Part shown: piece after piece, positions 1 to 64,000 of the stretch | Numbering within the stretch: the stretch's first letter is position 1 | Layout: every line of letters starts with the position of its first letter | Source: Clostridiales bacterium | Lineage (GTDB): Bacteria; Bacillota; DSM-16504; Desulfitibacterales; JAICDB01 | Reading direction: 5' to 3' | Assembly: GCA_020063565.1 (NCBI GenBank) | Contig: JAICDB010000008.1 | Span: 103,914-167,913 of the forward strand | Length of the DNA: 64,000 nucleotides | Notes under the pieces: model-generated | The model's input: only the letters and a program-made list of their open reading frames with translations | Told to the model about the DNA's origin: nothing | Databases searched by the model: none | Translations under genes and position numbers: made by a program

Positions 1-129
1 CCGGCGATGCTCAAATTAGAAACTATGATGTTGAAATAGTATGGTAGAATATTTTTGAGTAATTTTTTTAAAAAGAAGGCAGGAATTATCATAATTTATA
101 GAGAATACTATATGTGAAAAGTAAAAATT

Positions 130-378
130 AAACCTGAGGCACCCGTAAAAGGGTTTAATAGGGAAATCGGTGAAAATCCGATGCGGTCCCGCCACTGTGA
201 TTGGGGAGCGCCTTGCATTATCCCACTGCCCGGCACTTAATCCGGTATTAACTTTAAGTTTAATCGCTACTAACATCCACGGATGAAAGTATTGAGTAAA
301 CTAATAAGTTGTATTGGATTAAGTGCTGGGTGGGAAGGGGCAAGGCTTGCTGTGAACCAGAGCCAGGAGACCTACCTT
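130..378 (+). ncRNA. Cobalamin riboswitch (copy 1, apparently orphan)
   Basis: Adenosylcobalamin-class aptamer. The B12-box-like core GCGGTCCCGCCACTGTGA lies at about 184-201, the upstream GAGGCACCC and AATAGGGAA segments at about 136-165, and the conserved 3' segment AGCCAGGAGACCT at 361-373. The peripheral arm is enlarged by a 102-nt insert (229-330). A two-state expression platform follows: TTGGGGGTT near 377 can pair with AACCCCCAA near 422, or the latter can form a terminator with GGTTGTGGGGTT. No B12-related gene follows; the next gene is ilvN with its own promoter, behind a second terminator. Aptamer identity is firm, its target is unknown. Confidence 0.88.
229..330. repeat. Invertible-looking 102-nt hairpin insert, orientation A
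   Basis: Fifteen-bp inverted arms (229-243 and 316-330, one G-U wobble) enclose 72 nt (244-315). The 72 nt are the exact reverse complement of 46443-46514 inside the second cobalamin riboswitch, 72 of 72 by eye, while the riboswitch sequence outside the arms runs in the same direction in both copies. The segment sits in a peripheral arm, not in the conserved core. Confidence 0.92.
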
Positions 379-421
379 GGGGGTTTAGTCTACGGTAGAT
401 AGACATATAATCTTGTAAACT

Positions 422-456
422 AACCCCCAACGTATAGGTTGTGGGGTTTAATTTTT
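422..456 (+). terminator. Terminator of riboswitch 1 expression platform
   Basis: AACCCCCAAC and GTTGTGGGGTT form a stem around GTATA, followed by TTAATTTTT. The left arm can instead pair with TTGGGGGTT at about 377-385, giving mutually exclusive antiterminator and terminator. Confidence 0.6.
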
Positions 457-489
457 GCTAAGCTTTAAAAATGATAGCTCTTCAAATTT

Positions 490-532
490 GCCGGTTATGC
501 TTCTCCCCCGGAGCAGTAACCGGCTTTTTTTT
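490..532 (+). terminator. Strong intrinsic terminator
   Basis: GCCGGTTA pairs with TAACCGGC around an inner TGCT/AGCA helix, followed by eight T. It separates the riboswitch from ilvN. Confidence 0.85.
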
Positions 533-539
533 AGAGGAA

Positions 540-556
540 GTTCGAAAAGGAACACG
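540..556. repeat. Partial copy of TTCGAAAAGG repeat
   Basis: GTTCGAAAAGGAACACG matches the left end of the repeats at 10950 and 57142. No right half with CTTTTCGAA is present here. Confidence 0.5.
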
Positions 557-633
557 CTCTATAAGCAACTTTACGAAACTGAGACGTAATTAAGTAAATT
601 GATAAATTCAATTTTTTGTTATTCGTTTTTTTA

Positions 634-662
634 TTGACTTTATTGTAATATAAGATTAAAAT
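634..662 (+). promoter_or_regulatory. Sigma-A promoter of ilvN
   Basis: TTGACT (634-639), 17-bp spacer, TAAAAT (657-662). The predicted start near 669 gives a short leader, so ilvN can be transcribed independently of the upstream riboswitch. Confidence 0.75.
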
Positions 663-702
663 AACAGGCAATACTAAAACTTTTTGTTCAAAGGAGGAGA
701 CT

Positions 703-1197
703 ATGAAGCACACACTAGCGTTACTTGTTGTTGATAGGCCCGCCGTACTATCTCATATTTCGGGATTGATTAGCCGCAGGGCCTTTAATATTGAAAGCAT
801 AGCGGCTGGTTCTACCGAACAGGAGAAGGTCACCAGAATAACCCTGGTAGTCGAATGTGAAGAAGACGAAATCGATCAGGTCATCAACCAACTGGCTAAA
901 TTAGTCGATGTAATAAAGATAGAAAATTTAACTGCTGAAAAAGCTATTATCAGAGAGCTTGCCCTTATAAAAGTAAAGGCGGATTCTGAAAAGCGTTCTG
1001 ACATTGTAGATATAGTAAATATTTTCAGAGCAAAGATAGTTGATGTAAATCGTGAAACCATGGTTATAGAATGTAGCGGGGAAAAGGAAAAAATAGATGC
1101 TTTATCTGAAGTGTTAGCCGAACATGGGATAGTTGAAATAGTAAGGACCGGCAAGATATCCATCTCCAGAAGCCCACTTCCTGTAAAAGATATGTAA
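703..1197 (+). CDS. ilvN: Acetolactate synthase small (regulatory) subunit
   Basis: Regulatory subunit that binds the catalytic IlvB subunit of acetohydroxyacid synthase and gives feedback control by branched-chain amino acids. The 164 aa are the normal length: an N-terminal ACT domain (about residues 4-78, with SHISGLISRRAFNIES near 17-32) and a C-terminal ALS small-subunit domain (about 84-158). ATG 703 follows AAGGAGGAG at good spacing. No ilvB lies beside it, so this is a stand-alone copy; the neighbour downstream is an amino-acid-type transporter. Whether it serves the biosynthetic enzyme or is a free-standing ACT regulator cannot be told from the sequence. Confidence 0.9.
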   Translation: MKHTLALLVVDRPAVLSHISGLISRRAFNIESIAAGSTEQEKVTRITLVVECEEDEIDQVINQLAKLVDVIKIENLTAEKAIIRELALIKVKADSEKRSDIVDIVNIFRAKIVDVNRETMVIECSGEKEKIDALSEVLAEHGIVEIVRTGKISISRSPLPVKDM

Positions 1198-1374
1198 TTT
1201 TTAATTTAAAAAAAATTTTATTACAAAAAAATACATCTCAAAAAGAAGGAAAATCGTCTCAGGACGTAGAATGATGGCGGAAAAGGAGGTGTCAACCTGT
1301 CTATTAGCAATAATTCGTTAGCTTAAAAATTAATTTTTTAAAATAATGCTAATATTAAGGAGGTTTAAAAAGGA

Positions 1375-2880
1375 ATGGCAAGAGAACAATGGGGATCACG
1401 TGTAGGTTTTATTTTAGCTGCTGTTGGTTCAGCTGTAGGTTTGGGTAACATCTGGGGTTTTCCTTACAGGGCTTTCTCTAATGGTGGTGGAGCATTTTTC
1501 ATTCCGTATTTATTTGCGCTTTTAACAGCGGGTATTCCCATTATGATTTTGGAATTATCTATGGGGCAAAAGAACCAGGGCGCTGCACCCTTAACTTTTG
1601 CTAAGCTAAACCGTAAATGGGAATGGCTTGGTTGGATGCAGACTTTTATTAGTTTTGTAATTGCAGTTTACTATGTTGCTATTATAGGTTGGGCTATTGC
1701 ATATTCTTATTTTTCCTTTAGCCAGGCATGGGGTGAAGATACTAAGGGATTCCTATTTGGAAATTATTTGGGTGTTACCAGCAGTCAGTTTGAACTGGGC
1801 GGACTGCAGTTAGGTGTACTTGTTCCATTGATTATTGCCTGGATAGTTATTTATGCTGCTCTGCGCGGTGGTGTTAAGAAAGGTATTGAGTTTGCAAATA
1901 AAATTTTCATGCCGCTTTTAGCGCTTTTCTTGGTAATTATTGCTATTCGTGGAGTAACTTTACCTGGAGCTTCCCAGGGTCTGAATTTCTTGTTTAAGCC
2001 TGATTTCAGCCGTATTTTTGACTTTAACGTATGGACAGCTGCTTACGGTCAGATTTTCTTTAGTTTGAGTATTTGTTTTGCCATTATGATTACTTACTCC
2101 AGCTACCTACCCAAAAAGACAGATATTGTAAACAACGGCTTCATGGTATCGCTTCTTAATTGCAGTTTCAGTCTTCTGGCAGGCTTTGCAGTATTCGGAG
2201 TGCTTGGTTTTATGGCTCAATCTCAAGGTGTTGGAGTACAGGATGTTGCAGCCGGTGGAGTAGGGTTGGCTTTCGTTGTTTTTCCGAAAGCCATTAGCAT
2301 GATGCCTTTTGCTCCCGGATTCTTTGGTTTCTTATTTTTTACTTGCCTGGTATTTGCCGGACTTTCGTCTGCTATATCAATTAACGAAGCGGTACTGTCA
2401 GGATTTATGGATAAATTCTCCGTTTCCAGGAAGAGGGCTGTTAATGTCTACTGTGTTATAGCATTTGTTGTGAGTTTATTGTTTGCAACAGGCGCCGGAC
2501 TCTTAATTTTAGATGTTGTAGACCACTTTATTATGCAGATTGCTATTGTATTTGCTGGATTGATTGAAGTGATTATGGTTGCTTGGTTCTTCAACCTTGA
2601 CAGCATTAAAGACCATATCAACCCCATGTCTGAATTCAAGGTGGGTGCCTGGTGGGACTTCATGCTGAAAATCGTAACTCCGCTTGTGCTGGGGTACATG
2701 GGTGTTAATCAGCTAATTAGTGACCTTACTACTAACTATGGTGAGTATACTACCAGTGCAATAGTGGTATTTGGATGGTTAGTGGTGCTTGGTACATTAG
2801 TTCTTGGTCTAACAATGCAGTTTATTGGATGGAAGGATGAAAAGCTATTAAGTCCTAATGTTCTCAATTCACAATCCTAA
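1375..2880 (+). CDS. Neurotransmitter:sodium symporter (NSS/SNF) family transporter
   Basis: Sodium-coupled symporter of amino acids or related amines in the cytoplasmic membrane, LeuT fold. The 501 aa contain 11-12 hydrophobic segments. The family signature GSAVGLGNIWGFPYR (about residues 18-32), with unwound-helix glycines and Na-site residues, and LELSMGQ (about 60-66) are present. ATG follows AAGGAGG. The gene is followed after 15 nt by a 33-aa single-helix peptide resembling MetS. This two-gene arrangement is known for bacterial methionine/alanine importers (MetP-MetS), so methionine or a small neutral amino acid is the favoured but unproven substrate. Confidence 0.9.
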   Translation: MAREQWGSRVGFILAAVGSAVGLGNIWGFPYRAFSNGGGAFFIPYLFALLTAGIPIMILELSMGQKNQGAAPLTFAKLNRKWEWLGWMQTFISFVIAVYYVAIIGWAIAYSYFSFSQAWGEDTKGFLFGNYLGVTSSQFELGGLQLGVLVPLIIAWIVIYAALRGGVKKGIEFANKIFMPLLALFLVIIAIRGVTLPGASQGLNFLFKPDFSRIFDFNVWTAAYGQIFFSLSICFAIMITYSSYLPKKTDIVNNGFMVSLLNCSFSLLAGFAVFGVLGFMAQSQGVGVQDVAAGGVGLAFVVFPKAISMMPFAPGFFGFLFFTCLVFAGLSSAISINEAVLSGFMDKFSVSRKRAVNVYCVIAFVVSLLFATGAGLLILDVVDHFIMQIAIVFAGLIEVIMVAWFFNLDSIKDHINPMSEFKVGAWWDFMLKIVTPLVLGYMGVNQLISDLTTNYGEYTTSAIVVFGWLVVLGTLVLGLTMQFIGWKDEKLLSPNVLNSQS

Positions 2881-2895
2881 ATAGGAGGTTAAAAT

Positions 2896-2997
2896 ATGAG
2901 CGGTAGTGCAATTGCAATGATGATATTTGCCATGCTAGTACTCTGGGGCGGATCCGCCTATTGTATTAGTATAGCCATGAAGAATAAAGGAATATAA
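2896..2997 (+). CDS. MetS-like small subunit of NSS transporter (33 aa)
   Basis: Thirty-three-residue peptide with one hydrophobic helix (about residues 5-27) and a short basic tail (AMKNKGI). ATG 2896 is preceded by TAGGAGG and lies 15 nt after the symporter stop. Tiny one-helix partners of NSS transporters are established (methionine/alanine importer small subunit, MetS in corynebacteria). Position, size and helix fit that role. A rho-independent terminator follows immediately, closing a two-gene operon. Confidence 0.72.
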   Translation: MSGSAIAMMIFAMLVLWGGSAYCISIAMKNKGI

Positions 2998-3012
2998 AAA
3001 AATTAAATAAAT

Positions 3013-3047
3013 TAAAAAATGAGGCGCCTCAAGCGCCTCATTTTTTA
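3013..3047 (+). terminator. Terminator of NSS operon
   Basis: GAGGCGC...GCGCCTC stem followed by TTTTTT. Confidence 0.9.
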
Positions 3048-3132
3048 TATTTGTTAAAAAAGTCAAAATTAGTAAGGAATAGTCCGCTTAAGTTTTGAAA
3101 AAGCTAATTATAAAAGGAGGGGTTTTAAGAAA

Positions 3133-3246
3133 ATGATTTTTAAACGCGGTGAAAAAATAAGAAGATTTCACTGGATAGGAATGATTCTTTATCCACTGGC
3201 CTTCCTAAAAGGGCTGATTTTAGGTAGAGTTTTAGCTAAAAGATAG
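3133..3246 (+). CDS. Hypothetical 37-aa membrane peptide
   Basis: Small gene: ATG 3133 with AGGAGGGG about 10 nt upstream, ending TAG 3244-3246, followed by a terminator. The product has a basic N-terminus (FKRGEKIRRFHW) and one hydrophobic helix (about residues 14-33), ending AKR. No family is recognised. The good ribosome site and the terminators on either side support it as a real mono-cistronic microprotein rather than chance. Confidence 0.55.
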   Translation: MIFKRGEKIRRFHWIGMILYPLAFLKGLILGRVLAKR

Positions 3247-3251
3247 TTTGT

Positions 3252-3280
3252 GCGGGGTTATTAACCCCCTCCTTTTTTGT
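3252..3280 (+). terminator. Terminator after 37-aa peptide gene
   Basis: GGGGTTA/TTAACCCC stem, then CTCCTTTTTT. Confidence 0.75.
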
Positions 3281-3317
3281 ATTGAGATTTATCTCATAGA
3301 TGATACCGCTTGAAAAA

Positions 3318-4043
3318 TTACGGTCTAAAAGACTCCTTAATTTTCTCTTTTTTAGCTTCGTCCTCTTCTTCTAAATAATACTTTAGGTTATCAAGTCCTA
3401 CTCTTTCAATGAAAGCTGAGAATCTTTCTGCTTTGTTAGCTGTTTCTTTGTAAACTTCCAGTAAGTCTTTGACAATTTGTTTGGTTTCATCTACTGATTT
3501 TTCCGCGAATAGTTCGTCTGCCACCCGTGCTTTTTTACCGGAATTTCCACCAACTACAATTTTATAACCGTTTTTAGAACCAATTAATCCGATGTCTTTA
3601 ACCCAGGACTCTGAGCAAGAGTTAGGACAGCCGCTGACGCCAATTTTAAATTTCCAGGGAAGCTCCATGCCGTGATAAAGCTTATCAAGTTCCATTCCCA
3701 TCCCTACTGCATCCTGTAACCCAACTCTACAAAATGTGGTTCCGGGACAAACCTTTACGCTCCTGACAACTTTACCAATAGCCTGCCCTTTCTCCATTCC
3801 GAGTTCTTCCCAAGCGGCTTCAAGATCTTCCTCTTTGATTCCTACAATTGCTATCCTTTGCGCAGAAGTTACTTTGATTGCTTGCGCTCCGTACTTTTCA
3901 GCAACTTCTGCAATTTTTTTCAGACCGTTTACATCCGTTACTCCGGCAGGCAGATGCGGTACTATGGCATATGTTTCTCTGTCCCTTTGAACTATTGAAC
4001 CTAATTCAGGAATATCTTTCTTTTTTACTTCACCCACTGTCAT
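3318..4043 (-). CDS. Small assimilatory-type sulfite reductase (siroheme/4Fe-4S)
   Basis: Single-subunit redox protein of the low-molecular-weight sulfite/nitrite reductase type, predicted to reduce sulfite or a related oxyanion with a coupled siroheme and [4Fe-4S]. It has a ferredoxin-like half-domain (about residues 10-75), then the paired cysteines CPGTTFC (about 99-105) and GCPNSC (about 138-143) that hold the cluster and siroheme. About 241 aa, typical of this minimal class. Start choice: AAGGAG lies only 2 nt from ATG 4043 but 8 nt from GTG 4037, so translation may begin at 4037; GTG 4046 overlaps the ribosome site. It is divergent from rubrerythrin, and an AT-rich inverted repeat sits upstream of each gene. 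Confidence 0.82.
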   Translation of the reverse strand: MTVGEVKKKDIPELGSIVQRDRETYAIVPHLPAGVTDVNGLKKIAEVAEKYGAQAIKVTSAQRIAIVGIKEEDLEAAWEELGMEKGQAIGKVVRSVKVCPGTTFCRVGLQDAVGMGMELDKLYHGMELPWKFKIGVSGCPNSCSESWVKDIGLIGSKNGYKIVVGGNSGKKARVADELFAEKSVDETKQIVKDLLEVYKETANKAERFSAFIERVGLDNLKYYLEEEDEAKKEKIKESFRP

Positions 4044-4181
4044 CACTCCTTAACTTAATAATAACAATTACTATTATAACATAAAATCCGTTTTCCTCAA
4101 GGTTTTTTGTTCTTACTTTTATTTTTTTTATATTTTTTAAATGATTTCTAGAAAAATTCTGAAAGAGTTCTAAAAAAGATA

Positions 4182-4227
4182 TTGACAAATAAGTTAAAAC
4201 ACCATATAATAATAGCAACAATTATTA
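4182..4227 (+). promoter_or_regulatory. Rubrerythrin promoter with AT-rich operator-like repeat
   Basis: TTGACA (4182-4187), 17 bp, TATAAT (4205-4210). TAATAAT-7-ATTATTA (4207-4227) overlaps the -10. A similar element, TAATA...TATTA, lies at about 4057-4075 beside the divergent sulfite reductase. Rubrerythrins are commonly controlled by PerR-type repressors, so a peroxide-responsive operator is plausible. The promoter is firm, the operator is inference. Confidence 0.7.
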
Positions 4228-4269
4228 ATAACTACATAAAAGATAATAAACTAAAGGAGAGGATATTTA

Positions 4270-4788
4270 ATGAGCAAGAAGACTATTGAAAACCTAAAGG
4301 CTGCATTTGCAGGGGAGAGTCAAGCTAGAAATAAGTATACATTTTTTGCAAAGGTTGCCCGTAAAGAAGGATATCCAAGAATTGCAGATGTTTTTGAAGA
4401 AGCTGCTGAAAATGAAAAGAAACATGCAGAAATTATTCTGCGTCTATTAGAAGGAATTGGAGACACCAAGGAAAACCTCAAAGCAGCAATTGCAGGAGAA
4501 ACATATGAATATACAGACATGTATCCTGAATTTTTAAAGGTTGCTGAAGAAGAGGGTGAAGAAGAAGCTGCTGCTTATTTCCGTAGCGTTATTGTAGCAG
4601 AAGATAACCACGCTGCCAAGTTTAAGGAAATGCTGGATAAACTGGAAAATGGCAAGCTTTTTAAAACAGACAATGAAAATATTAAATGGCGCTGCAGAGT
4701 TTGCGGATATATTTATGAAGGAAATGAACCGCCTGAAGAATGTCCTTTATGCAAACACCCCAGGGAGTTTTATGATCCTACCCACTAA
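4270..4788 (+). CDS. rbr: Rubrerythrin
   Basis: Cytoplasmic non-heme diiron peroxidase that detoxifies hydrogen peroxide in anaerobes. It has an N-terminal four-helix ferritin-like domain with ligands near E16, E49/H52 and E111/H114, and a C-terminal rubredoxin-like domain with C142, C145, C158 and C161. The 172 aa are slightly shorter than many rubrerythrins, but both sites are complete. AAGGAGAGG precedes ATG. It has a consensus promoter and a following terminator shared with a convergent ferredoxin, a plausible electron donor. Confidence 0.95.
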   Translation: MSKKTIENLKAAFAGESQARNKYTFFAKVARKEGYPRIADVFEEAAENEKKHAEIILRLLEGIGDTKENLKAAIAGETYEYTDMYPEFLKVAEEEGEEEAAAYFRSVIVAEDNHAAKFKEMLDKLENGKLFKTDNENIKWRCRVCGYIYEGNEPPEECPLCKHPREFYDPTH

Positions 4789-4802
4789 ATTTACTTTCTA
4801 TA

Positions 4803-4835
4803 TCAAAGCCACCGTTTCAAACGGTGGCTTTATTT
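4803..4835. terminator. Bidirectional terminator between rbr and ferredoxin
   Basis: AAAGCCACCGTTT and AAACGGTGGCTTT form a perfect stem with A and T tracts on both sides; it can serve both convergent genes. Confidence 0.85.
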
Positions 4836-4855
4836 CCTGGATAAATCTTTTTATT

Positions 4856-5062
4856 TTATTCCTCTGTAATGGCTTCTACAGGGCATGATTCCAGTCCTTC
4901 GCGTGCACATTCCTCGAGATCTTCCGGAACATCCTCATTCACATACTTTGATATTGCCAAACTTTCGTCGTCATTCCATTCGTAAACTTCTGGACATGTT
5001 TCTATACAGTTTCCGCATGCTATGCAAAGGTCGTCATCTACTTTTGCTCTCAATGCCTTCAC
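4856..5062 (-). CDS. Ferredoxin, single [4Fe-4S]
   Basis: Soluble low-potential electron carrier, 68 aa. C13, C16, C19 and C60 (followed by P61) are the expected cluster ligands. C23 and C52 sit where monocluster ferredoxins of the Thermotoga/Desulfovibrio gigas type carry a disulfide. Very acidic. The ribosome site AAGAGGAGG precedes ATG 5062. Monocistronic and convergent with rubrerythrin. Confidence 0.9.
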   Translation of the reverse strand: MKALRAKVDDDLCIACGNCIETCPEVYEWNDDESLAISKYVNEDVPEDLEECAREGLESCPVEAITEE

Positions 5063-5265
5063 CTCCTCTTAAAGTGAAACTTCTTTTAGTAAGGATTGAA
5101 GTGATTAATTTGCTTCTCTAGTTTGTGGTAAATACCGGAAAAGTATACGCACTGACTTATAAAAATGTAAAATTTATATCTAAAAGAAGGTAATTGTTTT
5201 CTTTTGTCGTATTTCAATAGTAGTTGTCTAGAACTTTTTTATTTATACATGAAGGTGTTGAAAGC

Positions 5266-6474
5266 ATGAGTAGGAAAGAAAATTGCCTCTTTAGCGGTTT
5301 GATTGCATCTTTGTCCCTTGCCCTTGACCTTGAAGAAAACAGGAAGTTGTACCATGCCTGGAGGGTTGCCTTATTATCCTGGCCCATCTCAAAGATAATT
5401 TGCCCCCGGGAAGCGGGTATAATATTTTATGGAGCTCTGCTGCATGATATAGGCGCCATAGGAATGGATGATCATATAGTGCATAAGGCAGTGCATGGAA
5501 CTACCGATGCCATAGAAATAAGGCGTCATCCTCAAAGAGGCGCTGCCATTATAAAAATTATTCCTGAACTTAAACATGCGGCGAGATATATTTTGGAACA
5601 CCATGAAATGTGGAATGGTAGCGGTTATCCAAAGGGGTTAAAGGGTAATGAAATTAGTCTGGGCGCTCAGATTATAGCAGCAGCTGATTTGTTTGATGTT
5701 ATTTTAAGACGAGTGGGGAAAATACCTTTAGAAGGAATGTTAAATAAAATTAGGTCTTATGTGAGTAGTTATATTTCTGAGGAAATCTTTGGAGTTTTAT
5801 TACAGGTGTTGACAACTGACTTTTATAATCAGTTGCAGAGTGATCAGGGACTGGAAGAGGCTATGAAAGAGGTTTTGAAAAAGGTCCCACCTCCTTCTGA
5901 AAAGCTTAATGATACTACTTCTACCACTTCTGCCCTTGCGGCAGTCATTGATGCTAAACACCAGTATACTGCCGGGCACTCTGAAAGGGTGGCGCTCTAT
6001 GCACTTAATATAGGAAGTGAGATGGGATTAAATTTAAATGAAATGGAAAAACTCCAAAGGGCCGGCTTACTTCACGATTTAGGGAAAATAGGTGTTCCCA
6101 GATCCATTCTAGATAAGCCAGGAGGCCTGACAAAAGAAGAATTTGGAATTATAAAGAAGCATCCCCAGGGAACCATAGATATCCTGTCCATGATAGATGT
6201 TTTTAATGACATTGCTTACATAGCGGGAGGACATCATGAGAGGGTAGACGGTCAAGGATATCCATATGGCTTGTATAGAGATGAAATACCTTTAATGGGA
6301 AGAATCTTAGCTGTTGCAGATGCTTTTGATGCAATAACCAGTAACAGGCCATATCAACCTACACGGAACAAGGAAGAAGCATTTCGCATTTTACAAAAAA
6401 ATTGTGGCTCGCAGTTTGATAAAAAGGTGGTTGAAGCCGCTTTGGAAGGTTTGAAGGATGTAGACCTTATTTAA
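5266..6474 (+). CDS. Tandem HD-GYP domain protein (putative cyclic-dinucleotide phosphodiesterase)
   Basis: 402-aa cytoplasmic protein with two HD-type domains. The first (about 25-165) has HDIGA at 60-64 and NGSGYP at 117-122. The second (about 205-400) is canonical: HDLGKIG at 250-256, HHER near 293-296 and GQGYP near 299-303. HD-GYP domains hydrolyse cyclic di-GMP. The Lys of HDxGK is Ala in the first domain, suggesting that domain is regulatory or degenerate. No receiver or PAS input domain is present. ATG 5266 is chosen because GAAGGTG lies 8 nt upstream; an earlier in-frame ATG at 5224 has no ribosome site. Confidence 0.85.
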   Translation: MSRKENCLFSGLIASLSLALDLEENRKLYHAWRVALLSWPISKIICPREAGIIFYGALLHDIGAIGMDDHIVHKAVHGTTDAIEIRRHPQRGAAIIKIIPELKHAARYILEHHEMWNGSGYPKGLKGNEISLGAQIIAAADLFDVILRRVGKIPLEGMLNKIRSYVSSYISEEIFGVLLQVLTTDFYNQLQSDQGLEEAMKEVLKKVPPPSEKLNDTTSTTSALAAVIDAKHQYTAGHSERVALYALNIGSEMGLNLNEMEKLQRAGLLHDLGKIGVPRSILDKPGGLTKEEFGIIKKHPQGTIDILSMIDVFNDIAYIAGGHHERVDGQGYPYGLYRDEIPLMGRILAVADAFDAITSNRPYQPTRNKEEAFRILQKNCGSQFDKKVVEAALEGLKDVDLI

Positions 6475-6499
6475 ATTCAACAATTAGCAGGTGAGTATA

Positions 6500-7135
6500 A
6501 TGGCAAAGGAATTTTACACAGTTGCAAGAAAGGCTGAAAAGGAAATTATTATAAAAAAGTCTCGCTTCATAGCATATGTTGCTCCAACTGCAACTGAAAA
6601 AGATGCTGAAGAGTTTATTGCAGAAATCAAAAAAAAGCATAAGGATGCCACTCATAATGTTTCAGCTTTTATTGTTGGCAGGGAAAAACAAGTACAAAGG
6701 GCAAATGATGATGGAGAACCGAATGGTACTGCCGGCAAGCCTGTCCTGGAAGTTCTTAAAAATAAAGAATTGACAGATGTTACTGTTGTAGTCACCCGCT
6801 ATTTCGGAGGAATAAAGCTTGGGGCAGGCGGTCTTATCAGGGCCTATGGAAAAAGCGCCATAGAGGGAATTGAGGCAGCCGGTGAAGTTGTAAGAAAGCT
6901 CTTTAGACTTGTTGCAATAGAAATGGATTATTCCATGTTTGGAGCTGTGCAAAGAACGGTTGAAGATTTAGACTTGCCAATTGATGGAATTGATTATACA
7001 GATAAGGTTACCATGAAGGTACTAGTTCCTGAAGACGATTCGGATAATTTTATCAAGCGTATGATAGATTTTACTAATGGCAATGCAATAATAGAAAAGG
7101 AAGATACGCGCTATTTGAATTTCTCCAGAAATTAA
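6500..7135 (+). CDS. YigZ/IMPACT family protein
   Basis: Conserved protein of the UPF0029/YigZ-IMPACT family, about 211 aa. The N-terminal domain carries the signature RYFGGIKLGAGGLIRAYG (about residues 100-117) and a small C-terminal domain follows. Eukaryotic IMPACT affects translation control; the bacterial role is poorly defined. ATG 6500 is preceded by AGGTGAG; a GTG at 6491 overlaps that site and is less likely. Probably co-transcribed with the upstream HD-GYP gene (26-nt gap). Confidence 0.9.
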   Translation: MAKEFYTVARKAEKEIIIKKSRFIAYVAPTATEKDAEEFIAEIKKKHKDATHNVSAFIVGREKQVQRANDDGEPNGTAGKPVLEVLKNKELTDVTVVVTRYFGGIKLGAGGLIRAYGKSAIEGIEAAGEVVRKLFRLVAIEMDYSMFGAVQRTVEDLDLPIDGIDYTDKVTMKVLVPEDDSDNFIKRMIDFTNGNAIIEKEDTRYLNFSRN

Positions 7136-7184
7136 CTTAATATAAAAGTGGATAATAACCTTGCTTGAAAGGATTTGAAATTTT

Positions 7185-8015
7185 ATGGAACAAAAAATTA
7201 GATTAGTTACCGATTCTACGGCTTACTTGCCTGCAAAAACTTTACAGAAATATCCCTTTATAGATATTGTTCCTTTATCTGTAAATTTCGAGGATGGTAA
7301 TATGCTTGATTATGTAGAAAATAACAGCATTTTTGTAGAAAAGCTAGAAAATTCTGATAATCTTCCTACAACATCACGACCTTCTCCCGAACAATTCCTT
7401 GAAGTGTTTCGGCCTGTAGTACAAGCAGGGGGCGAAGTGATTTGTATAACTTTATCTTCAAAACTGAGCGGTACATACGAAAGTGCTTTGACTGCTGCCG
7501 GAGAAGTAGATGAAGAAAAAATTACAGTGATAGATTCAAAGGTTACAGCTGCAGGTTTAGCCTATCTGGCAGAGCAGGCTGCAGAGCTTGTACTTCAAGG
7601 AAAAAAACGTAAAGAAATTGTAGATATTATTACTGAGAAAGCAGAAAAAATAAAAATTGTCTTAATACCTGCCACACTGGAATATTTAAAGAAAGGTGGT
7701 CGTATAGGCGGCGCAAAGGCTTTTCTTGGAACAATAATGAATATTAAACCTATTTTATATGTTACTGATGGTAAAGTTGAAGCGCTGGATAAGGTCAGGA
7801 CTACCAAAAAAGCGCTTGCACGACTAGTAGATGAGATGCCTGCTGATGCTAAACGTATTGTGGTAGCTCATTTGATGGCTCCTGAGGTGGCAGAAAAAAT
7901 TAAGGCTCTGATAGCCAATAAAGTAACAAATGCAAGAATAGATGTAGTAGAGTTAGGTCCTGTTATCAGTGTGCATGTTGGACCGGGGGTAGTAGGGGCT
8001 ATATTGTGTGACTAG
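7185..8015 (+). CDS. DegV family fatty-acid-binding protein (FakB-type)
   Basis: 276 aa, full-length DegV fold. It begins with the family motif TDSTAYLP (about residues 9-16), and SSKLSGTYESA (about 93-103) with GGRIGG (about 168-173) complete the fatty-acid pocket. FakB proteins present bound fatty acids to the kinase FakA so that exogenous fatty acids enter phospholipid synthesis. The FakA-like gene starts only 10 nt downstream, strongly supporting this pairing. ATG 7185 has only a weak ribosome site (GAAAGGA). Confidence 0.88.
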   Translation: MEQKIRLVTDSTAYLPAKTLQKYPFIDIVPLSVNFEDGNMLDYVENNSIFVEKLENSDNLPTTSRPSPEQFLEVFRPVVQAGGEVICITLSSKLSGTYESALTAAGEVDEEKITVIDSKVTAAGLAYLAEQAAELVLQGKKRKEIVDIITEKAEKIKIVLIPATLEYLKKGGRIGGAKAFLGTIMNIKPILYVTDGKVEALDKVRTTKKALARLVDEMPADAKRIVVAHLMAPEVAEKIKALIANKVTNARIDVVELGPVISVHVGPGVVGAILCD

Positions 8016-8025
8016 GAGTGATTAA

Positions 8026-9666
8026 ATGCATCCAGATAATGAAGATAAAAATCTTTTAAACGGGCAAAAGTTAAAAGCAATGTTCATTGCTGCCCACAAA
8101 TATTTTGAAAAGCATGTAGGAGAAATAAATTCCTTAAATGTCTACCCGGTACCTGACGGAGATACAGGTACAAATATGGGTTTGACTTTAAAGGCAGCCT
8201 TGGAAGGAATTATTGATAATAAAAATAACAATATTGGGCAAATTGCTGACCTGGCGGCAGATAGCGCCTTAATGGGTGCCCGTGGTAATTCCGGGGTAAT
8301 TTTTTCTCAATTACTTCGAGGTTGTGCCAGGGGTTTAAGGGGAAAGAAGGAGGCAACAGCATTAGATGTTGCAAAAGCTTTCCAGTATGGTGTGGTTTAT
8401 GCTTACCGGGCAGTCTCTAAGCCTGTTGAGGGTACTATCCTGACAGTTGCAAGGGAAATGGCTAAAGGCGCCAAAAAAGCCTCCAGGGAAAATGCAGGTC
8501 TGCAGAAAATGTTTGAGGAGGCTGTTAAAAGCGGTTTTAAAGCAGTGGAAAGAACCAGGAATCAGCTGCCTGCTTTAAAGGAAGCAGGTGTTGTTGATGC
8601 AGGGGGACAGGGGCTTCTTGTGATAATTAAAGGTTTCCTGGCAGGTTTGGATGGAAATTTGGACATTTCCACTTTTGCCAATGCAAAACAGCAGTATTTA
8701 AAAACTGATCAGGAGAAGGAAAGCTTCCTTACCTTCCCTTTCTGCACTGAACTGATTATCAAAGGAACAAACATAAGATGTAATAGCCTGCGTAGAGACC
8801 TTGAACCCTTAGGAGATAGCTTAATAGTAGCAGGCAGCGAAAATTTGGCTAAAGTTCATATTCATACCAATCATCCGGGTGAGGTTATTGAGCTCTGCTT
8901 AAAAAGGGGAACCATTCATAATATAAAAATAGATAATATGCTGGACCAGCATAGAAAAACGCTTTTTGACCATGAAAAAGAGCAAGAGAAAGAACCGAAG
9001 GGTGCGGAAACTTCCGGCGTGAATGTAATTGCAGTATGCAACGGGTCGGGTATTGAAGAACTATTTAAGAATCTGGGAGTTTCAAAAATTATTAGCGGGG
9101 GCCCTACCATGAATCCCCAGGTGAAGGATTTCGTACAGGTAATCAGGGATTTGGAAGGCGATTGTATTATACTACCCAATGATAAAAATATTAGACTTGC
9201 TGCAGAACAGGCGGCGCAACTAGTAAATAAAAATGTTTTTGTGGTCCCTGTAGAAAATATCCCTCAAGGGCTGGCGGCAGCCATGGCCTTTAATGAAGAA
9301 GCTGATATTGAGAAAAATGTGAAAAATATGCAGGACAGAATGTCAGATATCAAATCAGGTGAAGTGACGTTTGCTGTCAGACAGGGTACCTATCATAATT
9401 TAAACTTTAATGCAAACGATATCCTGGGGATAGTAGACGGTAAAATTACTGAAGTTGGCAGTATGCCGGAAGAAGTTTTAGGTAAAATTTTAAAGCACAT
9501 GGTGGATGAGGAATCCGAGCTCATAACGATTCTGTACGGAAAGGAAGTAAGTGAAGAAGAGGCTGCCAAATTAAATGAAAAACTTGAACAAGAATTTCCG
9601 GATCACGAAATAGAAATAATCCGGGGCGGCCAACCCCTCTACTATTATCTTGTTTCTGTAGAGTAA
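8026..9666 (+). CDS. DAK2/FakA-like fatty acid kinase
   Basis: 546 aa. The N-terminal DhaL/DAK2 nucleotide domain has PVPDGDTGTNM (about 42-52, Asp ligands for Mg-ATP) and GARGNSGVIFSQLLRG (about 84-99). A middle linker and a C-terminal DegV-like domain (from about 325) follow. This is the YloV/FakA architecture: ATP-dependent phosphorylation of fatty acid held by FakB, giving acyl phosphate for PlsX/PlsY. AGGAGTG precedes ATG 8026. Operon with the DegV gene; a terminator follows. Confidence 0.9.
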   Translation: MHPDNEDKNLLNGQKLKAMFIAAHKYFEKHVGEINSLNVYPVPDGDTGTNMGLTLKAALEGIIDNKNNNIGQIADLAADSALMGARGNSGVIFSQLLRGCARGLRGKKEATALDVAKAFQYGVVYAYRAVSKPVEGTILTVAREMAKGAKKASRENAGLQKMFEEAVKSGFKAVERTRNQLPALKEAGVVDAGGQGLLVIIKGFLAGLDGNLDISTFANAKQQYLKTDQEKESFLTFPFCTELIIKGTNIRCNSLRRDLEPLGDSLIVAGSENLAKVHIHTNHPGEVIELCLKRGTIHNIKIDNMLDQHRKTLFDHEKEQEKEPKGAETSGVNVIAVCNGSGIEELFKNLGVSKIISGGPTMNPQVKDFVQVIRDLEGDCIILPNDKNIRLAAEQAAQLVNKNVFVVPVENIPQGLAAAMAFNEEADIEKNVKNMQDRMSDIKSGEVTFAVRQGTYHNLNFNANDILGIVDGKITEVGSMPEEVLGKILKHMVDEESELITILYGKEVSEEEAAKLNEKLEQEFPDHEIEIIRGGQPLYYYLVSVE

Positions 9667-9671
9667 ACAAA

Positions 9672-9698
9672 AAGGGTCAGGATTTACACCGACCCTAA
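9672..9698 (+). terminator. Terminator after fakA-like gene
   Basis: AGGGTC...GACCCT hairpin followed by a T-rich tract (TAATTGTTATTTT). Confidence 0.6.
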
Positions 9699-9710
9699 TT
9701 GTTATTTTGT

Positions 9711-9945
9711 AGGACTGAAAGGCAAACTCCAAAGCGCATGGCGGTACTTGCAAGGTTCATTGGAGTGAGCCTAGTGAAACCGGGTGAGCTGTAGGGAAAA
9801 TCAGGACGAGCGTCATGGACGACGCGAGCCGAGCACTGAGTCAGGACGACGAATTGCGAGGGAACCCTGATTTTTCCCGAAAGCGAGCCTTGGTTGAACT
9901 TGGTGAACGGAACTGATACCCCAAAGTACCGTCATGTGCGGATGA
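9711..9945 (+). ncRNA. Structured RNA, possibly solo HEARO/IsrB omega-RNA-like
   Basis: About 235 nt, richer in GC than its surroundings and without a coding frame. A 16-bp outer helix (9734-9749 with 9924-9939, some G-U) encloses CAAGGTTCA pairing with TGAACTTG, a long helix GGGAAAATCAGG with CCTGATTTTTCCC, and an inner GCGTC/GACGC hairpin. The nested layout and the motifs GGCAAACTCC, GGTGAGCTGTAGGG and GGGAACCCTG recall from memory HEARO RNAs, the guide RNAs of IscB/IsrB elements. No HNH or RuvC-type gene is nearby. That it is structured is clear from the sequence; the family name is tentative. Orientation is assumed from the layout. Confidence 0.4.
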
Positions 9946-9960
9946 GTCTATCGTTGCTAC

Positions 9961-10107
9961 CTACATGAAATATGTTGTTATCCACACACTGAAAGCCGCT
10001 AGAAAAATAAGAAAGAGATATGCCTTAGCCGACATTGTTCTTTCTTCCCATTCAGCTTTCGGTACGGGATATGTTTGCAATAAAGGCTCTTGTTTCTTTT
10101 CCGCCAT
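9961..10107 (-). CDS. Hypothetical 48-aa single-helix membrane protein
   Basis: Short minus-strand gene. ATG 10107 is preceded by TAGGAGGATTAAAA, an excellent ribosome site. The product has a charged N-terminal half (about residues 1-24, many K/E/P) and one C-terminal hydrophobic helix (about 29-46). No family is recognised. It lies divergently beside yqeC. The small size and helix suggest a membrane-anchored peptide; function unknown. Confidence 0.55.
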   Translation of the reverse strand: MAEKKQEPLLQTYPVPKAEWEERTMSAKAYLFLIFLAAFSVWITTYFM

Positions 10108-10171
10108 TTTTAATCCTCCTAGCCTATAGTATGTATTACTATAAATATATGATAAAGATAGGATTTTTGCA

Positions 10172-10942
10172 ATGGAATTAACAGAAGCTTTTGATATCAA
10201 ATCCGGACTAGTTGTCAGTTTTGTGGGTGGCGGCGGGAAAAGTACCGCCATGTGGACTTTGGCCAGGGAATTAAAAGAGGCCGGTGAAAAAGTCCTGGTT
10301 ACTACAACTACAAAAATTTTTTGGCCCGAAGAGGGGCAAGCTGACAAAGTCCTTCTGAGCAATAAGTGCGGGCAATTAAAAAAATTGCTTGCCGAAGCAC
10401 CAGGAGGAAAAATAATTACTGCCGGAACCACTAAAAAAAGTGAAAAACTGCATGGAATTCTTCCTGGACAAGTATGCGAGCTAAAAAAATTAAAGAATAT
10501 TACGATTTTAGTGGAAGCAGACGGTTCGGCAAGAAAACCCTTTAAGGCACCTGCCGAATATGAGCCTGTAGTACCGGACTGCACAGATGTTATTGTTGCT
10601 GTTGTTGGATTGGACATTTTAGGGAGGGCGCTAACTGAAGAAAACGTTCACCGCCTGAAGCAAGTCAAAGAAATTACCGGGCTCCATGAAGGGGATATTA
10701 TAGGCCCGAAGGCAATTGCTAAAGTTTTGGTGAGTCCTTGTGGTTACCGTAGGCAGGATATTATTCCTGAAGGCTCCCGGTGGATAGTTTTACTAAATAA
10801 AATGGATAAATGTAAAGATGAAGAAAAATTAAGAGAACTTGTGAAAATCCTGCTAAATTCACCGCAACCACCAGCTCGGGTGGTAGGGAGTGCTTTTTAT
10901 GGGGATATAAACAAAATTAAAATTTTGCAATATCACAATTAA
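10172..10942 (+). CDS. yqeC: YqeC, selenium cofactor biosynthesis / Se-dependent Mo hydroxylase accessory
   Basis: 256-aa P-loop protein of the YqeC family. The phosphate-binding loop GGGGKST is at about 19-25, and a TTTTKIF segment and an EADGSARKPFK motif (about 116-126) follow. The family is tied by comparative genomics to selenium-dependent molybdenum hydroxylases, thought to help make the labile-selenium Mo cofactor. It pairs with yqeB 114 nt downstream, on the same strand as the large Se/purine cluster. Reaction unproven. The ribosome site is poor (GATAGGA). Confidence 0.88.
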   Translation: MELTEAFDIKSGLVVSFVGGGGKSTAMWTLARELKEAGEKVLVTTTTKIFWPEEGQADKVLLSNKCGQLKKLLAEAPGGKIITAGTTKKSEKLHGILPGQVCELKKLKNITILVEADGSARKPFKAPAEYEPVVPDCTDVIVAVVGLDILGRALTEENVHRLKQVKEITGLHEGDIIGPKAIAKVLVSPCGYRRQDIIPEGSRWIVLLNKMDKCKDEEKLRELVKILLNSPQPPARVVGSAFYGDINKIKILQYHN

Positions 10943-10949
10943 AGTGATT

Positions 10950-11034
10950 GTTCGAAAAGGAGCACGATAGACACGAGAAGTCAAGCCAACGCAGAAATTC
11001 GAAGTGGATTTCGCGCGGACTTTTCGAACATCCT
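10950..11034. repeat. TTCGAAAAGG repeat, long form, in yqeC-yqeB gap
   Basis: TTCGAAAAGG...CTTTTCGAA inverted ends enclose about 60 nt. The ends GTTCGAAAAGG(A)GCACG and GGACTTTTCGAA(C/T)ATCCT match the short form at 57142. It occupies most of an intergenic space just before a ribosome site. Confidence 0.65.
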
Positions 11035-11056
11035 CTTAAAGTAGGGAGGGAAAGAA

Positions 11057-11854
11057 ATGCTAGTATTAGTAAGGGGCGCCGGGGATCTGGCTTCTGCGGT
11101 TTGTCACAGGTTGATGCAATCCGGATTTGATGTAATTGCAACAGAAATAGAACAACCTACCATGGTCAGGCGCACAGTTTCATTTGCTGAGGCAGTATAT
11201 ACCGGAGAATGGGAAGTGGAAGGTATAAAGGGGGTAAGGATACAGACAGTAGATGAAGCTAAGGACCAAATAAAAAGGGGTAACCTGCCCGTGCTGGTAG
11301 ATCCGGGTTTAAAATGTTTAAAGGAGCTGTCTCCGGAGGCTGTAGTTGATGCTATACTTGCCAAAAAAAATTTAGGAACACACCGTGAGATGGCAGCGGT
11401 GGTAATTGGGTTAGGTCCGGGATTTTATGCCGGAAAAGATGTCCATGCTGTAGTGGAAACCATGAGGGGCCATTACCTTGGAAGGGTCATCTATGAGGGA
11501 GAAGCCACCCCGAATACAGGTGTCCCGGGTGAGGTGGGAGGACACAGCATTAAAAGGCTTGTGAAGTCGCCTGTACCCGGTATTGTTAAAGCAAATAAGA
11601 AAATCGGGGAGATGGTTTCTGAAGGTGAGACTGTGTGCTATGTAGGGGATGTCCCTGTAATTGCACAAATTTCTGGTGTCGTTAGGGGACTTATCAAAGA
11701 AGGGCTAATAGTTAAGGAAAATATGAAAATTGGTGATATTGATCCTCGGTGTGAAAAACAGCATTGCTTTACAATATCTGATAAAGCAAGGGCAGTTGCC
11801 GGGGGAGTGTTAGAGGCCATCTTACATTTGAGCGGGGTAATAAAAAAGCTGTAA
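11057..11854 (+). CDS. yqeB: YqeB, selenium-dependent molybdenum cofactor protein
   Basis: 265 aa of the YqeB/EF2563 family, a marker of selenium-dependent molybdenum hydroxylases. The N-terminus has a nucleotide-binding glycine pattern, VRGAGDLASAVCHRL (about 4-18). A GLGPGF segment (about 119-124) and a C-terminal barrel-like region, SPVPGIVKANKKIGEMV (about 172-188), reminiscent of biotinyl/lipoyl folds, follow. TAGGGAGGG precedes ATG 11057. Probably acts with YqeC and SelD to load selenium on the Mo centre; the exact chemistry is unknown. Confidence 0.9.
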   Translation: MLVLVRGAGDLASAVCHRLMQSGFDVIATEIEQPTMVRRTVSFAEAVYTGEWEVEGIKGVRIQTVDEAKDQIKRGNLPVLVDPGLKCLKELSPEAVVDAILAKKNLGTHREMAAVVIGLGPGFYAGKDVHAVVETMRGHYLGRVIYEGEATPNTGVPGEVGGHSIKRLVKSPVPGIVKANKKIGEMVSEGETVCYVGDVPVIAQISGVVRGLIKEGLIVKENMKIGDIDPRCEKQHCFTISDKARAVAGGVLEAILHLSGVIKKL

Positions 11855-11876
11855 ATTTTTCATACTGTATCCATAA

Positions 11877-11901
11877 CCTCTGCATTTTGCAGGGGTCTTT
11901 T
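11877..11901 (+). terminator. Terminator after yqeB
   Basis: CCTCTGCA...TGCAGGGG hairpin followed by TCTTTT. Confidence 0.65.
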
Positions 11902-11939
11902 GATCTAAAAATATTTTGGATATTATAAAAAGTTTCATA

Positions 11940-11968
11940 TTGACATTTTGCACTTTAACCTCTAAAAT
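11940..11968 (+). promoter_or_regulatory. Promoter of the aminotransferase gene
   Basis: TTGACA (11940-11945), exactly 17 bp, TAAAAT (11963-11968); a leader of about 70 nt precedes the start codon. Confidence 0.75.
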
Positions 11969-12043
11969 AGTGAATAACTAAATTTTGTACGTCTGATAAA
12001 AACAATAGTCCACCGATAGAGGATATAAATGAGGTGAATGTCT

Positions 12044-13237
12044 ATGATGAATAGAATACTAGCGGACAGGATGCAACTTTTGGGAACTGAATCAGCCTTT
12101 GAAGTTTTACAGAGGGCAAATAAACTCCAGTCACAGGGGATGGAAGTAATTCACCTGGAAATTGGGGAACCTGACTTTGATACCAGCCCCAACGTAATAA
12201 GTTCTGCAGTAAAAGCAATGAACAAGGGCCAAACAAAATATTGTCCTCCTGCCGGACTGCCGCAGCTTAGGGAATGCATTGCAAAAGTTTCCGGTGAAAA
12301 GAGAGGTCTTAGCTTTAAGCCAGAAGAGGTTGTAGTTACACCGGGAGCAAAGCCTATTTTGTTTTTTGCGTTACAGGCCTGCGTAAATCCAGGTGATGAA
12401 GTTATCCTACCGGACCCGGGATTTCCTATCTATGAATCGGCCGTTGGTTTTTGTGGAGGTATTCCTAAACCTGTTCCCATAATTGAGAAGGATGATAACT
12501 TTACTTTAGATTTGGATATTTTGGAAAGGAGTATTTCTCCAAAAACTAAGGCAGTTATACTTAATTCGCCCCATAACCCTACTGGTGGAATAATACCCGA
12601 GAAGGATTTACAAATTATAGCTTCACTGGTACGAGATAAGGATATACTTATTATTTCAGATGAAATATATAGTGACATATATTACGAAGAAAAGCCTGTT
12701 TCCATCGCCTCTTTCCCTGGCATGAAGGAGAGAACAGTTATTGTAGATGGATTTTCAAAAAGCTATGCAATGACCGGTTGGAGACTTGGGTATGGGATTA
12801 TGCCTCAAACACTAGCAGAGCACTTTGCTAAACTAGCTGTAAATACTCATTCCTGTACCCCGCCCTTTGTACAGCTCGCAGGTTTGGAAGCGTTACAGAA
12901 TGGTCAAGATAGCTTGCAAAATATGGTGAGGGAATTTAAAGCGAGAAGAGACATACTGGTTGAAGGATTAAGGAAAATTCCAGGATTCCGCTGTCCTACC
13001 CCAAGGGGTGCATTTTATGCTTTCCCGAATGTTGATGACACAGGTTATGACAGTTCAGCGCTTGCAGATAAGCTCCTCAATGAGGGCGGTGTTGCTACCC
13101 TCGAAGGAAGTTCCTTTGGGGCTGCAGGTAAGGGCTATTTAAGGCTTTCTTATGTCAATTCTCAGGAATACATTTACCGGGCCATTGAGAAGATTGAAAA
13201 GGTTATTTTAAACAATAGAAAGAAACAAATCATGTAA
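12044..13237 (+). CDS. Class I/II PLP-dependent aminotransferase
   Basis: Fold-type-I aminotransferase, about 397 aa, AspC/AraT-like subgroup I gamma. Visible motifs: IGEPDFDT near 47-54, NSPHNPTGG near 174-182, and the lysine of DGFSKSYAMTGWR near 237-249 that binds pyridoxal phosphate. Substrate cannot be assigned. It lies between the yqe genes and the purine importer, but has its own promoter and terminator. ATG 12044 is chosen because GAGGTG lies 7 nt upstream; ATG 12038 is only 1 nt from it. Confidence 0.87.
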   Translation: MMNRILADRMQLLGTESAFEVLQRANKLQSQGMEVIHLEIGEPDFDTSPNVISSAVKAMNKGQTKYCPPAGLPQLRECIAKVSGEKRGLSFKPEEVVVTPGAKPILFFALQACVNPGDEVILPDPGFPIYESAVGFCGGIPKPVPIIEKDDNFTLDLDILERSISPKTKAVILNSPHNPTGGIIPEKDLQIIASLVRDKDILIISDEIYSDIYYEEKPVSIASFPGMKERTVIVDGFSKSYAMTGWRLGYGIMPQTLAEHFAKLAVNTHSCTPPFVQLAGLEALQNGQDSLQNMVREFKARRDILVEGLRKIPGFRCPTPRGAFYAFPNVDDTGYDSSALADKLLNEGGVATLEGSSFGAAGKGYLRLSYVNSQEYIYRAIEKIEKVILNNRKKQIM

Positions 13238-13320
13238 AAAGAGCGTGTTAGTGCTAACTGGCATAGGTCAAACCAAATACTAGGGACAAAGGCGTTTTTA
13301 AAGTCTAACCAGGGCAACGG

Positions 13321-13366
13321 CGCCCTCAATTCAGCCAGTAGAATAGGTCTGGGTTGAGGGCGTTTT
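13321..13366 (+). terminator. Terminator after aminotransferase gene
   Basis: CGCCCTCAA...TTGAGGGCG, extended by CAG/CTG inside, followed by TTTT. The rest of the 13238-13583 gap shows no further gene; one perfect DnaA-box-like TGTGGATAA lies near 13399. Confidence 0.8.
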
Positions 13367-13546
13367 CCATTTTTGGATTCTGTGGTCGATAGGTTTCTGT
13401 GGATAACATCCAAAAAGATTTGCTAGTACTATACGGACGCATTACGTTTATTTACATTCTGAAAAAAGAAGACTAAATTTAAACTTATTAAAAAGGAAAA
13501 CTTTACTTTTGTGACGAATTAGTAATACGATTTTATTTCACTTGGC

Positions 13547-13583
13547 TTGGCATTGCTTTTAAAAAATCAGATACAATAGCTTA
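13547..13583 (+). promoter_or_regulatory. Putative leaderless promoter of BMP-family gene
   Basis: TTGGCA (13547-13552) with GATACA at 17 bp or TACAAT (13572-13577) at 19 bp. The ATG at 13584 would lie essentially at the transcription start, and no ribosome site is visible, so a leaderless transcript is suggested. Confidence 0.45.
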
Positions 13584-14603
13584 ATGCAAAAAGTACTGAT
13601 GAAAGTAGGGTTTGTTTATGTAGGTCCCGTAGGAGACGCTGGCTGGACCTATGCCCATGACCAGGGAAGAAAGTACATGGTAGAACAGCTACCCTACCTG
13701 GATGAAAGTGATACACTTGTTGTAGAATCAGTACCTGAAAACGCCGATGCGGAAAGGGTACTGACAGACCTTGCAGAAAAGGGCTGTAAAGTAATCTTTG
13801 CAACAAGCTTTGGCTATATGGACTATGTAATAAATGTAGCAAAAAGATATCCCGATGTAGTATTTATGCACTGTTCAGGCTATAAGACAGCAGAAAATGT
13901 AGGCACATACTTTGGAAGGATGTACCAGCCGCGCTACTTAACCGGTCTGATAGCAGGGATGAAAACAGAAAGCAACCTGATAGGGTATGTGGCGGCACAC
14001 CCGATTCCGGAGGTAATCAGGGGAATAAATGCCTTTACATTAGGTGTAAGGGCGGCCAATCCGGAAGCAGAAGTTAAAGTAGTATGGACAAACACTTGGT
14101 ATGACCCGGCAGCAGAAAAGGAAGCGGCATTAAGTCTTCTTGATGCGGGAGCAGATGTCATAGCCCAGCACCAGGACACTCCCGGGCCGCAGCAGGCAGC
14201 GCAGGAGAGAGGGGCCTTTGGCATAGGGTACAACACAGATATGCGCGACTTTGCTCCCGAGGCAAACATGACATCACCTGTCTGGAACTGGGGGCCGTAT
14301 TATGTAGAAGTAGTGGAAGCAGTTAAGAACGGTACCTGGAAGAGCGAACAGTACTGGGGCTCCATTGCAGACGGTGTAGTAGGTGTAGGAGCGTATAATG
14401 AAGATCTTGTACCTGAAGAAGCCAAGAAGCTGGTAGAAGAAAAACTGGCCCTTATGAAGTCGGGAGAACTTGAAGTATTTGCAGGGCCCATCAAGGATCA
14501 GGAAGGAAACGTCAAGGTAAAAGAGGGAGAAAGCTTATCTGATGAAGAAATGCTGGGTATGGACTGGTTTGTAGAAGGTGTAAAGGGTAATATACCCAAG
14601 TAA
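13584..14603 (+). CDS. BMP-family (PnrA-like) purine/nucleoside binding protein lacking a signal peptide
   Basis: 339 aa of the basic membrane protein/PnrA family, the substrate-binding component of purine-nucleoside ABC importers. The mature-domain hallmarks VGFVYVGPVGDAGWTYAHD (about 8-26) and ATSFGYMD (about 72-79) are present and the C-terminus is complete. Normally a lipoprotein signal and Cys precede this point. Here an in-frame stop (13560-13562) sits just upstream, and no other frame encodes a lipobox. The product therefore looks cytoplasmic, or the gene is 5'-truncated. The ATPase and permease genes follow under a separate operator. Confidence 0.82.
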   Translation: MQKVLMKVGFVYVGPVGDAGWTYAHDQGRKYMVEQLPYLDESDTLVVESVPENADAERVLTDLAEKGCKVIFATSFGYMDYVINVAKRYPDVVFMHCSGYKTAENVGTYFGRMYQPRYLTGLIAGMKTESNLIGYVAAHPIPEVIRGINAFTLGVRAANPEAEVKVVWTNTWYDPAAEKEAALSLLDAGADVIAQHQDTPGPQQAAQERGAFGIGYNTDMRDFAPEANMTSPVWNWGPYYVEVVEAVKNGTWKSEQYWGSIADGVVGVGAYNEDLVPEEAKKLVEEKLALMKSGELEVFAGPIKDQEGNVKVKEGESLSDEEMLGMDWFVEGVKGNIPK

Positions 14604-14645
14604 AGGAGATCTTACATCTGGAAATACCTTGTACCACTATCTAAT

Positions 14646-14730
14646 CCCGGCACTTTATGTGCCGGGTACAACAATTATTGGGAATTAATCATTGATAAAA
14701 GTCCCTTGCAATTTTTCACAAGGGATTTTT
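14646..14730 (+). terminator. Two hairpins after BMP gene, second a terminator
   Basis: CCCGGCAC/GTGCCGGG hairpin (14646-14666), then TCCCTTG...CAAGGGA (14702-14726) followed by TTTTT. They isolate the BMP gene from the ABC genes. Confidence 0.7.
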
Positions 14731-14810
14731 AAATTTCCGCGATTATTTTCCTAAATACAAAAAATTATTCCAAGAAAAAGGAATTTTATTATTAATATAG
14801 AATATGTAGA

Positions 14811-14841
14811 ATTGTAAGACAACTAATTGTATGACAATTAA
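14811..14841. promoter_or_regulatory. Tandem operator-like repeats before the ABC importer genes
   Basis: Two 15-bp direct repeats, ATTGTAAGACAACTA and ATTGTATGACAATTA, each containing TTGT-NNN-ACAA dyad symmetry. The first copy plus its left flank (GAATATGTA) recurs at about 18570-18595 before the gntR-type gene. Likely binding sites of that regulator (inference). Confidence 0.55.
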
Positions 14842-14882
14842 TTGCATATCATGCGACAAAAATGTCGTTAGGGGTGACTATT

Positions 14883-16409
14883 ATGGCTGACTCTACACTG
14901 GTTAGTATGCGGGGGATTACCAAGACATTTCCCGGAGTACTTGCCAACTCAGATGTCAATTTTGAAGCAAAAAAGGGAGAAATACACGCTTTACTGGGTG
15001 AGAACGGTGCGGGTAAAAGTACCTTGATGAACATTTTAACAGGTCTGTACCGGCCTGATGAAGGAGAAATATGGATTAAAGGCGAGAAGGTTGTTTTTCG
15101 CTCTCCGAAAGAAGCCATTGCAGCGGGAATAGGTATGGTGCACCAGCATTTTCGCCTTGTGCAACCCTTTACAGTGGCTGAAAATTTAATTCTTGGATCA
15201 CCTCGCCCGGGAAGAATCTTGAATATGAAACAAGTTGAAAAGGAAATAACCTCTATTTCAAAAAAATTTGGACTGGAGGTTGACCCTAGGGCCAAAATTT
15301 GGCAGCTTTCGGTTGGTGAGCAGCAGCGAGTTGAAATTATAAAAATGCTCTACAGGGGCGCTGATATTTTAATTTTAGATGAACCTACTGCAGTTTTAAC
15401 TCCCCAGGAAGTAAAGGAACTTTTTAAGACCTTAAGAATGATGGCTGATGAAGGACGTGCTGTAATAATTATTACCCATAAGTTACATGAAGTGATGGCA
15501 GTTGCCGATAGGGTAACAGTTTTACGAGGCGGTAAGTATATAGGAACAGTTAATAAAAAAGAAACTACCAAGCAAGAGCTCACAAAAATGATGGTAGGGA
15601 GAGAGATAGAATTATCGTCTAATCAGGATGACTATAATCCGGGAGAAGATGTCCTCATCCTGGAAAATATAAATGCTCTCAATGATAAAGGCTATCCTGC
15701 CTTAAAAAATGTCAACCTCACTGTCAAAGAAGGAGAAATCCTCGGAATTGCCGGGGTGGCGGGAAACGGTCAAAGAGAACTGGCGGAAGTGGTAACAGGC
15801 CTGAGGGAAATACAAAGCGGTACTTTGAAAATAAACAGCAAACAGTACTGTAATTGTTCTCCCCTTGAAATTATTGATGCAGGCGTAGCACACATTCCCG
15901 AAGACAGGCTTGGAATGGGCTTGGTTCCCAGCCTGGGGGCAGTTGAAAACATAATGCTTAAGGAATACAGAAAGAAAGAGATGAACAAAGGCTTATTTTT
16001 AAACCATAAATTACTTAAAAAGAAAACCGGCGAGTTGATAGAGGAATTTGGGGTGAAGACAGCCAGTATTGATTCTCCGGTCAAACTAATGTCGGGAGGT
16101 AACCTGCAGAGGCTGTTGATTGCACGTGAAATATCCTGCCAGCCCAAATTTATAGTTGCCTCTTACCCTGTCAGGGGATTGGATGTAGGGGCCATTGAGG
16201 CGGTTCACAGGATCTTGCTGGAGCAGAGAAAGGCAGGTGCTGCAATTCTTCTTATTTCAGAGGACCTGGAAGAGATTTTTGCACTGGCAGATAGAATTGC
16301 GGTACTTTATGAGGGAGAAGTAATGGGAGTTATTAGAACTTCTGAAACTACTGTGGAAGAAATAGGTTTAATGATGGCCGGTAGTAGGGAAGGAGAGAAA
16401 GTATCATGA
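14883..16409 (+). CDS. ABC transporter ATPase, two nucleotide-binding domains (purine/nucleoside importer)
   Basis: 508-aa cytoplasmic ATPase of the BMP-type importer (YufO/RbsA-like). The first domain has Walker A GENGAGKST (about 39-47), signature LSVGEQQR and Walker B ILILDEPT. The second domain has a degenerate P-loop (GVAGNGQRE) and signature MSGGNLQR, the asymmetry usual for this family. ATG 14883 is preceded by AGGGGTGA; an upstream ATG at 14862 has no ribosome site. The stop overlaps the next gene by 4 nt, so translation is probably coupled. Confidence 0.92.
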   Translation: MADSTLVSMRGITKTFPGVLANSDVNFEAKKGEIHALLGENGAGKSTLMNILTGLYRPDEGEIWIKGEKVVFRSPKEAIAAGIGMVHQHFRLVQPFTVAENLILGSPRPGRILNMKQVEKEITSISKKFGLEVDPRAKIWQLSVGEQQRVEIIKMLYRGADILILDEPTAVLTPQEVKELFKTLRMMADEGRAVIIITHKLHEVMAVADRVTVLRGGKYIGTVNKKETTKQELTKMMVGREIELSSNQDDYNPGEDVLILENINALNDKGYPALKNVNLTVKEGEILGIAGVAGNGQRELAEVVTGLREIQSGTLKINSKQYCNCSPLEIIDAGVAHIPEDRLGMGLVPSLGAVENIMLKEYRKKEMNKGLFLNHKLLKKKTGELIEEFGVKTASIDSPVKLMSGGNLQRLLIAREISCQPKFIVASYPVRGLDVGAIEAVHRILLEQRKAGAAILLISEDLEEIFALADRIAVLYEGEVMGVIRTSETTVEEIGLMMAGSREGEKVS

Positions 16410-17503
16410 GCGTTCCACAAATAGCAAAAAAAGAACAGGGCTTTAGAGTAACGTTGGAAAAACGAGGAACAACTCCTTACTTGATACATTTTCTGGTCCC
16501 GGTTTCATCAGTAGTGGCAGCCCTCTTGGTGGGTGCAATATTTTTAAAGGCAACCGGTCATAGTCCTCTTGAGATATATGCTATGATGTTCAACGGTGCA
16601 TTCGGTTCAATGTACGGGATTTCCGAAACCATAGTGAAGGCAATTCCCTTAATGCTGACAGGACTGGGTGTTTCAATAGCTTTTAGAATGCTCCTGTGGA
16701 ATATTGGAGCGGAAGGACAGCTATATATGGGGGCGTTTGCTGCAAGCTGGGTAGCGCTATTTGCCCCTGATATGCCCGGCTATATTATGCTTCCTTTAAT
16801 GTTTATTGCGGGATTTCTGGGAGGTGCCCTGTGGGGGCTTTTACCTGCAATCCCCAGAGCTTTTTTGGGGGTAAATGAAACCATAACAACACTTATGCTC
16901 AATTATGTAGCGATATTATGGGTCGATTATCTAGTATACGGTCCCTGGAAAGATCCGAAAGGCTTTAATTTTCCTCTAACCGCTCCCTTCAGGGATAGTG
17001 CCAGCCTGCCTACCTTTGGTAATTCCCGGGTGCACTTGGGGCTATTATTTGCACTGGCGGCAGTGGTAATAGTTTATGTGCTCCTCAAGCATACCCGCTG
17101 GGGCTATGAAATACGAATCATTGGTGAAAGCCAGAATGCTGCACGTTATGCCGGAATGAATATAGGAAAAAACATTCTTCTGGTAATGCTTCTAAGCGGC
17201 GGATTGGCAGGACTTGCAGGAATGGCGGAAGTAAGTGGTATCACCCACAGGTTACAGCACGGTATTTCCTCGGGCTACGGTTATACGGCGATTATCATTG
17301 CCTGGTTGAGCAAATTGAATCCCTGGGCCATTATAATAGTTTCCTTCCTTTTTGGAGGTTTGCTGGTGGGGGGCTTTTCCATTCAAACCAGCGGTCTGCC
17401 TTCTGCAACAGTTTTCATGCTGCAGGGATTAATTCTCTTTTTTGTCCTGGGCGGAGAAATTTTAACCCGTTATCGTATCAAACTTCAAAGGGGGAGGAAA
17501 TAA
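16406..17503 (+). CDS. ABC transporter permease 1 (purine/nucleoside importer)
   Basis: 365-aa integral membrane permease of the BPD_transp_2 family (YufP-like), about 9-10 hydrophobic segments. Conserved features include LWNIGAEGQLYMGAF (about 93-107) and MAEVSG with a GYGYTAI turn (about 285-291). Its ATG overlaps the ATPase stop, and the second permease starts 1 nt after its stop. Together these form the transmembrane heterodimer. Confidence 0.92.
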   Translation: MSVPQIAKKEQGFRVTLEKRGTTPYLIHFLVPVSSVVAALLVGAIFLKATGHSPLEIYAMMFNGAFGSMYGISETIVKAIPLMLTGLGVSIAFRMLLWNIGAEGQLYMGAFAASWVALFAPDMPGYIMLPLMFIAGFLGGALWGLLPAIPRAFLGVNETITTLMLNYVAILWVDYLVYGPWKDPKGFNFPLTAPFRDSASLPTFGNSRVHLGLLFALAAVVIVYVLLKHTRWGYEIRIIGESQNAARYAGMNIGKNILLVMLLSGGLAGLAGMAEVSGITHRLQHGISSGYGYTAIIIAWLSKLNPWAIIIVSFLFGGLLVGGFSIQTSGLPSATVFMLQGLILFFVLGGEILTRYRIKLQRGRK

Positions 17504-17504
17504 G

Positions 17505-18437
17505 ATGGAAAACTCTATAGTTTTATCCATAATGGCCGCAGCAATTATTGCAGGAACGCCCCTTCTTTATGCTGCCCTTGGAGAGATACTGGCTGAAAGG
17601 TCGGGTGTCCTGAACCTCGGTGTTGAAGGGATGATGCTGGCGGGTGCTGTTTCCGGTTTCATGGTCACAGTTATGAGTGGAAACAACTGGTTAGGGTTAA
17701 TATTTGCCATTTTGGCAGGCGGTTTTATGGCGCTGATACATGCCTTTTTGTGTGTTACTTTAAAAGCCAACCAGGTGGTTAGCGGGCTTGCTCTGACTAT
17801 TTTTGGTACAGGTGTAAGCGGTTACCTGGGTAAGTCGCTAATAGGTATTCCGGCGCCTGTTACCTTTGAAAAAATCCCAATTCCCGTTCTAGCAAAGATA
17901 CCTGTCTTAGGTCCTGTTTTATTTAATCATGATGCCCTTGTTTATATTTCATATATCTTGGTGCCGTTAATCTGGTTTTTCCTCTACCGGACCAATGCAG
18001 GGCTCAAGCTCCGCTCTGTAGGTGAAAATCCTGCAGCCGCAGATGCGGTTGGTGTAAATGTCTTTTTAACCAGGTATGTCTATGTAATAGTAGGTGGGAT
18101 GCTGGCAGGTATCGGTGGCGCTTATCTTTCCCTTGCATATGCTCCTACCTGGCTTGAACACATGACAGCAGGTAGAGGTTGGATTGCAGTGGCTCTGGTA
18201 ATATTTGCTGTTTGGGACCCTGTTCGTGCACTTATAGGAGCGTATATTTTTGGTGGAGTTGATGCACTGGGCTTCAGGCTCCAGGCGATGGGTATCATGA
18301 TTCCCTCCTTTTTCCTGAAGATGCTGCCTTATATATTTACAATTGTTGTTTTAATCCTGGCCACAAGAGAAACTCACAAGAAGCGGGTCGGAGCTCCCGG
18401 TTCCTTAACTTTGCCATATGATCGGGAGGAAAGATAA
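17505..18437 (+). CDS. ABC transporter permease 2 (purine/nucleoside importer)
   Basis: 310-aa partner permease of the same family (YufQ-like). The typical N-terminal ERSGVLNLGVEGMMLAGA stretch (about 30-47) and the loop RSVGENPAAADAVG (about 169-182) are present. Last gene of the importer operon; a hairpin terminator follows at 18449. Confidence 0.92.
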   Translation: MENSIVLSIMAAAIIAGTPLLYAALGEILAERSGVLNLGVEGMMLAGAVSGFMVTVMSGNNWLGLIFAILAGGFMALIHAFLCVTLKANQVVSGLALTIFGTGVSGYLGKSLIGIPAPVTFEKIPIPVLAKIPVLGPVLFNHDALVYISYILVPLIWFFLYRTNAGLKLRSVGENPAAADAVGVNVFLTRYVYVIVGGMLAGIGGAYLSLAYAPTWLEHMTAGRGWIAVALVIFAVWDPVRALIGAYIFGGVDALGFRLQAMGIMIPSFFLKMLPYIFTIVVLILATRETHKKRVGAPGSLTLPYDREER

Positions 18438-18448
18438 TAACTGTGCAG

Positions 18449-18475
18449 CTCCCTTGCAAATTTTGCAGGGGATTT
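18449..18475 (+). terminator. Terminator of ABC importer operon
   Basis: CTCCCTTGCA...TGCAGGGG stem followed by ATTT; a weak U tract. Confidence 0.5.
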
Positions 18476-18569
18476 GCTATTTCTGAGATGATAGGGTCTT
18501 AATTGTTTTCTACTTCAAAAAAATCTAAAAATTTTTCTTAAACATAGAGGAAATTTTGACTGGAAATAG

Positions 18570-18606
18570 AATATGTATAATTGTAAGACAACTAATTGTT
18601 AAATAA
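18570..18606. promoter_or_regulatory. Operator/promoter of the gntR-type gene
   Basis: GAATATGTATAATTGTAAGACAA repeats the sequence before the ABC genes, with one mismatch. TTGTAAGACAA at 18581-18591 carries TTGT-NNN-ACAA, and a degenerate second half follows. TATAAT near 18576 may be the -10, so bound regulator would block its own promoter. Confidence 0.5.
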
Positions 18607-18635
18607 CTTATTTTAATAAAGGTGGTGAATATAAA

Positions 18636-19358
18636 ATGAGAAAACCACTTTATATGGAAGTTGCTGAAGAAATTAAAAGAAGAATTAGTGAGGGGATTTA
18701 CAAACCTCAAGAGAAGCTCACATCAGAGCCTGTTCTGGCAGAAGAGTTGGGGGTTAGTAGAGGGACTTTGCGGGAAGCGCTTACCAGCCTGGAAAATGAA
18801 GGAATAATATCAAGGAAACATGGTAAGGGGTCCTTTGTAAATAAAAACCCTGATAAAGTTTTGGCCGGTATTGAGAGATTAGATAACCTGGTAAGTACCA
18901 TCAGGCAGGCAGGGCACGTTGCACAGGATAAAGTGCTTAATATAGATGAAATTAGCATTGAGCCTAAAATTGCAGAAATGCTCGAAGTGGAACCCGGAAC
19001 TAAAGGGTATGTTATTGAGAGCTTGCGCTTTTCTGATGATGTTCCGGTCATTTATTGTTATGACGTTTTACCGGGGGGATTGATTGATAATAAAGATTTG
19101 TTAAAGGCAAGATACCGTTGCGAATCCCTGACAGATTTTTTTGATAATCATACCAAATATCATCCCCAAAAATTTGTTGCTACTGCCAATGCGCTGTTAC
19201 CTCCCAAAAGAGTGGAGGAATTATTAAATGTAGCTTCCACTCAGCCTATGATTTATCTTGAGGGAGTTATGTATGATGATAACGATACCCCGATTAATTA
19301 TGGTTACCAGTATTATCGAGGAGATAAGTACCAGTTTAAACTGGTTAGAAGCAGATAA
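18636..19358 (+). CDS. GntR/HutC-family transcriptional regulator with UTRA domain
   Basis: 240 aa. The N-terminal winged helix (about 5-70) has LAEELGVSRGTLREAL (about 35-50), the recognition helix, and GKGSFV (about 65-70). The C-terminal UTRA effector domain (about 85-235) ends in YQYYRGDKYQF. HutC-type regulators usually bind a small metabolite of the pathway they control. Two related TTGTnnnACAA sites, before the ABC importer and before this gene, suggest autoregulation plus importer control by a purine-type effector. GGTGGTG precedes ATG. Confidence 0.9.
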   Translation: MRKPLYMEVAEEIKRRISEGIYKPQEKLTSEPVLAEELGVSRGTLREALTSLENEGIISRKHGKGSFVNKNPDKVLAGIERLDNLVSTIRQAGHVAQDKVLNIDEISIEPKIAEMLEVEPGTKGYVIESLRFSDDVPVIYCYDVLPGGLIDNKDLLKARYRCESLTDFFDNHTKYHPQKFVATANALLPPKRVEELLNVASTQPMIYLEGVMYDDNDTPINYGYQYYRGDKYQFKLVRSR

Positions 19359-19449
19359 ATTTTTTATCTAAAAATTTCAAGGCAGCTTTGAGATAGGGGG
19401 AATTGTCCATGGGAAGGAAATTAACTTACAAAAGGAAGGGGAGTTTGTT

Positions 19450-20661
19450 ATGAATCTTGATTTCAAAAGAATTCTTGAAAAGGCAGAAGAATATAAGCCG
19501 GAAATGACCAAATTTTTAAGAGACATGATTGCTATTCCAAGTGAAAGTTGTAATGAAGAGAAGGTTATTTTAAGAATAAAAGAGGAAATGGAAAAAGTAG
19601 GATTTGACAAGGTGGAAATAGACCCCATGGGTAATATTTTGGGTTATATCGGACACGGCAAGCATGTAATTGCAATGGATGCCCATATTGACACAGTGGG
19701 AATAGGTGAAATTGACAACTGGGACTGCGACCCATATGAAGGCTATGAAGATGGTGATGTGATTTGTGGTAGAGGCGCCAGTGATCAGGAAGGCGGAATG
19801 GCTTCAATGGTCTATGCCGGAAAAATCATTAAAGATTTGGGATTAGAAGATGATTATACATTAATCGTTACCGGTACCGTACAGGAAGAAGATTGTGATG
19901 GTTTGTGCTGGCAATATATTATCAATGAAGATAAGATTAGACCGGAATTTGTTGTGAGTACAGAGCCAACGTCCTGTAACATTTACAGAGGACAAAGAGG
20001 AAGAATGGAAATTAAGGTAACAACTCGTGGTGTAAGCTGTCACGGTTCAGCTCCAGAAAGAGGAGACAATGCTATCTATAAAATGGCTCCTATTATTATG
20101 GAACTGAGAGCCCTGCATGAAAACTTGAAAGACGATGAATTTTTAGGAAAGGGCAGCCTGACAGTTTCTGAAATTTTCTTTAGTTCACCATCACGATGCG
20201 CAGTAGCAGACGGTTGTACAATTTCCATAGATAGAAGACTAACAGCTGGGGAAACATGGGAATATGCTCTGGAGCAAATTAGAAACTTGCCTGCAGTTAA
20301 AGAAGCGGGTGCGGAAGTTTCCTTATATACTTACGAAAAACCTGCTTATACAGGGCTGGTTTATCCAACTGAATGCTATTTCCCGAGCTGGGTGCTTCCT
20401 GAAGATCATCCTGCATGCCAGACATTGGTGGAATCTTATAAAGGACTTTTTGATGAAGAGCCGCTGGTAGATAAATGGACTTTCTCCACAAATGGAGTTT
20501 CAATTATGGGAAGGTATGGTATTCCTGTTGTTGGCTTTGGACCGGGACATGAAGATCAAGCTCATGCCCCAAATGAAAAAACTTGGAAGAGCGAATTGGT
20601 TAAGGCGGCAGCAATGTATGCGGCTATTCCATTAATGTATGTAAAAAAATATGCTAAATAG
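19450..20661 (+). CDS. ygeY: YgeY, M20-family selenium-metabolism-linked hydrolase
   Basis: 403-aa M20 metallo-amidohydrolase of the YgeY family. Metal-binding motifs: MDAHIDTVG (about 76-84) and [10 protein letters not shown] (about 107-116), with the QEED pair near 141-144. In enteric and gut anaerobes YgeY belongs to the anaerobic purine (urate) degradation cluster, where it acts on ureido/carbamoyl-type intermediates with YgeW. It opens the catabolic gene series here, 91 nt after the regulator gene, with AAAGGAAGGGGAG before ATG. Confidence 0.9.
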
Positions 20662-20709
20662 CTTTTTAAACAACCTTAAAAAAACAAAAATCATGAGGAG
20701 GATTTAGCT

Positions 20710-21693
20710 ATGCAAACAATTTTCCGTGGTAAGCACTTCATCAGTCTGCAAGATTTCACTAAAGAAGAAATTGACACAATGCTGGAGGTATCTATTGACC
20801 TCAAGAAAAAATTTGCAATGGGCGTACCTACGCCATATCTCCAAAACAAAACTATGTTCCTGATGTTCTTTGAACAATCAACCAGAACCAGAAACTCAAT
20901 GGAGGCAGGAATTGCACAATTAGGCGGACACGCCAACTTCCTTGATACAAGTACTATGCAAATCTCCCATGGAGAAAGCGCCAAAGATACGGCAATTATA
21001 CTTTCCCGTTTCGGCCATGCCATTGCCTGCCGTTATTGTAACTGGGGAATTGGTAATAAGTACTTGAATGAAATGGCAAAATGGTCAACTGCTCCGATCA
21101 TGAACTTGCAGTGTGATCTTTACCATCCCTTCCAGGCTCTGGCTGATTTAATGACTATGAAGGAAAAACTTGGTGACTTGAAACGTATAAAGGTTTCTAT
21201 TATCTGGGCCTATGCGGAAAGCCATAAGAAACCGATTTCCGTACCTGTATCCCAGGTCCTTTTATTCCCACGCTATGGCATGGATGTGGTACTTGCCCAT
21301 CCAAAAGGTTGGGAGCTGCCTGATTGGGTGATTGAAAAGGCAAAAGCAAATGCTGCTAAATTTGGCGGGACTGTTACTGTCACAAATAACGAAGAAGAAG
21401 CTTATGAGGGCGCTCATATAGTTATTCCTAAGAACTGGGGAAGCTGGGTAACTGACCAGAGCGAAACCGTCGTTGATGATAAGCTTGTTGCCCATAAGAG
21501 CTGGAAGTGTACAGAAGCTAAAATGGCTCTTGCTGATAAAGAAGTTATGTATATGCATGCACTTCCTGCTGATAGAAATAATGAAGTAGAAGATTCAGTA
21601 ATCGACGGGCCGCACTCCATAGTTTATGATGAAGCCGAAAACCGTTTGCATACAGCAAAAGCTGTTATGACACTACTGATGGGTGGAAGATAA
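20710..21693 (+). CDS. ygeW: YgeW, knotted carbamoyltransferase
   Basis: 327-aa carbamoyltransferase of the YgeW class. The carbamoyl-phosphate loop is FEQSTRTRNSMEAG (about 54-67). HPFQALAD (about 139-146) and the knot-region motif MHALPADR (about 281-288) follow. Known to act in selenium-linked anaerobic purine catabolism, transferring the carbamoyl group from a ureido intermediate to phosphate. The following carbamate kinase can turn the carbamoyl phosphate into ATP. TGAGGAGG precedes ATG. Confidence 0.93.
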   Translation: MQTIFRGKHFISLQDFTKEEIDTMLEVSIDLKKKFAMGVPTPYLQNKTMFLMFFEQSTRTRNSMEAGIAQLGGHANFLDTSTMQISHGESAKDTAIILSRFGHAIACRYCNWGIGNKYLNEMAKWSTAPIMNLQCDLYHPFQALADLMTMKEKLGDLKRIKVSIIWAYAESHKKPISVPVSQVLLFPRYGMDVVLAHPKGWELPDWVIEKAKANAAKFGGTVTVTNNEEEAYEGAHIVIPKNWGSWVTDQSETVVDDKLVAHKSWKCTEAKMALADKEVMYMHALPADRNNEVEDSVIDGPHSIVYDEAENRLHTAKAVMTLLMGGR

Positions 21694-21739
21694 TAATAAT
21701 TGTGAGAGTCAAGTTAGTAACTAAAAGGCGGTGGACATA

Positions 21740-22699
21740 TTGGAAAAAACAATAGTTCTTGCGCTGGGAGGTAATGCAATATTACAGCCGGGGCAAAAGG
21801 GAACTTATACGGAACAACTGGAAAATGTGCAGAAAACTTGCACTTCGATTGCTGAGCTTTTGGATAATGGCTATCAGATCGTTATTACCCACGGCAATGG
21901 ACCCCAGGTGGGAAATATTGCAACTCAGCAAATTGCAGCAAGGGATAAAGTGCCGCCTATGCCTCTAGACATTTGTGGGTCACAGACCCAGGGATTTATG
22001 GGTTACATGATACAGCAGAGTTTGGGCAACATCCTGAGGGAAAGGGGAGTCAACCGCCCGGTTGTCTCCCTGGTAACCCAAGTTTGTGTTTCTGAAGATG
22101 ACCCGGCTTTTAAAAGGCCCACGAAACCGGTAGGCGGTTTTGTTTCAAAAGAGGAAGCGGAAAAGATCATGGCAGAGACAGGGGAAAAATGGGTGGAAGA
22201 CAGCGGCCGCGGTTGGAGGAAAGTTGTATACTCTCCCAAACCGCTCGAGATAGTTGAGATGCCGGTAATAAAAACACTTATCAAATCCGGTGCCATAGTA
22301 ATAAGCTCCGGGGGTGGTGGAATTCCTGTTATTAAAAAAGACGGAAAGCTTCAAGGTGTAGAGGCTGTTATAGACAAGGATAGGGCTGCAAGTTTAATGG
22401 CAAGACAGCTTGCTGCTGATATGCTGGTCATTTTAACTGACGTACCCAGGGTGGCAATAAATTACGGAAAACCGGACCAGAGATTTTTAGATAGACTCAC
22501 AATTTCTGAAGCTGAGAAGTTCTTAAAGGAAGGTCATTTTGGGGAGGGCAGTATGCTGCCAAAGGTTGAGGCTGCCATTTCCTTTGCCGGCACAGGTAAA
22601 GAGGCTGTGATAGCTTCTTTGGACCAGGTAAAGGAAGCGATAGAAGGTAGCGCCGGAACCAGATTCCAGCCATCAAAAACATACTCATCAGTATCTTAA
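21740..22699 (+). CDS. arcC: Carbamate kinase
   Basis: Cytoplasmic kinase making ATP from carbamoyl phosphate, about 319 aa. Family motifs: VLALGGNAI near the N-terminus, THGNGPQVGN (about 52-61), SSGGGGIPV near 200 and the ADMLVILTDV segment. Next to ygeW it would recover energy from purine carbon-nitrogen bonds. Start: TTG 21740 has AAGGCGGTG 6 nt upstream; an in-frame GTG at 21731 sits within that site and is less likely. Confidence 0.92.
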   Translation: MEKTIVLALGGNAILQPGQKGTYTEQLENVQKTCTSIAELLDNGYQIVITHGNGPQVGNIATQQIAARDKVPPMPLDICGSQTQGFMGYMIQQSLGNILRERGVNRPVVSLVTQVCVSEDDPAFKRPTKPVGGFVSKEEAEKIMAETGEKWVEDSGRGWRKVVYSPKPLEIVEMPVIKTLIKSGAIVISSGGGGIPVIKKDGKLQGVEAVIDKDRAASLMARQLAADMLVILTDVPRVAINYGKPDQRFLDRLTISEAEKFLKEGHFGEGSMLPKVEAAISFAGTGKEAVIASLDQVKEAIEGSAGTRFQPSKTYSSVS

Positions 22700-22798
22700 A
22701 AGAAATTATAGAAAAAGTAAATATGAAATATTTATAAATTAGGTTCCTAAGGAGAAAAAAGTAGTAGTCTATTAAAAAACATTAAAGGAGGCGTGTAA

Positions 22799-24151
22799 AT
22801 GTCTGAAAAAACCTTAGTAAATCGAGTGGTGGAACCGGTGTACGATGTTGAAGATAAGCCGCCGTTAAAAGAGGCGGTCCCGCTGGGGATTCAGCATGTC
22901 CTGGCAATGTTTGCAGGCAATATAACGGTACCCATTATAATTGCGGGCATCCTCGGAATGACGGTAGGAGAAAAGGCGTTCTTAATCCAGAGTGCAATGC
23001 TGGTGGCCGGAATAGCCACTTTGGTGCAGGCCAATCCAATTGGCCCTGTAGGTGCTCGCCTGCCGGTAGTGCAGGGTACCAGTTTTGGATTTTTACCTAC
23101 ATGTATTTCCATCGGAAAACAGTTTGGCCTTTCGGGAATACTGGGAGCGGCGTTTATCGGCGGCTTCTTTCAGATGATTTTAGGAGCTTTTTTGAAAACT
23201 GTTCGCAGGTTTTTCCCGCCGCTGGTAACGGGTACTGTAGTTTTAACCATAGGTTTGTCCTTGCTTCCAACGGGAATAAAATATGCTGCAGGCGGTGTTG
23301 GCGCCAAAGATTTTGGTGATCCTTCCAACCTCTTTTTAGCATTCGTTGTTCTAGTTACGGTAATAGCATTTCACCAGTATGCCAAAGGAATATTTAGTGC
23401 GGCTTCCATCCTGATAGGAATTGTTGTAGGCTATATTGTAGCTGTCTTTATGGGTAAGATCGACTTTACCCCTGTAATGGAAGCGGCCTGGTTTTCATTT
23501 CCGACCCCCCTTAAGTTTGGCATGACATTTCACCCTACGGCAATATTTGCAATGCTCATTATGTATATAGTCACAACTGTAGAAACTGTAGGAGATATTT
23601 CCGGAATTACAATGGGTGGTGCAGGACGAGAGGCAACTGACCGTGAACTTTCAGGCGGTATTATAGCCGATGGATTTGGTTCCTCATTTGCTGCCCTTTT
23701 TAATGCACTTCCAAATACTTCCTACAGCCAGAACGTTGGACTGGTTTCCTTTACAGGTGTCATGAGCCGTTATGTTGTTACACTTGGAGCCATCTTTCTA
23801 ATCCTTTCGGGGCTACTCCCCAAATTAGGTGCAATAATTGCCGTTATGCCGCAAGCCGTCCTTGGAGGCGCTGCCATTGTGATGTTTGCAATGATTGCAA
23901 CTTCCGGTATAGTCCTCTTAAGCCAGGAAAGCCTTAACAGGCGTAATCTCCTTGTAATAGCCGTTTCACTGGGCTTAGGATTAGGTTTTGGCAGCGTACC
24001 TGATGCACTTAAATTTTTCCCGGAATGGTTCAAAATGATTTTTGCCGGTTCGGGAATAGTTGTAGCCTGCCTGGTGGCACTGGTTCTTAATATTATCCTT
24101 CCCAAAGATAAATCTGCAAGTGAATCGGAAAATCGGAACGTTAACGCATAG
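22799..24151 (+). CDS. NCS2 purine (xanthine/urate-type) permease
   Basis: 450-aa integral membrane transporter of the nucleobase/ascorbate NCS2 family, about 12-14 hydrophobic segments. Visible signatures: GIQHVLAMFAGNITVP (about 30-45), PVVQGTSFGF (about 87-96), and the substrate/ion motif NALPNTSYSQNVG (about 306-318) with a preceding TVETVGD (about 261-267). Placement inside the purine cluster suggests xanthine, urate or a related oxopurine. Strong AAAGGAGG site. Confidence 0.93.
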   Translation: MSEKTLVNRVVEPVYDVEDKPPLKEAVPLGIQHVLAMFAGNITVPIIIAGILGMTVGEKAFLIQSAMLVAGIATLVQANPIGPVGARLPVVQGTSFGFLPTCISIGKQFGLSGILGAAFIGGFFQMILGAFLKTVRRFFPPLVTGTVVLTIGLSLLPTGIKYAAGGVGAKDFGDPSNLFLAFVVLVTVIAFHQYAKGIFSAASILIGIVVGYIVAVFMGKIDFTPVMEAAWFSFPTPLKFGMTFHPTAIFAMLIMYIVTTVETVGDISGITMGGAGREATDRELSGGIIADGFGSSFAALFNALPNTSYSQNVGLVSFTGVMSRYVVTLGAIFLILSGLLPKLGAIIAVMPQAVLGGAAIVMFAMIATSGIVLLSQESLNRRNLLVIAVSLGLGLGFGSVPDALKFFPEWFKMIFAGSGIVVACLVALVLNIILPKDKSASESENRNVNA

Positions 24152-24244
24152 CTCCCAGCTTAAAAAATATCACAAGGAATTATGACTAAACTCTTGAATA
24201 GTTTTGTAAAAGGAATTTTTTGTTAAGGAATTTGAGGTGGTTAA

Positions 24245-27019
24245 ATGGCAAAGCAAGTTAGGCTCACAATTAACGGTGAGAAATATACAGTTGAAGCTTC
24301 GCCTAATATGACCCTTTTGAAATATTTGAGGGAAGAATTAGGACTCATGGGGGCGAAAAACGGCTGCGGTAAAGGTCATTGCGGAACCTGTACGGTAATT
24401 ATAGACGGAAAAGCTAAAAGGTCCTGTGTGGTAAAGCTTTCCGGGCTCGATGGAGCTCAAATAGAAACTATAGAAAACCTTGCTAAAGAAGGGGAGTTAC
24501 ATCCCCTGCAGCAGGCTTTTATTAAAACAGGCGCCATTCAATGCGGCTTTTGCACTCCTGGGATGATAATGGCTGCAAAGGCGCTCCTGGATAAAAATTT
24601 AGATCCTACTGACGAAGAAATTAAAGATGCATTAAAATACAATCTGTGCCGCTGTACAGGCTATGTGGCAATAATTGAAGCAGTAAAACTAGCAGCTGCT
24701 GTAATGAGGGGAGAGGAAAAAATCCAACAAGAAAAAGTTTCAGGCGCTGTCGGGGTTTCTGTGCCTAGAAATGATGCAATCAAAAAGGTAACAGGATACC
24801 CTCTTTTTACAGATGATATGAAGCTCCCTGAAATGCTTTATGGTAAACTCTTCTTAAGTGAACATCCCCATGCTAAAATTAAGGCAGTCAATACTGCCGA
24901 AGCAGAAAGCATGCCTGGTGTTGCTGCTGTACTTACAGCCAAAGATATCCCCGGAAGAAACGGTTTTGGGCTCTTAAATCCCAACCAGCCGGTTCTTGCC
25001 GAAGAAAAGGTGCTCTATGTAGGAGATCCCATAGCAGTTGTTTATGCAGAAACACCGGAAATAGCAGAAGAAGCTGTAAAAAAAATTAAGGTCGATTATG
25101 AACTGCTTCCCGGAGTATTTACACCTCAAGAAGCATTGGGTGAGAATGCTCCTAGCCTTCATCCCGATGGAAACATATTGAGCCATACAAAGGTCAGGAA
25201 AGGAAATGTTGAAAAAGGCTTTAATGAAGCAGATATTATCGTTGAAGGGGATTACAGTGTCCCCTTTGTAGAGCATGCCTATATGGAACCGGAATCGGGT
25301 CTGGCTAGCATTGACGATGACGGAGTGATTACCCTCTGGAGCTCAAGCCAGGGGTCTTACGCATTTAGGGATATGGTGGCTGCTTCACTGGATCTTCCGC
25401 CGGAAAAGGTCAGGGTAATTTACAATCCTGCAGGAGGCGCCTTTGGCGGCAAAGAAGAACCGACGGTACAGATTCACTGTGCCCTTGGCGCTTTAAAAAC
25501 GGGACGTCCCGTCAAAATGACCCTGACAAGGGAAGAGTCAATACGAATGTCAACTAAAAGGCATGCTGAAAAAATGCACTACAAGGCGGGTGTTACCAGG
25601 GAAGGGAAACTGGTTGCCTTTGAAGCGGATGTGATTGCAGACACCGGCGCCTATGATTCCCTTGGAAAGCCTGTAGTATTCCGTTCCGGTGTGGTAACGG
25701 CGGGTCCCTATTCCATACCAAATGTAAAGATAGATTCCAGGGGAGTTTACACAAATAACCCGCCGGGAGGAGCCTTCAGGGGCTTTGGAAGCACCCAGGT
25801 GGCTTTTGCTGCAGAAGTACACATGGATATTTTAGCAAGAAAAATAGGCATGGATCCCTTTACAATTAGAGAGATAAATGCTCTGGAAACCGGTAAAGAG
25901 ACGGTAACAGGTCAGGTATTGGGCCCCGGAGTAGGTTACAAGGAAACACTTCAAGCTGTCAAGGAAGCCCTGGAAAAAGAAATTAAGAAGTATAAAGCTA
26001 CTCCCGGGAAAAAGATTGGTGTTGGAGTGGCCAGTTCATATAAAAATGTCGGTATTGGTTCCGGTAAGAGTGACAAAGCGGGAGCAATAGTTGAATTAAG
26101 CCCTGATGGTAAGCTGTTTCTTAAGGTTGGAGCTGCAGAAATGGGTCAGGGTTCAGATACGGTAATGGCCCAGCTAGCATCTCAAACCACAGGTATCCCC
26201 TATGAAGAATTTAATGTGATAAGCAACGATACTTTTCAGACCCCCGATGGTGAAGTAACTACAGCTTCAAGGCAAACCTTTGTTTCCGGAAATGCTGTGG
26301 TAGCTGCTGCTGCGAACTTCATTTCAGAGCTGAAGGAGTTGTTGAAGGAATCCTTCGGGTGGCAGGGAGAGAAGCTGACCTTTGCAGTGGGAGAAATTAG
26401 GAATGGGAACGGCAGAAGAATTGCTACCTGGAAGGATGTGGCGGGGCACTGTAAAAAGAAAGGGATTACATTAAAAGAAGAATATACCTATGTTGCTCCT
26501 AAGACTTACCCCTTGCCTGACAATTGCGACCACAAGCCTGGTGAGGATCCTGAAAAATACAATATCCATTTTGCCTATTGTTTTGGAACCCAGGCTGCTA
26601 TAGTTGAAGTGGATGAAAACACAGGAGAAGTCAAGGTACTCAAAATAATTACTGCAACAGACGTAGGAAGAGCCATTCATCCCCAGATGGTTAAAAACCA
26701 GATTGAAGGCGCTGTTGTAATGGGATTGGGTTACGGTCTTTCCGAAAGATTTGTTGTAGAACATGGCCGGGTGGTTACGGATAATTTAAGAAAGCTTGGA
26801 GTTCCGAGGATTAATGTCGTACCAGAAATAGATGTAAAAATTGTAGAAGTTGAACAACCGGATGGCCCCTTTGGAGCCAAGGGTATGGGAGAATTGCCAA
26901 TTAACCCCACTGCTCCTGCCATTATAAATGCAATTTATGATGCGGTTGGCGTGAGGATTACAGAGCTGCCGGCAACCAGGGAGAAAATATTGAAGGCATT
27001 ACAAGAGAAGCAGGGTTAA
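24245..27019 (+). CDS. Selenium-dependent xanthine dehydrogenase, fused 2Fe-2S and Mo-cofactor domains
   Basis: 924 aa. Residues 1-160 form a two-[2Fe-2S] module (C41, C46, C49, C61; C100, C103, C135, C137). The rest is the molybdopterin-binding domain, with the conserved GGAFGGKEE segment near 396-404 and the base-catalyst region GAKGMGELP near 877-885. This fusion is characteristic of the selenium-dependent xanthine dehydrogenase/XdhD family. yqeB, yqeC, selD and yedF in the same window support a selenium-containing Mo site. It would hydroxylate a purine; the FAD subunit is encoded two genes downstream. Confidence 0.9.
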   Translation: MAKQVRLTINGEKYTVEASPNMTLLKYLREELGLMGAKNGCGKGHCGTCTVIIDGKAKRSCVVKLSGLDGAQIETIENLAKEGELHPLQQAFIKTGAIQCGFCTPGMIMAAKALLDKNLDPTDEEIKDALKYNLCRCTGYVAIIEAVKLAAAVMRGEEKIQQEKVSGAVGVSVPRNDAIKKVTGYPLFTDDMKLPEMLYGKLFLSEHPHAKIKAVNTAEAESMPGVAAVLTAKDIPGRNGFGLLNPNQPVLAEEKVLYVGDPIAVVYAETPEIAEEAVKKIKVDYELLPGVFTPQEALGENAPSLHPDGNILSHTKVRKGNVEKGFNEADIIVEGDYSVPFVEHAYMEPESGLASIDDDGVITLWSSSQGSYAFRDMVAASLDLPPEKVRVIYNPAGGAFGGKEEPTVQIHCALGALKTGRPVKMTLTREESIRMSTKRHAEKMHYKAGVTREGKLVAFEADVIADTGAYDSLGKPVVFRSGVVTAGPYSIPNVKIDSRGVYTNNPPGGAFRGFGSTQVAFAAEVHMDILARKIGMDPFTIREINALETGKETVTGQVLGPGVGYKETLQAVKEALEKEIKKYKATPGKKIGVGVASSYKNVGIGSGKSDKAGAIVELSPDGKLFLKVGAAEMGQGSDTVMAQLASQTTGIPYEEFNVISNDTFQTPDGEVTTASRQTFVSGNAVVAAAANFISELKELLKESFGWQGEKLTFAVGEIRNGNGRRIATWKDVAGHCKKKGITLKEEYTYVAPKTYPLPDNCDHKPGEDPEKYNIHFAYCFGTQAAIVEVDENTGEVKVLKIITATDVGRAIHPQMVKNQIEGAVVMGLGYGLSERFVVEHGRVVTDNLRKLGVPRINVVPEIDVKIVEVEQPDGPFGAKGMGELPINPTAPAIINAIYDAVGVRITELPATREKILKALQEKQG

Positions 27020-27089
27020 ATTAAGTCAAAATGGGGTTTAAAGTGTATGGTGATTCTTTCCTATAAATTTTTTTAGGAGGTGCCAAGTT

Positions 27090-28415
27090 ATGCTTTTAGT
27101 TGCCAATGGTACCGTAATTACCTTGGGAAAAAGCTGCAAAGTAATTGAGAACGGTGCGGTTGCCGTAGAAGGCGACATCATCAAGGAAGTTGGCAAAACA
27201 GCTGAACTTCGTCAGAAGTATTCTGATGCAGAGTATATTGACGCTGAAGGCAGATTAATAATGCCCGGAATGATCAACACCCACATGCATTTTTACAGTA
27301 CCTTTGCCAGGGGGCTGGCATTACCGGAACCGCCTGCTAATTTTGTAGAGATACTGGAGAAGCTCTGGTGGAAGCTGGATAAAAAGCTAACCTTAGAAGA
27401 TGTCTACTACAGCGCCCTGATTCCTTTAATTGATTGCATTAAAAACGGGACTACCACTGTCTTTGATCATCATGCCAGCTTTGGTGCCATTACCGGAAGT
27501 CTGGATGAAATTAATAAAGCATGCACTGAGGCTGGGCTACGCACCTGCTTGTGTTATGAAGTTTCCGACAGGGAAGGTAAGGAAAAGGCGCTTGAAAGTA
27601 TAGAGGAAAACAGGAGATTTATCAAAAAGTGTCAGGAAAATGATGACCCCATGACAAAGGCTACCTTTGGATTACATGCATCCCTGACGCTTTCGCCCGA
27701 AACACTTGCCAAGTGTGCCGAAGTTGCAAGCGAGCTTGGAATAGGGGTCCATATCCATACAGCTGAAGGGATACGGGACGTGGAAGATTCTCTGGATAAA
27801 TACGGCATGCGGGTAGTTGAAAGGCTAAGGAAATATGAACTCTTAGGCCCCAGGACGATAGCCGCCCACTGTGTTCATGTCAATGATGATGAAATAAGGA
27901 TACTGGCGGAAACAGATACCAATGTTGTTCACAATCCTGAATCCAATATGGGAAATGCCGTGGGCTGTGCCCCCGTCATAAAAATGCTGAAAAATGGTGT
28001 GCGTGTTGGTATGGGTACAGATGGATTTACCAGTGATATGTTTGAAGGAATTAAAGTTGCAAATGTTCTTCATAAGCATGACCAGGGTGATCCAAGCGCT
28101 TCCTGGGCAGAAGTCCCCCGGATGATTTTTGAAAATAACAGCGCCATTGTAAAAAACTTCTATGACAAGCCTCTGGGAGTACTGGAACCGGGAGCCTATG
28201 CGGATATCATTACTATTGATTACAATCCCGCAACTCCTTTGACGGCAGACAGCTTTTATCCCCACCTGTTATTTGGAGTAAGCGGTGCAATGGTTAATAC
28301 AACAATAGTAGCAGGTAAGGTTCTTATGCAAGATCGTAAGCTGAAAGGAATTGATGAAAAGGAAGTAGCTGCAAAGGCAAGGGAGTTAGCTGCTAAGTTG
28401 TGGGAAAGATTTTAA
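27090..28415 (+). CDS. ssnA: SsnA, amidohydrolase of the selenium/purine cluster
   Basis: 441-aa metal-dependent amidohydrolase (TIM barrel), SsnA family. Metal ligands: H65 and H67 in NTHMHFY, HIHTAE (about 220-225), AAHCVH near 256-261 and GTDGF near 308-312. SsnA is a constant member of selenium-linked purine clusters and probably deaminates an aminopurine or opens a ring; its substrate is not settled. TTAGGAGGTG precedes ATG. It lies directly before the FAD subunit gene. Confidence 0.92.
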   Translation: MLLVANGTVITLGKSCKVIENGAVAVEGDIIKEVGKTAELRQKYSDAEYIDAEGRLIMPGMINTHMHFYSTFARGLALPEPPANFVEILEKLWWKLDKKLTLEDVYYSALIPLIDCIKNGTTTVFDHHASFGAITGSLDEINKACTEAGLRTCLCYEVSDREGKEKALESIEENRRFIKKCQENDDPMTKATFGLHASLTLSPETLAKCAEVASELGIGVHIHTAEGIRDVEDSLDKYGMRVVERLRKYELLGPRTIAAHCVHVNDDEIRILAETDTNVVHNPESNMGNAVGCAPVIKMLKNGVRVGMGTDGFTSDMFEGIKVANVLHKHDQGDPSASWAEVPRMIFENNSAIVKNFYDKPLGVLEPGAYADIITIDYNPATPLTADSFYPHLLFGVSGAMVNTTIVAGKVLMQDRKLKGIDEKEVAAKARELAAKLWERF

Positions 28416-28434
28416 AAGTTGGTGTGATGAGCGT

Positions 28435-29310
28435 ATGAAAAAATTTACTGTATATAGCCCCAAAAATTTAGATGATGCACTACGGTGTCTAAAAACAGCA
28501 ACTGGTCAAACAAAGCTGCTGGCCGGAGGTACTGATTTTGTAATTCAGCTCAGGGAAGGCTCAATTACTCCCGATACGGTAATAGATATTTCAGGTGTAC
28601 AGGAACTGAAATGCATTAAAGAAGAAGATGGATTTTTAAAGATAGGAGCTGCCTGTACCTTTACACAAATCTCTGAAAGCAATTTAGTACAACAAAAAGC
28701 ATTTTGCCTGGCACAGGCCGCATCCGAAGTAGGTTCGGAGCAAGTTAGAAATGCAGGAACAATTGGAGGAAATATTGCCAACGCGTCGCCAGCGGCTGAC
28801 TCCTTACCGGCCCTTGTAGCTTTAAATGCTGAAGTAACAATTGTTGACGCAAATGGGAAAAGTCGCAGCATACCGGTTGAAAAAGTTTCTGCCGGGGTAG
28901 GGAAAAATAACCTTGTAGCAAATGAAATAATTACAGAAATTAATATTCCGCTTTTAGGTGAAGATTGGAGGACTGCATTTTGTAAACTGGGAAGGCGAAA
29001 AGCGCTGGCAATAGCAAGGATAAATATGGCTTTAGTTGTGAGGTTCGACGAATCAGCCGGTTTAATTAAAGATGCCAGGATAGCGCTGGGGGCTGTAGGT
29101 ACAGTTGCTTTCAGAACCCAAAAGGCAGAAGGAATCCTGGTGGGAAATAAGCCTTCACGGGAACTTATGGAAAAATTTGCAGAAACAGTTTCTACGGTAG
29201 TTGAGGAATCCATTCCGACGCGTTCATCAATGCCATACAAGAGAACAGCTGTTAAGGGATTGGCGTTTGATATATTTGAAAAACTTTTCTCCGATTCCTT
29301 AAAGAAATAA
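28435..29310 (+). CDS. Mo-hydroxylase FAD-binding subunit
   Basis: 291 aa of the CoxM/XdhB-type FAD-binding family. FAD contacts: AGGTDFVIQLREG (about 30-42) and GTIGGNIANASPAADS (about 105-120). The C-terminal CO-dehydrogenase flavoprotein domain is complete. It passes electrons from the 2Fe-2S clusters to NAD or another acceptor. It sits between the fused enzyme and the second, split enzyme and may serve both, since only one FAD gene is present. GGTGTGATGAG precedes ATG. Confidence 0.92.
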   Translation: MKKFTVYSPKNLDDALRCLKTATGQTKLLAGGTDFVIQLREGSITPDTVIDISGVQELKCIKEEDGFLKIGAACTFTQISESNLVQQKAFCLAQAASEVGSEQVRNAGTIGGNIANASPAADSLPALVALNAEVTIVDANGKSRSIPVEKVSAGVGKNNLVANEIITEINIPLLGEDWRTAFCKLGRRKALAIARINMALVVRFDESAGLIKDARIALGAVGTVAFRTQKAEGILVGNKPSRELMEKFAETVSTVVEESIPTRSSMPYKRTAVKGLAFDIFEKLFSDSLKK

Positions 29311-29349
29311 ATTAAATTCAGTTAAGTACAGGGAGGAAGGATATAACAT

Positions 29350-30675
29350 ATGAGCCTTCTCATCAAAAATGCCACTATAGTAACAATGAATTCCGCTAGG
29401 GAAGTTTTTGAAGGAAATGTAGCAGTTGAAAAGGACAGGATAGCCTATGTAGGTGTAGAAACTCCTGATGCAGATGAGGTTATTGATGCTTCAGGCAAAC
29501 TTTTAATACCGGGTTTAATTCAAACCCACATCCATCTCTGCCAAACACTCTTTAGAGGACAGGCGGATGATTTGGAACTCCTTGACTGGTTAAAACTAAA
29601 GATTTGGCCGCTGGAAGGGTCCCATACCCCGGAATCCATTTACACTTCCGCCCTTTTAGGATGTGGAGAGTTGTTCAAGGGAGGAACAACTTCAATTGTA
29701 GATATGGGTACTGTCCATTACACTGATGAAGTGATTACTGCAATTAAGGAAACTGGAATGCGAGCCATAGTAGGTAAAGCTATGATGGACCATGGTGATG
29801 ATGTACCTGACGCCTTAAGTGAAACTACAGAAGATTCATTGCAGGAAAGTATAGATCTCTTAGAAAAATGGAACGGTGCAGAAAACGGTCGTATTACCTA
29901 TGCCTTTACCCCTCGTTTTGCAGTATCCTGCAGCGATAAACTCCTCAGGGAGGTTGCTAAACTTGCAAGGCAATACGATGTACCTGTCCATACCCATGCA
30001 TCTGAAAACAGGGGTGAAATAGAGCTGGTTCAGAAAGAGAGAGGGATGCGCAATGTAGTCTACCTGGATGATGTGAGACTGACTGATAGCCACCTCTTAC
30101 TGGCTCACTGTATCTGGTTGGATGAGCAGGAGATGAATATTATTCAGGACAAAGGAGTACATGTATTGCATTGCCCATCCTGTAATCTGAAGCTCTCTTC
30201 CGGGATTGCAAAAATACCTGAAATGCTTGAGAAGGGTATTTCAGTTTCCATAGGGGCAGATGGGGCACCATGCAATAACAACCTTGATATGTTTAAGGAG
30301 ATGCATTTGGCTGCCCTTATTCAAAAACCGCTTCATGGCCCTACAGTAATGCCTGCTCGGAAGATTTTTGAGATAGCTACATTGGGTGGGGCAAAGGCTA
30401 TGGGTATGGAAAATCAAATTGGAAGCATAGAGGTAGGTAAAAAGGCTGACCTAGCATTAGTCTCACTGCAGGGGCTGCACTGTACTCCGACAGAAGAGGT
30501 AGATGTTTACTCGCAACTGGTATACCAGTGCAAAAGTTCCGATGTGGTAATGACAATGGTTGACGGGCGAATAGTTATGAAGGACAGGGTATTAACGACC
30601 ATTGAGGAAGAAACATTGGCAAAAAGGTGTAATGAGCAGATTAAGAAAGTCAAGAAAAGTGCAGGAATTATGTAG
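29350..30675 (+). CDS. Amidohydrolase, aminopurine/5'-deoxyadenosine deaminase-like
   Basis: 441-aa TrzN/MtaD-type amidohydrolase. Metal ligands: H60 and H62 in QTHIHLCQTLFRG, HTHASENRGE (about 216-225), LLAHC (about 251-255) and GADGAPCNN (about 305-313). Relatives deaminate adenine-type nucleosides, guanine or s-triazines. In this purine cluster a guanine/adenine-type deaminase feeding the Mo enzymes fits best, but specificity cannot be read. AGGGAGGAAGG precedes ATG. Confidence 0.85.
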   Translation: MSLLIKNATIVTMNSAREVFEGNVAVEKDRIAYVGVETPDADEVIDASGKLLIPGLIQTHIHLCQTLFRGQADDLELLDWLKLKIWPLEGSHTPESIYTSALLGCGELFKGGTTSIVDMGTVHYTDEVITAIKETGMRAIVGKAMMDHGDDVPDALSETTEDSLQESIDLLEKWNGAENGRITYAFTPRFAVSCSDKLLREVAKLARQYDVPVHTHASENRGEIELVQKERGMRNVVYLDDVRLTDSHLLLAHCIWLDEQEMNIIQDKGVHVLHCPSCNLKLSSGIAKIPEMLEKGISVSIGADGAPCNNNLDMFKEMHLAALIQKPLHGPTVMPARKIFEIATLGGAKAMGMENQIGSIEVGKKADLALVSLQGLHCTPTEEVDVYSQLVYQCKSSDVVMTMVDGRIVMKDRVLTTIEEETLAKRCNEQIKKVKKSAGIM

Positions 30676-30701
30676 CAAACCGGTATTGAAGGAGGGGGCC
30701 C

Positions 30702-31184
30702 ATGGGGAAAATCGCAATTAAAGTTACTGTAAACGGTAAAAAGTATGACTTAGAGATAGATCCCCGCCTTAGACTTATTGATCTTTTAAGGGATGAGCTG
30801 CGCTTAACGGGTACAAAGGAAGGGTGCGGTGAGGGAGAATGTGGAGCATGTACGGTGCTTTTAAATGGTGCTCCGGTCAACTCCTGCTTAGTAATGGCAT
30901 TTCAAGCTGACGGGAAAAAGGTCCTGACAATTGAGGGCTTGGGAAGTGAAGAAAAAATGCATCCCATTCAAGAAGAGTTTTTAAAACAGGGAGCGGTGCA
31001 GTGCGGTTACTGCACCCCGGGCATGGTTCTCTCAGCTTATTCATTACTTAAGAAGAACCCGCAGCCTGCCAGGGAGGAAATAAAGAAATACCTTGCAGGC
31101 AATCTCTGTCGCTGTACGGGTTACGATAAAATCATTAAGGCTGTGGAAAGCGCTTCTCAAAAAGGGGTGAGCAGGGATGACTAA
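30702..31184 (+). CDS. Mo-hydroxylase [2Fe-2S] subunit (second enzyme)
   Basis: 160 aa, the usual length. It has a plant-type ferredoxin domain (C42, C47, C50, C62) and an all-helical second cluster domain (C101, C104, C136, C138). The ATG follows GGAGGGGGCCC. It overlaps the next gene by 8 nt, so it is the iron-sulfur subunit of the following Mo protein. It is the stand-alone counterpart of the module fused in the 924-aa enzyme at 24245. Confidence 0.94.
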   Translation: MGKIAIKVTVNGKKYDLEIDPRLRLIDLLRDELRLTGTKEGCGEGECGACTVLLNGAPVNSCLVMAFQADGKKVLTIEGLGSEEKMHPIQEEFLKQGAVQCGYCTPGMVLSAYSLLKKNPQPAREEIKKYLAGNLCRCTGYDKIIKAVESASQKGVSRDD

Positions 31185-33453
31185 TGTAGTAGGAAAAAGC
31201 CCCATCAAAGTTGACGGCAGGGAGAAGGTTCGGGGACGTGTACAATTTCCTGCGGATTTATATAAAAACGGTGCACTCTATGGAGGGTTAAAGAGAATAC
31301 CCGTACCGTGTGCTGACATACTTAGCATAGATACCTCAGAGGCAGAAAAAGTGCCCGGAGTGAAGGCGGTCTTAACTGCTGCAGACATACCGGGCCTGAA
31401 TGCCCAGGGTGTTTTATTTACCGATATGCCTGTAATAAGCAGTAAAAAGGTGCGCTCCGTAAATGATATTGTAGCTTTAGTGGCTGCTGAAAATGAGGAT
31501 TCTTTACAGGAGGCGCTCGGAAAAATTAAGATAGAATACCGGGAAACAACAGGTGTCTTTGACCCAATAGAAGCAATGAACCCGGATTCCCCCCTAGTGC
31601 ATTCCGATAGGGAAAGCAATATTCTCTATCATGTTAAAATCGCCAAAGGTGATGTGGAGTCAGCTTTTGAAAAATCAGCAGTTATTATAGAAGATACCTA
31701 TAAAACTCCGACTGTGGAGCATGCATTTTTGCAACCGGAGGCGGCGCTTGCTTATCTTGATGAAAGGGGGCATGTGGTAATCCATACGGCAACTCAGTAC
31801 CCCCACTGGGACAGAGCAGAAATAGCCAGAAGCCTCAATCTTCCTTTACACAAGGTAAGGGTTGTTACGACTGCTGTCGGCGGGGCCTTTGGCGGCAGGG
31901 AAGATATGACCCTCCAGGTCAGGTTATGCCTCTTAGCTTTAAAAACCGGCCGTCCCGTCAAAATGGTCCTTGATAGAGAAGAATCCTTCCATATTCACTG
32001 TAAAAGGCATGCAATGACAATGCGCTATAAGACCGGCGCCGATAAAAGTGGCAGGCTTACCGCAGTGGAGGCGGAAATCATTGGAGATACGGGTGCGTAT
32101 GCTTCCTGGGCGCCAAATGTCTTAAGAAAGGCGGCAGTTCATGCAACGGGACCGTATCGTGTGCCAAATGTGAAGGTTGAGTCTTACGCAGTTTATACCA
32201 ACAACCCTTTTGCAGGCGCCATGAGGGGATTTGGAGCTGCCCAGCCGCCAGTTGCATATGAGGCCCAAATGGATAGAATAGCTGAAGAGTTAGGAATGGA
32301 CCCGCTGGAAATACGCGCCATTAACTGCTTTCAGGAAGGAGATGTCACAGCTACAGGCCAGATGCTCCATGCAAGTGTAGGATTAACGGAGTGTTTGGAC
32401 AAAGCAAGCGAGAGGGCTCAAGAAATTTTCAAAGAAAAAGAAAAGGATATCTCCCCTTTTAAAAAGAGGGGGCAAGGAATTGCCTGTACTTTTTACGGTC
32501 TGGGTTACGGCAATGGCTTTCCCGATACATCAAGTGCCGTGGTGGAAGTACATGAGGACGGCACTGCCACTGTTCTGACAGGCGCAACTGATGTGGGTCA
32601 GGGATCAAATACCGTCTTTGCTCAAATAGCTGCTGAAGAGCTGGGGTTAAAGGTTGATGACGTCACTGTAATCAGTGCAGATACTGATGTTACGCCTGAT
32701 GCAGGAACTACTGCCGCTACAAGACAGACCTACAATTCAGGGAATGCTGTCAGAATTGCTGCTCGCAAGGCGAAAAAGATTCTCTTTAAGCAGGCAATAA
32801 AAGAACTGAATGTCAACACTGACATGGGCCTGGAGGCAAAGGACGGCTACGTTTATGTGAAAACATTCCCACAAAAGAGGATTTCACATTCGGAACTTGC
32901 TGCCAAGGCCTATTTAGCCGGACTCAGACCTGTCGGTGAAGGAAACTTCATAGCCCACAGTACACAGCTTGACGAAAATGGGCAGGGTGCTCCTTACTGG
33001 CCGTATGCCTTTGGAGTGCAGGTTGTAGAAGTTGTGGTGAATACGCTTACGGGTCAGGTGGAAGTTGAAAACGTTGTGGCGGCCCATGATGTTGGAAAGG
33101 CAATAAATAAAACTGCCGTGGAAGGTCAAATAGCAGGAGGAATAGCTCAAGGGTTAGGTTTTGCCCTTACTGAAGAAGTAGAATTAAAGAGTGGAAAAAT
33201 AAAGAACCCCTTCTTTTCCCGTTACCTGATTCCTACCATGGCGGATATGCCTGATATAGAACCTATCATTGTGGAAGAGCCGGAACCGTCAGGTCCTTAC
33301 GGTGCAAAGGGAGTTGGCGAGCCGGCCATGCTGCCGACTGCACCGGCAGTCTTAAACGCAATCTATGATGCAATAGGTGTCAGGATAAAGGAGCTGCCTG
33401 CAACACCGGAAAAAATATTACGGGCACTGGCAAAGAAAGATTCCGCTAAATAA
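31177..33453 (+). CDS. Xanthine dehydrogenase family, molybdopterin-binding subunit (second enzyme)
   Basis: 758-aa Mo catalytic subunit. Motifs: GGAFGGRED near 244-252, AGAMRGFGAAQPP near 347-359, ATDVGQGSNTVF near 470-481, and the catalytic glutamate region GAKGVGEPAMLP near 709-720. It belongs to the xanthine dehydrogenase/CoxL superfamily, but the missing N-terminal fusion and sequence differences show it is not a copy of the 24245 enzyme. Probably acts on a different purine or N-heterocycle. Confidence 0.92.
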   Translation: MTNVVGKSPIKVDGREKVRGRVQFPADLYKNGALYGGLKRIPVPCADILSIDTSEAEKVPGVKAVLTAADIPGLNAQGVLFTDMPVISSKKVRSVNDIVALVAAENEDSLQEALGKIKIEYRETTGVFDPIEAMNPDSPLVHSDRESNILYHVKIAKGDVESAFEKSAVIIEDTYKTPTVEHAFLQPEAALAYLDERGHVVIHTATQYPHWDRAEIARSLNLPLHKVRVVTTAVGGAFGGREDMTLQVRLCLLALKTGRPVKMVLDREESFHIHCKRHAMTMRYKTGADKSGRLTAVEAEIIGDTGAYASWAPNVLRKAAVHATGPYRVPNVKVESYAVYTNNPFAGAMRGFGAAQPPVAYEAQMDRIAEELGMDPLEIRAINCFQEGDVTATGQMLHASVGLTECLDKASERAQEIFKEKEKDISPFKKRGQGIACTFYGLGYGNGFPDTSSAVVEVHEDGTATVLTGATDVGQGSNTVFAQIAAEELGLKVDDVTVISADTDVTPDAGTTAATRQTYNSGNAVRIAARKAKKILFKQAIKELNVNTDMGLEAKDGYVYVKTFPQKRISHSELAAKAYLAGLRPVGEGNFIAHSTQLDENGQGAPYWPYAFGVQVVEVVVNTLTGQVEVENVVAAHDVGKAINKTAVEGQIAGGIAQGLGFALTEEVELKSGKIKNPFFSRYLIPTMADMPDIEPIIVEEPEPSGPYGAKGVGEPAMLPTAPAVLNAIYDAIGVRIKELPATPEKILRALAKKDSAK

Positions 33454-33472
33454 CAGAGAGGATGAGACACCT

Positions 33473-34702
33473 ATGGAAAACGTCAAACACTTAAAATGCA
33501 TCAAATGCAATGCCACATACCCTGCGAAGCCGGACACATATACCTGTTCACAATGCGGGGGTATTCTGGATGTAAGATATGATTATGAATATATTTCCCA
33601 AAAAGTAAATAAGGAAACTTTTAATGCCAGGAAAGAATTTTCCATGTGGCGCTATAGGGAATTTTTACCCATTGAAGAAGAAAGCCCCGTTTCCCCGCTG
33701 CGGGTAGGCTGGAGCCCGCTCTATAAGGCAGAGAGGCTGGGAGAAACCCTGGGGCTTAGCTCTCTCTATGTAAAGGATGACGGGCTCAATCCCACTGCAT
33801 CCCTAAAAGACAGGGCTTCTGCAGTGGCTGTAGTCAAGGCAAAGGAAGCAGGAGCCGATACTGTAGCTTGTTCGTCAACAGGTAACGCTGCTTCTTCACT
33901 GGCGGGAAATGCCGCCTCCATGGGGCTTAAAGCATGCATCTTCGTTCCGGGGCGTGCTCCTGAAGGGAAAGTTGCCCAGCTCTTGATTTTCGGTGCAAGG
34001 GTGGTAAGTGTTCAGGGTTCCTATGAAGATACCTTCAAGCTTTCAGCAGAGGCAATTGAACGCTGGGGCTGGTACAACAGAAATGCTGCCATCAACCCCT
34101 ACCTGGTTGAAGGCAAGAAAACTGTAAGCCTTGAGATTGCAGAACAGCTTAACTGGCAGGCTCCTGACTGGGTAGTTGTTTCTGTGGGTGACGGCTGTAC
34201 AATAGCAGGTGTCTGGAAAGGTTTTAAAGACCTCTACCAGGCCGGGTTAATTGACAGACTTCCAAGGTTGTTAAGTGTGCAGGCCGCAGGCTGCTGCCCG
34301 ATAAACAGAGCGGTTATGGAAGATAAACCCTGGGAGCCAATGCCTGAGGATACACTGGCAGACAGTATTGCGGTGGGAGTGCCCCGTAATCCCGATAAGG
34401 CAATCAATGCAATAAAAGAATCAAATGGATTACCCATTAATGTCAGTGACCAGGAAATTTTGGATGCAATGAAGTTCCTCGGAAATTCCAGCGGAATATT
34501 TGGAGAACCGGCAGGCGTTGCCGGATTGGCAGGACTTAAAAAAGCAGTCTCAGAAGGAAAAATATCTCACACTGAAACAGTAGTTAATATCGTTACAGGA
34601 AACGGTTTAAAGGATGTGGCAAATGCGGTAAAAGCTGCGGGAGAACCTTTACGTGTTGCTCCCAGCATGGAAGAATTACTACAGGCATTTAAAACAGTTT
34701 AA
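33473..34702 (+). CDS. Threonine synthase-like PLP enzyme with zinc ribbon
   Basis: 409 aa, fold type II PLP enzyme. An N-terminal zinc ribbon (C9, C12, C25, C28) is followed by the threonine-synthase-like domain with the PLP lysine K112 in PTASLKDRAS, STGNAAS (about 135-141) and a phosphate-loop SVGDGCTIAG near 236-245. Although closest to threonine synthases, it sits 19 nt after the Mo subunit inside a purine catabolic series with no threonine genes. Inference: it acts as an ammonia-lyase on an amino acid intermediate, such as diaminopropionate, in place of YgeX. Confidence 0.85.
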   Translation: MENVKHLKCIKCNATYPAKPDTYTCSQCGGILDVRYDYEYISQKVNKETFNARKEFSMWRYREFLPIEEESPVSPLRVGWSPLYKAERLGETLGLSSLYVKDDGLNPTASLKDRASAVAVVKAKEAGADTVACSSTGNAASSLAGNAASMGLKACIFVPGRAPEGKVAQLLIFGARVVSVQGSYEDTFKLSAEAIERWGWYNRNAAINPYLVEGKKTVSLEIAEQLNWQAPDWVVVSVGDGCTIAGVWKGFKDLYQAGLIDRLPRLLSVQAAGCCPINRAVMEDKPWEPMPEDTLADSIAVGVPRNPDKAINAIKESNGLPINVSDQEILDAMKFLGNSSGIFGEPAGVAGLAGLKKAVSEGKISHTETVVNIVTGNGLKDVANAVKAAGEPLRVAPSMEELLQAFKTV

Positions 34703-34733
34703 AAATATACCACAAAAATAGAGGAGTGAGATC

Positions 34734-36203
34734 ATGATAGATCTAACCATTAATGAAAAACAACTGCAAAGAACTGTTGAGAGGGCCAAAGAAAAAAATA
34801 TAATAATCCCAACATTTGAACAGATGAAAAATCCTGAACTCATACCCGAGAAAATTAAGGAAAAACTAAAAGACATCGGCCTGTGGGATGTAAACTCCTT
34901 AAACCTCTTCAGAATTACATGGAAAAATGAGCCAGTTAAAGAAGGCGGACTCTATAGTGGGGTCAACTATATTGAGTTACCGGAAGAAATAACCGGAGTT
35001 CCGGCAAGAATAATTGCCCTGGCAGGAAAGTGGTTTCCCACGGGCGCCCATAAGGTAGGAGCTACCTTTGGTTGTCTAGTTCCAAGACTTGTTACAGGAC
35101 AATTCGATCCTACTCATCATAAAGCTGTTTGGCCGTCAACCGGTAATTACTGCCGCGGTGGCGCATATAACTCGCAGCTCTTATCCTGCGAATCTATAGC
35201 TATTCTCCCCGAAGGTATGAGCCAGGAGCGTTTTGAGTGGTTGTCCAAGGTAGCCGGAGAAGTAATTGCTACCCCCGGTTGTGAAAGTAACGTAAAAGAA
35301 ATTTTTGATAAGACATGGGAATTAAGGAGAACAAGGGATAACGTAATGATCTTTAACCAGTTTGAAGAACTAGGTAACCACCTCTGGCACTATGAAGTTA
35401 CCGGCCATGCCATGGAAGAAGTTTTAAATGAAGTAATGGGACCAAATGATAAATATGCAGGTGTTTGCTTAACTTCAGGTTCCGCAGGCACACTGGGTTG
35501 CGGCGATTATCTGAAGGAAGTCTATCCCTTGAGTAAAATAGCAGTAGGCGAGGCTTTACAATGCCCCACACTTTTGGAAAACGGTTATGGTGACCATAGA
35601 ATTGAGGGTATTGGTGACAAACACGTGCCGTGGATCCATAATGTTAAAAATACTGATATGGTAATTGCAATAGATGATAATGACAGCCTGGGTGTAATTC
35701 GTCTATTCAATGAACCGGCAGGTCAGGAATTCCTTAAGGAAGAGCTGGGAGTATCTGAAGATTTAATTGCAAAGCTGCCATGGATAGGCATTTCCGGAGT
35801 TGCTAACATCCTAAGCTGCATTAAATTTGCCAAGTATTATGAGCTCACTAAAAATGATGTAGTACTGACCGTCTTAACAGATTCCATGGAACTTTACGGA
35901 TCAAGACTCAAAGAAATGAGAGAAAGAATGGGTAAATATGAGAAAATTGATGCTGCAGTAGATTATCATAAACATTTATCTGCCATAAAAACTGATAACC
36001 TGCAGGAATTAACCTATAAAGATAGAAAACGTATTCATAACCTCAAATATTATACATGGATTGAACAGCAGGGTAAAGAACTGGACGAATTAAATGCCCA
36101 GTGGTATGATTATGATAACTACTGGGGAAGCGTACACAAGCAGAAGGACAAAATTGATGAATTAATTAACGAATTTAATGAAAGAACAGGGCTTTTAAAG
36201 TAA
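34734..36203 (+). CDS. PLP-dependent enzyme, fold type II, unassigned
   Basis: 489 aa. The probable PLP lysine is K107 in PTGAHKVGATFG, resembling the lysine context of TrpB-like fold II enzymes. A serine/glycine phosphate loop, LTSGSAGTLGCGDY, lies near 242-255. The long C-terminal tail is acidic and helical. It is not a standard cysteine synthase or diaminopropionate lyase by motif. It follows the threonine-synthase-like gene by 31 nt and precedes the XdhC-type gene, so it is part of the purine/selenium operon. Function unknown; a lyase step is the best guess. Confidence 0.75.
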   Translation: MIDLTINEKQLQRTVERAKEKNIIIPTFEQMKNPELIPEKIKEKLKDIGLWDVNSLNLFRITWKNEPVKEGGLYSGVNYIELPEEITGVPARIIALAGKWFPTGAHKVGATFGCLVPRLVTGQFDPTHHKAVWPSTGNYCRGGAYNSQLLSCESIAILPEGMSQERFEWLSKVAGEVIATPGCESNVKEIFDKTWELRRTRDNVMIFNQFEELGNHLWHYEVTGHAMEEVLNEVMGPNDKYAGVCLTSGSAGTLGCGDYLKEVYPLSKIAVGEALQCPTLLENGYGDHRIEGIGDKHVPWIHNVKNTDMVIAIDDNDSLGVIRLFNEPAGQEFLKEELGVSEDLIAKLPWIGISGVANILSCIKFAKYYELTKNDVVLTVLTDSMELYGSRLKEMRERMGKYEKIDAAVDYHKHLSAIKTDNLQELTYKDRKRIHNLKYYTWIEQQGKELDELNAQWYDYDNYWGSVHKQKDKIDELINEFNERTGLLK

Positions 36204-36245
36204 GTGTAATTTTTAAATCCCGATAGGGTTTGGGAGGTTTTTAAG

Positions 36246-36986
36246 GTGGAGCTATACCGCCGGTTATATGATGTTTTAAATACTGGCAAAAAGGCAGCGC
36301 TTGTTACCATTACCAACTCTTCCAAAAAGGAAGTGGTGGGGGGGAAAATCCTTGTAGATGATTCCGGGATCATTAAAGTCGGGGAAATGTCCAGAGAGGT
36401 ATTTAAAGTAGCTAAGGAGCTAGCCCAGGAAGTCTTTGCAAAAAATACGCCTTTTTCTCTGGAAAAAAGGGTTTGCGACGGTTTGGATGTAGAGTTTTTT
36501 GTGGAGACAATAGCCCCAGCCCCAAAAGCGATACTTTTTGGCGGGGGACACGTTTCATTTGCAGTAGCAGAAATGCTTAATAGAGTGGGTTTTTCCATAA
36601 CAATAGTTGATGATCGTTCAGAATTTGCGAGTAAAGAAAGATTCCCCTTTGCAGACAAAATATTGTGCTGTAGCTTTCAGGAAGCGATCCAATCCCTGGA
36701 GATTGACGGAAATACCTATGTAATTATCATGACCAGAGGGCACTTACACGATTATGAGTGTCTTGCAGGGGTGTTAAACAGTGAAGCCAAATATATTGGA
36801 ATGATTGGAAGCAGGAGAAAGGTTAAGCTTCTTAAAGAAAGGCTGAATAAAGAAGGCTTTACGGAAGAAAGAATATCCTCCATTTATGCTCCTATTGGAT
36901 TGGATATAGGAGCTGAGACTCCGGAAGAAATTGCAATCAGTATAGTGGCAGAATTGATTGCTATTCGCAGGGGCAAATTTAAATGA
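36246..36986 (+). CDS. XdhC-type Mo-hydroxylase maturation factor (Rossmann part)
   Basis: 246 aa. A variable N-terminal region is followed by the XdhC Rossmann domain, with ILFGGGHVSFAVAEML (about 97-112) and TRGHLHDYECL near 162-172; GMIGSRRK is near 184-191. XdhC proteins bind molybdenum cofactor, help its sulfuration and insert it into xanthine dehydrogenase-type enzymes. GTG start at 36246 with GGGAGG upstream. Together with the 101-aa gene at 37150 it makes up the two halves usually fused in XdhC/CoxI. Confidence 0.88.
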   Translation: MELYRRLYDVLNTGKKAALVTITNSSKKEVVGGKILVDDSGIIKVGEMSREVFKVAKELAQEVFAKNTPFSLEKRVCDGLDVEFFVETIAPAPKAILFGGGHVSFAVAEMLNRVGFSITIVDDRSEFASKERFPFADKILCCSFQEAIQSLEIDGNTYVIIMTRGHLHDYECLAGVLNSEAKYIGMIGSRRKVKLLKERLNKEGFTEERISSIYAPIGLDIGAETPEEIAISIVAELIAIRRGKFK

Positions 36987-36992
36987 AAACTT

Positions 36993-37079
36993 GGCTTGCG
37001 CTAAAGAAGACTTGCCAATTTATTGGCGTGGTCGCACTTCTGCCAGAATGGTGCAAGTCTTTAAACGCAGGCGCAAGCC
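36993..37079. repeat. Nested inverted repeat between the two xdhC-type genes
   Basis: GGCTTGCGC (36993-37001) pairs with GCGCAAGCC (37071-37079); inside, AGACTTGC (37008-37015) pairs with GCAAGTCT (37053-37060), with a further GCCAATTTATTGGC loop. There is no T tract, so it is not a simple terminator. It could be an RNA-processing or attenuation element, or a small mobile repeat. Confidence 0.65.
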
Positions 37080-37149
37080 TTAGTTGAATTTATGTATCCC
37101 CAAAGTTGTACTTTCTGATAGTATAAAAAGGAGCCCGAGGTGATGTCAG

Positions 37150-37455
37150 ATGACAGGTGATATTGTGAAGGCTATTTTGAAAGGCAAAAACACACCAATG
37201 GTACTGGCGACAATTATCGAAAGAAAAGGCTCTGCCCCGCGCGACATAGGTGCAAAGATGCTGGTTATGGGAGATGGTACAATAGTAGGTACCGTGGGCG
37301 GAGGAGCTTTAGAGGCTAAAGTGGTGGAACGTTCCAGGCATGTAGCAGAAACAGGAGTCCCCGAAATACTGTCATTCAATATGACCTCTCAAGATGCTGA
37401 AAAGGCGGGCATGATCTGCGGGGGAACAGCCAGGGTATTTTTGGAGAGGATCTAG
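37150..37455 (+). CDS. XdhC/CoxI N-terminal domain protein
   Basis: 101 aa matching only the N-terminal XdhC_CoxI domain: VLATIIERKGSAPRDIGAKM (about 18-37) and TVGGGALEAKV near 48-58, with the cofactor-related Cys near 90 in GMICGGTARVF. It completes the Rossmann-only partner upstream. ATG 37150 has GAGGTGAT 5 nt upstream. Stand-alone small XdhC proteins occur in selenium-dependent clusters. A terminator follows, ending the series that began at 19450. Confidence 0.88.
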   Translation: MTGDIVKAILKGKNTPMVLATIIERKGSAPRDIGAKMLVMGDGTIVGTVGGGALEAKVVERSRHVAETGVPEILSFNMTSQDAEKAGMICGGTARVFLERI

Positions 37456-37496
37456 ATGGGAATAATCTAGCAACTAAAAGTGATTGTGTTTCTTCG

Positions 37497-37533
37497 AAGC
37501 AGGGCGGTCGGACCGGGGGCGCTCTGCTTTTTT
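37497..37533 (+). terminator. Terminator of the purine/selenium cluster
   Basis: AGCAGGGCG...CGCTCTGCT stem with G-U pairs followed by TTTTTT. From here to 37800 no gene is visible. Confidence 0.75.
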
Positions 37534-37801
37534 ATGCCGTCTTCTCAGCCAATCCAACAGGACGCCTAGCCCAAGTGGTGCAACCATCCCGCAGCAGTGT
37601 AATAACTCTATGATGGGTATGAGCAAATTTAGTTAATTTTATTCCTTTATCTTACAAATTATTTCCCTTTGTTAAGCTTTAAAATAATATTTTAGTTTTC
37701 CGGAAAAAATGTTAGAGAATATTTTTTTGATTTACGGGAGGAGCTCACGTAAAAATATAGAAGTTAAATAATAATGGTGGTTTTTTTGAAGGGGAATTAA
37801 T

Positions 37802-37831
37802 TTGTCAATCAGAAGGAATATAAAATATTAT
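37802..37831 (+). promoter_or_regulatory. Possible promoter of aldolase-aminotransferase pair
   Basis: TTGTCA (37802-37807), 18 bp, TATTAT (37826-37831), about 28 nt before the start codon. The AT-rich stretch upstream (37640-37800) shows nothing else. Confidence 0.4.
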
Positions 37832-37858
37832 GCAAAAAAATATTTTATGAGGTGAGAA

Positions 37859-38434
37859 ATGTATTCAGAGTTGAAAAATCAGCTTGTAAAATATAGCCAT
37901 AGATCTTATGATAAAGAATTTGTGTCAATGACTAGCGGTAACATCAGCGTACGTACTCCTGACGACAAAGGAATATTGATAAAAGCTTCCGGAGTATGTT
38001 TAGGTGATGCGAGCGAGCAAGACTATATTTTGGTTGACTGGTATGGCAACTATGCCGGTAAGAAAAAACCTTCTATAGAAATAAACTTCCATTTAGGAAT
38101 ATACAAAGTTAGACCGGAAATAAATTCCGTAATCCACTTGCATCCACCGCATTGTATAGCGCTTTCAATTGCAAGTGATAAGTTCCCGCTTGTTACCTTG
38201 ACTGCAAAGAAAACTATTGGGAAAATTCCAATGGTTCCTGTTCTGGAACCGGGTTCCGGTGAACTGGCACAGCATGTTATAGAATCATTTGCTCAAAATC
38301 AAGATAGTACAGCTGTTGTATTAAAAGAACATGGTATTGTTACTATAGGACAAGATCTAACTAAAGCATTTTACATAGCTGAATTATTAGAGCATGAAGC
38401 TAAGATCTGCTTGCTACTTAAACATCTAAAATAG
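37859..38434 (+). CDS. Class II aldolase/adducin family protein
   Basis: 191 aa, length of a bacterial L-fuculose-phosphate-type aldolase. Zinc site: E74, H93 and H95 in HLHPPH, and H158 in KEHG, matching the family pattern. SGNISVR (26-32) binds phosphate. Substrate unknown; the partner downstream is a glyoxylate-type aminotransferase, so the pair may process small hydroxy- or amino-acid fragments left from purine breakdown. GAGGTGAG precedes ATG. Confidence 0.87.
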   Translation: MYSELKNQLVKYSHRSYDKEFVSMTSGNISVRTPDDKGILIKASGVCLGDASEQDYILVDWYGNYAGKKKPSIEINFHLGIYKVRPEINSVIHLHPPHCIALSIASDKFPLVTLTAKKTIGKIPMVPVLEPGSGELAQHVIESFAQNQDSTAVVLKEHGIVTIGQDLTKAFYIAELLEHEAKICLLLKHLK

Positions 38435-38478
38435 TTGCAATGTTAGATTTAAAATATTTTTATAAGGAGTGATAGTTA

Positions 38479-39654
38479 ATGGCCGAATTTGAAAGAAATC
38501 CTCAACAAAAAACTTTAATGGGTCCCGGACCAAGTACTGTAGATCCCAGAATTTTAAGGGCAATGAGTGAGCCCACTATAGGACATCTGGATCCTGATTT
38601 TCTGCAAATCATGAATGAGTCAATGGAACTTTTGAGGTACATATTTAATACTGAAAACCAGTTGACCATGGCAATGTCCGGTACAGGCAGCAGCGGAATG
38701 GAAACCACATTTGTTAATATTTTAGAGCCGGGAGACAAAGTTATTGTCTGTGTAAAAGGTGTTTTTGGACAGAGAATGGTTGATGTTGCCGAGCGCTGCG
38801 GCGCCGAAGTTATTGAAGTAAATGCTCCTTGGGGCGAACCCATCGACCCTGAGGATGTTCGTAAGGCTTTTAAAGAAACTACGGGTGTGAAAATGTTAGC
38901 TGTAGTTCATGCCGAAACCTCCACTGGGGTTTTACAGCCCCTTAAAGAGCTATCGCAAATAGCAAAGGAACATGATGCGCTCCTACTCGCTGATACTGTA
39001 ACTTCTCTTGGTGGAGTACCTGTAGATCTTGATGACAATGGGGTAGATTTGGCATACAGTGGAACTCAAAAATGTTTGAGCTGCCCACCTGGACTTGCGC
39101 CTGTAAGTTTTAACGAAAAAGCTGTAGAAGTACTGGAAAAGCGTAAAACAAAGGTCCAAAGCTGGTATCTGGACTTAACAATGATTAGAAACTACTGGGG
39201 TAAAGAACGTTTCTACCATCATACTGCTCCCATCAACATGGTATATGCACTCCATGAAGCATTGAGAATCATTAAGGAAGAAGGAAGAGAAGCTCGTTTT
39301 GAAAGACACCGCAAAAACAGCGCTGCTCTAAAGGCAGGCCTTAAAGCAATGGGTATGCAAATGCTTGTTAAAGAGGAATTTCAGCTGCCGCCATTAACCA
39401 CAGTAGTTATTCCTGAAGGGGCAGACGATGTGACGGTAAGGAAGCGTTTAATGCAGGAATACAATCTTGAAATTGGCGGCGGCCTTGGGGACCTGAAGGG
39501 CAAAGTATGGAGAGTAGGCCTCATGGGCTACGCATGTACCAAATCAAATGTTATGTTCTTCTTATCTGCTTTAGGTAACATCCTGACCTCAATGGGTGTA
39601 AAGGTTGATAAGGCAGCAGCTCTCGATGCTGCAGCAGAAAAACTTGCCGAATAA
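38479..39654 (+). CDS. Alanine/serine-glyoxylate-type aminotransferase
   Basis: 391 aa, class V fold-type-I aminotransferase (AGXT/PucG-like). The PLP lysine is K198 in SGTQKCLSCPPG, GPGPSTVDPRIL (15-26) is the family N-terminus, and SGTGSSGMET lies near 67-76. Relatives use glyoxylate as acceptor with alanine, serine or ureidoglycine. The nearby purine cluster makes a ureidoglycine- or serine-glyoxylate role attractive, but this is inference. TAAGGAGTG precedes ATG; a terminator follows. Confidence 0.88.
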   Translation: MAEFERNPQQKTLMGPGPSTVDPRILRAMSEPTIGHLDPDFLQIMNESMELLRYIFNTENQLTMAMSGTGSSGMETTFVNILEPGDKVIVCVKGVFGQRMVDVAERCGAEVIEVNAPWGEPIDPEDVRKAFKETTGVKMLAVVHAETSTGVLQPLKELSQIAKEHDALLLADTVTSLGGVPVDLDDNGVDLAYSGTQKCLSCPPGLAPVSFNEKAVEVLEKRKTKVQSWYLDLTMIRNYWGKERFYHHTAPINMVYALHEALRIIKEEGREARFERHRKNSAALKAGLKAMGMQMLVKEEFQLPPLTTVVIPEGADDVTVRKRLMQEYNLEIGGGLGDLKGKVWRVGLMGYACTKSNVMFFLSALGNILTSMGVKVDKAAALDAAAEKLAE

Positions 39655-39680
39655 TAAGCCAAGATTATTTAGGTGCGCAC

Positions 39681-39713
39681 GAGAGAACCGTGACATATGG
39701 TTCTCTCTTTTTT
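39681..39713 (+). terminator. Terminator after the aminotransferase
   Basis: GAGAGAACC/GGTTCTCTC stem followed by TTTTTT. Confidence 0.9.
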
Positions 39714-39782
39714 CTGCGCCGGGTTTGCCGGAGCCATTCTGGTACATAAATCCTTCCTTCAATTGACCATATTTCACAAAAA

Positions 39783-39804
39783 AAATCGACTCGTTGTGAG
39801 TCGA
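39783..39804 (-). terminator. Terminator of Cys-rich microprotein pair
   Basis: On the minus strand, TCGACTCA/TGAGTCGA-type hairpin (CGACTC-ACAAC-GAGTCG) followed by eight T. Confidence 0.8.
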
Positions 39805-39942
39805 TCATTTAGCCTTAAACTCGCTGCAGCAGGGAGATAGGAATTTTTTCTCCGATTTAGCCATACAAAATTGCTTCCTATGGAGATACCAGTAGCAGGA
39901 GAGACACTGACATTTTAAGTTTTTGGTACAATACCGCCACAC
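39805..39942 (-). CDS. Cys-rich microprotein B (45 aa)
   Basis: Short gene with GTG start (39942) 10 nt after AAGGAG, TGA at 39805-39807. The core KCQCLSCYWYLHRKQFCMAK (10-29) and the end PCCSEFKAK are closely shared with microprotein A, 41 nt upstream on the same strand. Six of its seven cysteines line up (CxC..C, C, CC). No family is recognised. The spaced Cys pattern suggests metal binding, for example zinc, or a redox role. It looks like a tandem duplicate with its own ribosome site. Confidence 0.65.
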   Translation of the reverse strand: MWRYCTKNLKCQCLSCYWYLHRKQFCMAKSEKKFLSPCCSEFKAK

Positions 39943-39983
39943 AACTCGATCTCTCCTTAAAATTTTTTATGACCTCCTAAAAA

Positions 39984-40112
39984 TTATTTTGGCTTATACT
40001 CGTCGCAACAGCTGCTGTTCAGTGCATGCTTTTCAAACTTAGCCATGCAAAACTCTTTTCGGAGAAGGTACCAATAACAAGAATGACACTGACATCTTAA
40101 TTTTTTAGTCAT
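39984..40112 (-). CDS. Cys-rich microprotein A (42 aa)
   Basis: ATG 40112 with AAGGGGG 8 nt upstream; TAA at 39984. The product has C7, C9 and C12 (CQCHSC), C22, and C35, C36, is basic, and contains YWYLLRKEFCMAKFEKHA (13-30). The paralogue downstream keeps every one of these cysteines and the YWYL.RK.FCMAK core, so the frame is under selection rather than chance. A strong promoter (TTGACG-17-TACAAT) lies 95 nt upstream. Function unknown. Confidence 0.7.
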   Translation of the reverse strand: MTKKLRCQCHSCYWYLLRKEFCMAKFEKHALNSSCCDEYKPK

Positions 40113-40212
40113 AATGAAAACCCCCTTGTAAAAGTAATCATAAATTATAAGTATTTATTATAGAGAACATCGCTGCTTTTAAAGTTCAAATTTTGCTTAC
40201 CTTTGTAATACT

Positions 40213-40241
40213 ATTGTATTAAGGATTTGAAGAAACGTCAA
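40213..40241 (-). promoter_or_regulatory. Promoter of the Cys-rich microprotein pair
   Basis: On the minus strand, TTGACG (40241-40236), 17 bp, TACAAT (40218-40213). It leaves an untranslated leader of about 95 nt before microprotein A. Confidence 0.7.
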
Positions 40242-40316
40242 TATAGTTTGAATATTTAGTAATTTTAAAACACTTTTGTTATTATAAGCACTACTTATGA
40301 ATAGGGAATTAAATAA

Positions 40317-40352
40317 AAAAAGCATGAAACCTTTTTGAGTTCCATGCTTTTT
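40317..40352 (-). terminator. Terminator of tRNA operon
   Basis: Minus-strand AAAGCATGGAACTC...GGTTTCATGCTTT hairpin followed by T tract, immediately after tRNA-Val. Confidence 0.8.
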
Positions 40353-40428
40353 TGGTGGGCGGTACAAGGCTCGAACTTGTGACCCCCTGCTTGTAAGGCA
40401 GGTGCTCTCCCAACTGAGCTAACCACCC
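40353..40428 (-). tRNA. tRNA-Val (TAC)
   Basis: 76 nt including encoded CCA. Acceptor GGGTGGT/ACCGCCC, anticodon loop CTTACAA, GTTCGAGCC T-arm, normal D-arm. Last gene of the tRNA operon. Confidence 0.93.
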
Positions 40429-40460
40429 CTAATCGAAGTTCGATGTGTGATGTTCGAAAT

Positions 40461-40528
40461 GCGATATCTATCTCGAGATTACCTCTTGAATTTTTTCGCA
40501 CCTCGGATCTCGAACTTCTCATATCGCA
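40461..40528. repeat. 68-bp intergenic repeat, copy 1
   Basis: Begins GCGATATC and ends ATATCGCA, giving 7-8 bp terminal inverted repeats. Identical to 40593-40660 except one base (T/C). It fills the gap between tRNA-Val and tRNA-Glu. Confidence 0.9.
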
Positions 40529-40530
40529 AA

Positions 40531-40594
40531 TGGTGACCCGTAGGGGATTCGAACCCCTGTTACCGGCGTGAAAGGCCGGTGTCTTAGACCCCGC
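40531..40594 (-). pseudogene. tRNA-Glu (TTC), 5' end missing
   Basis: The 3' part is intact: CCA, acceptor strand ACGGGTC, T-arm GGTTCGAATCC, anticodon stem-loop with CTTTCAC (TTC). The first roughly 14 nt (expected acceptor strand GACCCGT and 5' D-stem) are absent. The sequence passes instead straight into the 68-bp repeat at GCGGGGTCTAAGAC, sharing GCG with the repeat end. The RNA could not form an acceptor stem. Either a real disruption or an assembly collapse across the repeat. Confidence 0.8.
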
Positions 40595-40660
40595 GATATC
40601 TATCTCGAGATTACCTCTTGAATTTTTTCGCACCTCGGACCTCGAACTTCTCATATCGCA
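40593..40660. repeat. 68-bp intergenic repeat, copy 2 (abuts broken tRNA-Glu)
   Basis: Same sequence and orientation as copy 1 with one mismatch. Its left end replaces the 5' end of tRNA-Glu; its right end is next to tRNA-Lys. Confidence 0.9.
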
Positions 40661-40661
40661 G

Positions 40662-40737
40662 TGGTGAGCCATCCAGGATTCGAACCTGGGACACCCTGAT
40701 TAAAAGTCAGGTGCTCTGCCGACTGAGCTAATGGCCC
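40662..40737 (-). tRNA. tRNA-Lys (TTT)
   Basis: 76 nt with CCA. Acceptor GGGCCAT/ATGGCTC, D-arm GCTCAGTCGGCAGAGC, anticodon loop CTTTTAA, GGTTCGAATCC. Confidence 0.95.
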
Positions 40738-40742
40738 ATAAC

Positions 40743-40819
40743 TGGCAGGGGTGGCAGGATTTGAACCCACGACACGCGGATTTGGAGTCCGCTGCTCTAC
40801 CAGACTGAGCTACACCCCT
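40743..40819 (-). tRNA. tRNA-Trp (CCA)
   Basis: 77 nt with CCA tail. Acceptor AGGGGTG/CACCCCT, anticodon loop CTCCAAA, T-loop GGTTCAAATCC. First gene of the tRNA operon. Confidence 0.95.
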
Positions 40820-40859
40820 GTGTTAGCATTGATTTATCTCTTCCTCATCACGCTTATAT

Positions 40860-40888
40860 ATACTAACATGTGTCTATTAATTTGTCAA
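40860..40888 (-). promoter_or_regulatory. Promoter of tRNA operon
   Basis: Minus strand TTGACA (40888-40883), 17 bp, TAGTAT (40865-40860), about 40 nt before tRNA-Trp. Confidence 0.75.
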
Positions 40889-40923
40889 CTTTTTATCTTT
40901 AGTAAAAAGCGGAAAAATAGAAA

Positions 40924-41045
40924 CCACTCTCTTACTTAAGAGAGTGGCCTCTATTTAAAAGGGGGAGTCATAGTCCATCACAGCTAGACCGGATTATAAG
41001 TCCGGAATCAGCTCCGGACAATTTCTCCCGCCTGTATTATTACTA
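40924..41045. other. Intergenic hairpins between tRNA operon and MFS gene
   Basis: A perfect CCACTCTCTTA/TAAGAGAGTGG hairpin (about 40924-40947). Further on, GGGGGAG near 40961 could pair with CTCCC near 41025, enclosing a CCGGATTATAAGTCCGG hairpin. No coding frame. Either downstream structure for the minus-strand MFS gene or a small RNA; undecided. Confidence 0.35.
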
Positions 41046-41104
41046 TATCCAAGGAGTGCTTAATATATCCCTGATTTTTTGTGGTAATAACAAGCTAAAT
41101 TTCT

Positions 41105-42325
41105 CTAATTTCCTTGTAAAAGTCCGGGCGGTAATAATACCTTTTCTTTAATAAATACAAATGCAATGACAGTAATTATTATAACTAGAAGTGCTGCGCC
41201 AAGGAATAGCGGTGTTTTACCCAGTTCTGTAACCAGTCCAAAGGTAGGAGGACCGATTGCAACTCCGAAAAAACGGGTTGATCCATAGAGGCAGGTTATT
41301 ATACCCCTTTCTTCTGTAGCGGCGGCGCTTGTTATTAATGTATTTACCGCAGGTAAAACTATTCCGGTACCTATTCCCATTACAATTAAGGCTATAAACA
41401 AAAAATAAATATTTGTGATAAATGCTATTACTGCCATTGCGCCTGTTACTCCTAGTAACCCTAAAACTATGGCAATTTTTAAGTGATGTGATGCCTGTTT
41501 GGACAGATACACTCCGGACAGGTAGGAAGTAAGCGCCATGGAAGCTACAGGTATGGCAATTAAAAGTCCGGTAGAAAAACCTCTTATACCATATTTTTGT
41601 TCTAAAACATCAGATATATAGCTTAAAGTTCCAAAGAGAATAAAAAGAACAACACCGCCGGCTAAAAAGCTGGAAATGAGAGAAACTCCCTTTTCTTTAA
41701 AAATTTCCTTTAACTTTGTCAGGTACTTGCCTGGATTTTGGCGCTTTTTATTTTCCTGCGGTTCCTTGACTATCAACCAGACGGCAAATGCTACAGGGAT
41801 TGCTAAAAAGCCGTAAACAAAAAATGGTGCAAACCAGATAATTAGACCCAAAGCTGCACCGGAAACCGGACTGACAACCTTTCCCAAACCATTTGCTGCT
41901 TCTAGAAGACCTAAAGCCTTTGTCCGTTCCTTACTTTGAAAAATATCGCCGATTAGTGCCATTGCAAGTTGATATGTTCCTCCTGCACCTATTCCCTGAA
42001 TAATTCTTCCTATCAGAAGAACATTATATGGTTTTGCCAGAAGTAAGGAGGCAAAACCTGCTATAAGTCCCCCTAACCCGTAAATAATTAAGGCCGGGGC
42101 CATGATAGCTTTACGGCTGAATCTATCTGAGAGATAACCTGCTATTGGTATGACGAGCCCAGCAGGAATGGAGAAAGCAGTGATAATAAGTCCTACCTGA
42201 AAAAGTGTAATATTCATTTTTGCTTTCATTGTTGGTAGAAGCGGAATCAACATTGAATTACCCAGAACCATGATGAAAGGAACGGTACTTAAAACTATAA
42301 AGGGTAAAATCATCTGTTTTTTCAT
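41105..42325 (-). CDS. MFS transporter, drug:H+ antiporter type
   Basis: 406 aa, 12 predicted membrane helices. Motif A-like GYLSDRFSRKAIM (about 63-75) between helices 2 and 3, and IGRIIQGIGAGG (about 106-117), are typical of multidrug-type major facilitator proteins. Substrate unknown. Start ATG 42325 is preceded by GGGGGAAATAAA on the minus strand. Monocistronic and divergent from yqhV. Confidence 0.9.
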   Translation of the reverse strand: MKKQMILPFIVLSTVPFIMVLGNSMLIPLLPTMKAKMNITLFQVGLIITAFSIPAGLVIPIAGYLSDRFSRKAIMAPALIIYGLGGLIAGFASLLLAKPYNVLLIGRIIQGIGAGGTYQLAMALIGDIFQSKERTKALGLLEAANGLGKVVSPVSGAALGLIIWFAPFFVYGFLAIPVAFAVWLIVKEPQENKKRQNPGKYLTKLKEIFKEKGVSLISSFLAGGVVLFILFGTLSYISDVLEQKYGIRGFSTGLLIAIPVASMALTSYLSGVYLSKQASHHLKIAIVLGLLGVTGAMAVIAFITNIYFLFIALIVMGIGTGIVLPAVNTLITSAAATEERGIITCLYGSTRFFGVAIGPPTFGLVTELGKTPLFLGAALLVIIITVIAFVFIKEKVLLPPGLLQGN

Positions 42326-42436
42326 TTTATTTCCCCCGTTTTACTTTTAATTTTTGGAAGTTAATAGTACATATTCTAGCGATTATTAGCTTTTCATATA
42401 ATCTAATAATTAATTCAATATAAGGGGAGGAAAATA

Positions 42437-42709
42437 ATGTTTTTTATAAAGGACAAGTATGTTTTTGGAATGGCTTTTTTGCGAATCATTTCCGGTATAA
42501 TAGAGTTTTCTGCGGCAATGGTGATGTTAAAACTTAATAGAGTCGAACATGCCTTAAAAATAAATGCTGTACTTGCAGCAGTTGGCCCAATAGTGTTAAT
42601 GAGTGTAATGGCTCTGGGGCTTGTAGGTCTGGCAGGAAGGGTTTCGCCTGGAAAAATTTTAATTATAATTATAGGTGTACTGATTATTTTTTATGGTGTA
42701 CAAAAATAA
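42437..42709 (+). CDS. yqhV: YqhV family membrane protein (DUF2619)
   Basis: 90 aa with three hydrophobic segments. N-terminal DKYVFGMAFLRIISGIIE and a conserved MLKLNRVEHALKINA stretch match the small YqhV family of Bacillus and Clostridia. Function unknown; in spore formers yqhV lies near the spoIIIA genes, but not here. ATG preceded by GGGGAGGAAAATA. Confidence 0.8.
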   Translation: MFFIKDKYVFGMAFLRIISGIIEFSAAMVMLKLNRVEHALKINAVLAAVGPIVLMSVMALGLVGLAGRVSPGKILIIIIGVLIIFYGVQK

Positions 42710-42738
42710 ATTTGCTATTTGAGGTAGGTGCTTAAGTA

Positions 42739-43437
42739 ATGGAAATACATGTAATTGAAAAAGCAGAAAAAATAAGTAATTATGATTTACAAGGAAGTCA
42801 GCTGGTTGCCATCGATGTTTTAAGGGCCACTTCCACCATGGTTACAGCTTTTAAAAATGGAGCTCTGAAAATTATACCCGTTATGAAAACACAGCAAGCT
42901 TTTAATATAAAAAAGAGTAATTCACAGGTAATACTGGGTGGTGAAAGGGGCGGGGTAAAGATTTCCGGTTTTCACTTAGGAAATTCTCCTGCAGAATATA
43001 CTCCCGAAAATGTATACGGCAAAACAATTGTTATGACCACTACCAACGGAACAAGGCTCATCCAGAATTCACTGGCTGCAGAATCAATTTATATAGGGTG
43101 TCTTTTAAATGCCAAAGCAGTAGCAGAAAAGCTAAACAAAACACGGGTTTTTCTTGCTTGTGCAGGAACCAGGGGGTATTTTTCACCGGAAGATTTTATG
43201 GCGGCAGGTGCCATCGCCTGGCACCTAATCCAAAGTAAAAATGTTGCTTTAAACGAAAAGGCAAAAAGAGCTGTAGAATTTTTCAAAGGAGTAAAAAACC
43301 GGGCAGAATTCCTCAAACTGTTTCCCCACGGCAATCTTTTGATACAAAGGGGGTTTGAAAAAGATATTTCATACTGCTGCCAGCTCGATACAATACCGGT
43401 AGTACCCAGGTATTACTGCGGTTCTTTGTATGTTTAA
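42739..43437 (+). CDS. comB: 2-phosphosulfolactate phosphatase family (ComB-like)
   Basis: 232 aa, ComB family. Motifs: AIDVLRATSTMVTA (24-37), LGGERGG (about 66-72), TTTNGTR near 100-106 and ACAGTRG near 140-146. Family members hydrolyse 2-phosphosulfolactate in coenzyme M synthesis; many bacteria without that pathway carry homologues of unclear role. GAGGTAGGTG precedes ATG; 29 nt after yqhV. Confidence 0.87.
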   Translation: MEIHVIEKAEKISNYDLQGSQLVAIDVLRATSTMVTAFKNGALKIIPVMKTQQAFNIKKSNSQVILGGERGGVKISGFHLGNSPAEYTPENVYGKTIVMTTTNGTRLIQNSLAAESIYIGCLLNAKAVAEKLNKTRVFLACAGTRGYFSPEDFMAAGAIAWHLIQSKNVALNEKAKRAVEFFKGVKNRAEFLKLFPHGNLLIQRGFEKDISYCCQLDTIPVVPRYYCGSLYV

Positions 43438-43522
43438 GTTTTAAGAGGTAATCATGGTAAGTCTAATTTAGTGTGTACCTGCATATATTTGTAAGCAGAA
43501 ATTTGTTTTTGGGGCGGATTTG

Positions 43523-43978
43523 ATGAATACAACTACTTTGATGATGTTATTAATCCTTTTGCTAGGAATACTTGGAAGATCGAATATTATTGCTGCTGCT
43601 GCAGCAATTTTACTTCTTGTTCAATTTACAAACCTGCAAAGATTTTTTCCAATGTTGGAAAGGCGCGGGCTGGAACTGGGGCTTCTTTTTCTTATTATTT
43701 CCGTACTGGTTCCCTTTGCGGCAGGTAAGGTTCCTGTAAAGGATATACTCACCAGTTTTTTTACCATTCCCGGTGTAATTGCCATCTTAAGCGGAGCGCT
43801 TGCCACCCATCTAAATTGCAAAGGACTTGAGATGCTGCAAAGTACACCGCAACTTATGATAGGGTTGGTTGTAGGATCGATAATTGGGATAACCTTGCTG
43901 GGAGGAATACCTGTGGGGCCTTTAATGGCAGGGGGAATAGCGGCGCTTTTGATGCAGATTGTGAATTTATTCAGGTGA
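43523..43978 (+). CDS. UPF0756/DUF441 membrane protein (YeaL-like)
   Basis: 151 aa, about four to five membrane segments; RGLELGLLFLIISVLVPFA (about 48-66) and a glycine-rich C-terminus GGIPVGPLMAGGIAAL fit UPF0756. Function unknown. ATG 43523 is chosen (GGGGCGG 5 nt upstream) over TTG 43520. Followed by a terminator. Confidence 0.85.
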   Translation: MNTTTLMMLLILLLGILGRSNIIAAAAAILLLVQFTNLQRFFPMLERRGLELGLLFLIISVLVPFAAGKVPVKDILTSFFTIPGVIAILSGALATHLNCKGLEMLQSTPQLMIGLVVGSIIGITLLGGIPVGPLMAGGIAALLMQIVNLFR

Positions 43979-44007
43979 GATAATTACATAATATATTTAT
44001 TAAAATA

Positions 44008-44037
44008 ACACTACCTAGTTAGGGTGGTGTTTTTTAT
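44008..44037 (+). terminator. Terminator after UPF0756 gene
   Basis: AACACTACC...GGTGGTGTT-type stem followed by TTTTT. Confidence 0.75.
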
Positions 44038-44150
44038 TGTTCAAAGAGTTCGTATAGAAATTATAGCAATGAACTATTTCCAGAGAGGAATTTACAATTT
44101 ATTGCAGAATACTTTATGCAAATATTTTACTTCATCAGGAGGTAAGAACT

Positions 44151-44852
44151 TTGAATTATGTTGACCTGGTGTTGATTATTGTATTGGCCCTGGGGGCATT
44201 TAAAGGATACAGAAGGGGATTTATTTATACCCTTGGAGGCCTCTTTGGCTGGATTGTCAGTTTAGTTATAGCTATGATGTACAGCTCAAATTTTAAGATT
44301 TTTTTGGATGAAAAGCTGATGTTATCAAATAAATTGGGAGAATGGCTTGGAGAGCATCTTCCTCTGCCTGATTTTGCACAGAGTGCGGGTTCAAGTGTGA
44401 GTGAAGTACAGCAATCCATTAATAATATGCCTTTGCCAGGCTTTATGAAAGAATCGCTTACCGAACAGGTAATAATCTTAAATGCCACCGGTGACGGTTC
44501 CGCAAGCTTAGCACAGGTTGTAGGCTATGGACTTGCAGATATAATTGTTAAGGGAATAGCTTTTTTGATATTGTTTTTTATAGTTTCATTTATTATTAAA
44601 TTGTTAATAATGCTTTTTAGCAGGGGTGTCAATGCAACCGTCTTTGGCGGTGTTAACCGTTTGGGAGGCCTCATAATGGGAACTGTGATAAATGCCTGCA
44701 TAATGGCTGTAGTTGTAGGTGTCTTATACCCGCTTTTAACGGCAGGTATGCCGGCTAACCCGGTGGGGCAGGAGGTAGAAACATCATTTTTAACACCAAT
44801 CCTGCTTAATATCTTTGCTGTTATCAGCAGTCATATTTTTGGCTTCATATAA
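44151..44852 (+). CDS. CvpA family membrane protein
   Basis: 233 aa, four hydrophobic segments. N-terminal NYVDLVLIIVLALGAFKGYR and later VNRLGGLIMGTVI match CvpA/colicin V production proteins, linked in other bacteria to envelope homeostasis. A soluble loop lies at about 50-110. TTG start at 44151 with AGGAGGT 7 nt upstream; no in-frame ATG fits. Confidence 0.85.
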   Translation: MNYVDLVLIIVLALGAFKGYRRGFIYTLGGLFGWIVSLVIAMMYSSNFKIFLDEKLMLSNKLGEWLGEHLPLPDFAQSAGSSVSEVQQSINNMPLPGFMKESLTEQVIILNATGDGSASLAQVVGYGLADIIVKGIAFLILFFIVSFIIKLLIMLFSRGVNATVFGGVNRLGGLIMGTVINACIMAVVVGVLYPLLTAGMPANPVGQEVETSFLTPILLNIFAVISSHIFGFI

Positions 44853-44969
44853 TAATAGATACAATAGCATGGCTGGGTAAAGGTGCATAAGTAAATCAAA
44901 AAAGAGACATATTTCCGCCCTTGTCCAAATATCTTGTAATAAAGTTCCTTTACAAGAGGTGGAATTTTT

Positions 44970-46253
44970 ATGTCTGAGAGAAGTGTTCGTTATGGAGATT
45001 TTGTTTACTGGGGATTGTTGTTGGCGGTATCTGCTCCGGTGTTAATATTAGGCGTATTTCTCGTTCTTCTTTTAACATTACCTGGCGCAAATTTGCCTGC
45101 AGGAGGTTTTTCCGTACTTATAATAGCTAAAGCTGTATTTTACGGAGGCGGTGTGCTGCTTATCCTCCTGGGAAATATTGTCCGAAAAAATTATATTGCC
45201 ACAATTCTGGCCTTACTTGCATTTATGGCGGTTTTTTTTCAATTATTTCCCCCTCAAATCTCTCCTTCAGGGATGGATGTAGTCTTAGGACTTCCCGGTT
45301 TAGCGCTTGTCCTTTTGGCGCTGGCTGTCTGGCTGCCTGACTTTCAAAACAGGAATTGTTACTGTTGTCTGGCTTTTGGTATTCTGTGCGGCCTGGTGGT
45401 AGCCTACCAGCTTTTTGAAGTACTTGCACTGGTTTTTTTACCATATGCTCTGCCATCCTTTTTGGAGTCCCATTCCTGGCTAAACATATTTGAAATATGG
45501 GGAAATTGGATTGTTTACTTTTCTTTAATCTTTAAACTATTGAAAGGTTGGACATATCAAAATGAGTCCTTAACTTTTAGCGGCCTCTATTTTAAACCGT
45601 TCCTTGGAATTACAGCTCTGGCAATAGTATTTGCCATGCTTTTGATGACAGGTCTATTTATGCAGCTTGAAAAGGGCCTGGCAACTGTTGAGTACGTAAT
45701 TCAACCAACGGGTAATGTTGATAAACTTGATATTCTGCTACCGGTAGCGCAGTTTAAAGATGAAGGAGAGGTAATTGCAGCAAATGATTTTATAGCCCTA
45801 TATGCCGAAAGAAAAGAAAGGTTAAATGCCAAAATAGAGTTTGTACAAACAGAATACGGTACGATGCTTCATTTTATTCATAATGAACCGGTCAAAGATA
45901 AGGTTGTTATCCGGGGCCAACTGGAATCACAGAACCTGGGCTGGTATCTCGGCAGGGAAGAGGTGCCTGTAGTCTTAAGCCCAAGAGTGATTGATGAGGA
46001 TTGGACTCGGGCCACTGAACTTCCTGTAGTTCCTGAACATAATGCACTTTATACTGTAGTTAACTGTAAAAGTGGCGGAGGAGCAGTCAGCTTAAGCTAC
46101 TGCCTTGAATTGGTGGTTAAGGGAGTTAAACCGAGCGCTTACCAGCAGGTATTTACTGCATACCTTCCCTTTAATTACCTCGAAGGATTTAAGATTAAGG
46201 AGGGCTGGCAGCTGGTTCCCATGATTGAAGAAATACTGGTGCGGGAGATGTGA
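44970..46253 (+). CDS. Hypothetical membrane protein, 427 aa
   Basis: No family recognised. The N-terminal half (about 1-235) has about seven hydrophobic helices; the first five are leucine/valine-rich. The C-terminal half (about 240-427) is hydrophilic and looks beta-rich, probably on the outer face. A CYCC cluster lies in the loop near residues 130-133. ATG 44970 has AAGAGGTGG upstream. It stands alone just before the B12 riboswitch, with no operon partner. Confidence 0.7.
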   Translation: MSERSVRYGDFVYWGLLLAVSAPVLILGVFLVLLLTLPGANLPAGGFSVLIIAKAVFYGGGVLLILLGNIVRKNYIATILALLAFMAVFFQLFPPQISPSGMDVVLGLPGLALVLLALAVWLPDFQNRNCYCCLAFGILCGLVVAYQLFEVLALVFLPYALPSFLESHSWLNIFEIWGNWIVYFSLIFKLLKGWTYQNESLTFSGLYFKPFLGITALAIVFAMLLMTGLFMQLEKGLATVEYVIQPTGNVDKLDILLPVAQFKDEGEVIAANDFIALYAERKERLNAKIEFVQTEYGTMLHFIHNEPVKDKVVIRGQLESQNLGWYLGREEVPVVLSPRVIDEDWTRATELPVVPEHNALYTVVNCKSGGGAVSLSYCLELVVKGVKPSAYQQVFTAYLPFNYLEGFKIKEGWQLVPMIEEILVREM

Positions 46254-46275
46254 GTTAAACTGACCAAATAATACC

Positions 46276-46304
46276 TTGTATTTCAGTAGCTGATATTGTA
46301 AAAT
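46276..46304 (+). promoter_or_regulatory. Promoter of riboswitch-alpha-ribazole salvage operon
   Basis: TTGTAT (46276-46281), 17 bp, TAAAAT (46299-46304), about 25 nt before the aptamer. Confidence 0.6.
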
Positions 46305-46327
46305 ACTTATAAGATTAATATGAGTAA

Positions 46328-46578
46328 CTGCTATAGGTGCCCTTGTATAAGGGAGAATAGGGAATCGGGTGAGAATCCCGAGCGGTCCCGCCACTGTGAT
46401 TGGGGAGCGCCTTGCATTATGCCACTGCCCAGCACTTAATCCAATACAACTTATTAGTTTACTCAATACTTTCATCCGTGGATGTTAGTAGCGATTAAAC
46501 TTAAAGTTAATACCGGATTAAGTGCTGGGTGGGAAGGGGCAAGGAATGCTGTGAACCGGAGCCAGGAGACCTGCCTAT
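46328..46578 (+). ncRNA. Cobalamin riboswitch (copy 2) upstream of alpha-ribazole salvage genes
   Basis: Same aptamer as copy 1: TAGGTGCCC, GAATAGGGAA, GCGGTCCCGCCACTGTGA and GAGCCAGGAGACCTGCC are all present, with a perfect TCGGGTGAGAATCCCGA hairpin. The peripheral arm holds the same 102-nt insert, reversed. The downstream terminator (46606) and a competing CATGAA/TTCATG hairpin (about 46592-46614) form the expression platform. It is predicted to switch off cblS, the ECF S-component and the A/T genes when B12 is sufficient. Confidence 0.93.
46428..46529. repeat. Invertible-looking 102-nt hairpin insert, orientation B
   Basis: Perfect 15-bp arms (46428-46442, 46515-46529) bound 72 nt (46443-46514) that are the exact reverse complement of 244-315. 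Flanking riboswitch sequence is in the same orientation in both copies. Confidence 0.92.
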
Positions 46579-46605
46579 AGCATTGGGAAGCCATGAATGA
46601 TGGTA

Positions 46606-46672
46606 AAGTTCATGACTTATTTGCTTATTGCGTTTTACGTAGTGGGTTAATAAGTTATGAACTTTTTTATTT
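46606..46672 (+). terminator. Riboswitch 2 terminator
   Basis: AAGTTCATGACTTATT pairs with AATAAGTTATGAACTT (one G-U), followed by TTTTATTTT. Its left arm overlaps the alternative CATGAA/TTCATG hairpin. Confidence 0.8.
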
Positions 46673-46715
46673 TATTAAGCAATTCTAATTGATAAAAGAA
46701 GGGGGGGAGACAGGT

Positions 46716-47462
46716 ATGGGATATAAAGGAAGGGATGTGGAAGTAATACCTTTAGGGGATGACAAGTGTCTGGTTGCTGCTTGCGACTCCTGTGGCGCCA
46801 TAGGCTCCAAAGAGCTGGATGTCGTTAATGTTCCCAACTATGTAGTAGGAAGGTTCACAACAAGGGTTGCTTTGCTTGAAGTTATGTCTACAGCGGCTAG
46901 TCCTTGGATGATAACTGTAGCAGTTTCCAATGAGCCTTGCCCAACAGGTGAAGAAATTTTAGAGGGAGTTAAAGATGAGCTTAAGGCTGTTGATCTCTCT
47001 TCTTTACCACTGGCCATAAGTACCGAAAAGAATATGCCTACAAAACAGACAGGTCTGGGAATTACTGTGGTGGGAATATGTGATAGTGAAAAATTACGTA
47101 TCGCTACTTCACAGCCAGGAGATATACTTTACTGCCTGGGGTTGCCTAAAGTAGGCCCTGAAGTAAAAAATCCTGATGATCCCGAAATTGTACAGGGTAC
47201 ACATATTCAAAAATTGTTGGAAACTCCGGGAATCCATGATGTTGTAATGGTTGGCTCAAAAGGCGTCCGAAAAGAGGCGGAGATACTTGCAGAAAATGTC
47301 AAGGGGCATTTTGAGCTGGAAACTTCTGGTCGGGTTGATGTCGATAAGTCAGCCGGGCCGTCTACTTGCCTGATATTTACGCAAACACCAGATATTTCAC
47401 CGCCGGACTTTTCCCTTACTCCTCTTTCAAAAATTGGACGAATTGTACCGGATTCCGGTTAA
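46716..47462 (+). CDS. cblS: Alpha-ribazole kinase-like protein (CblS)
   Basis: 248 aa of the AIR-synthase/ThiL-like ATP-binding fold: DACDSCGAIGSK-type N-terminal glycine pattern (ACDSCGAIGSK near 23-33) and TKQTGLGITVVG near 110-121. CblS phosphorylates alpha-ribazole so that the lower ligand of B12 can be salvaged; known in Geobacillus and Listeria together with the transporter CblT. The B12 riboswitch before it and the ECF S-component after it match that pair. ATG 46716 has GGGGGGGAG 6 nt upstream; a TTG at 46689 precedes this site. Confidence 0.68.
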   Translation: MGYKGRDVEVIPLGDDKCLVAACDSCGAIGSKELDVVNVPNYVVGRFTTRVALLEVMSTAASPWMITVAVSNEPCPTGEEILEGVKDELKAVDLSSLPLAISTEKNMPTKQTGLGITVVGICDSEKLRIATSQPGDILYCLGLPKVGPEVKNPDDPEIVQGTHIQKLLETPGIHDVVMVGSKGVRKEAEILAENVKGHFELETSGRVDVDKSAGPSTCLIFTQTPDISPPDFSLTPLSKIGRIVPDSG

Positions 47463-47526
47463 AGTTCAAAAAACTTAAAAAAATCTGCGGCATACAATAA
47501 AAAATTTATTAGGAGGTATTTAAAAA

Positions 47527-48048
47527 ATGATTAACCAGGAACAACAATTAGAAAGAGAAGATTTAAAACAAACTGTTTGGAATGTTAAAAGACTTGCAAT
47601 TATTGCCGTTTTTATTGCATTAAGTGCAGTTGGTTCTATGATAAAAATACCCAGCCCTGTAGGGACAATTGGCATGGATTCTGCCCCGGGATTTTTTAGT
47701 GCCCTGGCTTTTGGAAGTATTGAAGGTGCTCTAGTAATAGGTATTGGTCACCTGTTAACTTCTGCCGTGGTAGGATTTCCGCTCACTATTCCAATGCATC
47801 TTTTTATTGCTGTTTTAATGGCAATGTGGGCAATAGCTTTCAGATTTGTTAACGAAAAATTCGGTTTGATTCCTGCAGTTATTGTCGCTACCTTTTTAAA
47901 TGGAGTGCTTTCTTCCTTTACCATGATGCCCATTGGCGGTATCGGAGCAGTTTTAGGTGTCATGCCCTTTTTAGTGATAGGGTCAGCTATCAATATCATT
48001 GTAGCTGCTGTAGCATACAAAATGATTAAGAAGAGTAATTTGATGTAA
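47527..48048 (+). CDS. cblT: ECF transporter S component (CblT-like, alpha-ribazole)
   Basis: 173 aa, five to six membrane helices. A basic N-terminus is followed by LAIIAVFIALSAVGSMI, then GFFSALAFGSIEGALVIGIG (about 58-77), the pattern of energy-coupling-factor substrate-binding subunits. Between a CblS-like kinase and ECF energising genes and under a B12 riboswitch, alpha-ribazole or a related cobamide precursor is the likely ligand. A different B12 precursor cannot be excluded. TAGGAGG precedes ATG. Confidence 0.72.
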   Translation: MINQEQQLEREDLKQTVWNVKRLAIIAVFIALSAVGSMIKIPSPVGTIGMDSAPGFFSALAFGSIEGALVIGIGHLLTSAVVGFPLTIPMHLFIAVLMAMWAIAFRFVNEKFGLIPAVIVATFLNGVLSSFTMMPIGGIGAVLGVMPFLVIGSAINIIVAAVAYKMIKKSNLM

Positions 48049-48083
48049 TTTGAGCTCACTTTGAGAGGTTGAGAGGTGGCAAC

Positions 48084-49835
48084 ATGAATAAAGCTATTGA
48101 GCTTGAGGATGTGTCCTATCGTTATCCTAAAGCCCGGACATCAAATCTTAAAAACATTACTATATCAATAGAAAAAGGGAAGTTTGTTGTAATAATGGGT
48201 CCTACCGGAGCAGGAAAAACCACCCTGAGTTTATGCTTAAACGGTCTAATTCCTCAACTTTTGGAAGGGGATTTAACGGGAAATATCACTGTGGCTGGCA
48301 GGGACTTGAGCAAATACAGGGTACAGACCATGTCGAAACACATTGGTCTCGTTCTTCAGGACCCTGAAGCCCAAATCTTTGGAATGACTGTTCGGGAAGA
48401 TACTGCATTTGGTCCCAGGAACCTTTCACTTTCTGTGGAAGAAATTTATGAAAGGGTAGACCGGGCTCTGGAAAAAGTTCGCTTAAAGGGTTATGAGGAC
48501 AGAAATACCTCTGAATTATCGGGAGGAGAAAAACAACGCTTAGCAATTGCAGGGGTACTGGCAATGCAACCGGAAGTACTGGTACTCGATGAACCGAGTT
48601 CGGAGCTGGATCCGGAGGGAAGAGCAGAGATATATAAGACGATTGATGAGCTGCGCTTGGAAAAAGATTTAACAATTCTGGCAGTTGAGCATTACAGTGA
48701 AGAAGTTATTGCCAGGGCCAATGAAGTAGTTGTCCTCAACCAGGGGGAAATTGCCTGGAGAGGTGAGCCGGAAAAACTATTTCGCAATATCCCCCTGTTG
48801 TACCGGCTTGGCATTAAACCGTTACCCGTTAGCCTTGTCGGCTGGGATTTATATCAAAAAGGGTGGATTACTTCTGATGAAATACCTCTTGATGTTCCGA
48901 CAGCAGAAAAGATGATTAGAAATTTGTTAATAAAGCATGGAAATAGGCAGCTTGAAAGCTGCTCCAAACGATCCGGTATCAAGCTGCAAGAAAAGAAATC
49001 ACAACCATTACTTCAGGTTACCAATTTGAAGTACCGTTACAACAGCGGCCAAACTGCGCTCAGGTCTATTAACCTGACGGTTCAAAAGGGGGAATTTATA
49101 GCCCTTATCGGCCAAAACGGGGCAGGAAAAACTACTCTGGCCAAGCATTTAAACGGTTTGTTGAAGCCTACGGAGGGGGATGTAGTAATTGATGGAATCA
49201 ACACAAAAGAGTCTGACACATCCCAACTGTCCCGGGTGGTAGGTTATGTTTTTCAAAACCCTGACCACCAGATTTTTTCCGTATCGGTAGAAAAAGAATT
49301 GGAATACGGTTTGAAAAATGCCGGTTTTGAAGGGGCTGAAATTAAACAACGAATTGACGAAGCACTGAAAATCACCGGGTTAGAAAAGTACCGTAATGTT
49401 CATCCTTTTTCCCTGGGCAAAGGGGAAAGACAGGTTATTGCAGTTACCTCAATTTTAGCGCTCAAGCCCAAAATACTTGTTGTTGATGAGCCTACTACAG
49501 GCTTGGATTGGGCTGGCATCAACAAGATGATGTCGTTAATTAAAAAACTCCATGAAAACGGAACTACAATTATCATGATTAGCCACGATATGGATATTGT
49601 AGCCAAGCATGCCCGGCGGGTTATTGTTATGAAAGATGGCGGTATTTTGCTGGACGGGGAGACAAGAGAGGTGTTCTCAAACTTTGAAGCGCTACAGCAG
49701 GCAGCTATTCTTCCGCCGCAGATAGTAAGGTTAACTAAGGGCCTTGAGGATCTGGGCTTTCAGGAAAACTTGCTGGATGAAAGTGAATTTACTGCAGCCC
49801 TTCTTCGGAAATTGGAGGATGTGCAATGTTTATAG
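48084..49835 (+). CDS. ECF transporter ATPase, EcfA-EcfA' fusion
   Basis: 583 aa with two complete ABC domains. First: Walker A GPTGAGKTT (about 37-45), signature LSGGEKQRLAIAG, Walker B VLVLDEPSSELD. Second: Walker A GQNGAGKTT (about 338-346), signature degenerate as FSLGKGERQVIAV, Walker B ILVVDEPTTGLD. It energises the upstream S component; such fused A-A' proteins occur in dedicated ECF systems. ATG 48084 (GAGAGGTGG upstream) is preferred over TTG 48069. Overlaps the EcfT gene by 10 nt. Confidence 0.9.
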   Translation: MNKAIELEDVSYRYPKARTSNLKNITISIEKGKFVVIMGPTGAGKTTLSLCLNGLIPQLLEGDLTGNITVAGRDLSKYRVQTMSKHIGLVLQDPEAQIFGMTVREDTAFGPRNLSLSVEEIYERVDRALEKVRLKGYEDRNTSELSGGEKQRLAIAGVLAMQPEVLVLDEPSSELDPEGRAEIYKTIDELRLEKDLTILAVEHYSEEVIARANEVVVLNQGEIAWRGEPEKLFRNIPLLYRLGIKPLPVSLVGWDLYQKGWITSDEIPLDVPTAEKMIRNLLIKHGNRQLESCSKRSGIKLQEKKSQPLLQVTNLKYRYNSGQTALRSINLTVQKGEFIALIGQNGAGKTTLAKHLNGLLKPTEGDVVIDGINTKESDTSQLSRVVGYVFQNPDHQIFSVSVEKELEYGLKNAGFEGAEIKQRIDEALKITGLEKYRNVHPFSLGKGERQVIAVTSILALKPKILVVDEPTTGLDWAGINKMMSLIKKLHENGTTIIMISHDMDIVAKHARRVIVMKDGGILLDGETREVFSNFEALQQAAILPPQIVRLTKGLEDLGFQENLLDESEFTAALLRKLEDVQCL

Positions 49836-50635
49836 AGTATCTACCCCGACAAACATATCTTCACCGCCTGGACATTCGTACAAAATTAATTGGCTTTATC
49901 GGGATTGTTATACTTGCATTTATATTCAAGGATCCACTGTATAATCTGGCTATTGCAATACTTGTAGGTATTTTGGCATTTTCTATAAGAATGCCTCTAA
50001 AAAAAATTTATGACTTACTGATCCCTTTAGCGCCAGTATTTATCTTGATTATGCTATTTTCGGGATTAAATTTTGGTCAAAATTTTCATGGAACAAATGG
50101 AACTGCACTCTTTTACCTTTTACCGGGGCAGCATTTAGGAGTAACTAGAGGAGGCTTACTAACTGGGTGTACTTTTGTTATACGAATCTTTACCATGGTA
50201 ATTGCTTCTTCTATAGTGACTTTGACCACGCCAATAGATGATTTTATCCAGCTGCTCAATAAAATGAAAGTTCCTTATGAGTTCTCATTCATAATTACAA
50301 CTGCAATCCGCTTTATTCCCACCATGAACAAAAAAAGGATGTTGATAATTGATGCACAAAAAGCTCGAGGGGCTAAACTTGAAGAAAAAGGGATTTTTAG
50401 GCAAATCAAAAATTATATTCCAATTATGGTACCGATGATAATTAATTCCATTTTAATGGCTAATACCTTATCCATGGCTATGCTGAACAGGGGCTTTGGG
50501 TATACCCGCTCCTGGACCAGTTTAAAAGAATTGTCCTTTACAAAATGGGATTATTTAACAATTATTATGATTATCTTAATGGTTATATCAGGCATTTATC
50601 TCCGTTTCGGATTAAATAAAGGTTTTTTTACTTAA
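49826..50635 (+). CDS. ecfT: ECF transporter T component
   Basis: 269 aa, CbiQ/EcfT family, about five to six helices. The coupling-helix Ala-Arg-Gly motif occurs as KARGAKLEEKG (about 178-188), which contacts the ATPase. The first ATG (49826) lies inside the ATPase gene, with GGAGGATGTG upstream, so translation is coupled. It completes the four-gene importer/kinase operon. Confidence 0.92.
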   Translation: MFIEYLPRQTYLHRLDIRTKLIGFIGIVILAFIFKDPLYNLAIAILVGILAFSIRMPLKKIYDLLIPLAPVFILIMLFSGLNFGQNFHGTNGTALFYLLPGQHLGVTRGGLLTGCTFVIRIFTMVIASSIVTLTTPIDDFIQLLNKMKVPYEFSFIITTAIRFIPTMNKKRMLIIDAQKARGAKLEEKGIFRQIKNYIPIMVPMIINSILMANTLSMAMLNRGFGYTRSWTSLKELSFTKWDYLTIIMIILMVISGIYLRFGLNKGFFT

Positions 50636-50651
50636 AAAGCGATGTTTTGCT

Positions 50652-50682
50652 ATGAGTCAGGGGAAACGTCCCCCTGACTCAT
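50652..50682. terminator. Hairpin between convergent ecfT and HDAC genes
   Basis: ATGAGTCAGGGG and CCCCTGACTCAT form a perfect 12-bp stem overlapping the HDAC-gene stop. There is no clear T tract, so termination efficiency is uncertain. Confidence 0.5.
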
Positions 50683-52040
50683 GGTAAGCTAACCTGATAT
50701 TTCGGTACCCTCTCATACCTTTCATTAACCAGATCCTGGAGGAAAATATAGTCATAGCCTCCTGACTTCTGTTTTTCCTGCCATCTTTCTTCCGCCCTTT
50801 TTACACAACCTGGACAGGCATCCCGGGGAATAATTACGACGTAAGTTGTATAATTGCTTTTATTGAAACTGTTAACCCAAGAATGCACCAGCCGGTACCC
50901 GCTGCAATTGTCGCAACGGTAGATTTGCTCTTTTTGTTCATCCAGGAGATTGTCAGTGTCGTAGAAAATACGGCGGGTACGGTGGTAAAACTCACCTTTG
51001 CCGAAAATTTTGTTTAAATCTATTCTGGTACGGTTAGAAAAAAGCAGTAAAAGTTGATCTACAGTCTTCTTAATATCTTCAGTTATTTTAGGTGATTGTT
51101 TAATTTTGTCGGCAGTCAAATCGGGTTCCAGGACATGGCTGTAGTCCAGGCCGGCAAGTGCAAGGATTATTCCCGTATTCACATAGGGAAGCGCTCCTTC
51201 TATTGAATAACCGCCCTCCAGAACGACTATATCAGGCTTAAGTAACTCATTTAATTTTGCATACCCTCGAGCGGAAATATTCATATTCGTCAGGGGATCA
51301 GAGTAATGGTTATCCTGACCTGCGGCATTGATGACAATTTCCGGTTTGAATTCATTTAGTACAGGAAGCACCAAGTTGTTCATAATGTATAAAAGTCCCT
51401 CATCTGAAGTATGAGGTGGAACAGGAACATTAAGAGTTGTCCCATAGGCTGCCGGGCCTCCCGCTTCACCGATAAAGCCTGTTCCCGGAAAGAGGGTTCT
51501 ACCGTCCTGGTGGATTGAAATATGTAAAACATCAGGGTCGTTATAATAGATATCTTGGGTGCCATCGGCATGGTGGGCATCTGTGTCTACAATTGCAATC
51601 CTTTTGATGTTGTATTTCTTCCGAATATATTCAACCATGACAGACTCGATATTTATGTTACAAAATCCCCTTGAACCGTGGGTGATGCGCATTGCATGGT
51701 GTCCCGGCGGCCTTACAATTGCAAAGCCGGATTGTATTTCCTTATTTAAGACTGCATCAGCTATTACGTTACATCCCCCTGCAGAAATCAGGTGCGATTC
51801 GGTGGTTATTTCTTCTGGGCCTGGGACGCAAATATGGGCGCGCAGTAAATTGGCATAATTCGTGATACGAGGGGGGTACTCTATAATTCCTTCAATATCT
51901 AAAAGGCCTTCTTCAAATATCTGGTCACGGGTATATAAAAGTCTTTCTTCCCTTTCAGGGTGGTCCGGGGAAATTGCCCAGTCAAAGGCTGGAAAGAAGA
52001 GGATACCTGTTTTTTTAGGAGCTATGATCATTTTCTTCAC
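50679..52040 (-). CDS. Histone-deacetylase-family protein with C-terminal zinc ribbon
   Basis: 453 aa. Deacetylase domain (about 10-310): RPPGHHA (110-116), DTDAHHADGTQDIYY (152-166, zinc ligands D154 and H156) and GQDNH (241-245, D243). Bacterial members remove acetyl or related groups from polyamines, acetoin-type or protein substrates. Unusually, about 120 residues follow, with C386/C389 and C419/C422 forming a likely zinc ribbon. The start overlaps the hydantoinase stop by 26 nt, so the two are co-translated. Confidence 0.88.
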   Translation of the reverse strand: MKKMIIAPKKTGILFFPAFDWAISPDHPEREERLLYTRDQIFEEGLLDIEGIIEYPPRITNYANLLRAHICVPGPEEITTESHLISAGGCNVIADAVLNKEIQSGFAIVRPPGHHAMRITHGSRGFCNINIESVMVEYIRKKYNIKRIAIVDTDAHHADGTQDIYYNDPDVLHISIHQDGRTLFPGTGFIGEAGGPAAYGTTLNVPVPPHTSDEGLLYIMNNLVLPVLNEFKPEIVINAAGQDNHYSDPLTNMNISARGYAKLNELLKPDIVVLEGGYSIEGALPYVNTGIILALAGLDYSHVLEPDLTADKIKQSPKITEDIKKTVDQLLLLFSNRTRIDLNKIFGKGEFYHRTRRIFYDTDNLLDEQKEQIYRCDNCSGYRLVHSWVNSFNKSNYTTYVVIIPRDACPGCVKRAEERWQEKQKSGGYDYIFLQDLVNERYERVPKYQVSLP

Positions 52041-53736
52041 CTTCCTTCCAGTGGGTGAGGGAAAAGACTGCGCCCGGTTTGATTTGGGCCTTTACTTCCA
52101 TGATTTTACCCACTGTTTGAAAACCCCTTACAACATTAAATTCTTCATGGGTGGTGATTTCAACTTCTCTGGAAAAATCAATATCCTGATAGCCGGTACG
52201 TGATCTAGCCCGCTTTTCTACAGCTTTTTTTGCAATTGCTGTAACTTTATCTATGTTCCAGTTCTTTTTACCTATCTCTTTTTTTATGCCAAGTTCAGAT
52301 ATGCTGTAATAGCCTGTGGAAGTATCACAGTGGACTGTGGCTACTGTGGTAGGACGTGCTGCAGCTGCTCCCACTGCATTTGCAACCTGATGAACCGGCG
52401 CAATTTCATAGTCTATGCCTAACTTTTCCGCTACTAAAGGAGTCAAGACCGGAGAAGGTCCCCCAATACCAATAAGCTTTTGCAGTTCAATTACTAAGGG
52501 TTCTAATACTTCTTTAACTGTATAAACGGGACGGTTGCTTAAACTAACTACTATATTTTTAACGGCATTTGCAATGCTTTGTGCTGTTTCTTCAATTATC
52601 AGCTCAGCAGTTTTTTTAATAGTTACATTAAGTGAATCTGCCAGAGGTTTTAAAGCTTCCTTTGCAACCTTTGGGTCAGCGCAGGGAACTTTACCTAAAG
52701 CTGCCGCTGCATCGGTGGGGGTAGGGGTATTACCTCCGAAAATAACAGCGGGTCCTTCCCTGTGGGGGCCTATCTGTAAAACCCCATTTTCCACTTTAAC
52801 CGCACTATCCCCGCCGATTCCAATGGATCTTGAATAGAGGGCGCGCACGCTTGTTTTATAACCTGAAATTTCTGCTCCTGACCTTTCAAAAACAGGTGAG
52901 CCATTTAGCATAATTGCTATATCCGTAGTGGTGCCGCCTATATCTATTAAAGCTGCTGCGGGATGTTCGCCGGTCAGTGTAATTTGCCCCATTATACTGG
53001 CTGCCGGTCCTGAAAGAATTGTATGTACGCACAATCTCCGGGAAGCTTCCAGGTTTATAGTTCCTCCGTCTCCCTTTAAGATAAATACCGGTGCAGTGAT
53101 CCCTTTACTTCCCAAAGCATTTTCTACAGCATCAGCAAACTCCTTATGTTTTCTGTAAACTGCGGCATTTAAATATGCAGTTGCTATTCTCCTGGGAAAA
53201 CCGATGCGGCTTGTTACCCTGTGGCCCAGAGATATATGCTTTACATCAGAATACTCGCCTATAATCAGGTCATGTATTTTCATCTCCAGTTCCGGATTGC
53301 GGTTGGAAAATTTCCCAACTACAGCAAAGCGTTTAATATCCTTTTTTAAAAATTTCTCAACTGCCTGGCGTACAGTATTCGGATTTAGATCTTTGACAAT
53401 TCTTCCGCGGTGATCTACATAACCGGGCAAAATCTCCATGCTTTCATGAAAAGGCAGATATTTTGGATGTAAGCCCGGCCCGGGCAGGCATAAAAGTCCC
53501 ACCTTGTCATAATTTTCCTCCACTATGCTGTTGGTAGTGAGTGTTGTACTGATACAAATTCTTTCCAAATTCTTTTCTGAATGGGGGTCATATACTGCTT
53601 CCAAAGCTTCCAGTACGGATTGTAAAAGGTTGTCCTTTATTGTAGGTATTTTTGCCTTTTTGTGTACGCCGCGAGCTGAAACTAAAACGGCATCTGTATT
53701 GGTTCCACCTACATCTATCCCTATGGTGAGAGGCAT
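52015..53736 (-). CDS. Hydantoinase/oxoprolinase family protein
   Basis: 573 aa. N-terminal actin-fold ATPase region with GIDVGGTNTDAVLV (about 5-18), STTLTTNSI (about 64-72), and the second nucleotide loop ALIDIGGTTTDIAI near 260-273. Family members cleave cyclic amides (5-oxoproline, hydantoins) with ATP, usually with a B subunit, which is absent here. ATG 53736 is chosen for GGAGTG 8 nt upstream; the longer frame to 53775 has no ribosome site. Operon with the HDAC-like gene. Confidence 0.87.
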   Translation of the reverse strand: MPLTIGIDVGGTNTDAVLVSARGVHKKAKIPTIKDNLLQSVLEALEAVYDPHSEKNLERICISTTLTTNSIVEENYDKVGLLCLPGPGLHPKYLPFHESMEILPGYVDHRGRIVKDLNPNTVRQAVEKFLKKDIKRFAVVGKFSNRNPELEMKIHDLIIGEYSDVKHISLGHRVTSRIGFPRRIATAYLNAAVYRKHKEFADAVENALGSKGITAPVFILKGDGGTINLEASRRLCVHTILSGPAASIMGQITLTGEHPAAALIDIGGTTTDIAIMLNGSPVFERSGAEISGYKTSVRALYSRSIGIGGDSAVKVENGVLQIGPHREGPAVIFGGNTPTPTDAAAALGKVPCADPKVAKEALKPLADSLNVTIKKTAELIIEETAQSIANAVKNIVVSLSNRPVYTVKEVLEPLVIELQKLIGIGGPSPVLTPLVAEKLGIDYEIAPVHQVANAVGAAAARPTTVATVHCDTSTGYYSISELGIKKEIGKKNWNIDKVTAIAKKAVEKRARSRTGYQDIDFSREVEITTHEEFNVVRGFQTVGKIMEVKAQIKPGAVFSLTHWKEGEENDHSS

Positions 53737-53820
53737 TACCAAATCACTCCGAACAAAAAATTTCAAAATCCTCATTCATTATATCACAGGCACCGGGATT
53801 TTTCCCAATTATCATCAATA

Positions 53821-53872
53821 ACACCTAAAAGATGAGGAATAACGGCTGCAAAACCGTATCCCTGAAAGGTGT
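53821..53872 (+). other. Hairpin in M18 aminopeptidase leader
   Basis: ACACCT (53821-53826) pairs with AGGTGT (53867-53872), enclosing an imperfect inner stem with ACGG and CCGT arms. No known riboswitch class is recognised and there is no T tract. Confidence 0.35.
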
Positions 53873-53980
53873 GAAATTAATACTTTTATCTGTAAATTAA
53901 ATTTCTTTTTTACGGAAAAGCTAATTCTATAGTATAATTTCTATAGTTTCCAAAAATTAGTTAAGAAAGGAAGATTTGAA

Positions 53981-55423
53981 GTGAGCACCAAAGAAAAGAG
54001 TGCAGCAGAAAAATTAAAGGAAAAACTAGCTTACAAGCAGAAAAATTCCTGGGATGCATTAAGTGATGACGAGTATCAAGAGGCAATGGCAATTTGTGAA
54101 GAATACAAAGAGTTTTTATCACTTGCCAAGACAGAGAGGGAATCCGTAGATTATTTTATAAATAAATGTAAGGAAAAAGGTTTTTCGCCCCTTGATGAAT
54201 TGCAAAATGAGAACAGGCTTAAGCCGGGGGCCAAATTTTACATAAATAACCGCAACAAAGCTCTGATTATTGGAATTGTGGGCCAGAAAGCGATAACCGA
54301 AGGTGTTCGGGTAATAGGGTCGCATCTGGATGCGCCCAGACTTGACCTGAAACCCAGTCCCCTTTATGAAAGCAATAACCTGGTGCTTTTAAATACCCAT
54401 TATTACGGAGGGGTCAAGAAATACCAGTGGGTAACCATACCACTTGCACTACACGGCCGGGTAGTACTGGGTGATGGCACTTACAAAGACATAGTAATTG
54501 GTGAAGATCCCGCAGATCCGGTTTTTACAATTACAGATCTCCTACCACACCTTTCAAAGGATCAAATGCAGAAAAAGCTGGCAGAGGCAATTACAGGGGA
54601 AGGTTTAAATATCCTGGCGGGGAGCAAACCCTATCCTGACAAAGAGGTCAAGGAACGGGTCAAACTTGCTGTTCTCCAAAAGCTTAACGAAGAATACGGA
54701 ATTGTTGAGGAGGATTTCATAAGTGCGGAACTGGAAGTAGTCCCTGCAGGTCCGGCCAGAGACCTGGGGTTTGATCGCAGCATGGTGATAGGATACGGGC
54801 AGGATGACAGGATTTGTGCCTTTACTTCCTGGAAGGCCATGGAAACCATTGAAAACCCGGTTTATACTCCTTTATGCCTCTTGGCTGATAAAGAGGAAAT
54901 CGGCAGTACAGGCAATACGGGAATGGCTTCTCGTTTTCTTTTGGATGCCGCTGATGTTTTAGCAAGTGCACAGGGGATAGATATCAATCCCGGCAGGATT
55001 ATGGCAGTTTCCCAGGCGCTGTCATCCGATGTCAGTGCGGCAATTGATCCCAACTATGAGGAAGTAATGGATAAAATGAATTCTCCCGTACTTGGTAATG
55101 GAGTATTACTTACAAAGTATACCGGTTCCGGCGGCAAATATACTGCAAATGATGCCCATGCGGAATTTGTAGGTGCCATTAGAAAACTCTTTAATGAAGC
55201 AGGTGTAATATGGCAGACTGGAGAATTAGGAAAAGTGGACCAGGGTGGCGGAGGAACAATAGCAGCATTTCTGGCTAACCTCGGCATGGACGTCATAGAC
55301 TGTGGTCCCGCCCTTTTAAGTATGCATGCTCCTTATGAAGTGGCAAGCAAAGTTGATATCTATATGACAATGAAGGGGTATAGGGCATTTTTCGAAAATA
55401 ACGATCCATTCAATATTTATTAA
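53981..55423 (+). CDS. M18 family aminopeptidase
   Basis: 480-aa dinuclear zinc aminopeptidase. Metal motif SHLDAPRLDLKP (about 109-120), the DKEEIGSTG segment near 305-313 (catalytic Glu pair) and the C-terminal HAPYEVASK (about 451-459) with its metal histidine. Cytoplasmic peptide turnover. GTG start at 53981 with AAGGAAG 7 nt upstream. Monocistronic; the next gene is the selenophosphate synthetase. Confidence 0.9.
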   Translation: MSTKEKSAAEKLKEKLAYKQKNSWDALSDDEYQEAMAICEEYKEFLSLAKTERESVDYFINKCKEKGFSPLDELQNENRLKPGAKFYINNRNKALIIGIVGQKAITEGVRVIGSHLDAPRLDLKPSPLYESNNLVLLNTHYYGGVKKYQWVTIPLALHGRVVLGDGTYKDIVIGEDPADPVFTITDLLPHLSKDQMQKKLAEAITGEGLNILAGSKPYPDKEVKERVKLAVLQKLNEEYGIVEEDFISAELEVVPAGPARDLGFDRSMVIGYGQDDRICAFTSWKAMETIENPVYTPLCLLADKEEIGSTGNTGMASRFLLDAADVLASAQGIDINPGRIMAVSQALSSDVSAAIDPNYEEVMDKMNSPVLGNGVLLTKYTGSGGKYTANDAHAEFVGAIRKLFNEAGVIWQTGELGKVDQGGGGTIAAFLANLGMDVIDCGPALLSMHAPYEVASKVDIYMTMKGYRAFFENNDPFNIY

Positions 55424-55503
55424 TCTATTTTTTCGATACAAATACTCTAAAAAGGGTTTTTTATAAGGAATGCCGAATTGCCAGGTGAAGGGAGGTGCAG
55501 CTC

Positions 55504-56547
55504 TTGACGGAAAAAATTCGACTTACACAATATGCCACTGCTGCCGGCTGAGCAGCCAAGGTGGGACCCGGAGAGCTGGGGGAAATTTTATGCCAAATTC
55601 CCTCCTTTGACCATCCCAACCTGCTGGTCAGCGGGGCAACAATGGATGATGCAGGAGTATACAAGCTGGATAGTGAAACGGCCCTGGTACAAACAGTTGA
55701 CTATTTTACACCCATGGTGGATGACCCCTATATTTTTGGACAGGTGGCAGCTGCTAATGCTTTAAGTGATGTTTACGCAATGGGGGGAGAACCCCTTACG
55801 GCAATGAATATTACCGCCTTTCCAACTAACTGCCTGTCACTTGATATACTCCGTGAAATATTAACAGGTGGGGCGGAAAAGGTGAGAGAAGCGGGAGCTG
55901 TTATTGTAGGTGGGCACACCATTGAAGATAAGGAGCCTAAATATGGACTGGCAGTAACCGGTCTGGTCCATCCCGACAAAATTGCAGGAAATAGCGGTGC
56001 AAAACCGGGAGATGTTGTTGTTCTCACAAAGCCCCTTGGAACGGGAATTATTGCAACGGCGATTAAAGGGGAAATTGCCTCCCCGGAGGCTGTAAAGAAG
56101 GCTGTAGAAAATATGACGGAGCTTAATAAGACTGCAGCACAAACCATGCAGAAAATAGGGGTTCACGGCTGTACTGACGTTACCGGTTTTGGCTTTTTAG
56201 GACACGCCTGGGAAATCTGTGCCGCTAGCGGGGTAACGATGGAGGTGGAGTCCAGCTTGATTCCACTCTTACCGGATGTTTTTGATCTTGCAAATATGGG
56301 GATAGTGCCTGCAGGGGCTAAAGCAAATCTTAAATACCTGCAGGATAAGGTAGAATTTGAGGGAGTTTCCGACACCTTACAGGACATACTTGCAGACCCG
56401 CAAACAAGTGGTGGGTTACTTATTACACTGCCTGAAGACAAGGGATTGCAATTAATTAGAGAGTTAAGAAATAGGGGCGTTTTAGAGGCCAACATAATTG
56501 GAACAATTACAGAAAGTAAAAGTCCAAAAGTAATTGTTAAGGGGTGA
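55504..56547 (+). CDS. selD: Selenide, water dikinase (selenophosphate synthetase) with selenocysteine
   Basis: 347 codons from TTG 55504 (GGGAGGTG 6 nt upstream), with an in-frame TGA at codon 16 (55549-55551) read as selenocysteine: TAAG-U-AAKVGPGELGE. This is exactly the catalytic Cys/Sec position of SelD, followed by the conserved Lys. Downstream: TVDYFTPMVDDPYIFGQ, GGHTIEDKEPKYGLAVTG and FGFLGHA motifs. It makes selenophosphate for Sec-tRNA and, probably, the selenium Mo cofactor. Conventional gene calling would start after the TGA and lose the active site. Confidence 0.93.
55549..55590 (+). promoter_or_regulatory. Sec codon and SECIS-like stem in selD
   Basis: The UGA is followed by CAGC (55553) pairing with GCTG (55575) around a G-rich GGTGGGACCCGG loop, placed as bacterial SECIS elements are. 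Pairing detail is by eye only. Confidence 0.55.
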
Positions 56548-56553
56548 TAGTCT

Positions 56554-57135
56554 ATGGAAAATATGGTTGATGCAAGAGGAAAAGCCTGTCCCCAACCGGT
56601 AATTTGTACAAAAAAGGCTTTGGAGAAACTGGAAAGTAATAATTCACTCGTAACTATTGTGGATAACGAGGTTGCAAGGGATAATGTAGTTAAATATGCA
56701 AAAAGCCTGGAATATCCGGTTGAAGTGCAACAAAAACAGCAGGATTTTTACATTAAGATAACTAAACAAGATGGGATAGAGCCTCAATTGGAATCAAGAA
56801 CCAGACAGGTGGTGCTCCTTTCTTCTTCTAAGCTGGGCGAGGGAGATGACAAGCTGGGAGATGTGTTAATGAAAAGCTTCCTGTACACCCTGGCGCAATC
56901 CGATGATCTGCCTGCTGCCGTAATTATGATGAACAGCGGTGTCAAACTTGCAGTGGAAGGTTCCCCTGTGTTAGAGCATCTTATGGAGCTCAATAAAAAG
57001 GGAGTGGAAATTTTAGCATGCGGAACATGTCTTGATTTTTTCAATTTAAAGGATAAACTATGTGTAGGAAATATTAGCAATATGTACACCATTCTTGAAT
57101 ATTTGCTTAGTGCGGATAAAACATTGAATTTTTAA
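56554..57135 (+). CDS. yedF: YedF-type selenium-metabolism sulfurtransferase-like protein
   Basis: 193 aa. An N-terminal TusA-like domain with DARGKACPQPVI (6-17; Cys in CPxP) is followed by a DsrE-like C-terminal domain with VVLLSSSKLGEGDD (about 86-99) and a second Cys pair in ACGTCLDF (about 151-158). The family is found with selD in selenium users and probably carries selenium or sulfur. It begins 6 nt after selD, so translation is coupled. Confidence 0.92.
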   Translation: MENMVDARGKACPQPVICTKKALEKLESNNSLVTIVDNEVARDNVVKYAKSLEYPVEVQQKQQDFYIKITKQDGIEPQLESRTRQVVLLSSSKLGEGDDKLGDVLMKSFLYTLAQSDDLPAAVIMMNSGVKLAVEGSPVLEHLMELNKKGVEILACGTCLDFFNLKDKLCVGNISNMYTILEYLLSADKTLNF

Positions 57136-57141
57136 ATGACT

Positions 57142-57170
57142 GTTCGAAAAGGGCACGGACTTTTCGAATA
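57142..57170. repeat. TTCGAAAAGG repeat, short form, after yedF
   Basis: TTCGAAAAG (57143-57151) and CTTTTCGAA (57160-57168) form a 9-bp hairpin; its ends match the long copy at 10950-11034, which has about 50 nt more in the loop. Confidence 0.65.
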
Positions 57171-57196
57171 TCCTAAGTTAGGGGGAGGAGAGAGGA

Positions 57197-57979
57197 ATGC
57201 CATTTTTTATTACCAAAGATAAGGAGAAGGTTGCCCGGAAACTTGCTGCAAAGTTATCTTCTTTTGAATATGATATTCCTTTAAAGATGGAGAAAAAAAT
57301 CTTAAAGGAAGATTTTGAAACATTTGCTTTCCTAATTAAGAATCATTTTACCGGCTTTACTCCCCCTATCCAGGCTAAATTGAGAATTATTTTTGATAAG
57401 TGCGGTTATCTTGATTATCTTTTTTCAAAACTGGAAAGTAATAGAGAAGAGGAGATTATTGAAGCTCTGGAAATATTAGGGGTCTTAGCTCCCAAAAAAG
57501 CGTTTAAACCACTTGTTAAGTGTTTGCAGGATAAAAGAGATAGCATTAATTTGGAAGCTGCTAAGGCTTTGATTAATCTTAACGACTTCAGGGTAATTGA
57601 TTATCTTATCGAAGAACTAATTCATAATCACAATAATATCCTGCCTGCAAGAATAGGTCATGTTTTGGTAGGTTTAGCGTCTCAGGCTGTACCAAAACTG
57701 ATGGATGTATTTGATGAATTACCGCCCGCAACACAGGTTCAAGTTATAGAAATTTTTGTGGAAATTAATGATAAAAGAACTTTGCCTCTTATCGAAAAAG
57801 CGTTGCTAGGGGGTGAACCTCCTGTTAGGGTACAAGCTGCTGCTGCCCTGGGGGAAATAGGTGGGGAAAGTTCAAAGACCTGCCTTGAAAAGGTGGCTAA
57901 AGACAAAGATCCCGTTGTAAAAGAAAATGCCAGGCTGGCATTACAACAAATTGCTGCTGCCCGGGAGAGAGGAGGATAA
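57197..57979 (+). CDS. HEAT-repeat domain protein
   Basis: 260 aa, all-helical. Repeats of about 31 residues are visible from about 85, e.g. EALEILGVLAPKKAFKPLV, LEAAKALINLNDFRVIDYL and VQAAAALGEIG, ending in ARLALQQIAAA. HEAT proteins act as binding scaffolds or lyases; no catalytic motif is visible. It ends 4 nt before the MscS gene, so they are probably one operon. GGGGGAGGAGAG precedes ATG. Confidence 0.8.
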   Translation: MPFFITKDKEKVARKLAAKLSSFEYDIPLKMEKKILKEDFETFAFLIKNHFTGFTPPIQAKLRIIFDKCGYLDYLFSKLESNREEEIIEALEILGVLAPKKAFKPLVKCLQDKRDSINLEAAKALINLNDFRVIDYLIEELIHNHNNILPARIGHVLVGLASQAVPKLMDVFDELPPATQVQVIEIFVEINDKRTLPLIEKALLGGEPPVRVQAAAALGEIGGESSKTCLEKVAKDKDPVVKENARLALQQIAAARERGG

Positions 57980-57983
57980 GGTA

Positions 57984-59099
57984 ATGGACCCATTTAATAT
58001 TGAAGAAGTTTTTTTAAATCTTAGAGAGTACTACTACAGCGTTAACCTCAGTGAGTTGTTACTCAACCTGCTGTGGTCTGCAATAGTTCTGGTAGTTACA
58101 CATGTTATAATTTTAATTGGAAAAAGACTCATTGATAGGGTACTTGCTCCAAAGGAAGGACAAAAGCACAAGCTAAATGAAAACCTTGCCCATACAATTC
58201 GTGTTTTATTAAAAACACTGCTTTTGTATGGGGGATATTTTTTCGCAATTATAATTATACTGGAAATTTTCCAATTTAAGGTTATTACCCCTGAAGATTT
58301 AAAGAGTATAGGTACAAAAATAGTAACTGTAATTGTAATTTTAGTGGGTGCGAGGTTAGCTGTTAATTTCAGTAGTGTGCTGGTTGAACATATCTTCGAA
58401 GATAAGGAAACGGAATTATTATGGGAAAGCAATAGAGCCCAAACTTTAATTGCCTTGACTAAAAGCCTCTTAAAATATGCGGTGTTTTTTATTGCAGGTA
58501 TCATGATTTTAGAAACCTTTGGAGTTGATACAAGTGCAATTCTGGCAAGTGCCGGGATTCTGGGGCTTGCAGTGGGTTTTGGTGCCCAGAGCCTTGTTCA
58601 GGATGTAATCAGCGGGTTCTTTATAATTTTCGAAGACCAGTTTACCGTGGGAGATTATGTTGAAGCGGGAGAAGTTACAGGAGTAGTAGAGGAAGTAGGT
58701 CTGAGGACCACTAAAATTCGCCGCTGGACAGGTCATCTGGAAATTATACCCAATGGGAGCATAAAAAGGGTTACCAACTATAACAGGGGGCATATGCTGG
58801 CGCTAGTAACCGTAGGAATTGCCTATGAAGAAGATATTGATAAGGCAATAGAAGTTTTGCGACAAGCAGGCAAAAAGGCTTATGAAGAAATGGAGAGCAT
58901 TGTTGAGGAGCCTGTTGTCCAGGGGGTTACACAGCTTGCCGATTCTTCGGTAAATATCAGGACTATAGCAACAACCCTTCCCGGTGAACAATGGGCGGTG
59001 GAAAGGGAACTTTTGCGCAGGTTTAAATATGCACTTGATGAAGCAGGCATAGAAATTCCTTATCCACGCCGCGTTTTGTATACCAGGGAAGAGGAGTAG
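57984..59099 (+). CDS. mscS: Small-conductance mechanosensitive channel (MscS family)
   Basis: 371 aa. Three or more N-terminal helices are followed by the pore-lining helix ASAGILGLAVGFGAQSLVQD (about 190-209). The beta domain has DYVEAGEVTGVVEEVGLRTT, then IPNGSIKRVTNY, and a C-terminal cap. It releases solutes on osmotic downshock. ATG 57984 has GGAGGATAAGG upstream. The gene order MscS-DUF951 before the rpsF region is common in Firmicutes. Confidence 0.92.
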   Translation: MDPFNIEEVFLNLREYYYSVNLSELLLNLLWSAIVLVVTHVIILIGKRLIDRVLAPKEGQKHKLNENLAHTIRVLLKTLLLYGGYFFAIIIILEIFQFKVITPEDLKSIGTKIVTVIVILVGARLAVNFSSVLVEHIFEDKETELLWESNRAQTLIALTKSLLKYAVFFIAGIMILETFGVDTSAILASAGILGLAVGFGAQSLVQDVISGFFIIFEDQFTVGDYVEAGEVTGVVEEVGLRTTKIRRWTGHLEIIPNGSIKRVTNYNRGHMLALVTVGIAYEEDIDKAIEVLRQAGKKAYEEMESIVEEPVVQGVTQLADSSVNIRTIATTLPGEQWAVERELLRRFKYALDEAGIEIPYPRRVLYTREEE

Positions 59100-59113
59100 A
59101 AGGAGGTACTGAT

Positions 59114-59302
59114 ATGGCTGATTTCAATATAGGTGATATTGTTAAAATGAAGAAACCGCATCCTTGTGGTGCGGATCTTTGGAAAATTACGAGGGTAGGT
59201 ATGGATTTTAGAATAAAATGTACGGGCTGTGGCAGGAGTGTTATGCTACCCAGGTCTAAGTTTGAAAAGGCTGTTAAGGAAATTGTGGAGAGAGAGGAAT
59301 AA
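59114..59302 (+). CDS. DUF951 family protein
   Basis: 62 aa, matching DUF951: IGDIVKMKKPHPCGADLW (6-23) and CTGCGRSVMLPRSKFEKAV (36-54), with Cys at about 18, 36 and 39. Often upstream of ychF/rpsF in Firmicutes; function unknown, possibly nucleic-acid binding. GGAGGTAC precedes ATG; 14 nt after mscS. Confidence 0.88.
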   Translation: MADFNIGDIVKMKKPHPCGADLWKITRVGMDFRIKCTGCGRSVMLPRSKFEKAVKEIVEREE

Positions 59303-59325
59303 ATGTTGACGTTCGTAAGCGTAAA

Positions 59326-59356
59326 ATAAAACCCATCTATTATTAAGATGGGTTTT
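59326..59356 (+). terminator. Terminator of the HEAT-mscS-DUF951 operon
   Basis: AAAACCCATCT...AGATGGGTTTT stem, T-rich tail. Confidence 0.85.
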
Positions 59357-59362
59357 GTGGTA

Positions 59363-59674
59363 TTATCTTTTTTGACTCGACATTACTACGTCTGAAAGCA
59401 GTTTGGGATTAAAGCCGTGTTGTACTTCTATGGTTACTTGTCCTATTTTTATGAGTAAATTGCTCCCTGTCTCATTAGGCTTGTCATCAACTTCTACGGA
59501 TACCCACTTAGAGTTTGATGATGTTGCATCAGTTTTTTCGGATTCAAACTTCCGGAGCCGGTACCGCAACTGATGGGGTTTTGGATCATGGGCTGCACGA
59601 TTTGACGCATACCTGGAAGAAAACAAGTTAAGAAGGTTAAATATAAGTGCTCAAACTGCCGGATGGGTGGATAA
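59363..59674 (-). pseudogene. IS66 TnpA remnant
   Basis: The minus strand encodes an 87-aa stretch (59626-59363) with HQLRYRLRKFESE, KWVSVEVDD and LLIKIGQVTIEVQHGFNPKL, characteristic of the IS66 accessory protein TnpA (middle and C-terminal part). The N-terminus is lost and the C-terminus altered (MSSQKR). A plus-strand scrap (59618-59674: KQVKKVKYKCSNC) resembles the zinc-finger start of IS66 TnpC. No tnpB, no intact tnpC and no ends are seen. A decayed, rearranged insertion that separates DUF951 from the ribosomal genes. Confidence 0.7.
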
Positions 59675-59700
59675 TAACATCTTGCTTATCTATAAATAAA

Positions 59701-59748
59701 AAAGAAGGATAAGGTACTTGTAGAACACTACAGACTTTATCCTTCTTT
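59701..59748 (-). terminator. Terminator of glycerol dehydrogenase gene
   Basis: AAAGAAGGATAA...TTATCCTTCTTT long stem; on the minus strand it runs into a T tract. Confidence 0.8.
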
Positions 59749-59753
59749 ACTCG

Positions 59754-60851
59754 TTATTTTCCTATATAATACCTTCCCAATGCATCGGCACCTATGATTG
59801 CGTTATATACTATTTCCGGGTCTACTGGAAAAGGCATGTTATGAATGGTCTCTTCCTTAACGCAGGCTGCAACAGCAACACGCATCAGTTTATCCCGGCT
59901 TATTTCTTTAATTCCCAACTGACCCAGCGTAACGGGTAGCCCTACTGAATCACAGAAATCTATTACTTCCATTATTTCAGCGGTGGAGCGATCCTCTAAA
60001 ACCAGTTGAACAATAGTGGAAAAGGCGACTTTCTCACCGTGAAAATAATCATGGGTTTCTTTAAGTTCGGTCATCCCATTATGAATTGCATGAGCGGCAG
60101 CCAGTCCTCCGCTTTCAAATCCCAAGCCACTCAAGAGTGTATTGGCCTCAATTATTTTTTCCACCGCCGGAGTCACGGTCTTTGCTTCCACGGCCAGTTT
60201 TGCAGGTAAACCGTAGTTAAGCAGTGTCTCGTAGCAGAGGCGGGCCAGGGATAAGGCAGTTGTCGTCGGTAAACCACCTGCAATGTTTTTTGCAGAACTT
60301 CTGGAGGTAGCGTCTGCTTCAAACCATGTAGCAAGTGCATCCCCCATGCCTGAGACGAGGAAACGCACTGGCGCATGAGCAATAACTTCGCTATCCACAA
60401 GAACCACATTCGGGTTACTGGGAAGAAATAGGTAATCTTCGAACCTACCGTCCGGACTATAGATTACTGATAGGGCGCTACACGGGGCATCAGTGGCTGC
60501 TATTGTGGGCACAATTATTACCGGTACTTCCATGTAATAGGCTACAGCTTTCGCCGTATCGATAGATTTTCCGCCACCAATGCCGACCACCACATCACAA
60601 GCTCCGGATTCAGCAAAACTTTTTATTCTGTCGATTTCTACCCTGGAACATTCTCCGTTAAATTTTTCCAAAATAAAATTAACATTTTTGGTCATAGATT
60701 TTTCTATTTTGTCTTTTAATAAGGAGATAATATTACCATCTACCAGGGTAAGTGCTTTTTTTCCCAGTTGTGCAGTAAATTTTCCTAAATCCATCAGTGC
60801 GCCCGGTCCTTGAACATATTTAGAAGGGCTTATCAAAATTTTATTTTCCAA
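59754..60851 (-). CDS. gldA: Glycerol dehydrogenase (iron/zinc alcohol dehydrogenase family)
   Basis: 365 aa, NAD-dependent GldA type. NAD loop VVGIGGGKSIDTAKAVAYY (about 87-105), metal ligands in SGMGDALATWFEAD (about 167-180), AAAHAIHNG (about 251-259) and HGEKV near 270-274. It oxidises glycerol to dihydroxyacetone or acts on related diols. GGAGGTGATT precedes ATG 60851 on the minus strand. Monocistronic. Confidence 0.92.
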   Translation of the reverse strand: MENKILISPSKYVQGPGALMDLGKFTAQLGKKALTLVDGNIISLLKDKIEKSMTKNVNFILEKFNGECSRVEIDRIKSFAESGACDVVVGIGGGKSIDTAKAVAYYMEVPVIIVPTIAATDAPCSALSVIYSPDGRFEDYLFLPSNPNVVLVDSEVIAHAPVRFLVSGMGDALATWFEADATSRSSAKNIAGGLPTTTALSLARLCYETLLNYGLPAKLAVEAKTVTPAVEKIIEANTLLSGLGFESGGLAAAHAIHNGMTELKETHDYFHGEKVAFSTIVQLVLEDRSTAEIMEVIDFCDSVGLPVTLGQLGIKEISRDKLMRVAVAACVKEETIHNMPFPVDPEIVYNAIIGADALGRYYIGK

Positions 60852-60949
60852 ATAATCACCTCCAATGTTTTATTATTTTCAGGTATTAACAAAACTATTC
60901 CGCCAATATAAAATAAAAACTCGAATATCAAATATCCGGCTTTAATGAG

Positions 60950-61157
60950 TCATGCCGAGTATTACTATATGTCGGCGTGATTTTTTGTTTAAGTGTGCGC
61001 AAGTACATTACGAAGATTTATATCAATCACAATGTCTTATAACTGTCATAAGCAATATTGATGTATAATTGAAACAAAAATAATGTCCATGCAGTAAGGT
61101 CTAGTTCAAATTGTGAAAGAAAAAACAAAAACGCTCACAACATTCGCTAGACCTTTT
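60950..61157 (+). other. Intergenic hairpins before the NapH-NapG-like gene
   Basis: TCATGCCGA/TCGGCGTGA (60950-60980) followed by TTTTTT is a plus-strand terminator with no gene in front of it. AAGGTCTAG (61096-61104) pairs with CTAGACCTT (61147-61155), with ATTGTGA and TCACAA inside and TTTT after: a second terminator or attenuator. A TATAAT-like element is near 61060. No coding frame in 60852-61241. Confidence 0.5.
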
Positions 61158-61241
61158 GTGCAATGTATTATGTAGCATAATTTTTTTGAGGTTTGCGTGG
61201 ACAACACGGCATTATTTTACTAGAGGACGGGGGAATATAGT

Positions 61242-62609
61242 ATGTTCACATGGAAAAAGATCCGGAGATTCGTACAAATCGGAATTCTGCTGCTGTTTTT
61301 AACTCCCCTGGTAGGTAATAACATGGTGCTGGGTAGCCTCAATTCCAGCACCATTTTTGAAATTACATTAACAGACCCTTTAGCATTTTTAGAGGTTTTG
61401 TTAGCATCGAAGACATTAATTTTATCAATTTTACCCGGGGCTATACTGGTTTTGGGCATATACCTTTTACTTGGAAAAGCATATTGCAGCTGGGTGTGTC
61501 CGATAGGTTTGCTGATTGAATTAATAGATGGGATCAAAGAAAAATTGCAGGGTAAAAAGTCTATTTCTGCCGGGCGTCAGTACTACTGGTCCCTGCCTGT
61601 AATTCTGTTTCTGGCAGCAATTACAGGTTTACCGCTTTTCCAGACAGTATCTCCCATAGCAATTATCTTACGAGGGCTGTTATTTGGAATTGGGATTGAG
61701 TTTATAATCCTAATATTTATTATCCTCTTAGAATTAATGGGAATTAAACGCGGTTGGTGCAGGATATTTTGCCCCCTGGGAGCTTTTTATGCACTGGCAG
61801 GAAGGTTCAGCCCTCTGAAGATAAAAGTAGAGCGCGACAGTTGTATCTCCTGTAAAAAATGCGTTAAAAGCTGCAATTACTGTTCGAAAGAGCTGGAAGA
61901 TTTATTATCAGATTCAATGGAAAAATTAAGATCTTCATTATGTACAAAATGTGGAGAATGCATTAATTCCTGCCCCAATAACTCTCTTAGATTTTCCTTT
62001 AACAATAAGAGGGTAAACAACAGGGTAGCTCAAAAAGAAACGGCAGTTTCAGGTAAGACCGGCTTATCCCGCAGGCGCCTTTTGGAGGCTGGCGGAGCAG
62101 CTCTTGCCAGCGCTGCTTTATTTCCTGCAGTCAACGCAGCTAAAAACTCTAGCCCTCCTTTACTTCGTCCCCCCGGAGCGGTACCGGAACCCGAGTTTTT
62201 AGCAAGGTGTATACGGTGCGGGAAATGTATTGAAGTTTGTTCTTACAAGACTTTAAAATGTGGTGACGCTATGATGGGTGCTTCTCTTGGCACACCCTAC
62301 TTTGCTGCCAGAGAAATGCCGTGCTATCTCTGTATGGAATGTCCCGACGTTTGCCCGTCCGGGGCGTTACAGCCTTTAAAAATGGAAGAGGTTAAAATAG
62401 GAATAGCTCAAGTAGATAAAGAGAGGTGCTACGCTTACCGGGGTGATATTTGCAGGTCTTGCTGGCTTAATTGTCCCCTTATTGACGAGGCTTTATATAT
62501 GGAGCAATTTCGCTATCCTGTGGTAGATAAAGATAAATGTACAGGCTGTGGTATTTGCGAGTATGTTTGCGTCATGGATGAGCCTGCCATTAAGATAATA
62601 AAAAGCTAG
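61242..62609 (+). CDS. NapH-NapG-like fusion: membrane 4Fe-4S protein with internal Tat motif
   Basis: 455 aa. Residues 1-185 are NapH-like: about four to five helices with paired YCSWVCP (81-87) and WCRIFCP (172-178). Two ferredoxin-type [4Fe-4S] sites follow (CISCKKC, CTKCGEC, about 201-245). Then comes an internal twin-arginine-like motif SRRRLLEAGGAALASAALF (266-284), and a NapG-like part with four more Cys clusters (about 313-452). It probably moves electrons from menaquinol or ferredoxin to an unknown periplasm-side partner. No reductase gene is adjacent. ATG follows a modest site (GAGGACGGGGG). Confidence 0.82.
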   Translation: MFTWKKIRRFVQIGILLLFLTPLVGNNMVLGSLNSSTIFEITLTDPLAFLEVLLASKTLILSILPGAILVLGIYLLLGKAYCSWVCPIGLLIELIDGIKEKLQGKKSISAGRQYYWSLPVILFLAAITGLPLFQTVSPIAIILRGLLFGIGIEFIILIFIILLELMGIKRGWCRIFCPLGAFYALAGRFSPLKIKVERDSCISCKKCVKSCNYCSKELEDLLSDSMEKLRSSLCTKCGECINSCPNNSLRFSFNNKRVNNRVAQKETAVSGKTGLSRRRLLEAGGAALASAALFPAVNAAKNSSPPLLRPPGAVPEPEFLARCIRCGKCIEVCSYKTLKCGDAMMGASLGTPYFAAREMPCYLCMECPDVCPSGALQPLKMEEVKIGIAQVDKERCYAYRGDICRSCWLNCPLIDEALYMEQFRYPVVDKDKCTGCGICEYVCVMDEPAIKIIKS

Positions 62610-62720
62610 CAACATGCGCTATTGCAAAGGCTAATGCAAATGTGATATAATTTCTTGGAATCCCCTGCTCCATATGCAATGTATGGGGCCGTTTAGTCCA
62701 CAGGAGGAGGTGAAATAAAT

Positions 62721-63017
62721 ATGCGCAAGTATGAAACTCTTTTTATCATCAGACCGGATCTGGAAGAGGAGCAGACAAATGGTGTAATTGACAAATTTAA
62801 AGAACTGCTTGAGAAAAATGGTGCAGAGGATATAAAAGTAGATCCGTGGGGTAAGCGTAAGCTTGCTTATGAAGTTAAGAAGTTTAAAGAAGGTTTCTAT
62901 GTACTGTTCCAGTTTAACAGCACTCCCGAAGCTGCTTCGGAGCTAGAAAGGAACTTTAAAATATCTGATGAAATCATCAGGTATCTCATAGTACGACTTG
63001 AAGAGGAAGAGAAGTAA
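62721..63017 (+). CDS. rpsF: 30S ribosomal protein S6
   Basis: 98 aa, normal length. N-terminal [17 protein letters not shown] and [20 protein letters not shown] (about 54-73) are S6 signatures. Forms a pair with S18 on the 30S platform. AGGAGGAGGTG precedes ATG. First gene of the conserved rpsF-ssb-rpsR operon. Confidence 0.97.
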
Positions 63018-63055
63018 TTCTTAAATCTTAAGGGGTCTATAGGTGGTGTGTTATT

Positions 63056-63466
63056 TTGTTAAATAGAGTAATTTTGATTGGTAGGTTGACCAGGGACCCT
63101 GAACTTCGCTATACAGGAAGCGGAATTCCGGTGGCTACTTTTTCTTTGGCAGTAGATCGCCCCTTTACAAATCAGCAGGGGGAACGTGATACGGATTTTA
63201 TCAGGATTGTAACCTGGCGAAAGCTTGCTGAAACCTGTGCCAATAATCTCGGAAAGGGGCGTCTGGTTGCTGTTGAGGGACGTCTCCAGATCAGAAACTA
63301 TGAGGACAGGGAAGGGATTACAAGGCAGGCGGCAGAAGTAATTGCCGGTACTGTAAGGTTTTTGGACTGGCCTAAGGATAAAAGCGGTGGCCAAGCCGGA
63401 TTTGACTCAAATGATGATCCCTTTGATGGAGGCATAGATTTACCGGACGACGATGTGCCATTTTAA
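63056..63466 (+). CDS. ssb: Single-stranded DNA-binding protein
   Basis: 136 aa, a short SSB. OB fold with LNRVILIGRLTRDPELRYT (2-20) and FIRIVTWRKLAE (about 45-56). A linker follows, and the acidic tip DLPDDDVPF ends in the Pro-Phe that recruits partner proteins. TTG start at 63056; TAGGTGGTG lies upstream. Confidence 0.96.
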   Translation: MLNRVILIGRLTRDPELRYTGSGIPVATFSLAVDRPFTNQQGERDTDFIRIVTWRKLAETCANNLGKGRLVAVEGRLQIRNYEDREGITRQAAEVIAGTVRFLDWPKDKSGGQAGFDSNDDPFDGGIDLPDDDVPF

Positions 63467-63491
63467 ACCCTGAAAGAAGGAGGGGATGATA

Positions 63492-63719
63492 ATGAGAAGA
63501 GATCGCAGGCGTTCACGAAAAAGAGTTTGCAATTTTTGTATAGATAAAGTAACTGAAGTTGATTACAAAGATGTAACCCGTTTGCGTCGCTATATAACAG
63601 AAAGGGGCAAAATTTTGCCTCGCAGAATTTCCGGCAACTGTGCCCATCACCAGCGCCAGTTGACTAGAGCTATTAAAAGGGCTCGTAGTATTGCATTGTT
63701 GCCATATACAGTTGAATAA
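63492..63719 (+). CDS. rpsR: 30S ribosomal protein S18
   Basis: 75 aa, basic. [12 protein letters not shown] near the N-terminus, then [20 protein letters not shown] and [20 protein letters not shown]. The Cys pattern (C13, C16 and C at GNC) may bind zinc. ATG 63492 has AAGGAGGGG 6-7 nt upstream; ATG 63486 lies against that site and is less likely. Confidence 0.97.
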
Positions 63720-63737
63720 TGTATTATGGACCTAGAC

Positions 63738-63764
63738 TAAAAGGGAGCAATTTTGCTCCCTTTT
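63738..63764 (+). terminator. Terminator after rpsR
   Basis: AAAAGGGAGCAA...TTGCTCCCTTTT perfect stem. Confidence 0.85.
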
Positions 63765-63794
63765 ACTATAGAGATATCCAAGGAGTGAAAAAAT

Positions 63795-64000
63795 TTGAAC
63801 GGTTTGGATAACCCATTAAACAATACAATTAAATATACTGCTTTAACAATACTGCTTGTCCTTGCCGGCTTTTTTCTGCCGGTTGTTGGGTTGTTTACTT
63901 CAGTTGTGTGGTTTATTCCTTTGATTATGTTGTCCGTAAGAAATGGCTTTAAGTTTGCAGTGGCAGGGATTATTGTATTAATAGCTGTCTTGACGGTTAC
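63795..64000 (+). CDS. YybS-like (DUF2232) membrane protein, 5' part only
   Basis: TTG start at 63795 with AAGGAG about 10 nt upstream; the frame stays open to the window edge (68 codons). Two to three hydrophobic helices follow a short polar N-terminus (LNGLDNPLNNTIKYT). Position right after rpsR, where Firmicutes carry yybS, supports the call. Truncated by the window. Confidence 0.65.
   Translation, partial: MNGLDNPLNNTIKYTALTILLVLAGFFLPVVGLFTSVVWFIPLIMLSVRNGFKFAVAGIIVLIAVLTV

Follow-up and report, generated by a model that had tools for sequence, protein, structure and literature searches.

The same hairpin loop in opposite orientations in two cobalamin riboswitches of a Clostridiales bacterium

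Two cobalamin riboswitches in a window of 64,000 nucleotides, the whole stretch of DNA that was analysed, carry the same 72-nt loop in opposite orientations on an inserted hairpin element. With some reservation we favour an explanation in which the hairpin was inserted, riboswitch sequence was exchanged locally, and one loop was then inverted once, in place, by template switching between its arms.

Results

Two riboswitches share a loop in opposite orientations

As the original prediction had claimed, direct sequence comparison showed that the loop at 244-315 is the reverse complement of the loop at 46443-46514 at 72/72 positions, and in the same direction the two match at 44/72 only. A chance origin of this match is excluded. 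Both loops lie within full-length matches to RF00174 on the + strand, aptamer 1 at 120-393 (97.7 bits) and aptamer 2 at 46318-46592 (108.8 bits), which are cobalamin riboswitches since both exceed the gathering cutoff of 31.5. Aptamer 2 precedes an ORF of 257 aa and the genes of an ECF-type transporter/CbiQ set, as identified with Pfam.

Each loop is part of a 102-nt element on the + strand. Copy 1 (229-330) consists of the left arm CCCGGCACTTAATCC (229-243), the loop and the right arm GGATTAAGTGCTGGG (316-330), while copy 2 (46428-46529) consists of the left arm CCCAGCACTTAATCC (46428-46442), the loop and the right arm GGATTAAGTGCTGGG (46515-46529). The 15-bp inverted repeats described earlier are perfect in copy 2, and in copy 1 they agree at 14/15 positions (CCCGGCAC versus GTGCTGGG). 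At arm position 4, G...T is found in copy 1 and A...T in copy 2; the riboswitch copy L082 also has A...T. The 102-nt arm as a whole is a quasi-palindrome whose 50-nt arms are 74% complementary. As expected for a template switch, the loop is exactly inverted between pairing arms, with its length and flanks kept.

With the loop un-flipped, 183-345 and 46382-46544 (163 nt, + strand) differ at two positions only, 222 and 232. The 60 nt beyond this tract match, ungapped, at 29/60 and 35/60 on its two sides, so that the description of the aptamers as near identical around the arm applies to the tract and fails for the aptamers as wholes. Identity of the proximal flanks is 44/45 (left) and 18/20 in the twin pair, compared to 33-41 and 11-16 in other riboswitch pairs. 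Two differences in 163 nt next to poorly matching neighbouring sequence point to a recent local tract shared by the twin riboswitches, rather than to a recent duplication of the whole riboswitch. The predicted recent flip, exact and bounded by inverted repeats, is supported.

The arm is a dispersed hairpin element

The genome (2.36 Mb in 29 contigs, 80.8% complete) was searched with the 102-nt arm as query, which yielded more copies, part of them outside riboswitches. A gapped pattern of the arm ends found 15 paired sites and its reversed control none, and with a covariance model 21 loci were detected, so that the genome harbors at least 21 copies of a hairpin element of about 100 nt. Its arms are near-invariant (CCCRGCACTTA...TAAGTGCYGGG) and its loop is variable: all 18 aligned copies share ACTTA...TAAGTG and the outer GG, with column identity averaging 57%. 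A MITE is characterized by dispersal in many copies whose terminal inverted repeats are conserved, as here at 21 loci. No target-site duplication was seen in the element flanks inspected, which are paired and are not direct repeats.

Eight RF00174 matches were found in this genome, five of which carry an insert at the same peripheral arm and, owing to it, reach 274-292 nt, compared to mostly 160-236 nt for the cobalamin aptamers of relatives. In riboswitch L009 the loop is short, and in riboswitch L010 an arm-like remnant is left. One copy (L090) occupies the tip of P12, a variable stem of RNase P RNA (RF00010, E=1e-103). The remaining copies lie mainly within 'F1', an intergenic repeat some 150 bp long, where some take the place of the repeat's own apical hairpin. 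The arm is an inserted dispersed hairpin element and not an intrinsic part of the riboswitch; the proposal that a riboswitch arm as such is the invertible unit is not supported, as RNase P RNA and intergenic repeats contain the element too.

Related elements occupy structured RNAs across the phylum

The relaxed ends CCGGCRCTYA...TRAGYGCCGG were searched in a phylum sample of 399 genomes. Copies with perfect arms were present in 20/399 genomes, namely this genome and 19 others, with up to 47 copies in one genome (G101); the reversed-pattern control was found in 0/399. Besides 16S rRNA (L166, L167, L168, L208) and 23S rRNA (L157, L164, L197 and the G101 operon), RNase P RNA (L154, L155, L160, L191, L200) and cobalamin riboswitches (L149, L162, L187) of other genomes contained copies. 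Judged by flank sequence, the riboswitch inserts share one place, between CCACTG and GGGAAGG. In G101, five inserts lie within one rRNA operon, and structure alignment placed one of them at the tip of 16S helix 6 and one in the 23S stem after ACAAGCAGUC, which we take to be helix 25 (E. coli numbering). For the other copies retrieved, no match to an Rfam family was obtained. In a set of 68 copies, the left flank paired with the right one better than permuted flanks did (-6.31 versus -4.95, sd 0.38), a value that 0/200 permutations reached and that is consistent with a location on stem tips. Elements whose loops are unrelated often come to fill the same site, as in the RNase P P12 of six genomes and in L083 versus L092, which makes re-insertion in the opposite orientation a real alternative to in-place inversion.

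The inserts are extra stem-tip hairpins, mostly absent in relatives, and the same ends occur inside rRNA helices. Since common ends are found on the stem tips of rRNAs, RNase P RNA and riboswitches, and since one copy codes for a GIY-YIG protein (see below), the element is a mobile hairpin like the rRNA 'intervening sequences'. A scan of genome contigs with TTAA-type arms gave one match, L028 (Coriobacteriia), which was taken as chance as its loop is unrelated. Viral contigs scanned with the same arms gave no match, a plasmid search for the element returned nothing useful, and in open-access full texts the arm sequence led to unrelated papers only and to no description.

A GIY-YIG copy and candidate movers

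One of the G101 23S rRNA inserts is 301 nt long, with the arms CCGGCACTCAATGGTC...GACCATTGAGTGCCGG. Between these arms a ribosome-binding site and an ORF of 82 aa were found, the latter matching the GIY-YIG domain (PF01541, E=7.9e-14). At the same 23S site of another genome (L164) the insert has 103 nt, too short for a GIY-YIG ORF. This single case suggests that nuclease-coding elements also exist in a non-autonomous form, as the short hairpins. No nuclease-coding long form was found in the scanned 1.49 Mb (63%) of the riboswitch-bearing genome. A 650-nt candidate on contig C25 was dropped as a long autonomous copy because it overlaps part of a coding region. A Y1 (IS200/REP-type) transposase was likewise rejected as mover: the two matches are partial and unlinked to the arms, one of them lying less than 400 bases from a contig end. 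The PF00239 survey, which covered serine recombinases, revealed no small invertase in the genome and one full serine recombinase, a 501-aa protein on a different contig (C27).

Loop inversion is recurrent but rare

Loops were aligned in context orientation and fell into two homology groups, a and b, in which L079 denotes 244-315 and L080 denotes 46443-46514. In group a, L079, L087, L082, L006, L007 and L008 are concordant and L080 and L078 reversed; in group b, L081, L083, L086, L088 and L089 are concordant and L091, L085 and L094 reversed. Matching flanks with opposite loops were found for L079/L080 (100%), L078/L007 (88%) and L081/L091 (68%). The latter two pairs lie outside riboswitches, so that no riboswitch is needed for inversion to recur. 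The reading of the flip as a riboswitch-specific switch was rejected for this reason.

Over all copies, 33 pairs with matching flanks and homologous loops could be compared, 26 in the same orientation and seven in opposite orientations. Six of these seven trace to the three cases above; the seventh, L185/L186, has ambiguous flanks and was not counted as a flip, as a flip between the two conflicts with both matching L181. Loop inversion is recurrent but rare rather than a rapid switching, given that 26/33 pairs keep their orientation.

The closest genomes examined for polarity are relatives at order level only, in which a DNA search found the element absent, and the polarity was therefore taken from paralogues. 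Among riboswitches with a homologous loop, L079, L082 and L087 run in the same direction and L080 in the opposite one. G-U pairs, counted on the transcribed strand versus its complement, number 5/0, 4/2, 6/1 and 6/1 in the unflipped riboswitch arms and 0/4 in the flipped arm, an argument based on four related arms, in one of which (L087) the energies point the opposite way. Both lines of evidence indicate that 244-315 keeps the ancestral orientation (A to B), common to these riboswitches, and that 46443-46514 is the derived, flipped one.

The arm has a predicted folding energy of -48.2 kcal/mol unflipped versus -42.1 kcal/mol flipped, and the outer 15 bp are kept. As the flipped aptamer moreover outscores the other (108.8 versus 97.7 bits), these models give no evidence of functional damage. 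As this outer stem persists, the flip is probably nearly neutral with respect to B12 sensing.

Discussion

Origin of the flipped loop

In the course of events that we favour, the arm is an insertion, a short hairpin element with the ends YCCGGCACTYA...TRAGTGCCGGR that in function resembles an rRNA intervening sequence. It caps an RNA stem that was already there, in the riboswitches one peripheral stem. The insertion lengthens the stem and leaves the RNA core intact, as is shown by its position and by the aptamer scores. A stretch of about 160 bp including the element was, as the tract strongly suggests, recently exchanged between the two riboswitches, and the 72-nt loop at 46443-46514 would afterwards have been inverted once, in place. 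The likeliest agent is a template switch or another exchange between the 15-nt arms, at replication or during the same conversion; a dedicated invertase would not be needed. Template switching had been named in the original prediction and is a live mechanism, as inversions of RNA hairpin loops of such a kind are published (PMC8794818), with loops of 4-8 nt, far below the 72 nt found here. At the RNA level the flip would cost some inner pairs and spare the outer stem of 15 bp. A single switch could yield the loop flip together with the arm change from CCCGGCAC...GTGCTGGG to CCCAGCAC...GTGCTGGG (G to A, position 4), and since L082 shares this A-T pair, a separate substitution is an equally good explanation. 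A nuclease of longer relatives probably drives the spread of the family, as judged from the one GIY-YIG case.

An in-place inversion is, on the other hand, known only from its outcome, the event itself being reconstructed, and the element could have reached the arm of the second riboswitch by a jump or by copying, in the opposite orientation. Such an independent insertion appears rather unlikely to us. It would fit a dispersed family in which identical sites hold unrelated loops, indicating reuse of sites, and in which the intergenic repeat holds elements of groups a and b in either orientation. However, the homogenised 163-nt tract spans the element, which most simply arrived with the tract, and no target-site duplication was seen. 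That the arms are conserved at many loci and the loops are not, as for sites of a common enzyme, and that three opposite-orientation pairs occur within one genome, could instead be read as a site-specific inverton, as had been proposed, in which a recombinase would act on the shared arms and flip the loop reversibly in phase variation. We consider this improbable. Orientation is near-constant at matching sites elsewhere (26 pairs versus seven overall), no flip was found in G304 and G214, in each of which several copies at matching sites were sampled, and the loop has no evident promoter or switch logic. With a single large serine recombinase elsewhere in the genome and no small invertase in the PF00239 survey, a programmed invertase behind the flip is unlikely.

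A mis-orientation of one locus in the 29-contig assembly is the least probable reading and would come as a considerable surprise. The element is repeated, assemblers can be confused by inverted repeats, and the genome is only 80.8% complete. Against this, a locus-specific base (G or A at arm position 4) lies 11 nt from the loop, so that k-mers longer than about 13 across the left junction tie the loop direction to the locus, and a spurious junction would be absent from the reads. The other opposite pairs differ by 12-32% and are thus not copies made by an assembler.

It is conceivable, albeit speculative, that CCGGCACTYA hairpins are a still-active mobile class homing to the tips of hairpins, in essential structured RNAs among others, with a GIY-YIG-coding parent that helps the short forms to spread and with arms that recombine, leading to a turnover of loop orientation of which the flipped riboswitch arm would be a recent snapshot. 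If true, the parent form would be a single-domain, structure-specific GIY-YIG nuclease. Four oddities that are usually treated apart are linked by one 11-nt end sequence, namely intervening sequences of rRNAs, an enlarged helix in RNase P RNA, cobalamin riboswitches of excessive length and hairpin repeats between genes, and stems of riboswitches and ribozymes act as landing sites for mobile hairpins. The family gives access to two questions, the movement of the inserts, in which a nuclease and copying at hairpin tips may take part, and the turnover of their loops. With the twin riboswitches there is a natural test of template-switch inversion with a loop far larger than reported so far.

Comparison with known systems

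Small, recurrent inversions between hairpin arms are known from the hairpin loops of plastid intergenic DNA; here, in contrast, the loop belongs to an inserted element in a bacterial riboswitch. As in the template-switch inversions of hairpins (PMC8794818), the loop is inverted between pairing arms and the stem is kept, but with 72 nt it exceeds the 4-8 nt of those cases and is internally palindromic. A paired stem change can accompany the switch there, which the G/A difference at arm position 4 might match, although its polarity is ambiguous here, A-T being present in L082 as well.

Miniature inverted-repeat elements and mitochondrial double-hairpin or repetitive hairpin elements (PMC2800124, PMC4478555) are likewise short, dispersed and hairpin-forming with conserved ends. 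The present family differs from what is described there in the lack of target-site duplications and in the use of functional-RNA stem tips as sites.

In the open-access literature, the nearest described objects are the rRNA intervening sequences and the 5S rRNA expansion segments. The latter are hairpin insertions in Clostridia and relatives (Stepanov and Fox, 2021, PMC7812874), which resemble the present inserts in their location in a structured RNA and in near-identical inserts elsewhere in some genomes; they concern 5S rRNA only. Intervening sequences are helix-tip inserts in 16S and 23S rRNA, such as that in helix 45 of Coxiella 23S rRNA (PMC4990558), and they share with the elements described here a stem-forming insertion at helix tips, a patchy distribution and, in some, a small ORF. 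Members of our family occur at 16S helix 6 and in the region of 23S helix 25. In contrast to the intervening sequences, one end sequence unites inserts in 16S rRNA, 23S rRNA, RNase P RNA, cobalamin riboswitches and intergenic repeats, and the one ORF seen in these inserts codes for a GIY-YIG nuclease and not for S23p.

Downstream of the first cobalamin riboswitch (window positions 120-393, + strand), a terminator-like hairpin is followed by a second such hairpin (about 489-532) within positions 394-532. No ORF of at least 80 aa was found on the + strand between this aptamer and position 703, and this riboswitch, which has no clear regulated gene, is possibly an orphan. The second cobalamin riboswitch (46318-46592, + strand) is separated from ECF/CbiQ transporter genes by a 257-aa ORF (46689-47459), for which searches of Pfam and NCBIfam returned no match. 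Amid tRNA genes, two 68-nt copies that are 99% identical and spaced by 132 nt were detected at 40461-40660, and the same region harbors a truncated tRNA-like match (40542-40590).

F1 (GTTCGAAAAGGAGCACG...CGCGCGGACTTTTCGAAC), the intergenic repeat that hosts many copies of the hairpin element, is present in the window as a copy at 10946-11037 and as a remnant at 538-560. Dozens of full or partial F1 matches were found in the own genome, and another genome of the phylum sample (G046) contains one copy (83%). Three F1 copies (L058, L059 and L060) all contain the same left-hand portion, half of a single hairpin element, as far as CAGACAATTTGCCTT, beyond which their deletion endpoints differ. At a further locus, L061 (G000:C10:66800-67400), two F1 copies apparently flank cobalamin-riboswitch-like sequence, as if F1 carried or flanked it.

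Two hairpin element copies with TCCGGCACT ends, L143 (G000:C17:40396-40495) and L144 (G000:C27:27269-27367), were located neither within F1 nor within any Rfam family. Since the outer flanks of L144 appear complementary, this copy may lie in a structured RNA that has yet to be described.

What the first reader, a model, noticed from the sequence alone, without database searches (positions are those of the whole stretch)
40461..40660. tRNA-Glu cut by one of two identical 68-bp repeats
Two direct copies of a 68-bp element with GCGATAT/ATATCGC ends flank tRNA-Glu(TTC). The second copy replaces the first roughly 14 nt of the tRNA, joining at a shared GCG. The RNA cannot form an acceptor stem. If this is the only tRNA-Glu it should be lethal, so either another copy exists, the repeat is mobile, or the assembly collapsed.
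Basis: partly seen in the sequence, partly recalled or inferred. Interest (0 to 1): 0.66.

Follow-up and report, generated by a model that had tools for sequence, protein, structure and literature searches.

The report
Broken spare tRNA-Glu beside duplicated spacer
One of three tRNA-Glu gene copies in this uncultured bacterium has lost its first 14 bases because a copy of a neighbouring hairpin spacer sits in their place; two intact copies elsewhere make the loss harmless, so the case is largely ordinary, although the hairpin spacers belong to a recurring and apparently undescribed type.

Summary
Two 68-bp direct copies (67/68 identical, ends GCGATAT/ATATCGC) flank a tRNA-Glu(TTC) remnant that lacks exactly its first 14 nt (GGCCCGTTGGTCAA). 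ARAGORN does not call it. The shared-GCG junction is wrong: intact copies read ...GGTCAA|GGGGTC, here ...GATATCGC|GGGGTC. Lethality is ruled out: the genome (2.36-Mb draft, 80.8% complete) has two intact tRNA-Glu(TTC) genes, both identical to the remnant over all 62 remaining nt, so the break is recent. The remnant is the third gene of a promoter-Trp-Lys-psiGlu-Val-terminator operon on the minus strand. The repeat is not a dispersed mobile element: only these two copies exist, plus a 21-nt stub in the paralogous Glu-Val spacer. It is the 5' arm and loop of a tRNA-spacer hairpin built of degenerate heptads. Four other tRNA spacers of the genome share the design, with compensatory changes. Similar heptads directly follow tRNA CCA ends in 15 other genomes of 11 families. 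Best reading: a recent local rearrangement (template switch or slippage) put a second copy of the Glu-Val spacer arm over the Lys-Glu spacer and the tRNA 5' end, giving a pseudogene. Assembly error cannot be excluded without reads, but is unlikely.

The parts
40860..40888 (-). promoter-like site TTGACA-17-TAGTAT upstream of tRNA-Trp
   Evidence: consensus scan only
40743..40819 (-). tRNA-Trp(CCA), first gene of the operon; the only Trp gene found among the tRNA loci scanned with ARAGORN
40662..40737 (-). tRNA-Lys(TTT); 3 substitutions against the Lys gene at C3:185654
40593..40660 (-). 68-bp repeat, copy 2: 5' arm and loop of a heptad spacer hairpin, without the 3' arm; it occupies the Lys-Glu spacer and the place of the first 14 nt of tRNA-Glu
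40531..40592 (-). tRNA-Glu(TTC) remnant (pseudogene), nt 15-76, identical to the same part of both intact copies
40461..40528 (-). 68-bp repeat, copy 1: 5' arm and loop of the Glu-Val spacer hairpin
40430..40530 (-). whole Glu-Val spacer (about 101 nt), long hairpin; its 3' arm lies at 40435-40459
   Evidence: I2; RNA z = -3.0
40353..40428 (-). tRNA-Val(TAC)
40316..40353 (-). intrinsic terminator-like hairpin with T run just after tRNA-Val

Best explanation
A redundant tRNA-Glu gene inside the operon Trp-Lys-Glu-Val was recently inactivated by a local DNA rearrangement at the hairpin spacers between the tRNA genes. The 68-bp repeat is the 5' arm plus loop of the Glu-Val spacer, a long stem-loop of degenerate heptads. 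A second copy of it now lies between Lys and Glu and replaces the old spacer and the first 14 nt of tRNA-Glu. Most likely replication switched template or slipped at the hairpin. The remnant has no 5' acceptor strand and no 5' D-arm strand, so it should not be matured; Trp, Lys and Val from the same transcript should be unaffected. Shown: the anatomy, the intact copies, the identity, the hairpin design. Inferred: transcription of the operon, the replication mechanism, the fate of the RNA.
For: 62 of 62 nt identical to two intact tRNA-Glu(TTC) genes, with exactly 14 nt missing. The identical stretch with the C23 Glu-Val locus is 84 nt and runs into the repeat, and the right flank (AACATCACACATCGAACTTCGATTA, then Val) is shared too, so the repeat belongs to the Glu-Val spacer. 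The two repeats are 99% alike, whereas the other spacers of the genome are at most 81% identical to S1 and do not match this repeat beyond a 21-nt stub, so one was copied from the other recently. Copy 2 lacks the 3' arm that copy 1 has. The spacers S1-S5 share one hairpin: 86.7% of cells paired against 25-48% in slid controls, 5 pairs with two-sided change against 1 in each slid control. Only two repeat copies in the genome.
Against: No close relative with the unbroken operon is held, so the ancestral Lys-Glu spacer here is not seen; the nearest relatives are of the same order, and the one read has short plain spacers. No clear microhomology at the right junction (GATATCGC|GGGGTC). No reads were available. 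The covariation rests on five sequences, and the count of pairs with two-sided change is reached by 28 of 500 shuffles.
Confidence: 0.6

Rival explanations
1. Simple deletion: the Lys-Glu spacer was already a near-identical hairpin of this type, and one deletion removed its 3' arm plus the first 14 nt of tRNA-Glu, ending at the foot of the hairpin.
For: Copy 2 alone still folds with GCGATAT/ATATCGC at its foot, and the deletion would start exactly there. Only one event is needed if the two spacers were alike before.
Against: Two spacers 99% alike would themselves need a recent copying event; the other spacers of this genome are far less alike.
Confidence: 0.17
2. Assembly, consensus or library artefact: the true DNA has an intact tRNA-Glu.
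For: The genome is an 80.8% complete draft in 29 contigs. The region holds a 68-bp repeat and an 84-nt stretch identical to another locus. Hairpins are hard templates for polymerases (general knowledge). The remnant shows no decay.
Against: The join GATATCGC|GGGGTC has no shared sequence on which an assembler could merge paths, and it is not a natural repeat boundary: the two intact copies are identical over all 76 nt, first 14 included.
Confidence: 0.15
3. The 68-bp unit is a MITE-like mobile element that inserted and destroyed the gene.
For: Inverted ends TGCGATAT/ATATCGC(A) coincide with the limits of the repeat. Two partial matches to Y1 (REP-type) transposases exist in the genome.
Against: No other copies in 2.36 Mb and none in viral contigs. 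No target-site duplication beyond a possible TT at copy 1 and none at copy 2; 14 nt were lost. The hairpin's 3' arm lies outside the unit, and the inverted ends fit the heptad frame (TTTGCGA, GGTGCGA / TCGCATT), so they need no transposon.
Confidence: 0.06
4. A 3' tRNA fragment left by an integrative element (att duplication).
For: The fragment keeps the 3' end and CCA, as such scars do (general knowledge).
Against: It lies inside a compact tRNA operon with tRNA-Lys 69 nt upstream and no element between. The intact copy on the same contig is 41 kb away in opposite orientation. Homology runs on through the spacer into tRNA-Val.
Confidence: 0.02

Closest known systems
Bacterial tRNA pseudogenes and truncated tRNA genes in multi-copy isoacceptor families
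   Same: A redundant copy lost an essential end while intact copies remain.
   Different: The missing end is covered by a copy of the neighbouring spacer hairpin.
Heptanucleotide-repeat stem-loop (P6b) of the Nostoc tRNA-Leu(UAA) intron, PMC4476775
   Same: A stem built of degenerate 7-nt repeats that keep complementarity; whole repeat regions are replaced and 7- and 14-nt units gained or lost.
   Different: There inside a group I intron of a cyanobacterium (motifs TDNGATT, NNTGAGT); here between tRNA genes of Bacillota-type genomes, with a motif close to GRAGTYNGA.
Stem-loop sequence families of bacterial genomes (ERIC and others), PMC2267715
   Same: Repeated intergenic stem-loops.
   Different: That survey removed tRNA- and rRNA-linked clusters; this repeat is in two copies in one operon and is not dispersed.

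Membership tests
tRNA pseudogene (non-functional duplicate) | cannot form the cloverleaf | tested here: met
   No acceptor stem or D-arm in the fold; not called by ARAGORN; partial Rfam match, positions 9-63
tRNA pseudogene (non-functional duplicate) | intact isoacceptor elsewhere in the genome | tested here: met
   C23:128697 and C3:185855
tRNA pseudogene (non-functional duplicate) | no mature tRNA made from it | not testable with these tools
   needs RNA
MITE / REP-like mobile element | several dispersed copies | tested here: not met
   Two copies in one operon and a 21-nt stub in the paralogous spacer only
MITE / REP-like mobile element | terminal inverted repeats | tested here: met
   TGCGATAT/ATATCGC(A); also explained by the heptad frame
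MITE / REP-like mobile element | target-site duplication | tested here: not met
   Flanks C / GG at copy 2; at most TT at copy 1
heptad tRNA-spacer hairpin (defined here) | starts within about 14 nt of a tRNA CCA, runs of 7-nt units, pairs with a downstream arm | tested here: met
   Own spacers S1-S5; post-CCA matches in other genomes. Copy 2 lacks the downstream arm

The most novel reading that the evidence does not exclude
Long stem-loops of degenerate heptads between tRNA genes are a recurrent, undescribed class of spacer in Bacillota-type genomes, perhaps a double-strand RNase substrate that separates pre-tRNAs, and they act as hot spots that rearrange tRNA operons, here destroying a tRNA-Glu gene.
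Probability: 0.3. Interest if true: 0.5.

Novelty: new member of a known kind. Interest (0 to 1): 0.3.

Why it matters
For the finding itself, little: it explains an apparent lethal defect as loss of a spare gene and warns that tRNA counts from drafts can include broken copies. The wider point is the spacer type. Heptad hairpins directly behind tRNA 3' ends recur across at least 11 families besides this one, and the literature searched here does not describe them; if they guide pre-tRNA processing or drive operon rearrangement, both can be tested.

Tried and rejected
Lethality: rejected, two intact tRNA-Glu genes. Displaced or trans-spliced 5' half: rejected, the 14-nt piece is absent from the window and present only in the intact genes. 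The repeat lending an acceptor strand: no pairing in the fold. Mobile element: see rivals. Related organism with the same locus: search by the neighbouring MFS transporter gave 17 loci, and the nearest ones (71%, 68%, 64%) have no tRNA genes nearby. Taxon name: not obtained; the genome lies in an order of which only three other genomes are held, and the held class is no larger. The large frame 40295-40672 across the tRNA region is spurious, as it runs through tRNA genes. Paper searches for heptads between tRNA genes, including six literal motifs, found nothing in Bacillota.

Full report
Observation. The two 68-bp copies are at 40461-40528 and 40593-40660 with one mismatch. On the minus strand, in the direction of the genes, the order is tRNA-Trp, tRNA-Lys, repeat copy 2, tRNA-Glu remnant, repeat copy 1, tRNA-Val. 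A promoter-like site precedes Trp and an intrinsic terminator-like hairpin follows Val, so this reads as one operon. Its tRNA-Trp is the only one found in the tRNA loci scanned, which argues that the operon is expressed (inference).

The break. The remnant equals nt 15-76 of both intact tRNA-Glu(TTC) genes of the genome, 62 of 62; the missing part is GGCCCGTTGGTCAA. Those genes lie at C23:128697 (Asn-Met-Glu-Val) and C3:185855 (Lys-Glu-Asp-Phe). The missing 14 bases occur nowhere else. The remnant folds without an acceptor stem or D-arm. Zero changes in 62 nt, while the Lys gene next to it has three or more changes against its paralogues and Val one, mean that the loss is recent or that the segment was recently copied.

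What the repeat is. The Glu-Val spacer of the window is a stem-loop of about 101 nt (RNA z = -3.0): its 5' arm and loop are repeat copy 1, its 3' arm lies outside the repeat at 40435-40459. The paralogous Glu-Val spacer in C23 keeps the first 21 nt and the 3' arm and lacks the middle. Four more spacers of this genome, after Lys (twice), Met and Glu, are stem-loops of 117-125 nt (z = -4.1 to -7.4). All five align in a heptad frame. One consensus hairpin has 86.7% of cells paired (slid controls 25-48%) and five pairs with changes on both sides (slid controls 1); against shuffles the covariation score is reached 4 times in 500 and the count of such pairs 28 times. With five sequences this is good but not overwhelming support. 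As single-stranded DNA the repeat alone is only weakly structured (z = -1.8 and -0.5), so a DNA-hairpin mechanism is plausible, not shown.

Distribution. A pattern for two heptads within 14 nt after CACCA matched 24 of 398 genomes of the phylum; the reversed control matched in one. Of 27 matches outside the window's genome, 18 directly follow a tRNA called by ARAGORN, in 15 genomes of 11 families, 16 of them with another tRNA within 500 nt downstream. Runs of three heptads lie only in tRNA spacers in the window's genome (2 of 2), but in other genomes also away from tRNA genes (12 of 32 sites checked are near one), so the type is not exclusive to tRNA operons. The order-level relative read here has short, plain spacers at Met-Glu-Val.

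Mechanism. Copy 2 has the repeat without its 3' arm, flush against nt 15 of tRNA-Glu. Since the two copies are 99% alike and the other spacers are not, one copy was made from the other not long ago. The single difference is G in copy 2 and in the C23 stub, A in copy 1, so copy 2 keeps the older base. A template switch or slippage event at the spacer hairpin explains the copy and the loss together; simple deletion from an older twin spacer is the main biological rival. A mobile element is disfavoured by the lack of other copies, an integration scar by synteny and orientation. An assembly error is possible in a draft genome, but the join has no shared sequence on which to merge.

Comparison. The nearest described design is the heptanucleotide stem-loop of the Nostoc trnL intron (PMC4476775); it works alike in that degenerate 7-nt repeats keep a stem while units and whole regions are replaced, but it is not the same family. 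No description of heptad hairpins between bacterial tRNA genes was found in the library searched, which does not hold most subscription journals.

Noticed in passing
L116-L119, L121-L124, L126, L129-L131, L133-L137, L139: Heptad repeats directly behind tRNA CCA ends, mostly as long stem-loops before the next tRNA, often at Met-Glu, Lys-Glu and Val-Asp junctions, in 15 genomes of 11 families.
   Followed up: partly
window 39787-40112 (-): Two tandem small Cys-rich frames (MTKKLRCQCHSCYWY... and TKNLKCQCLSCYWY...), about 73% alike in DNA; the second lacks the ATG start. No Pfam match for the first.
   Followed up: partly
L011 and L012 (G000:C8:1 and G000:C12:1): Two contigs begin with tRNA-Asn at the same position (23-94) and with the same score, probably contig ends in a repeated operon.
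   Followed up: no
window 120-393 and 46318-46592 (+): Two cobalamin riboswitches.
   Followed up: no
window 40662-40737 (-): tRNA-Lys of this operon differs at three or more positions from both other Lys genes, one change turning an acceptor A-U pair into G-U.
   Followed up: no
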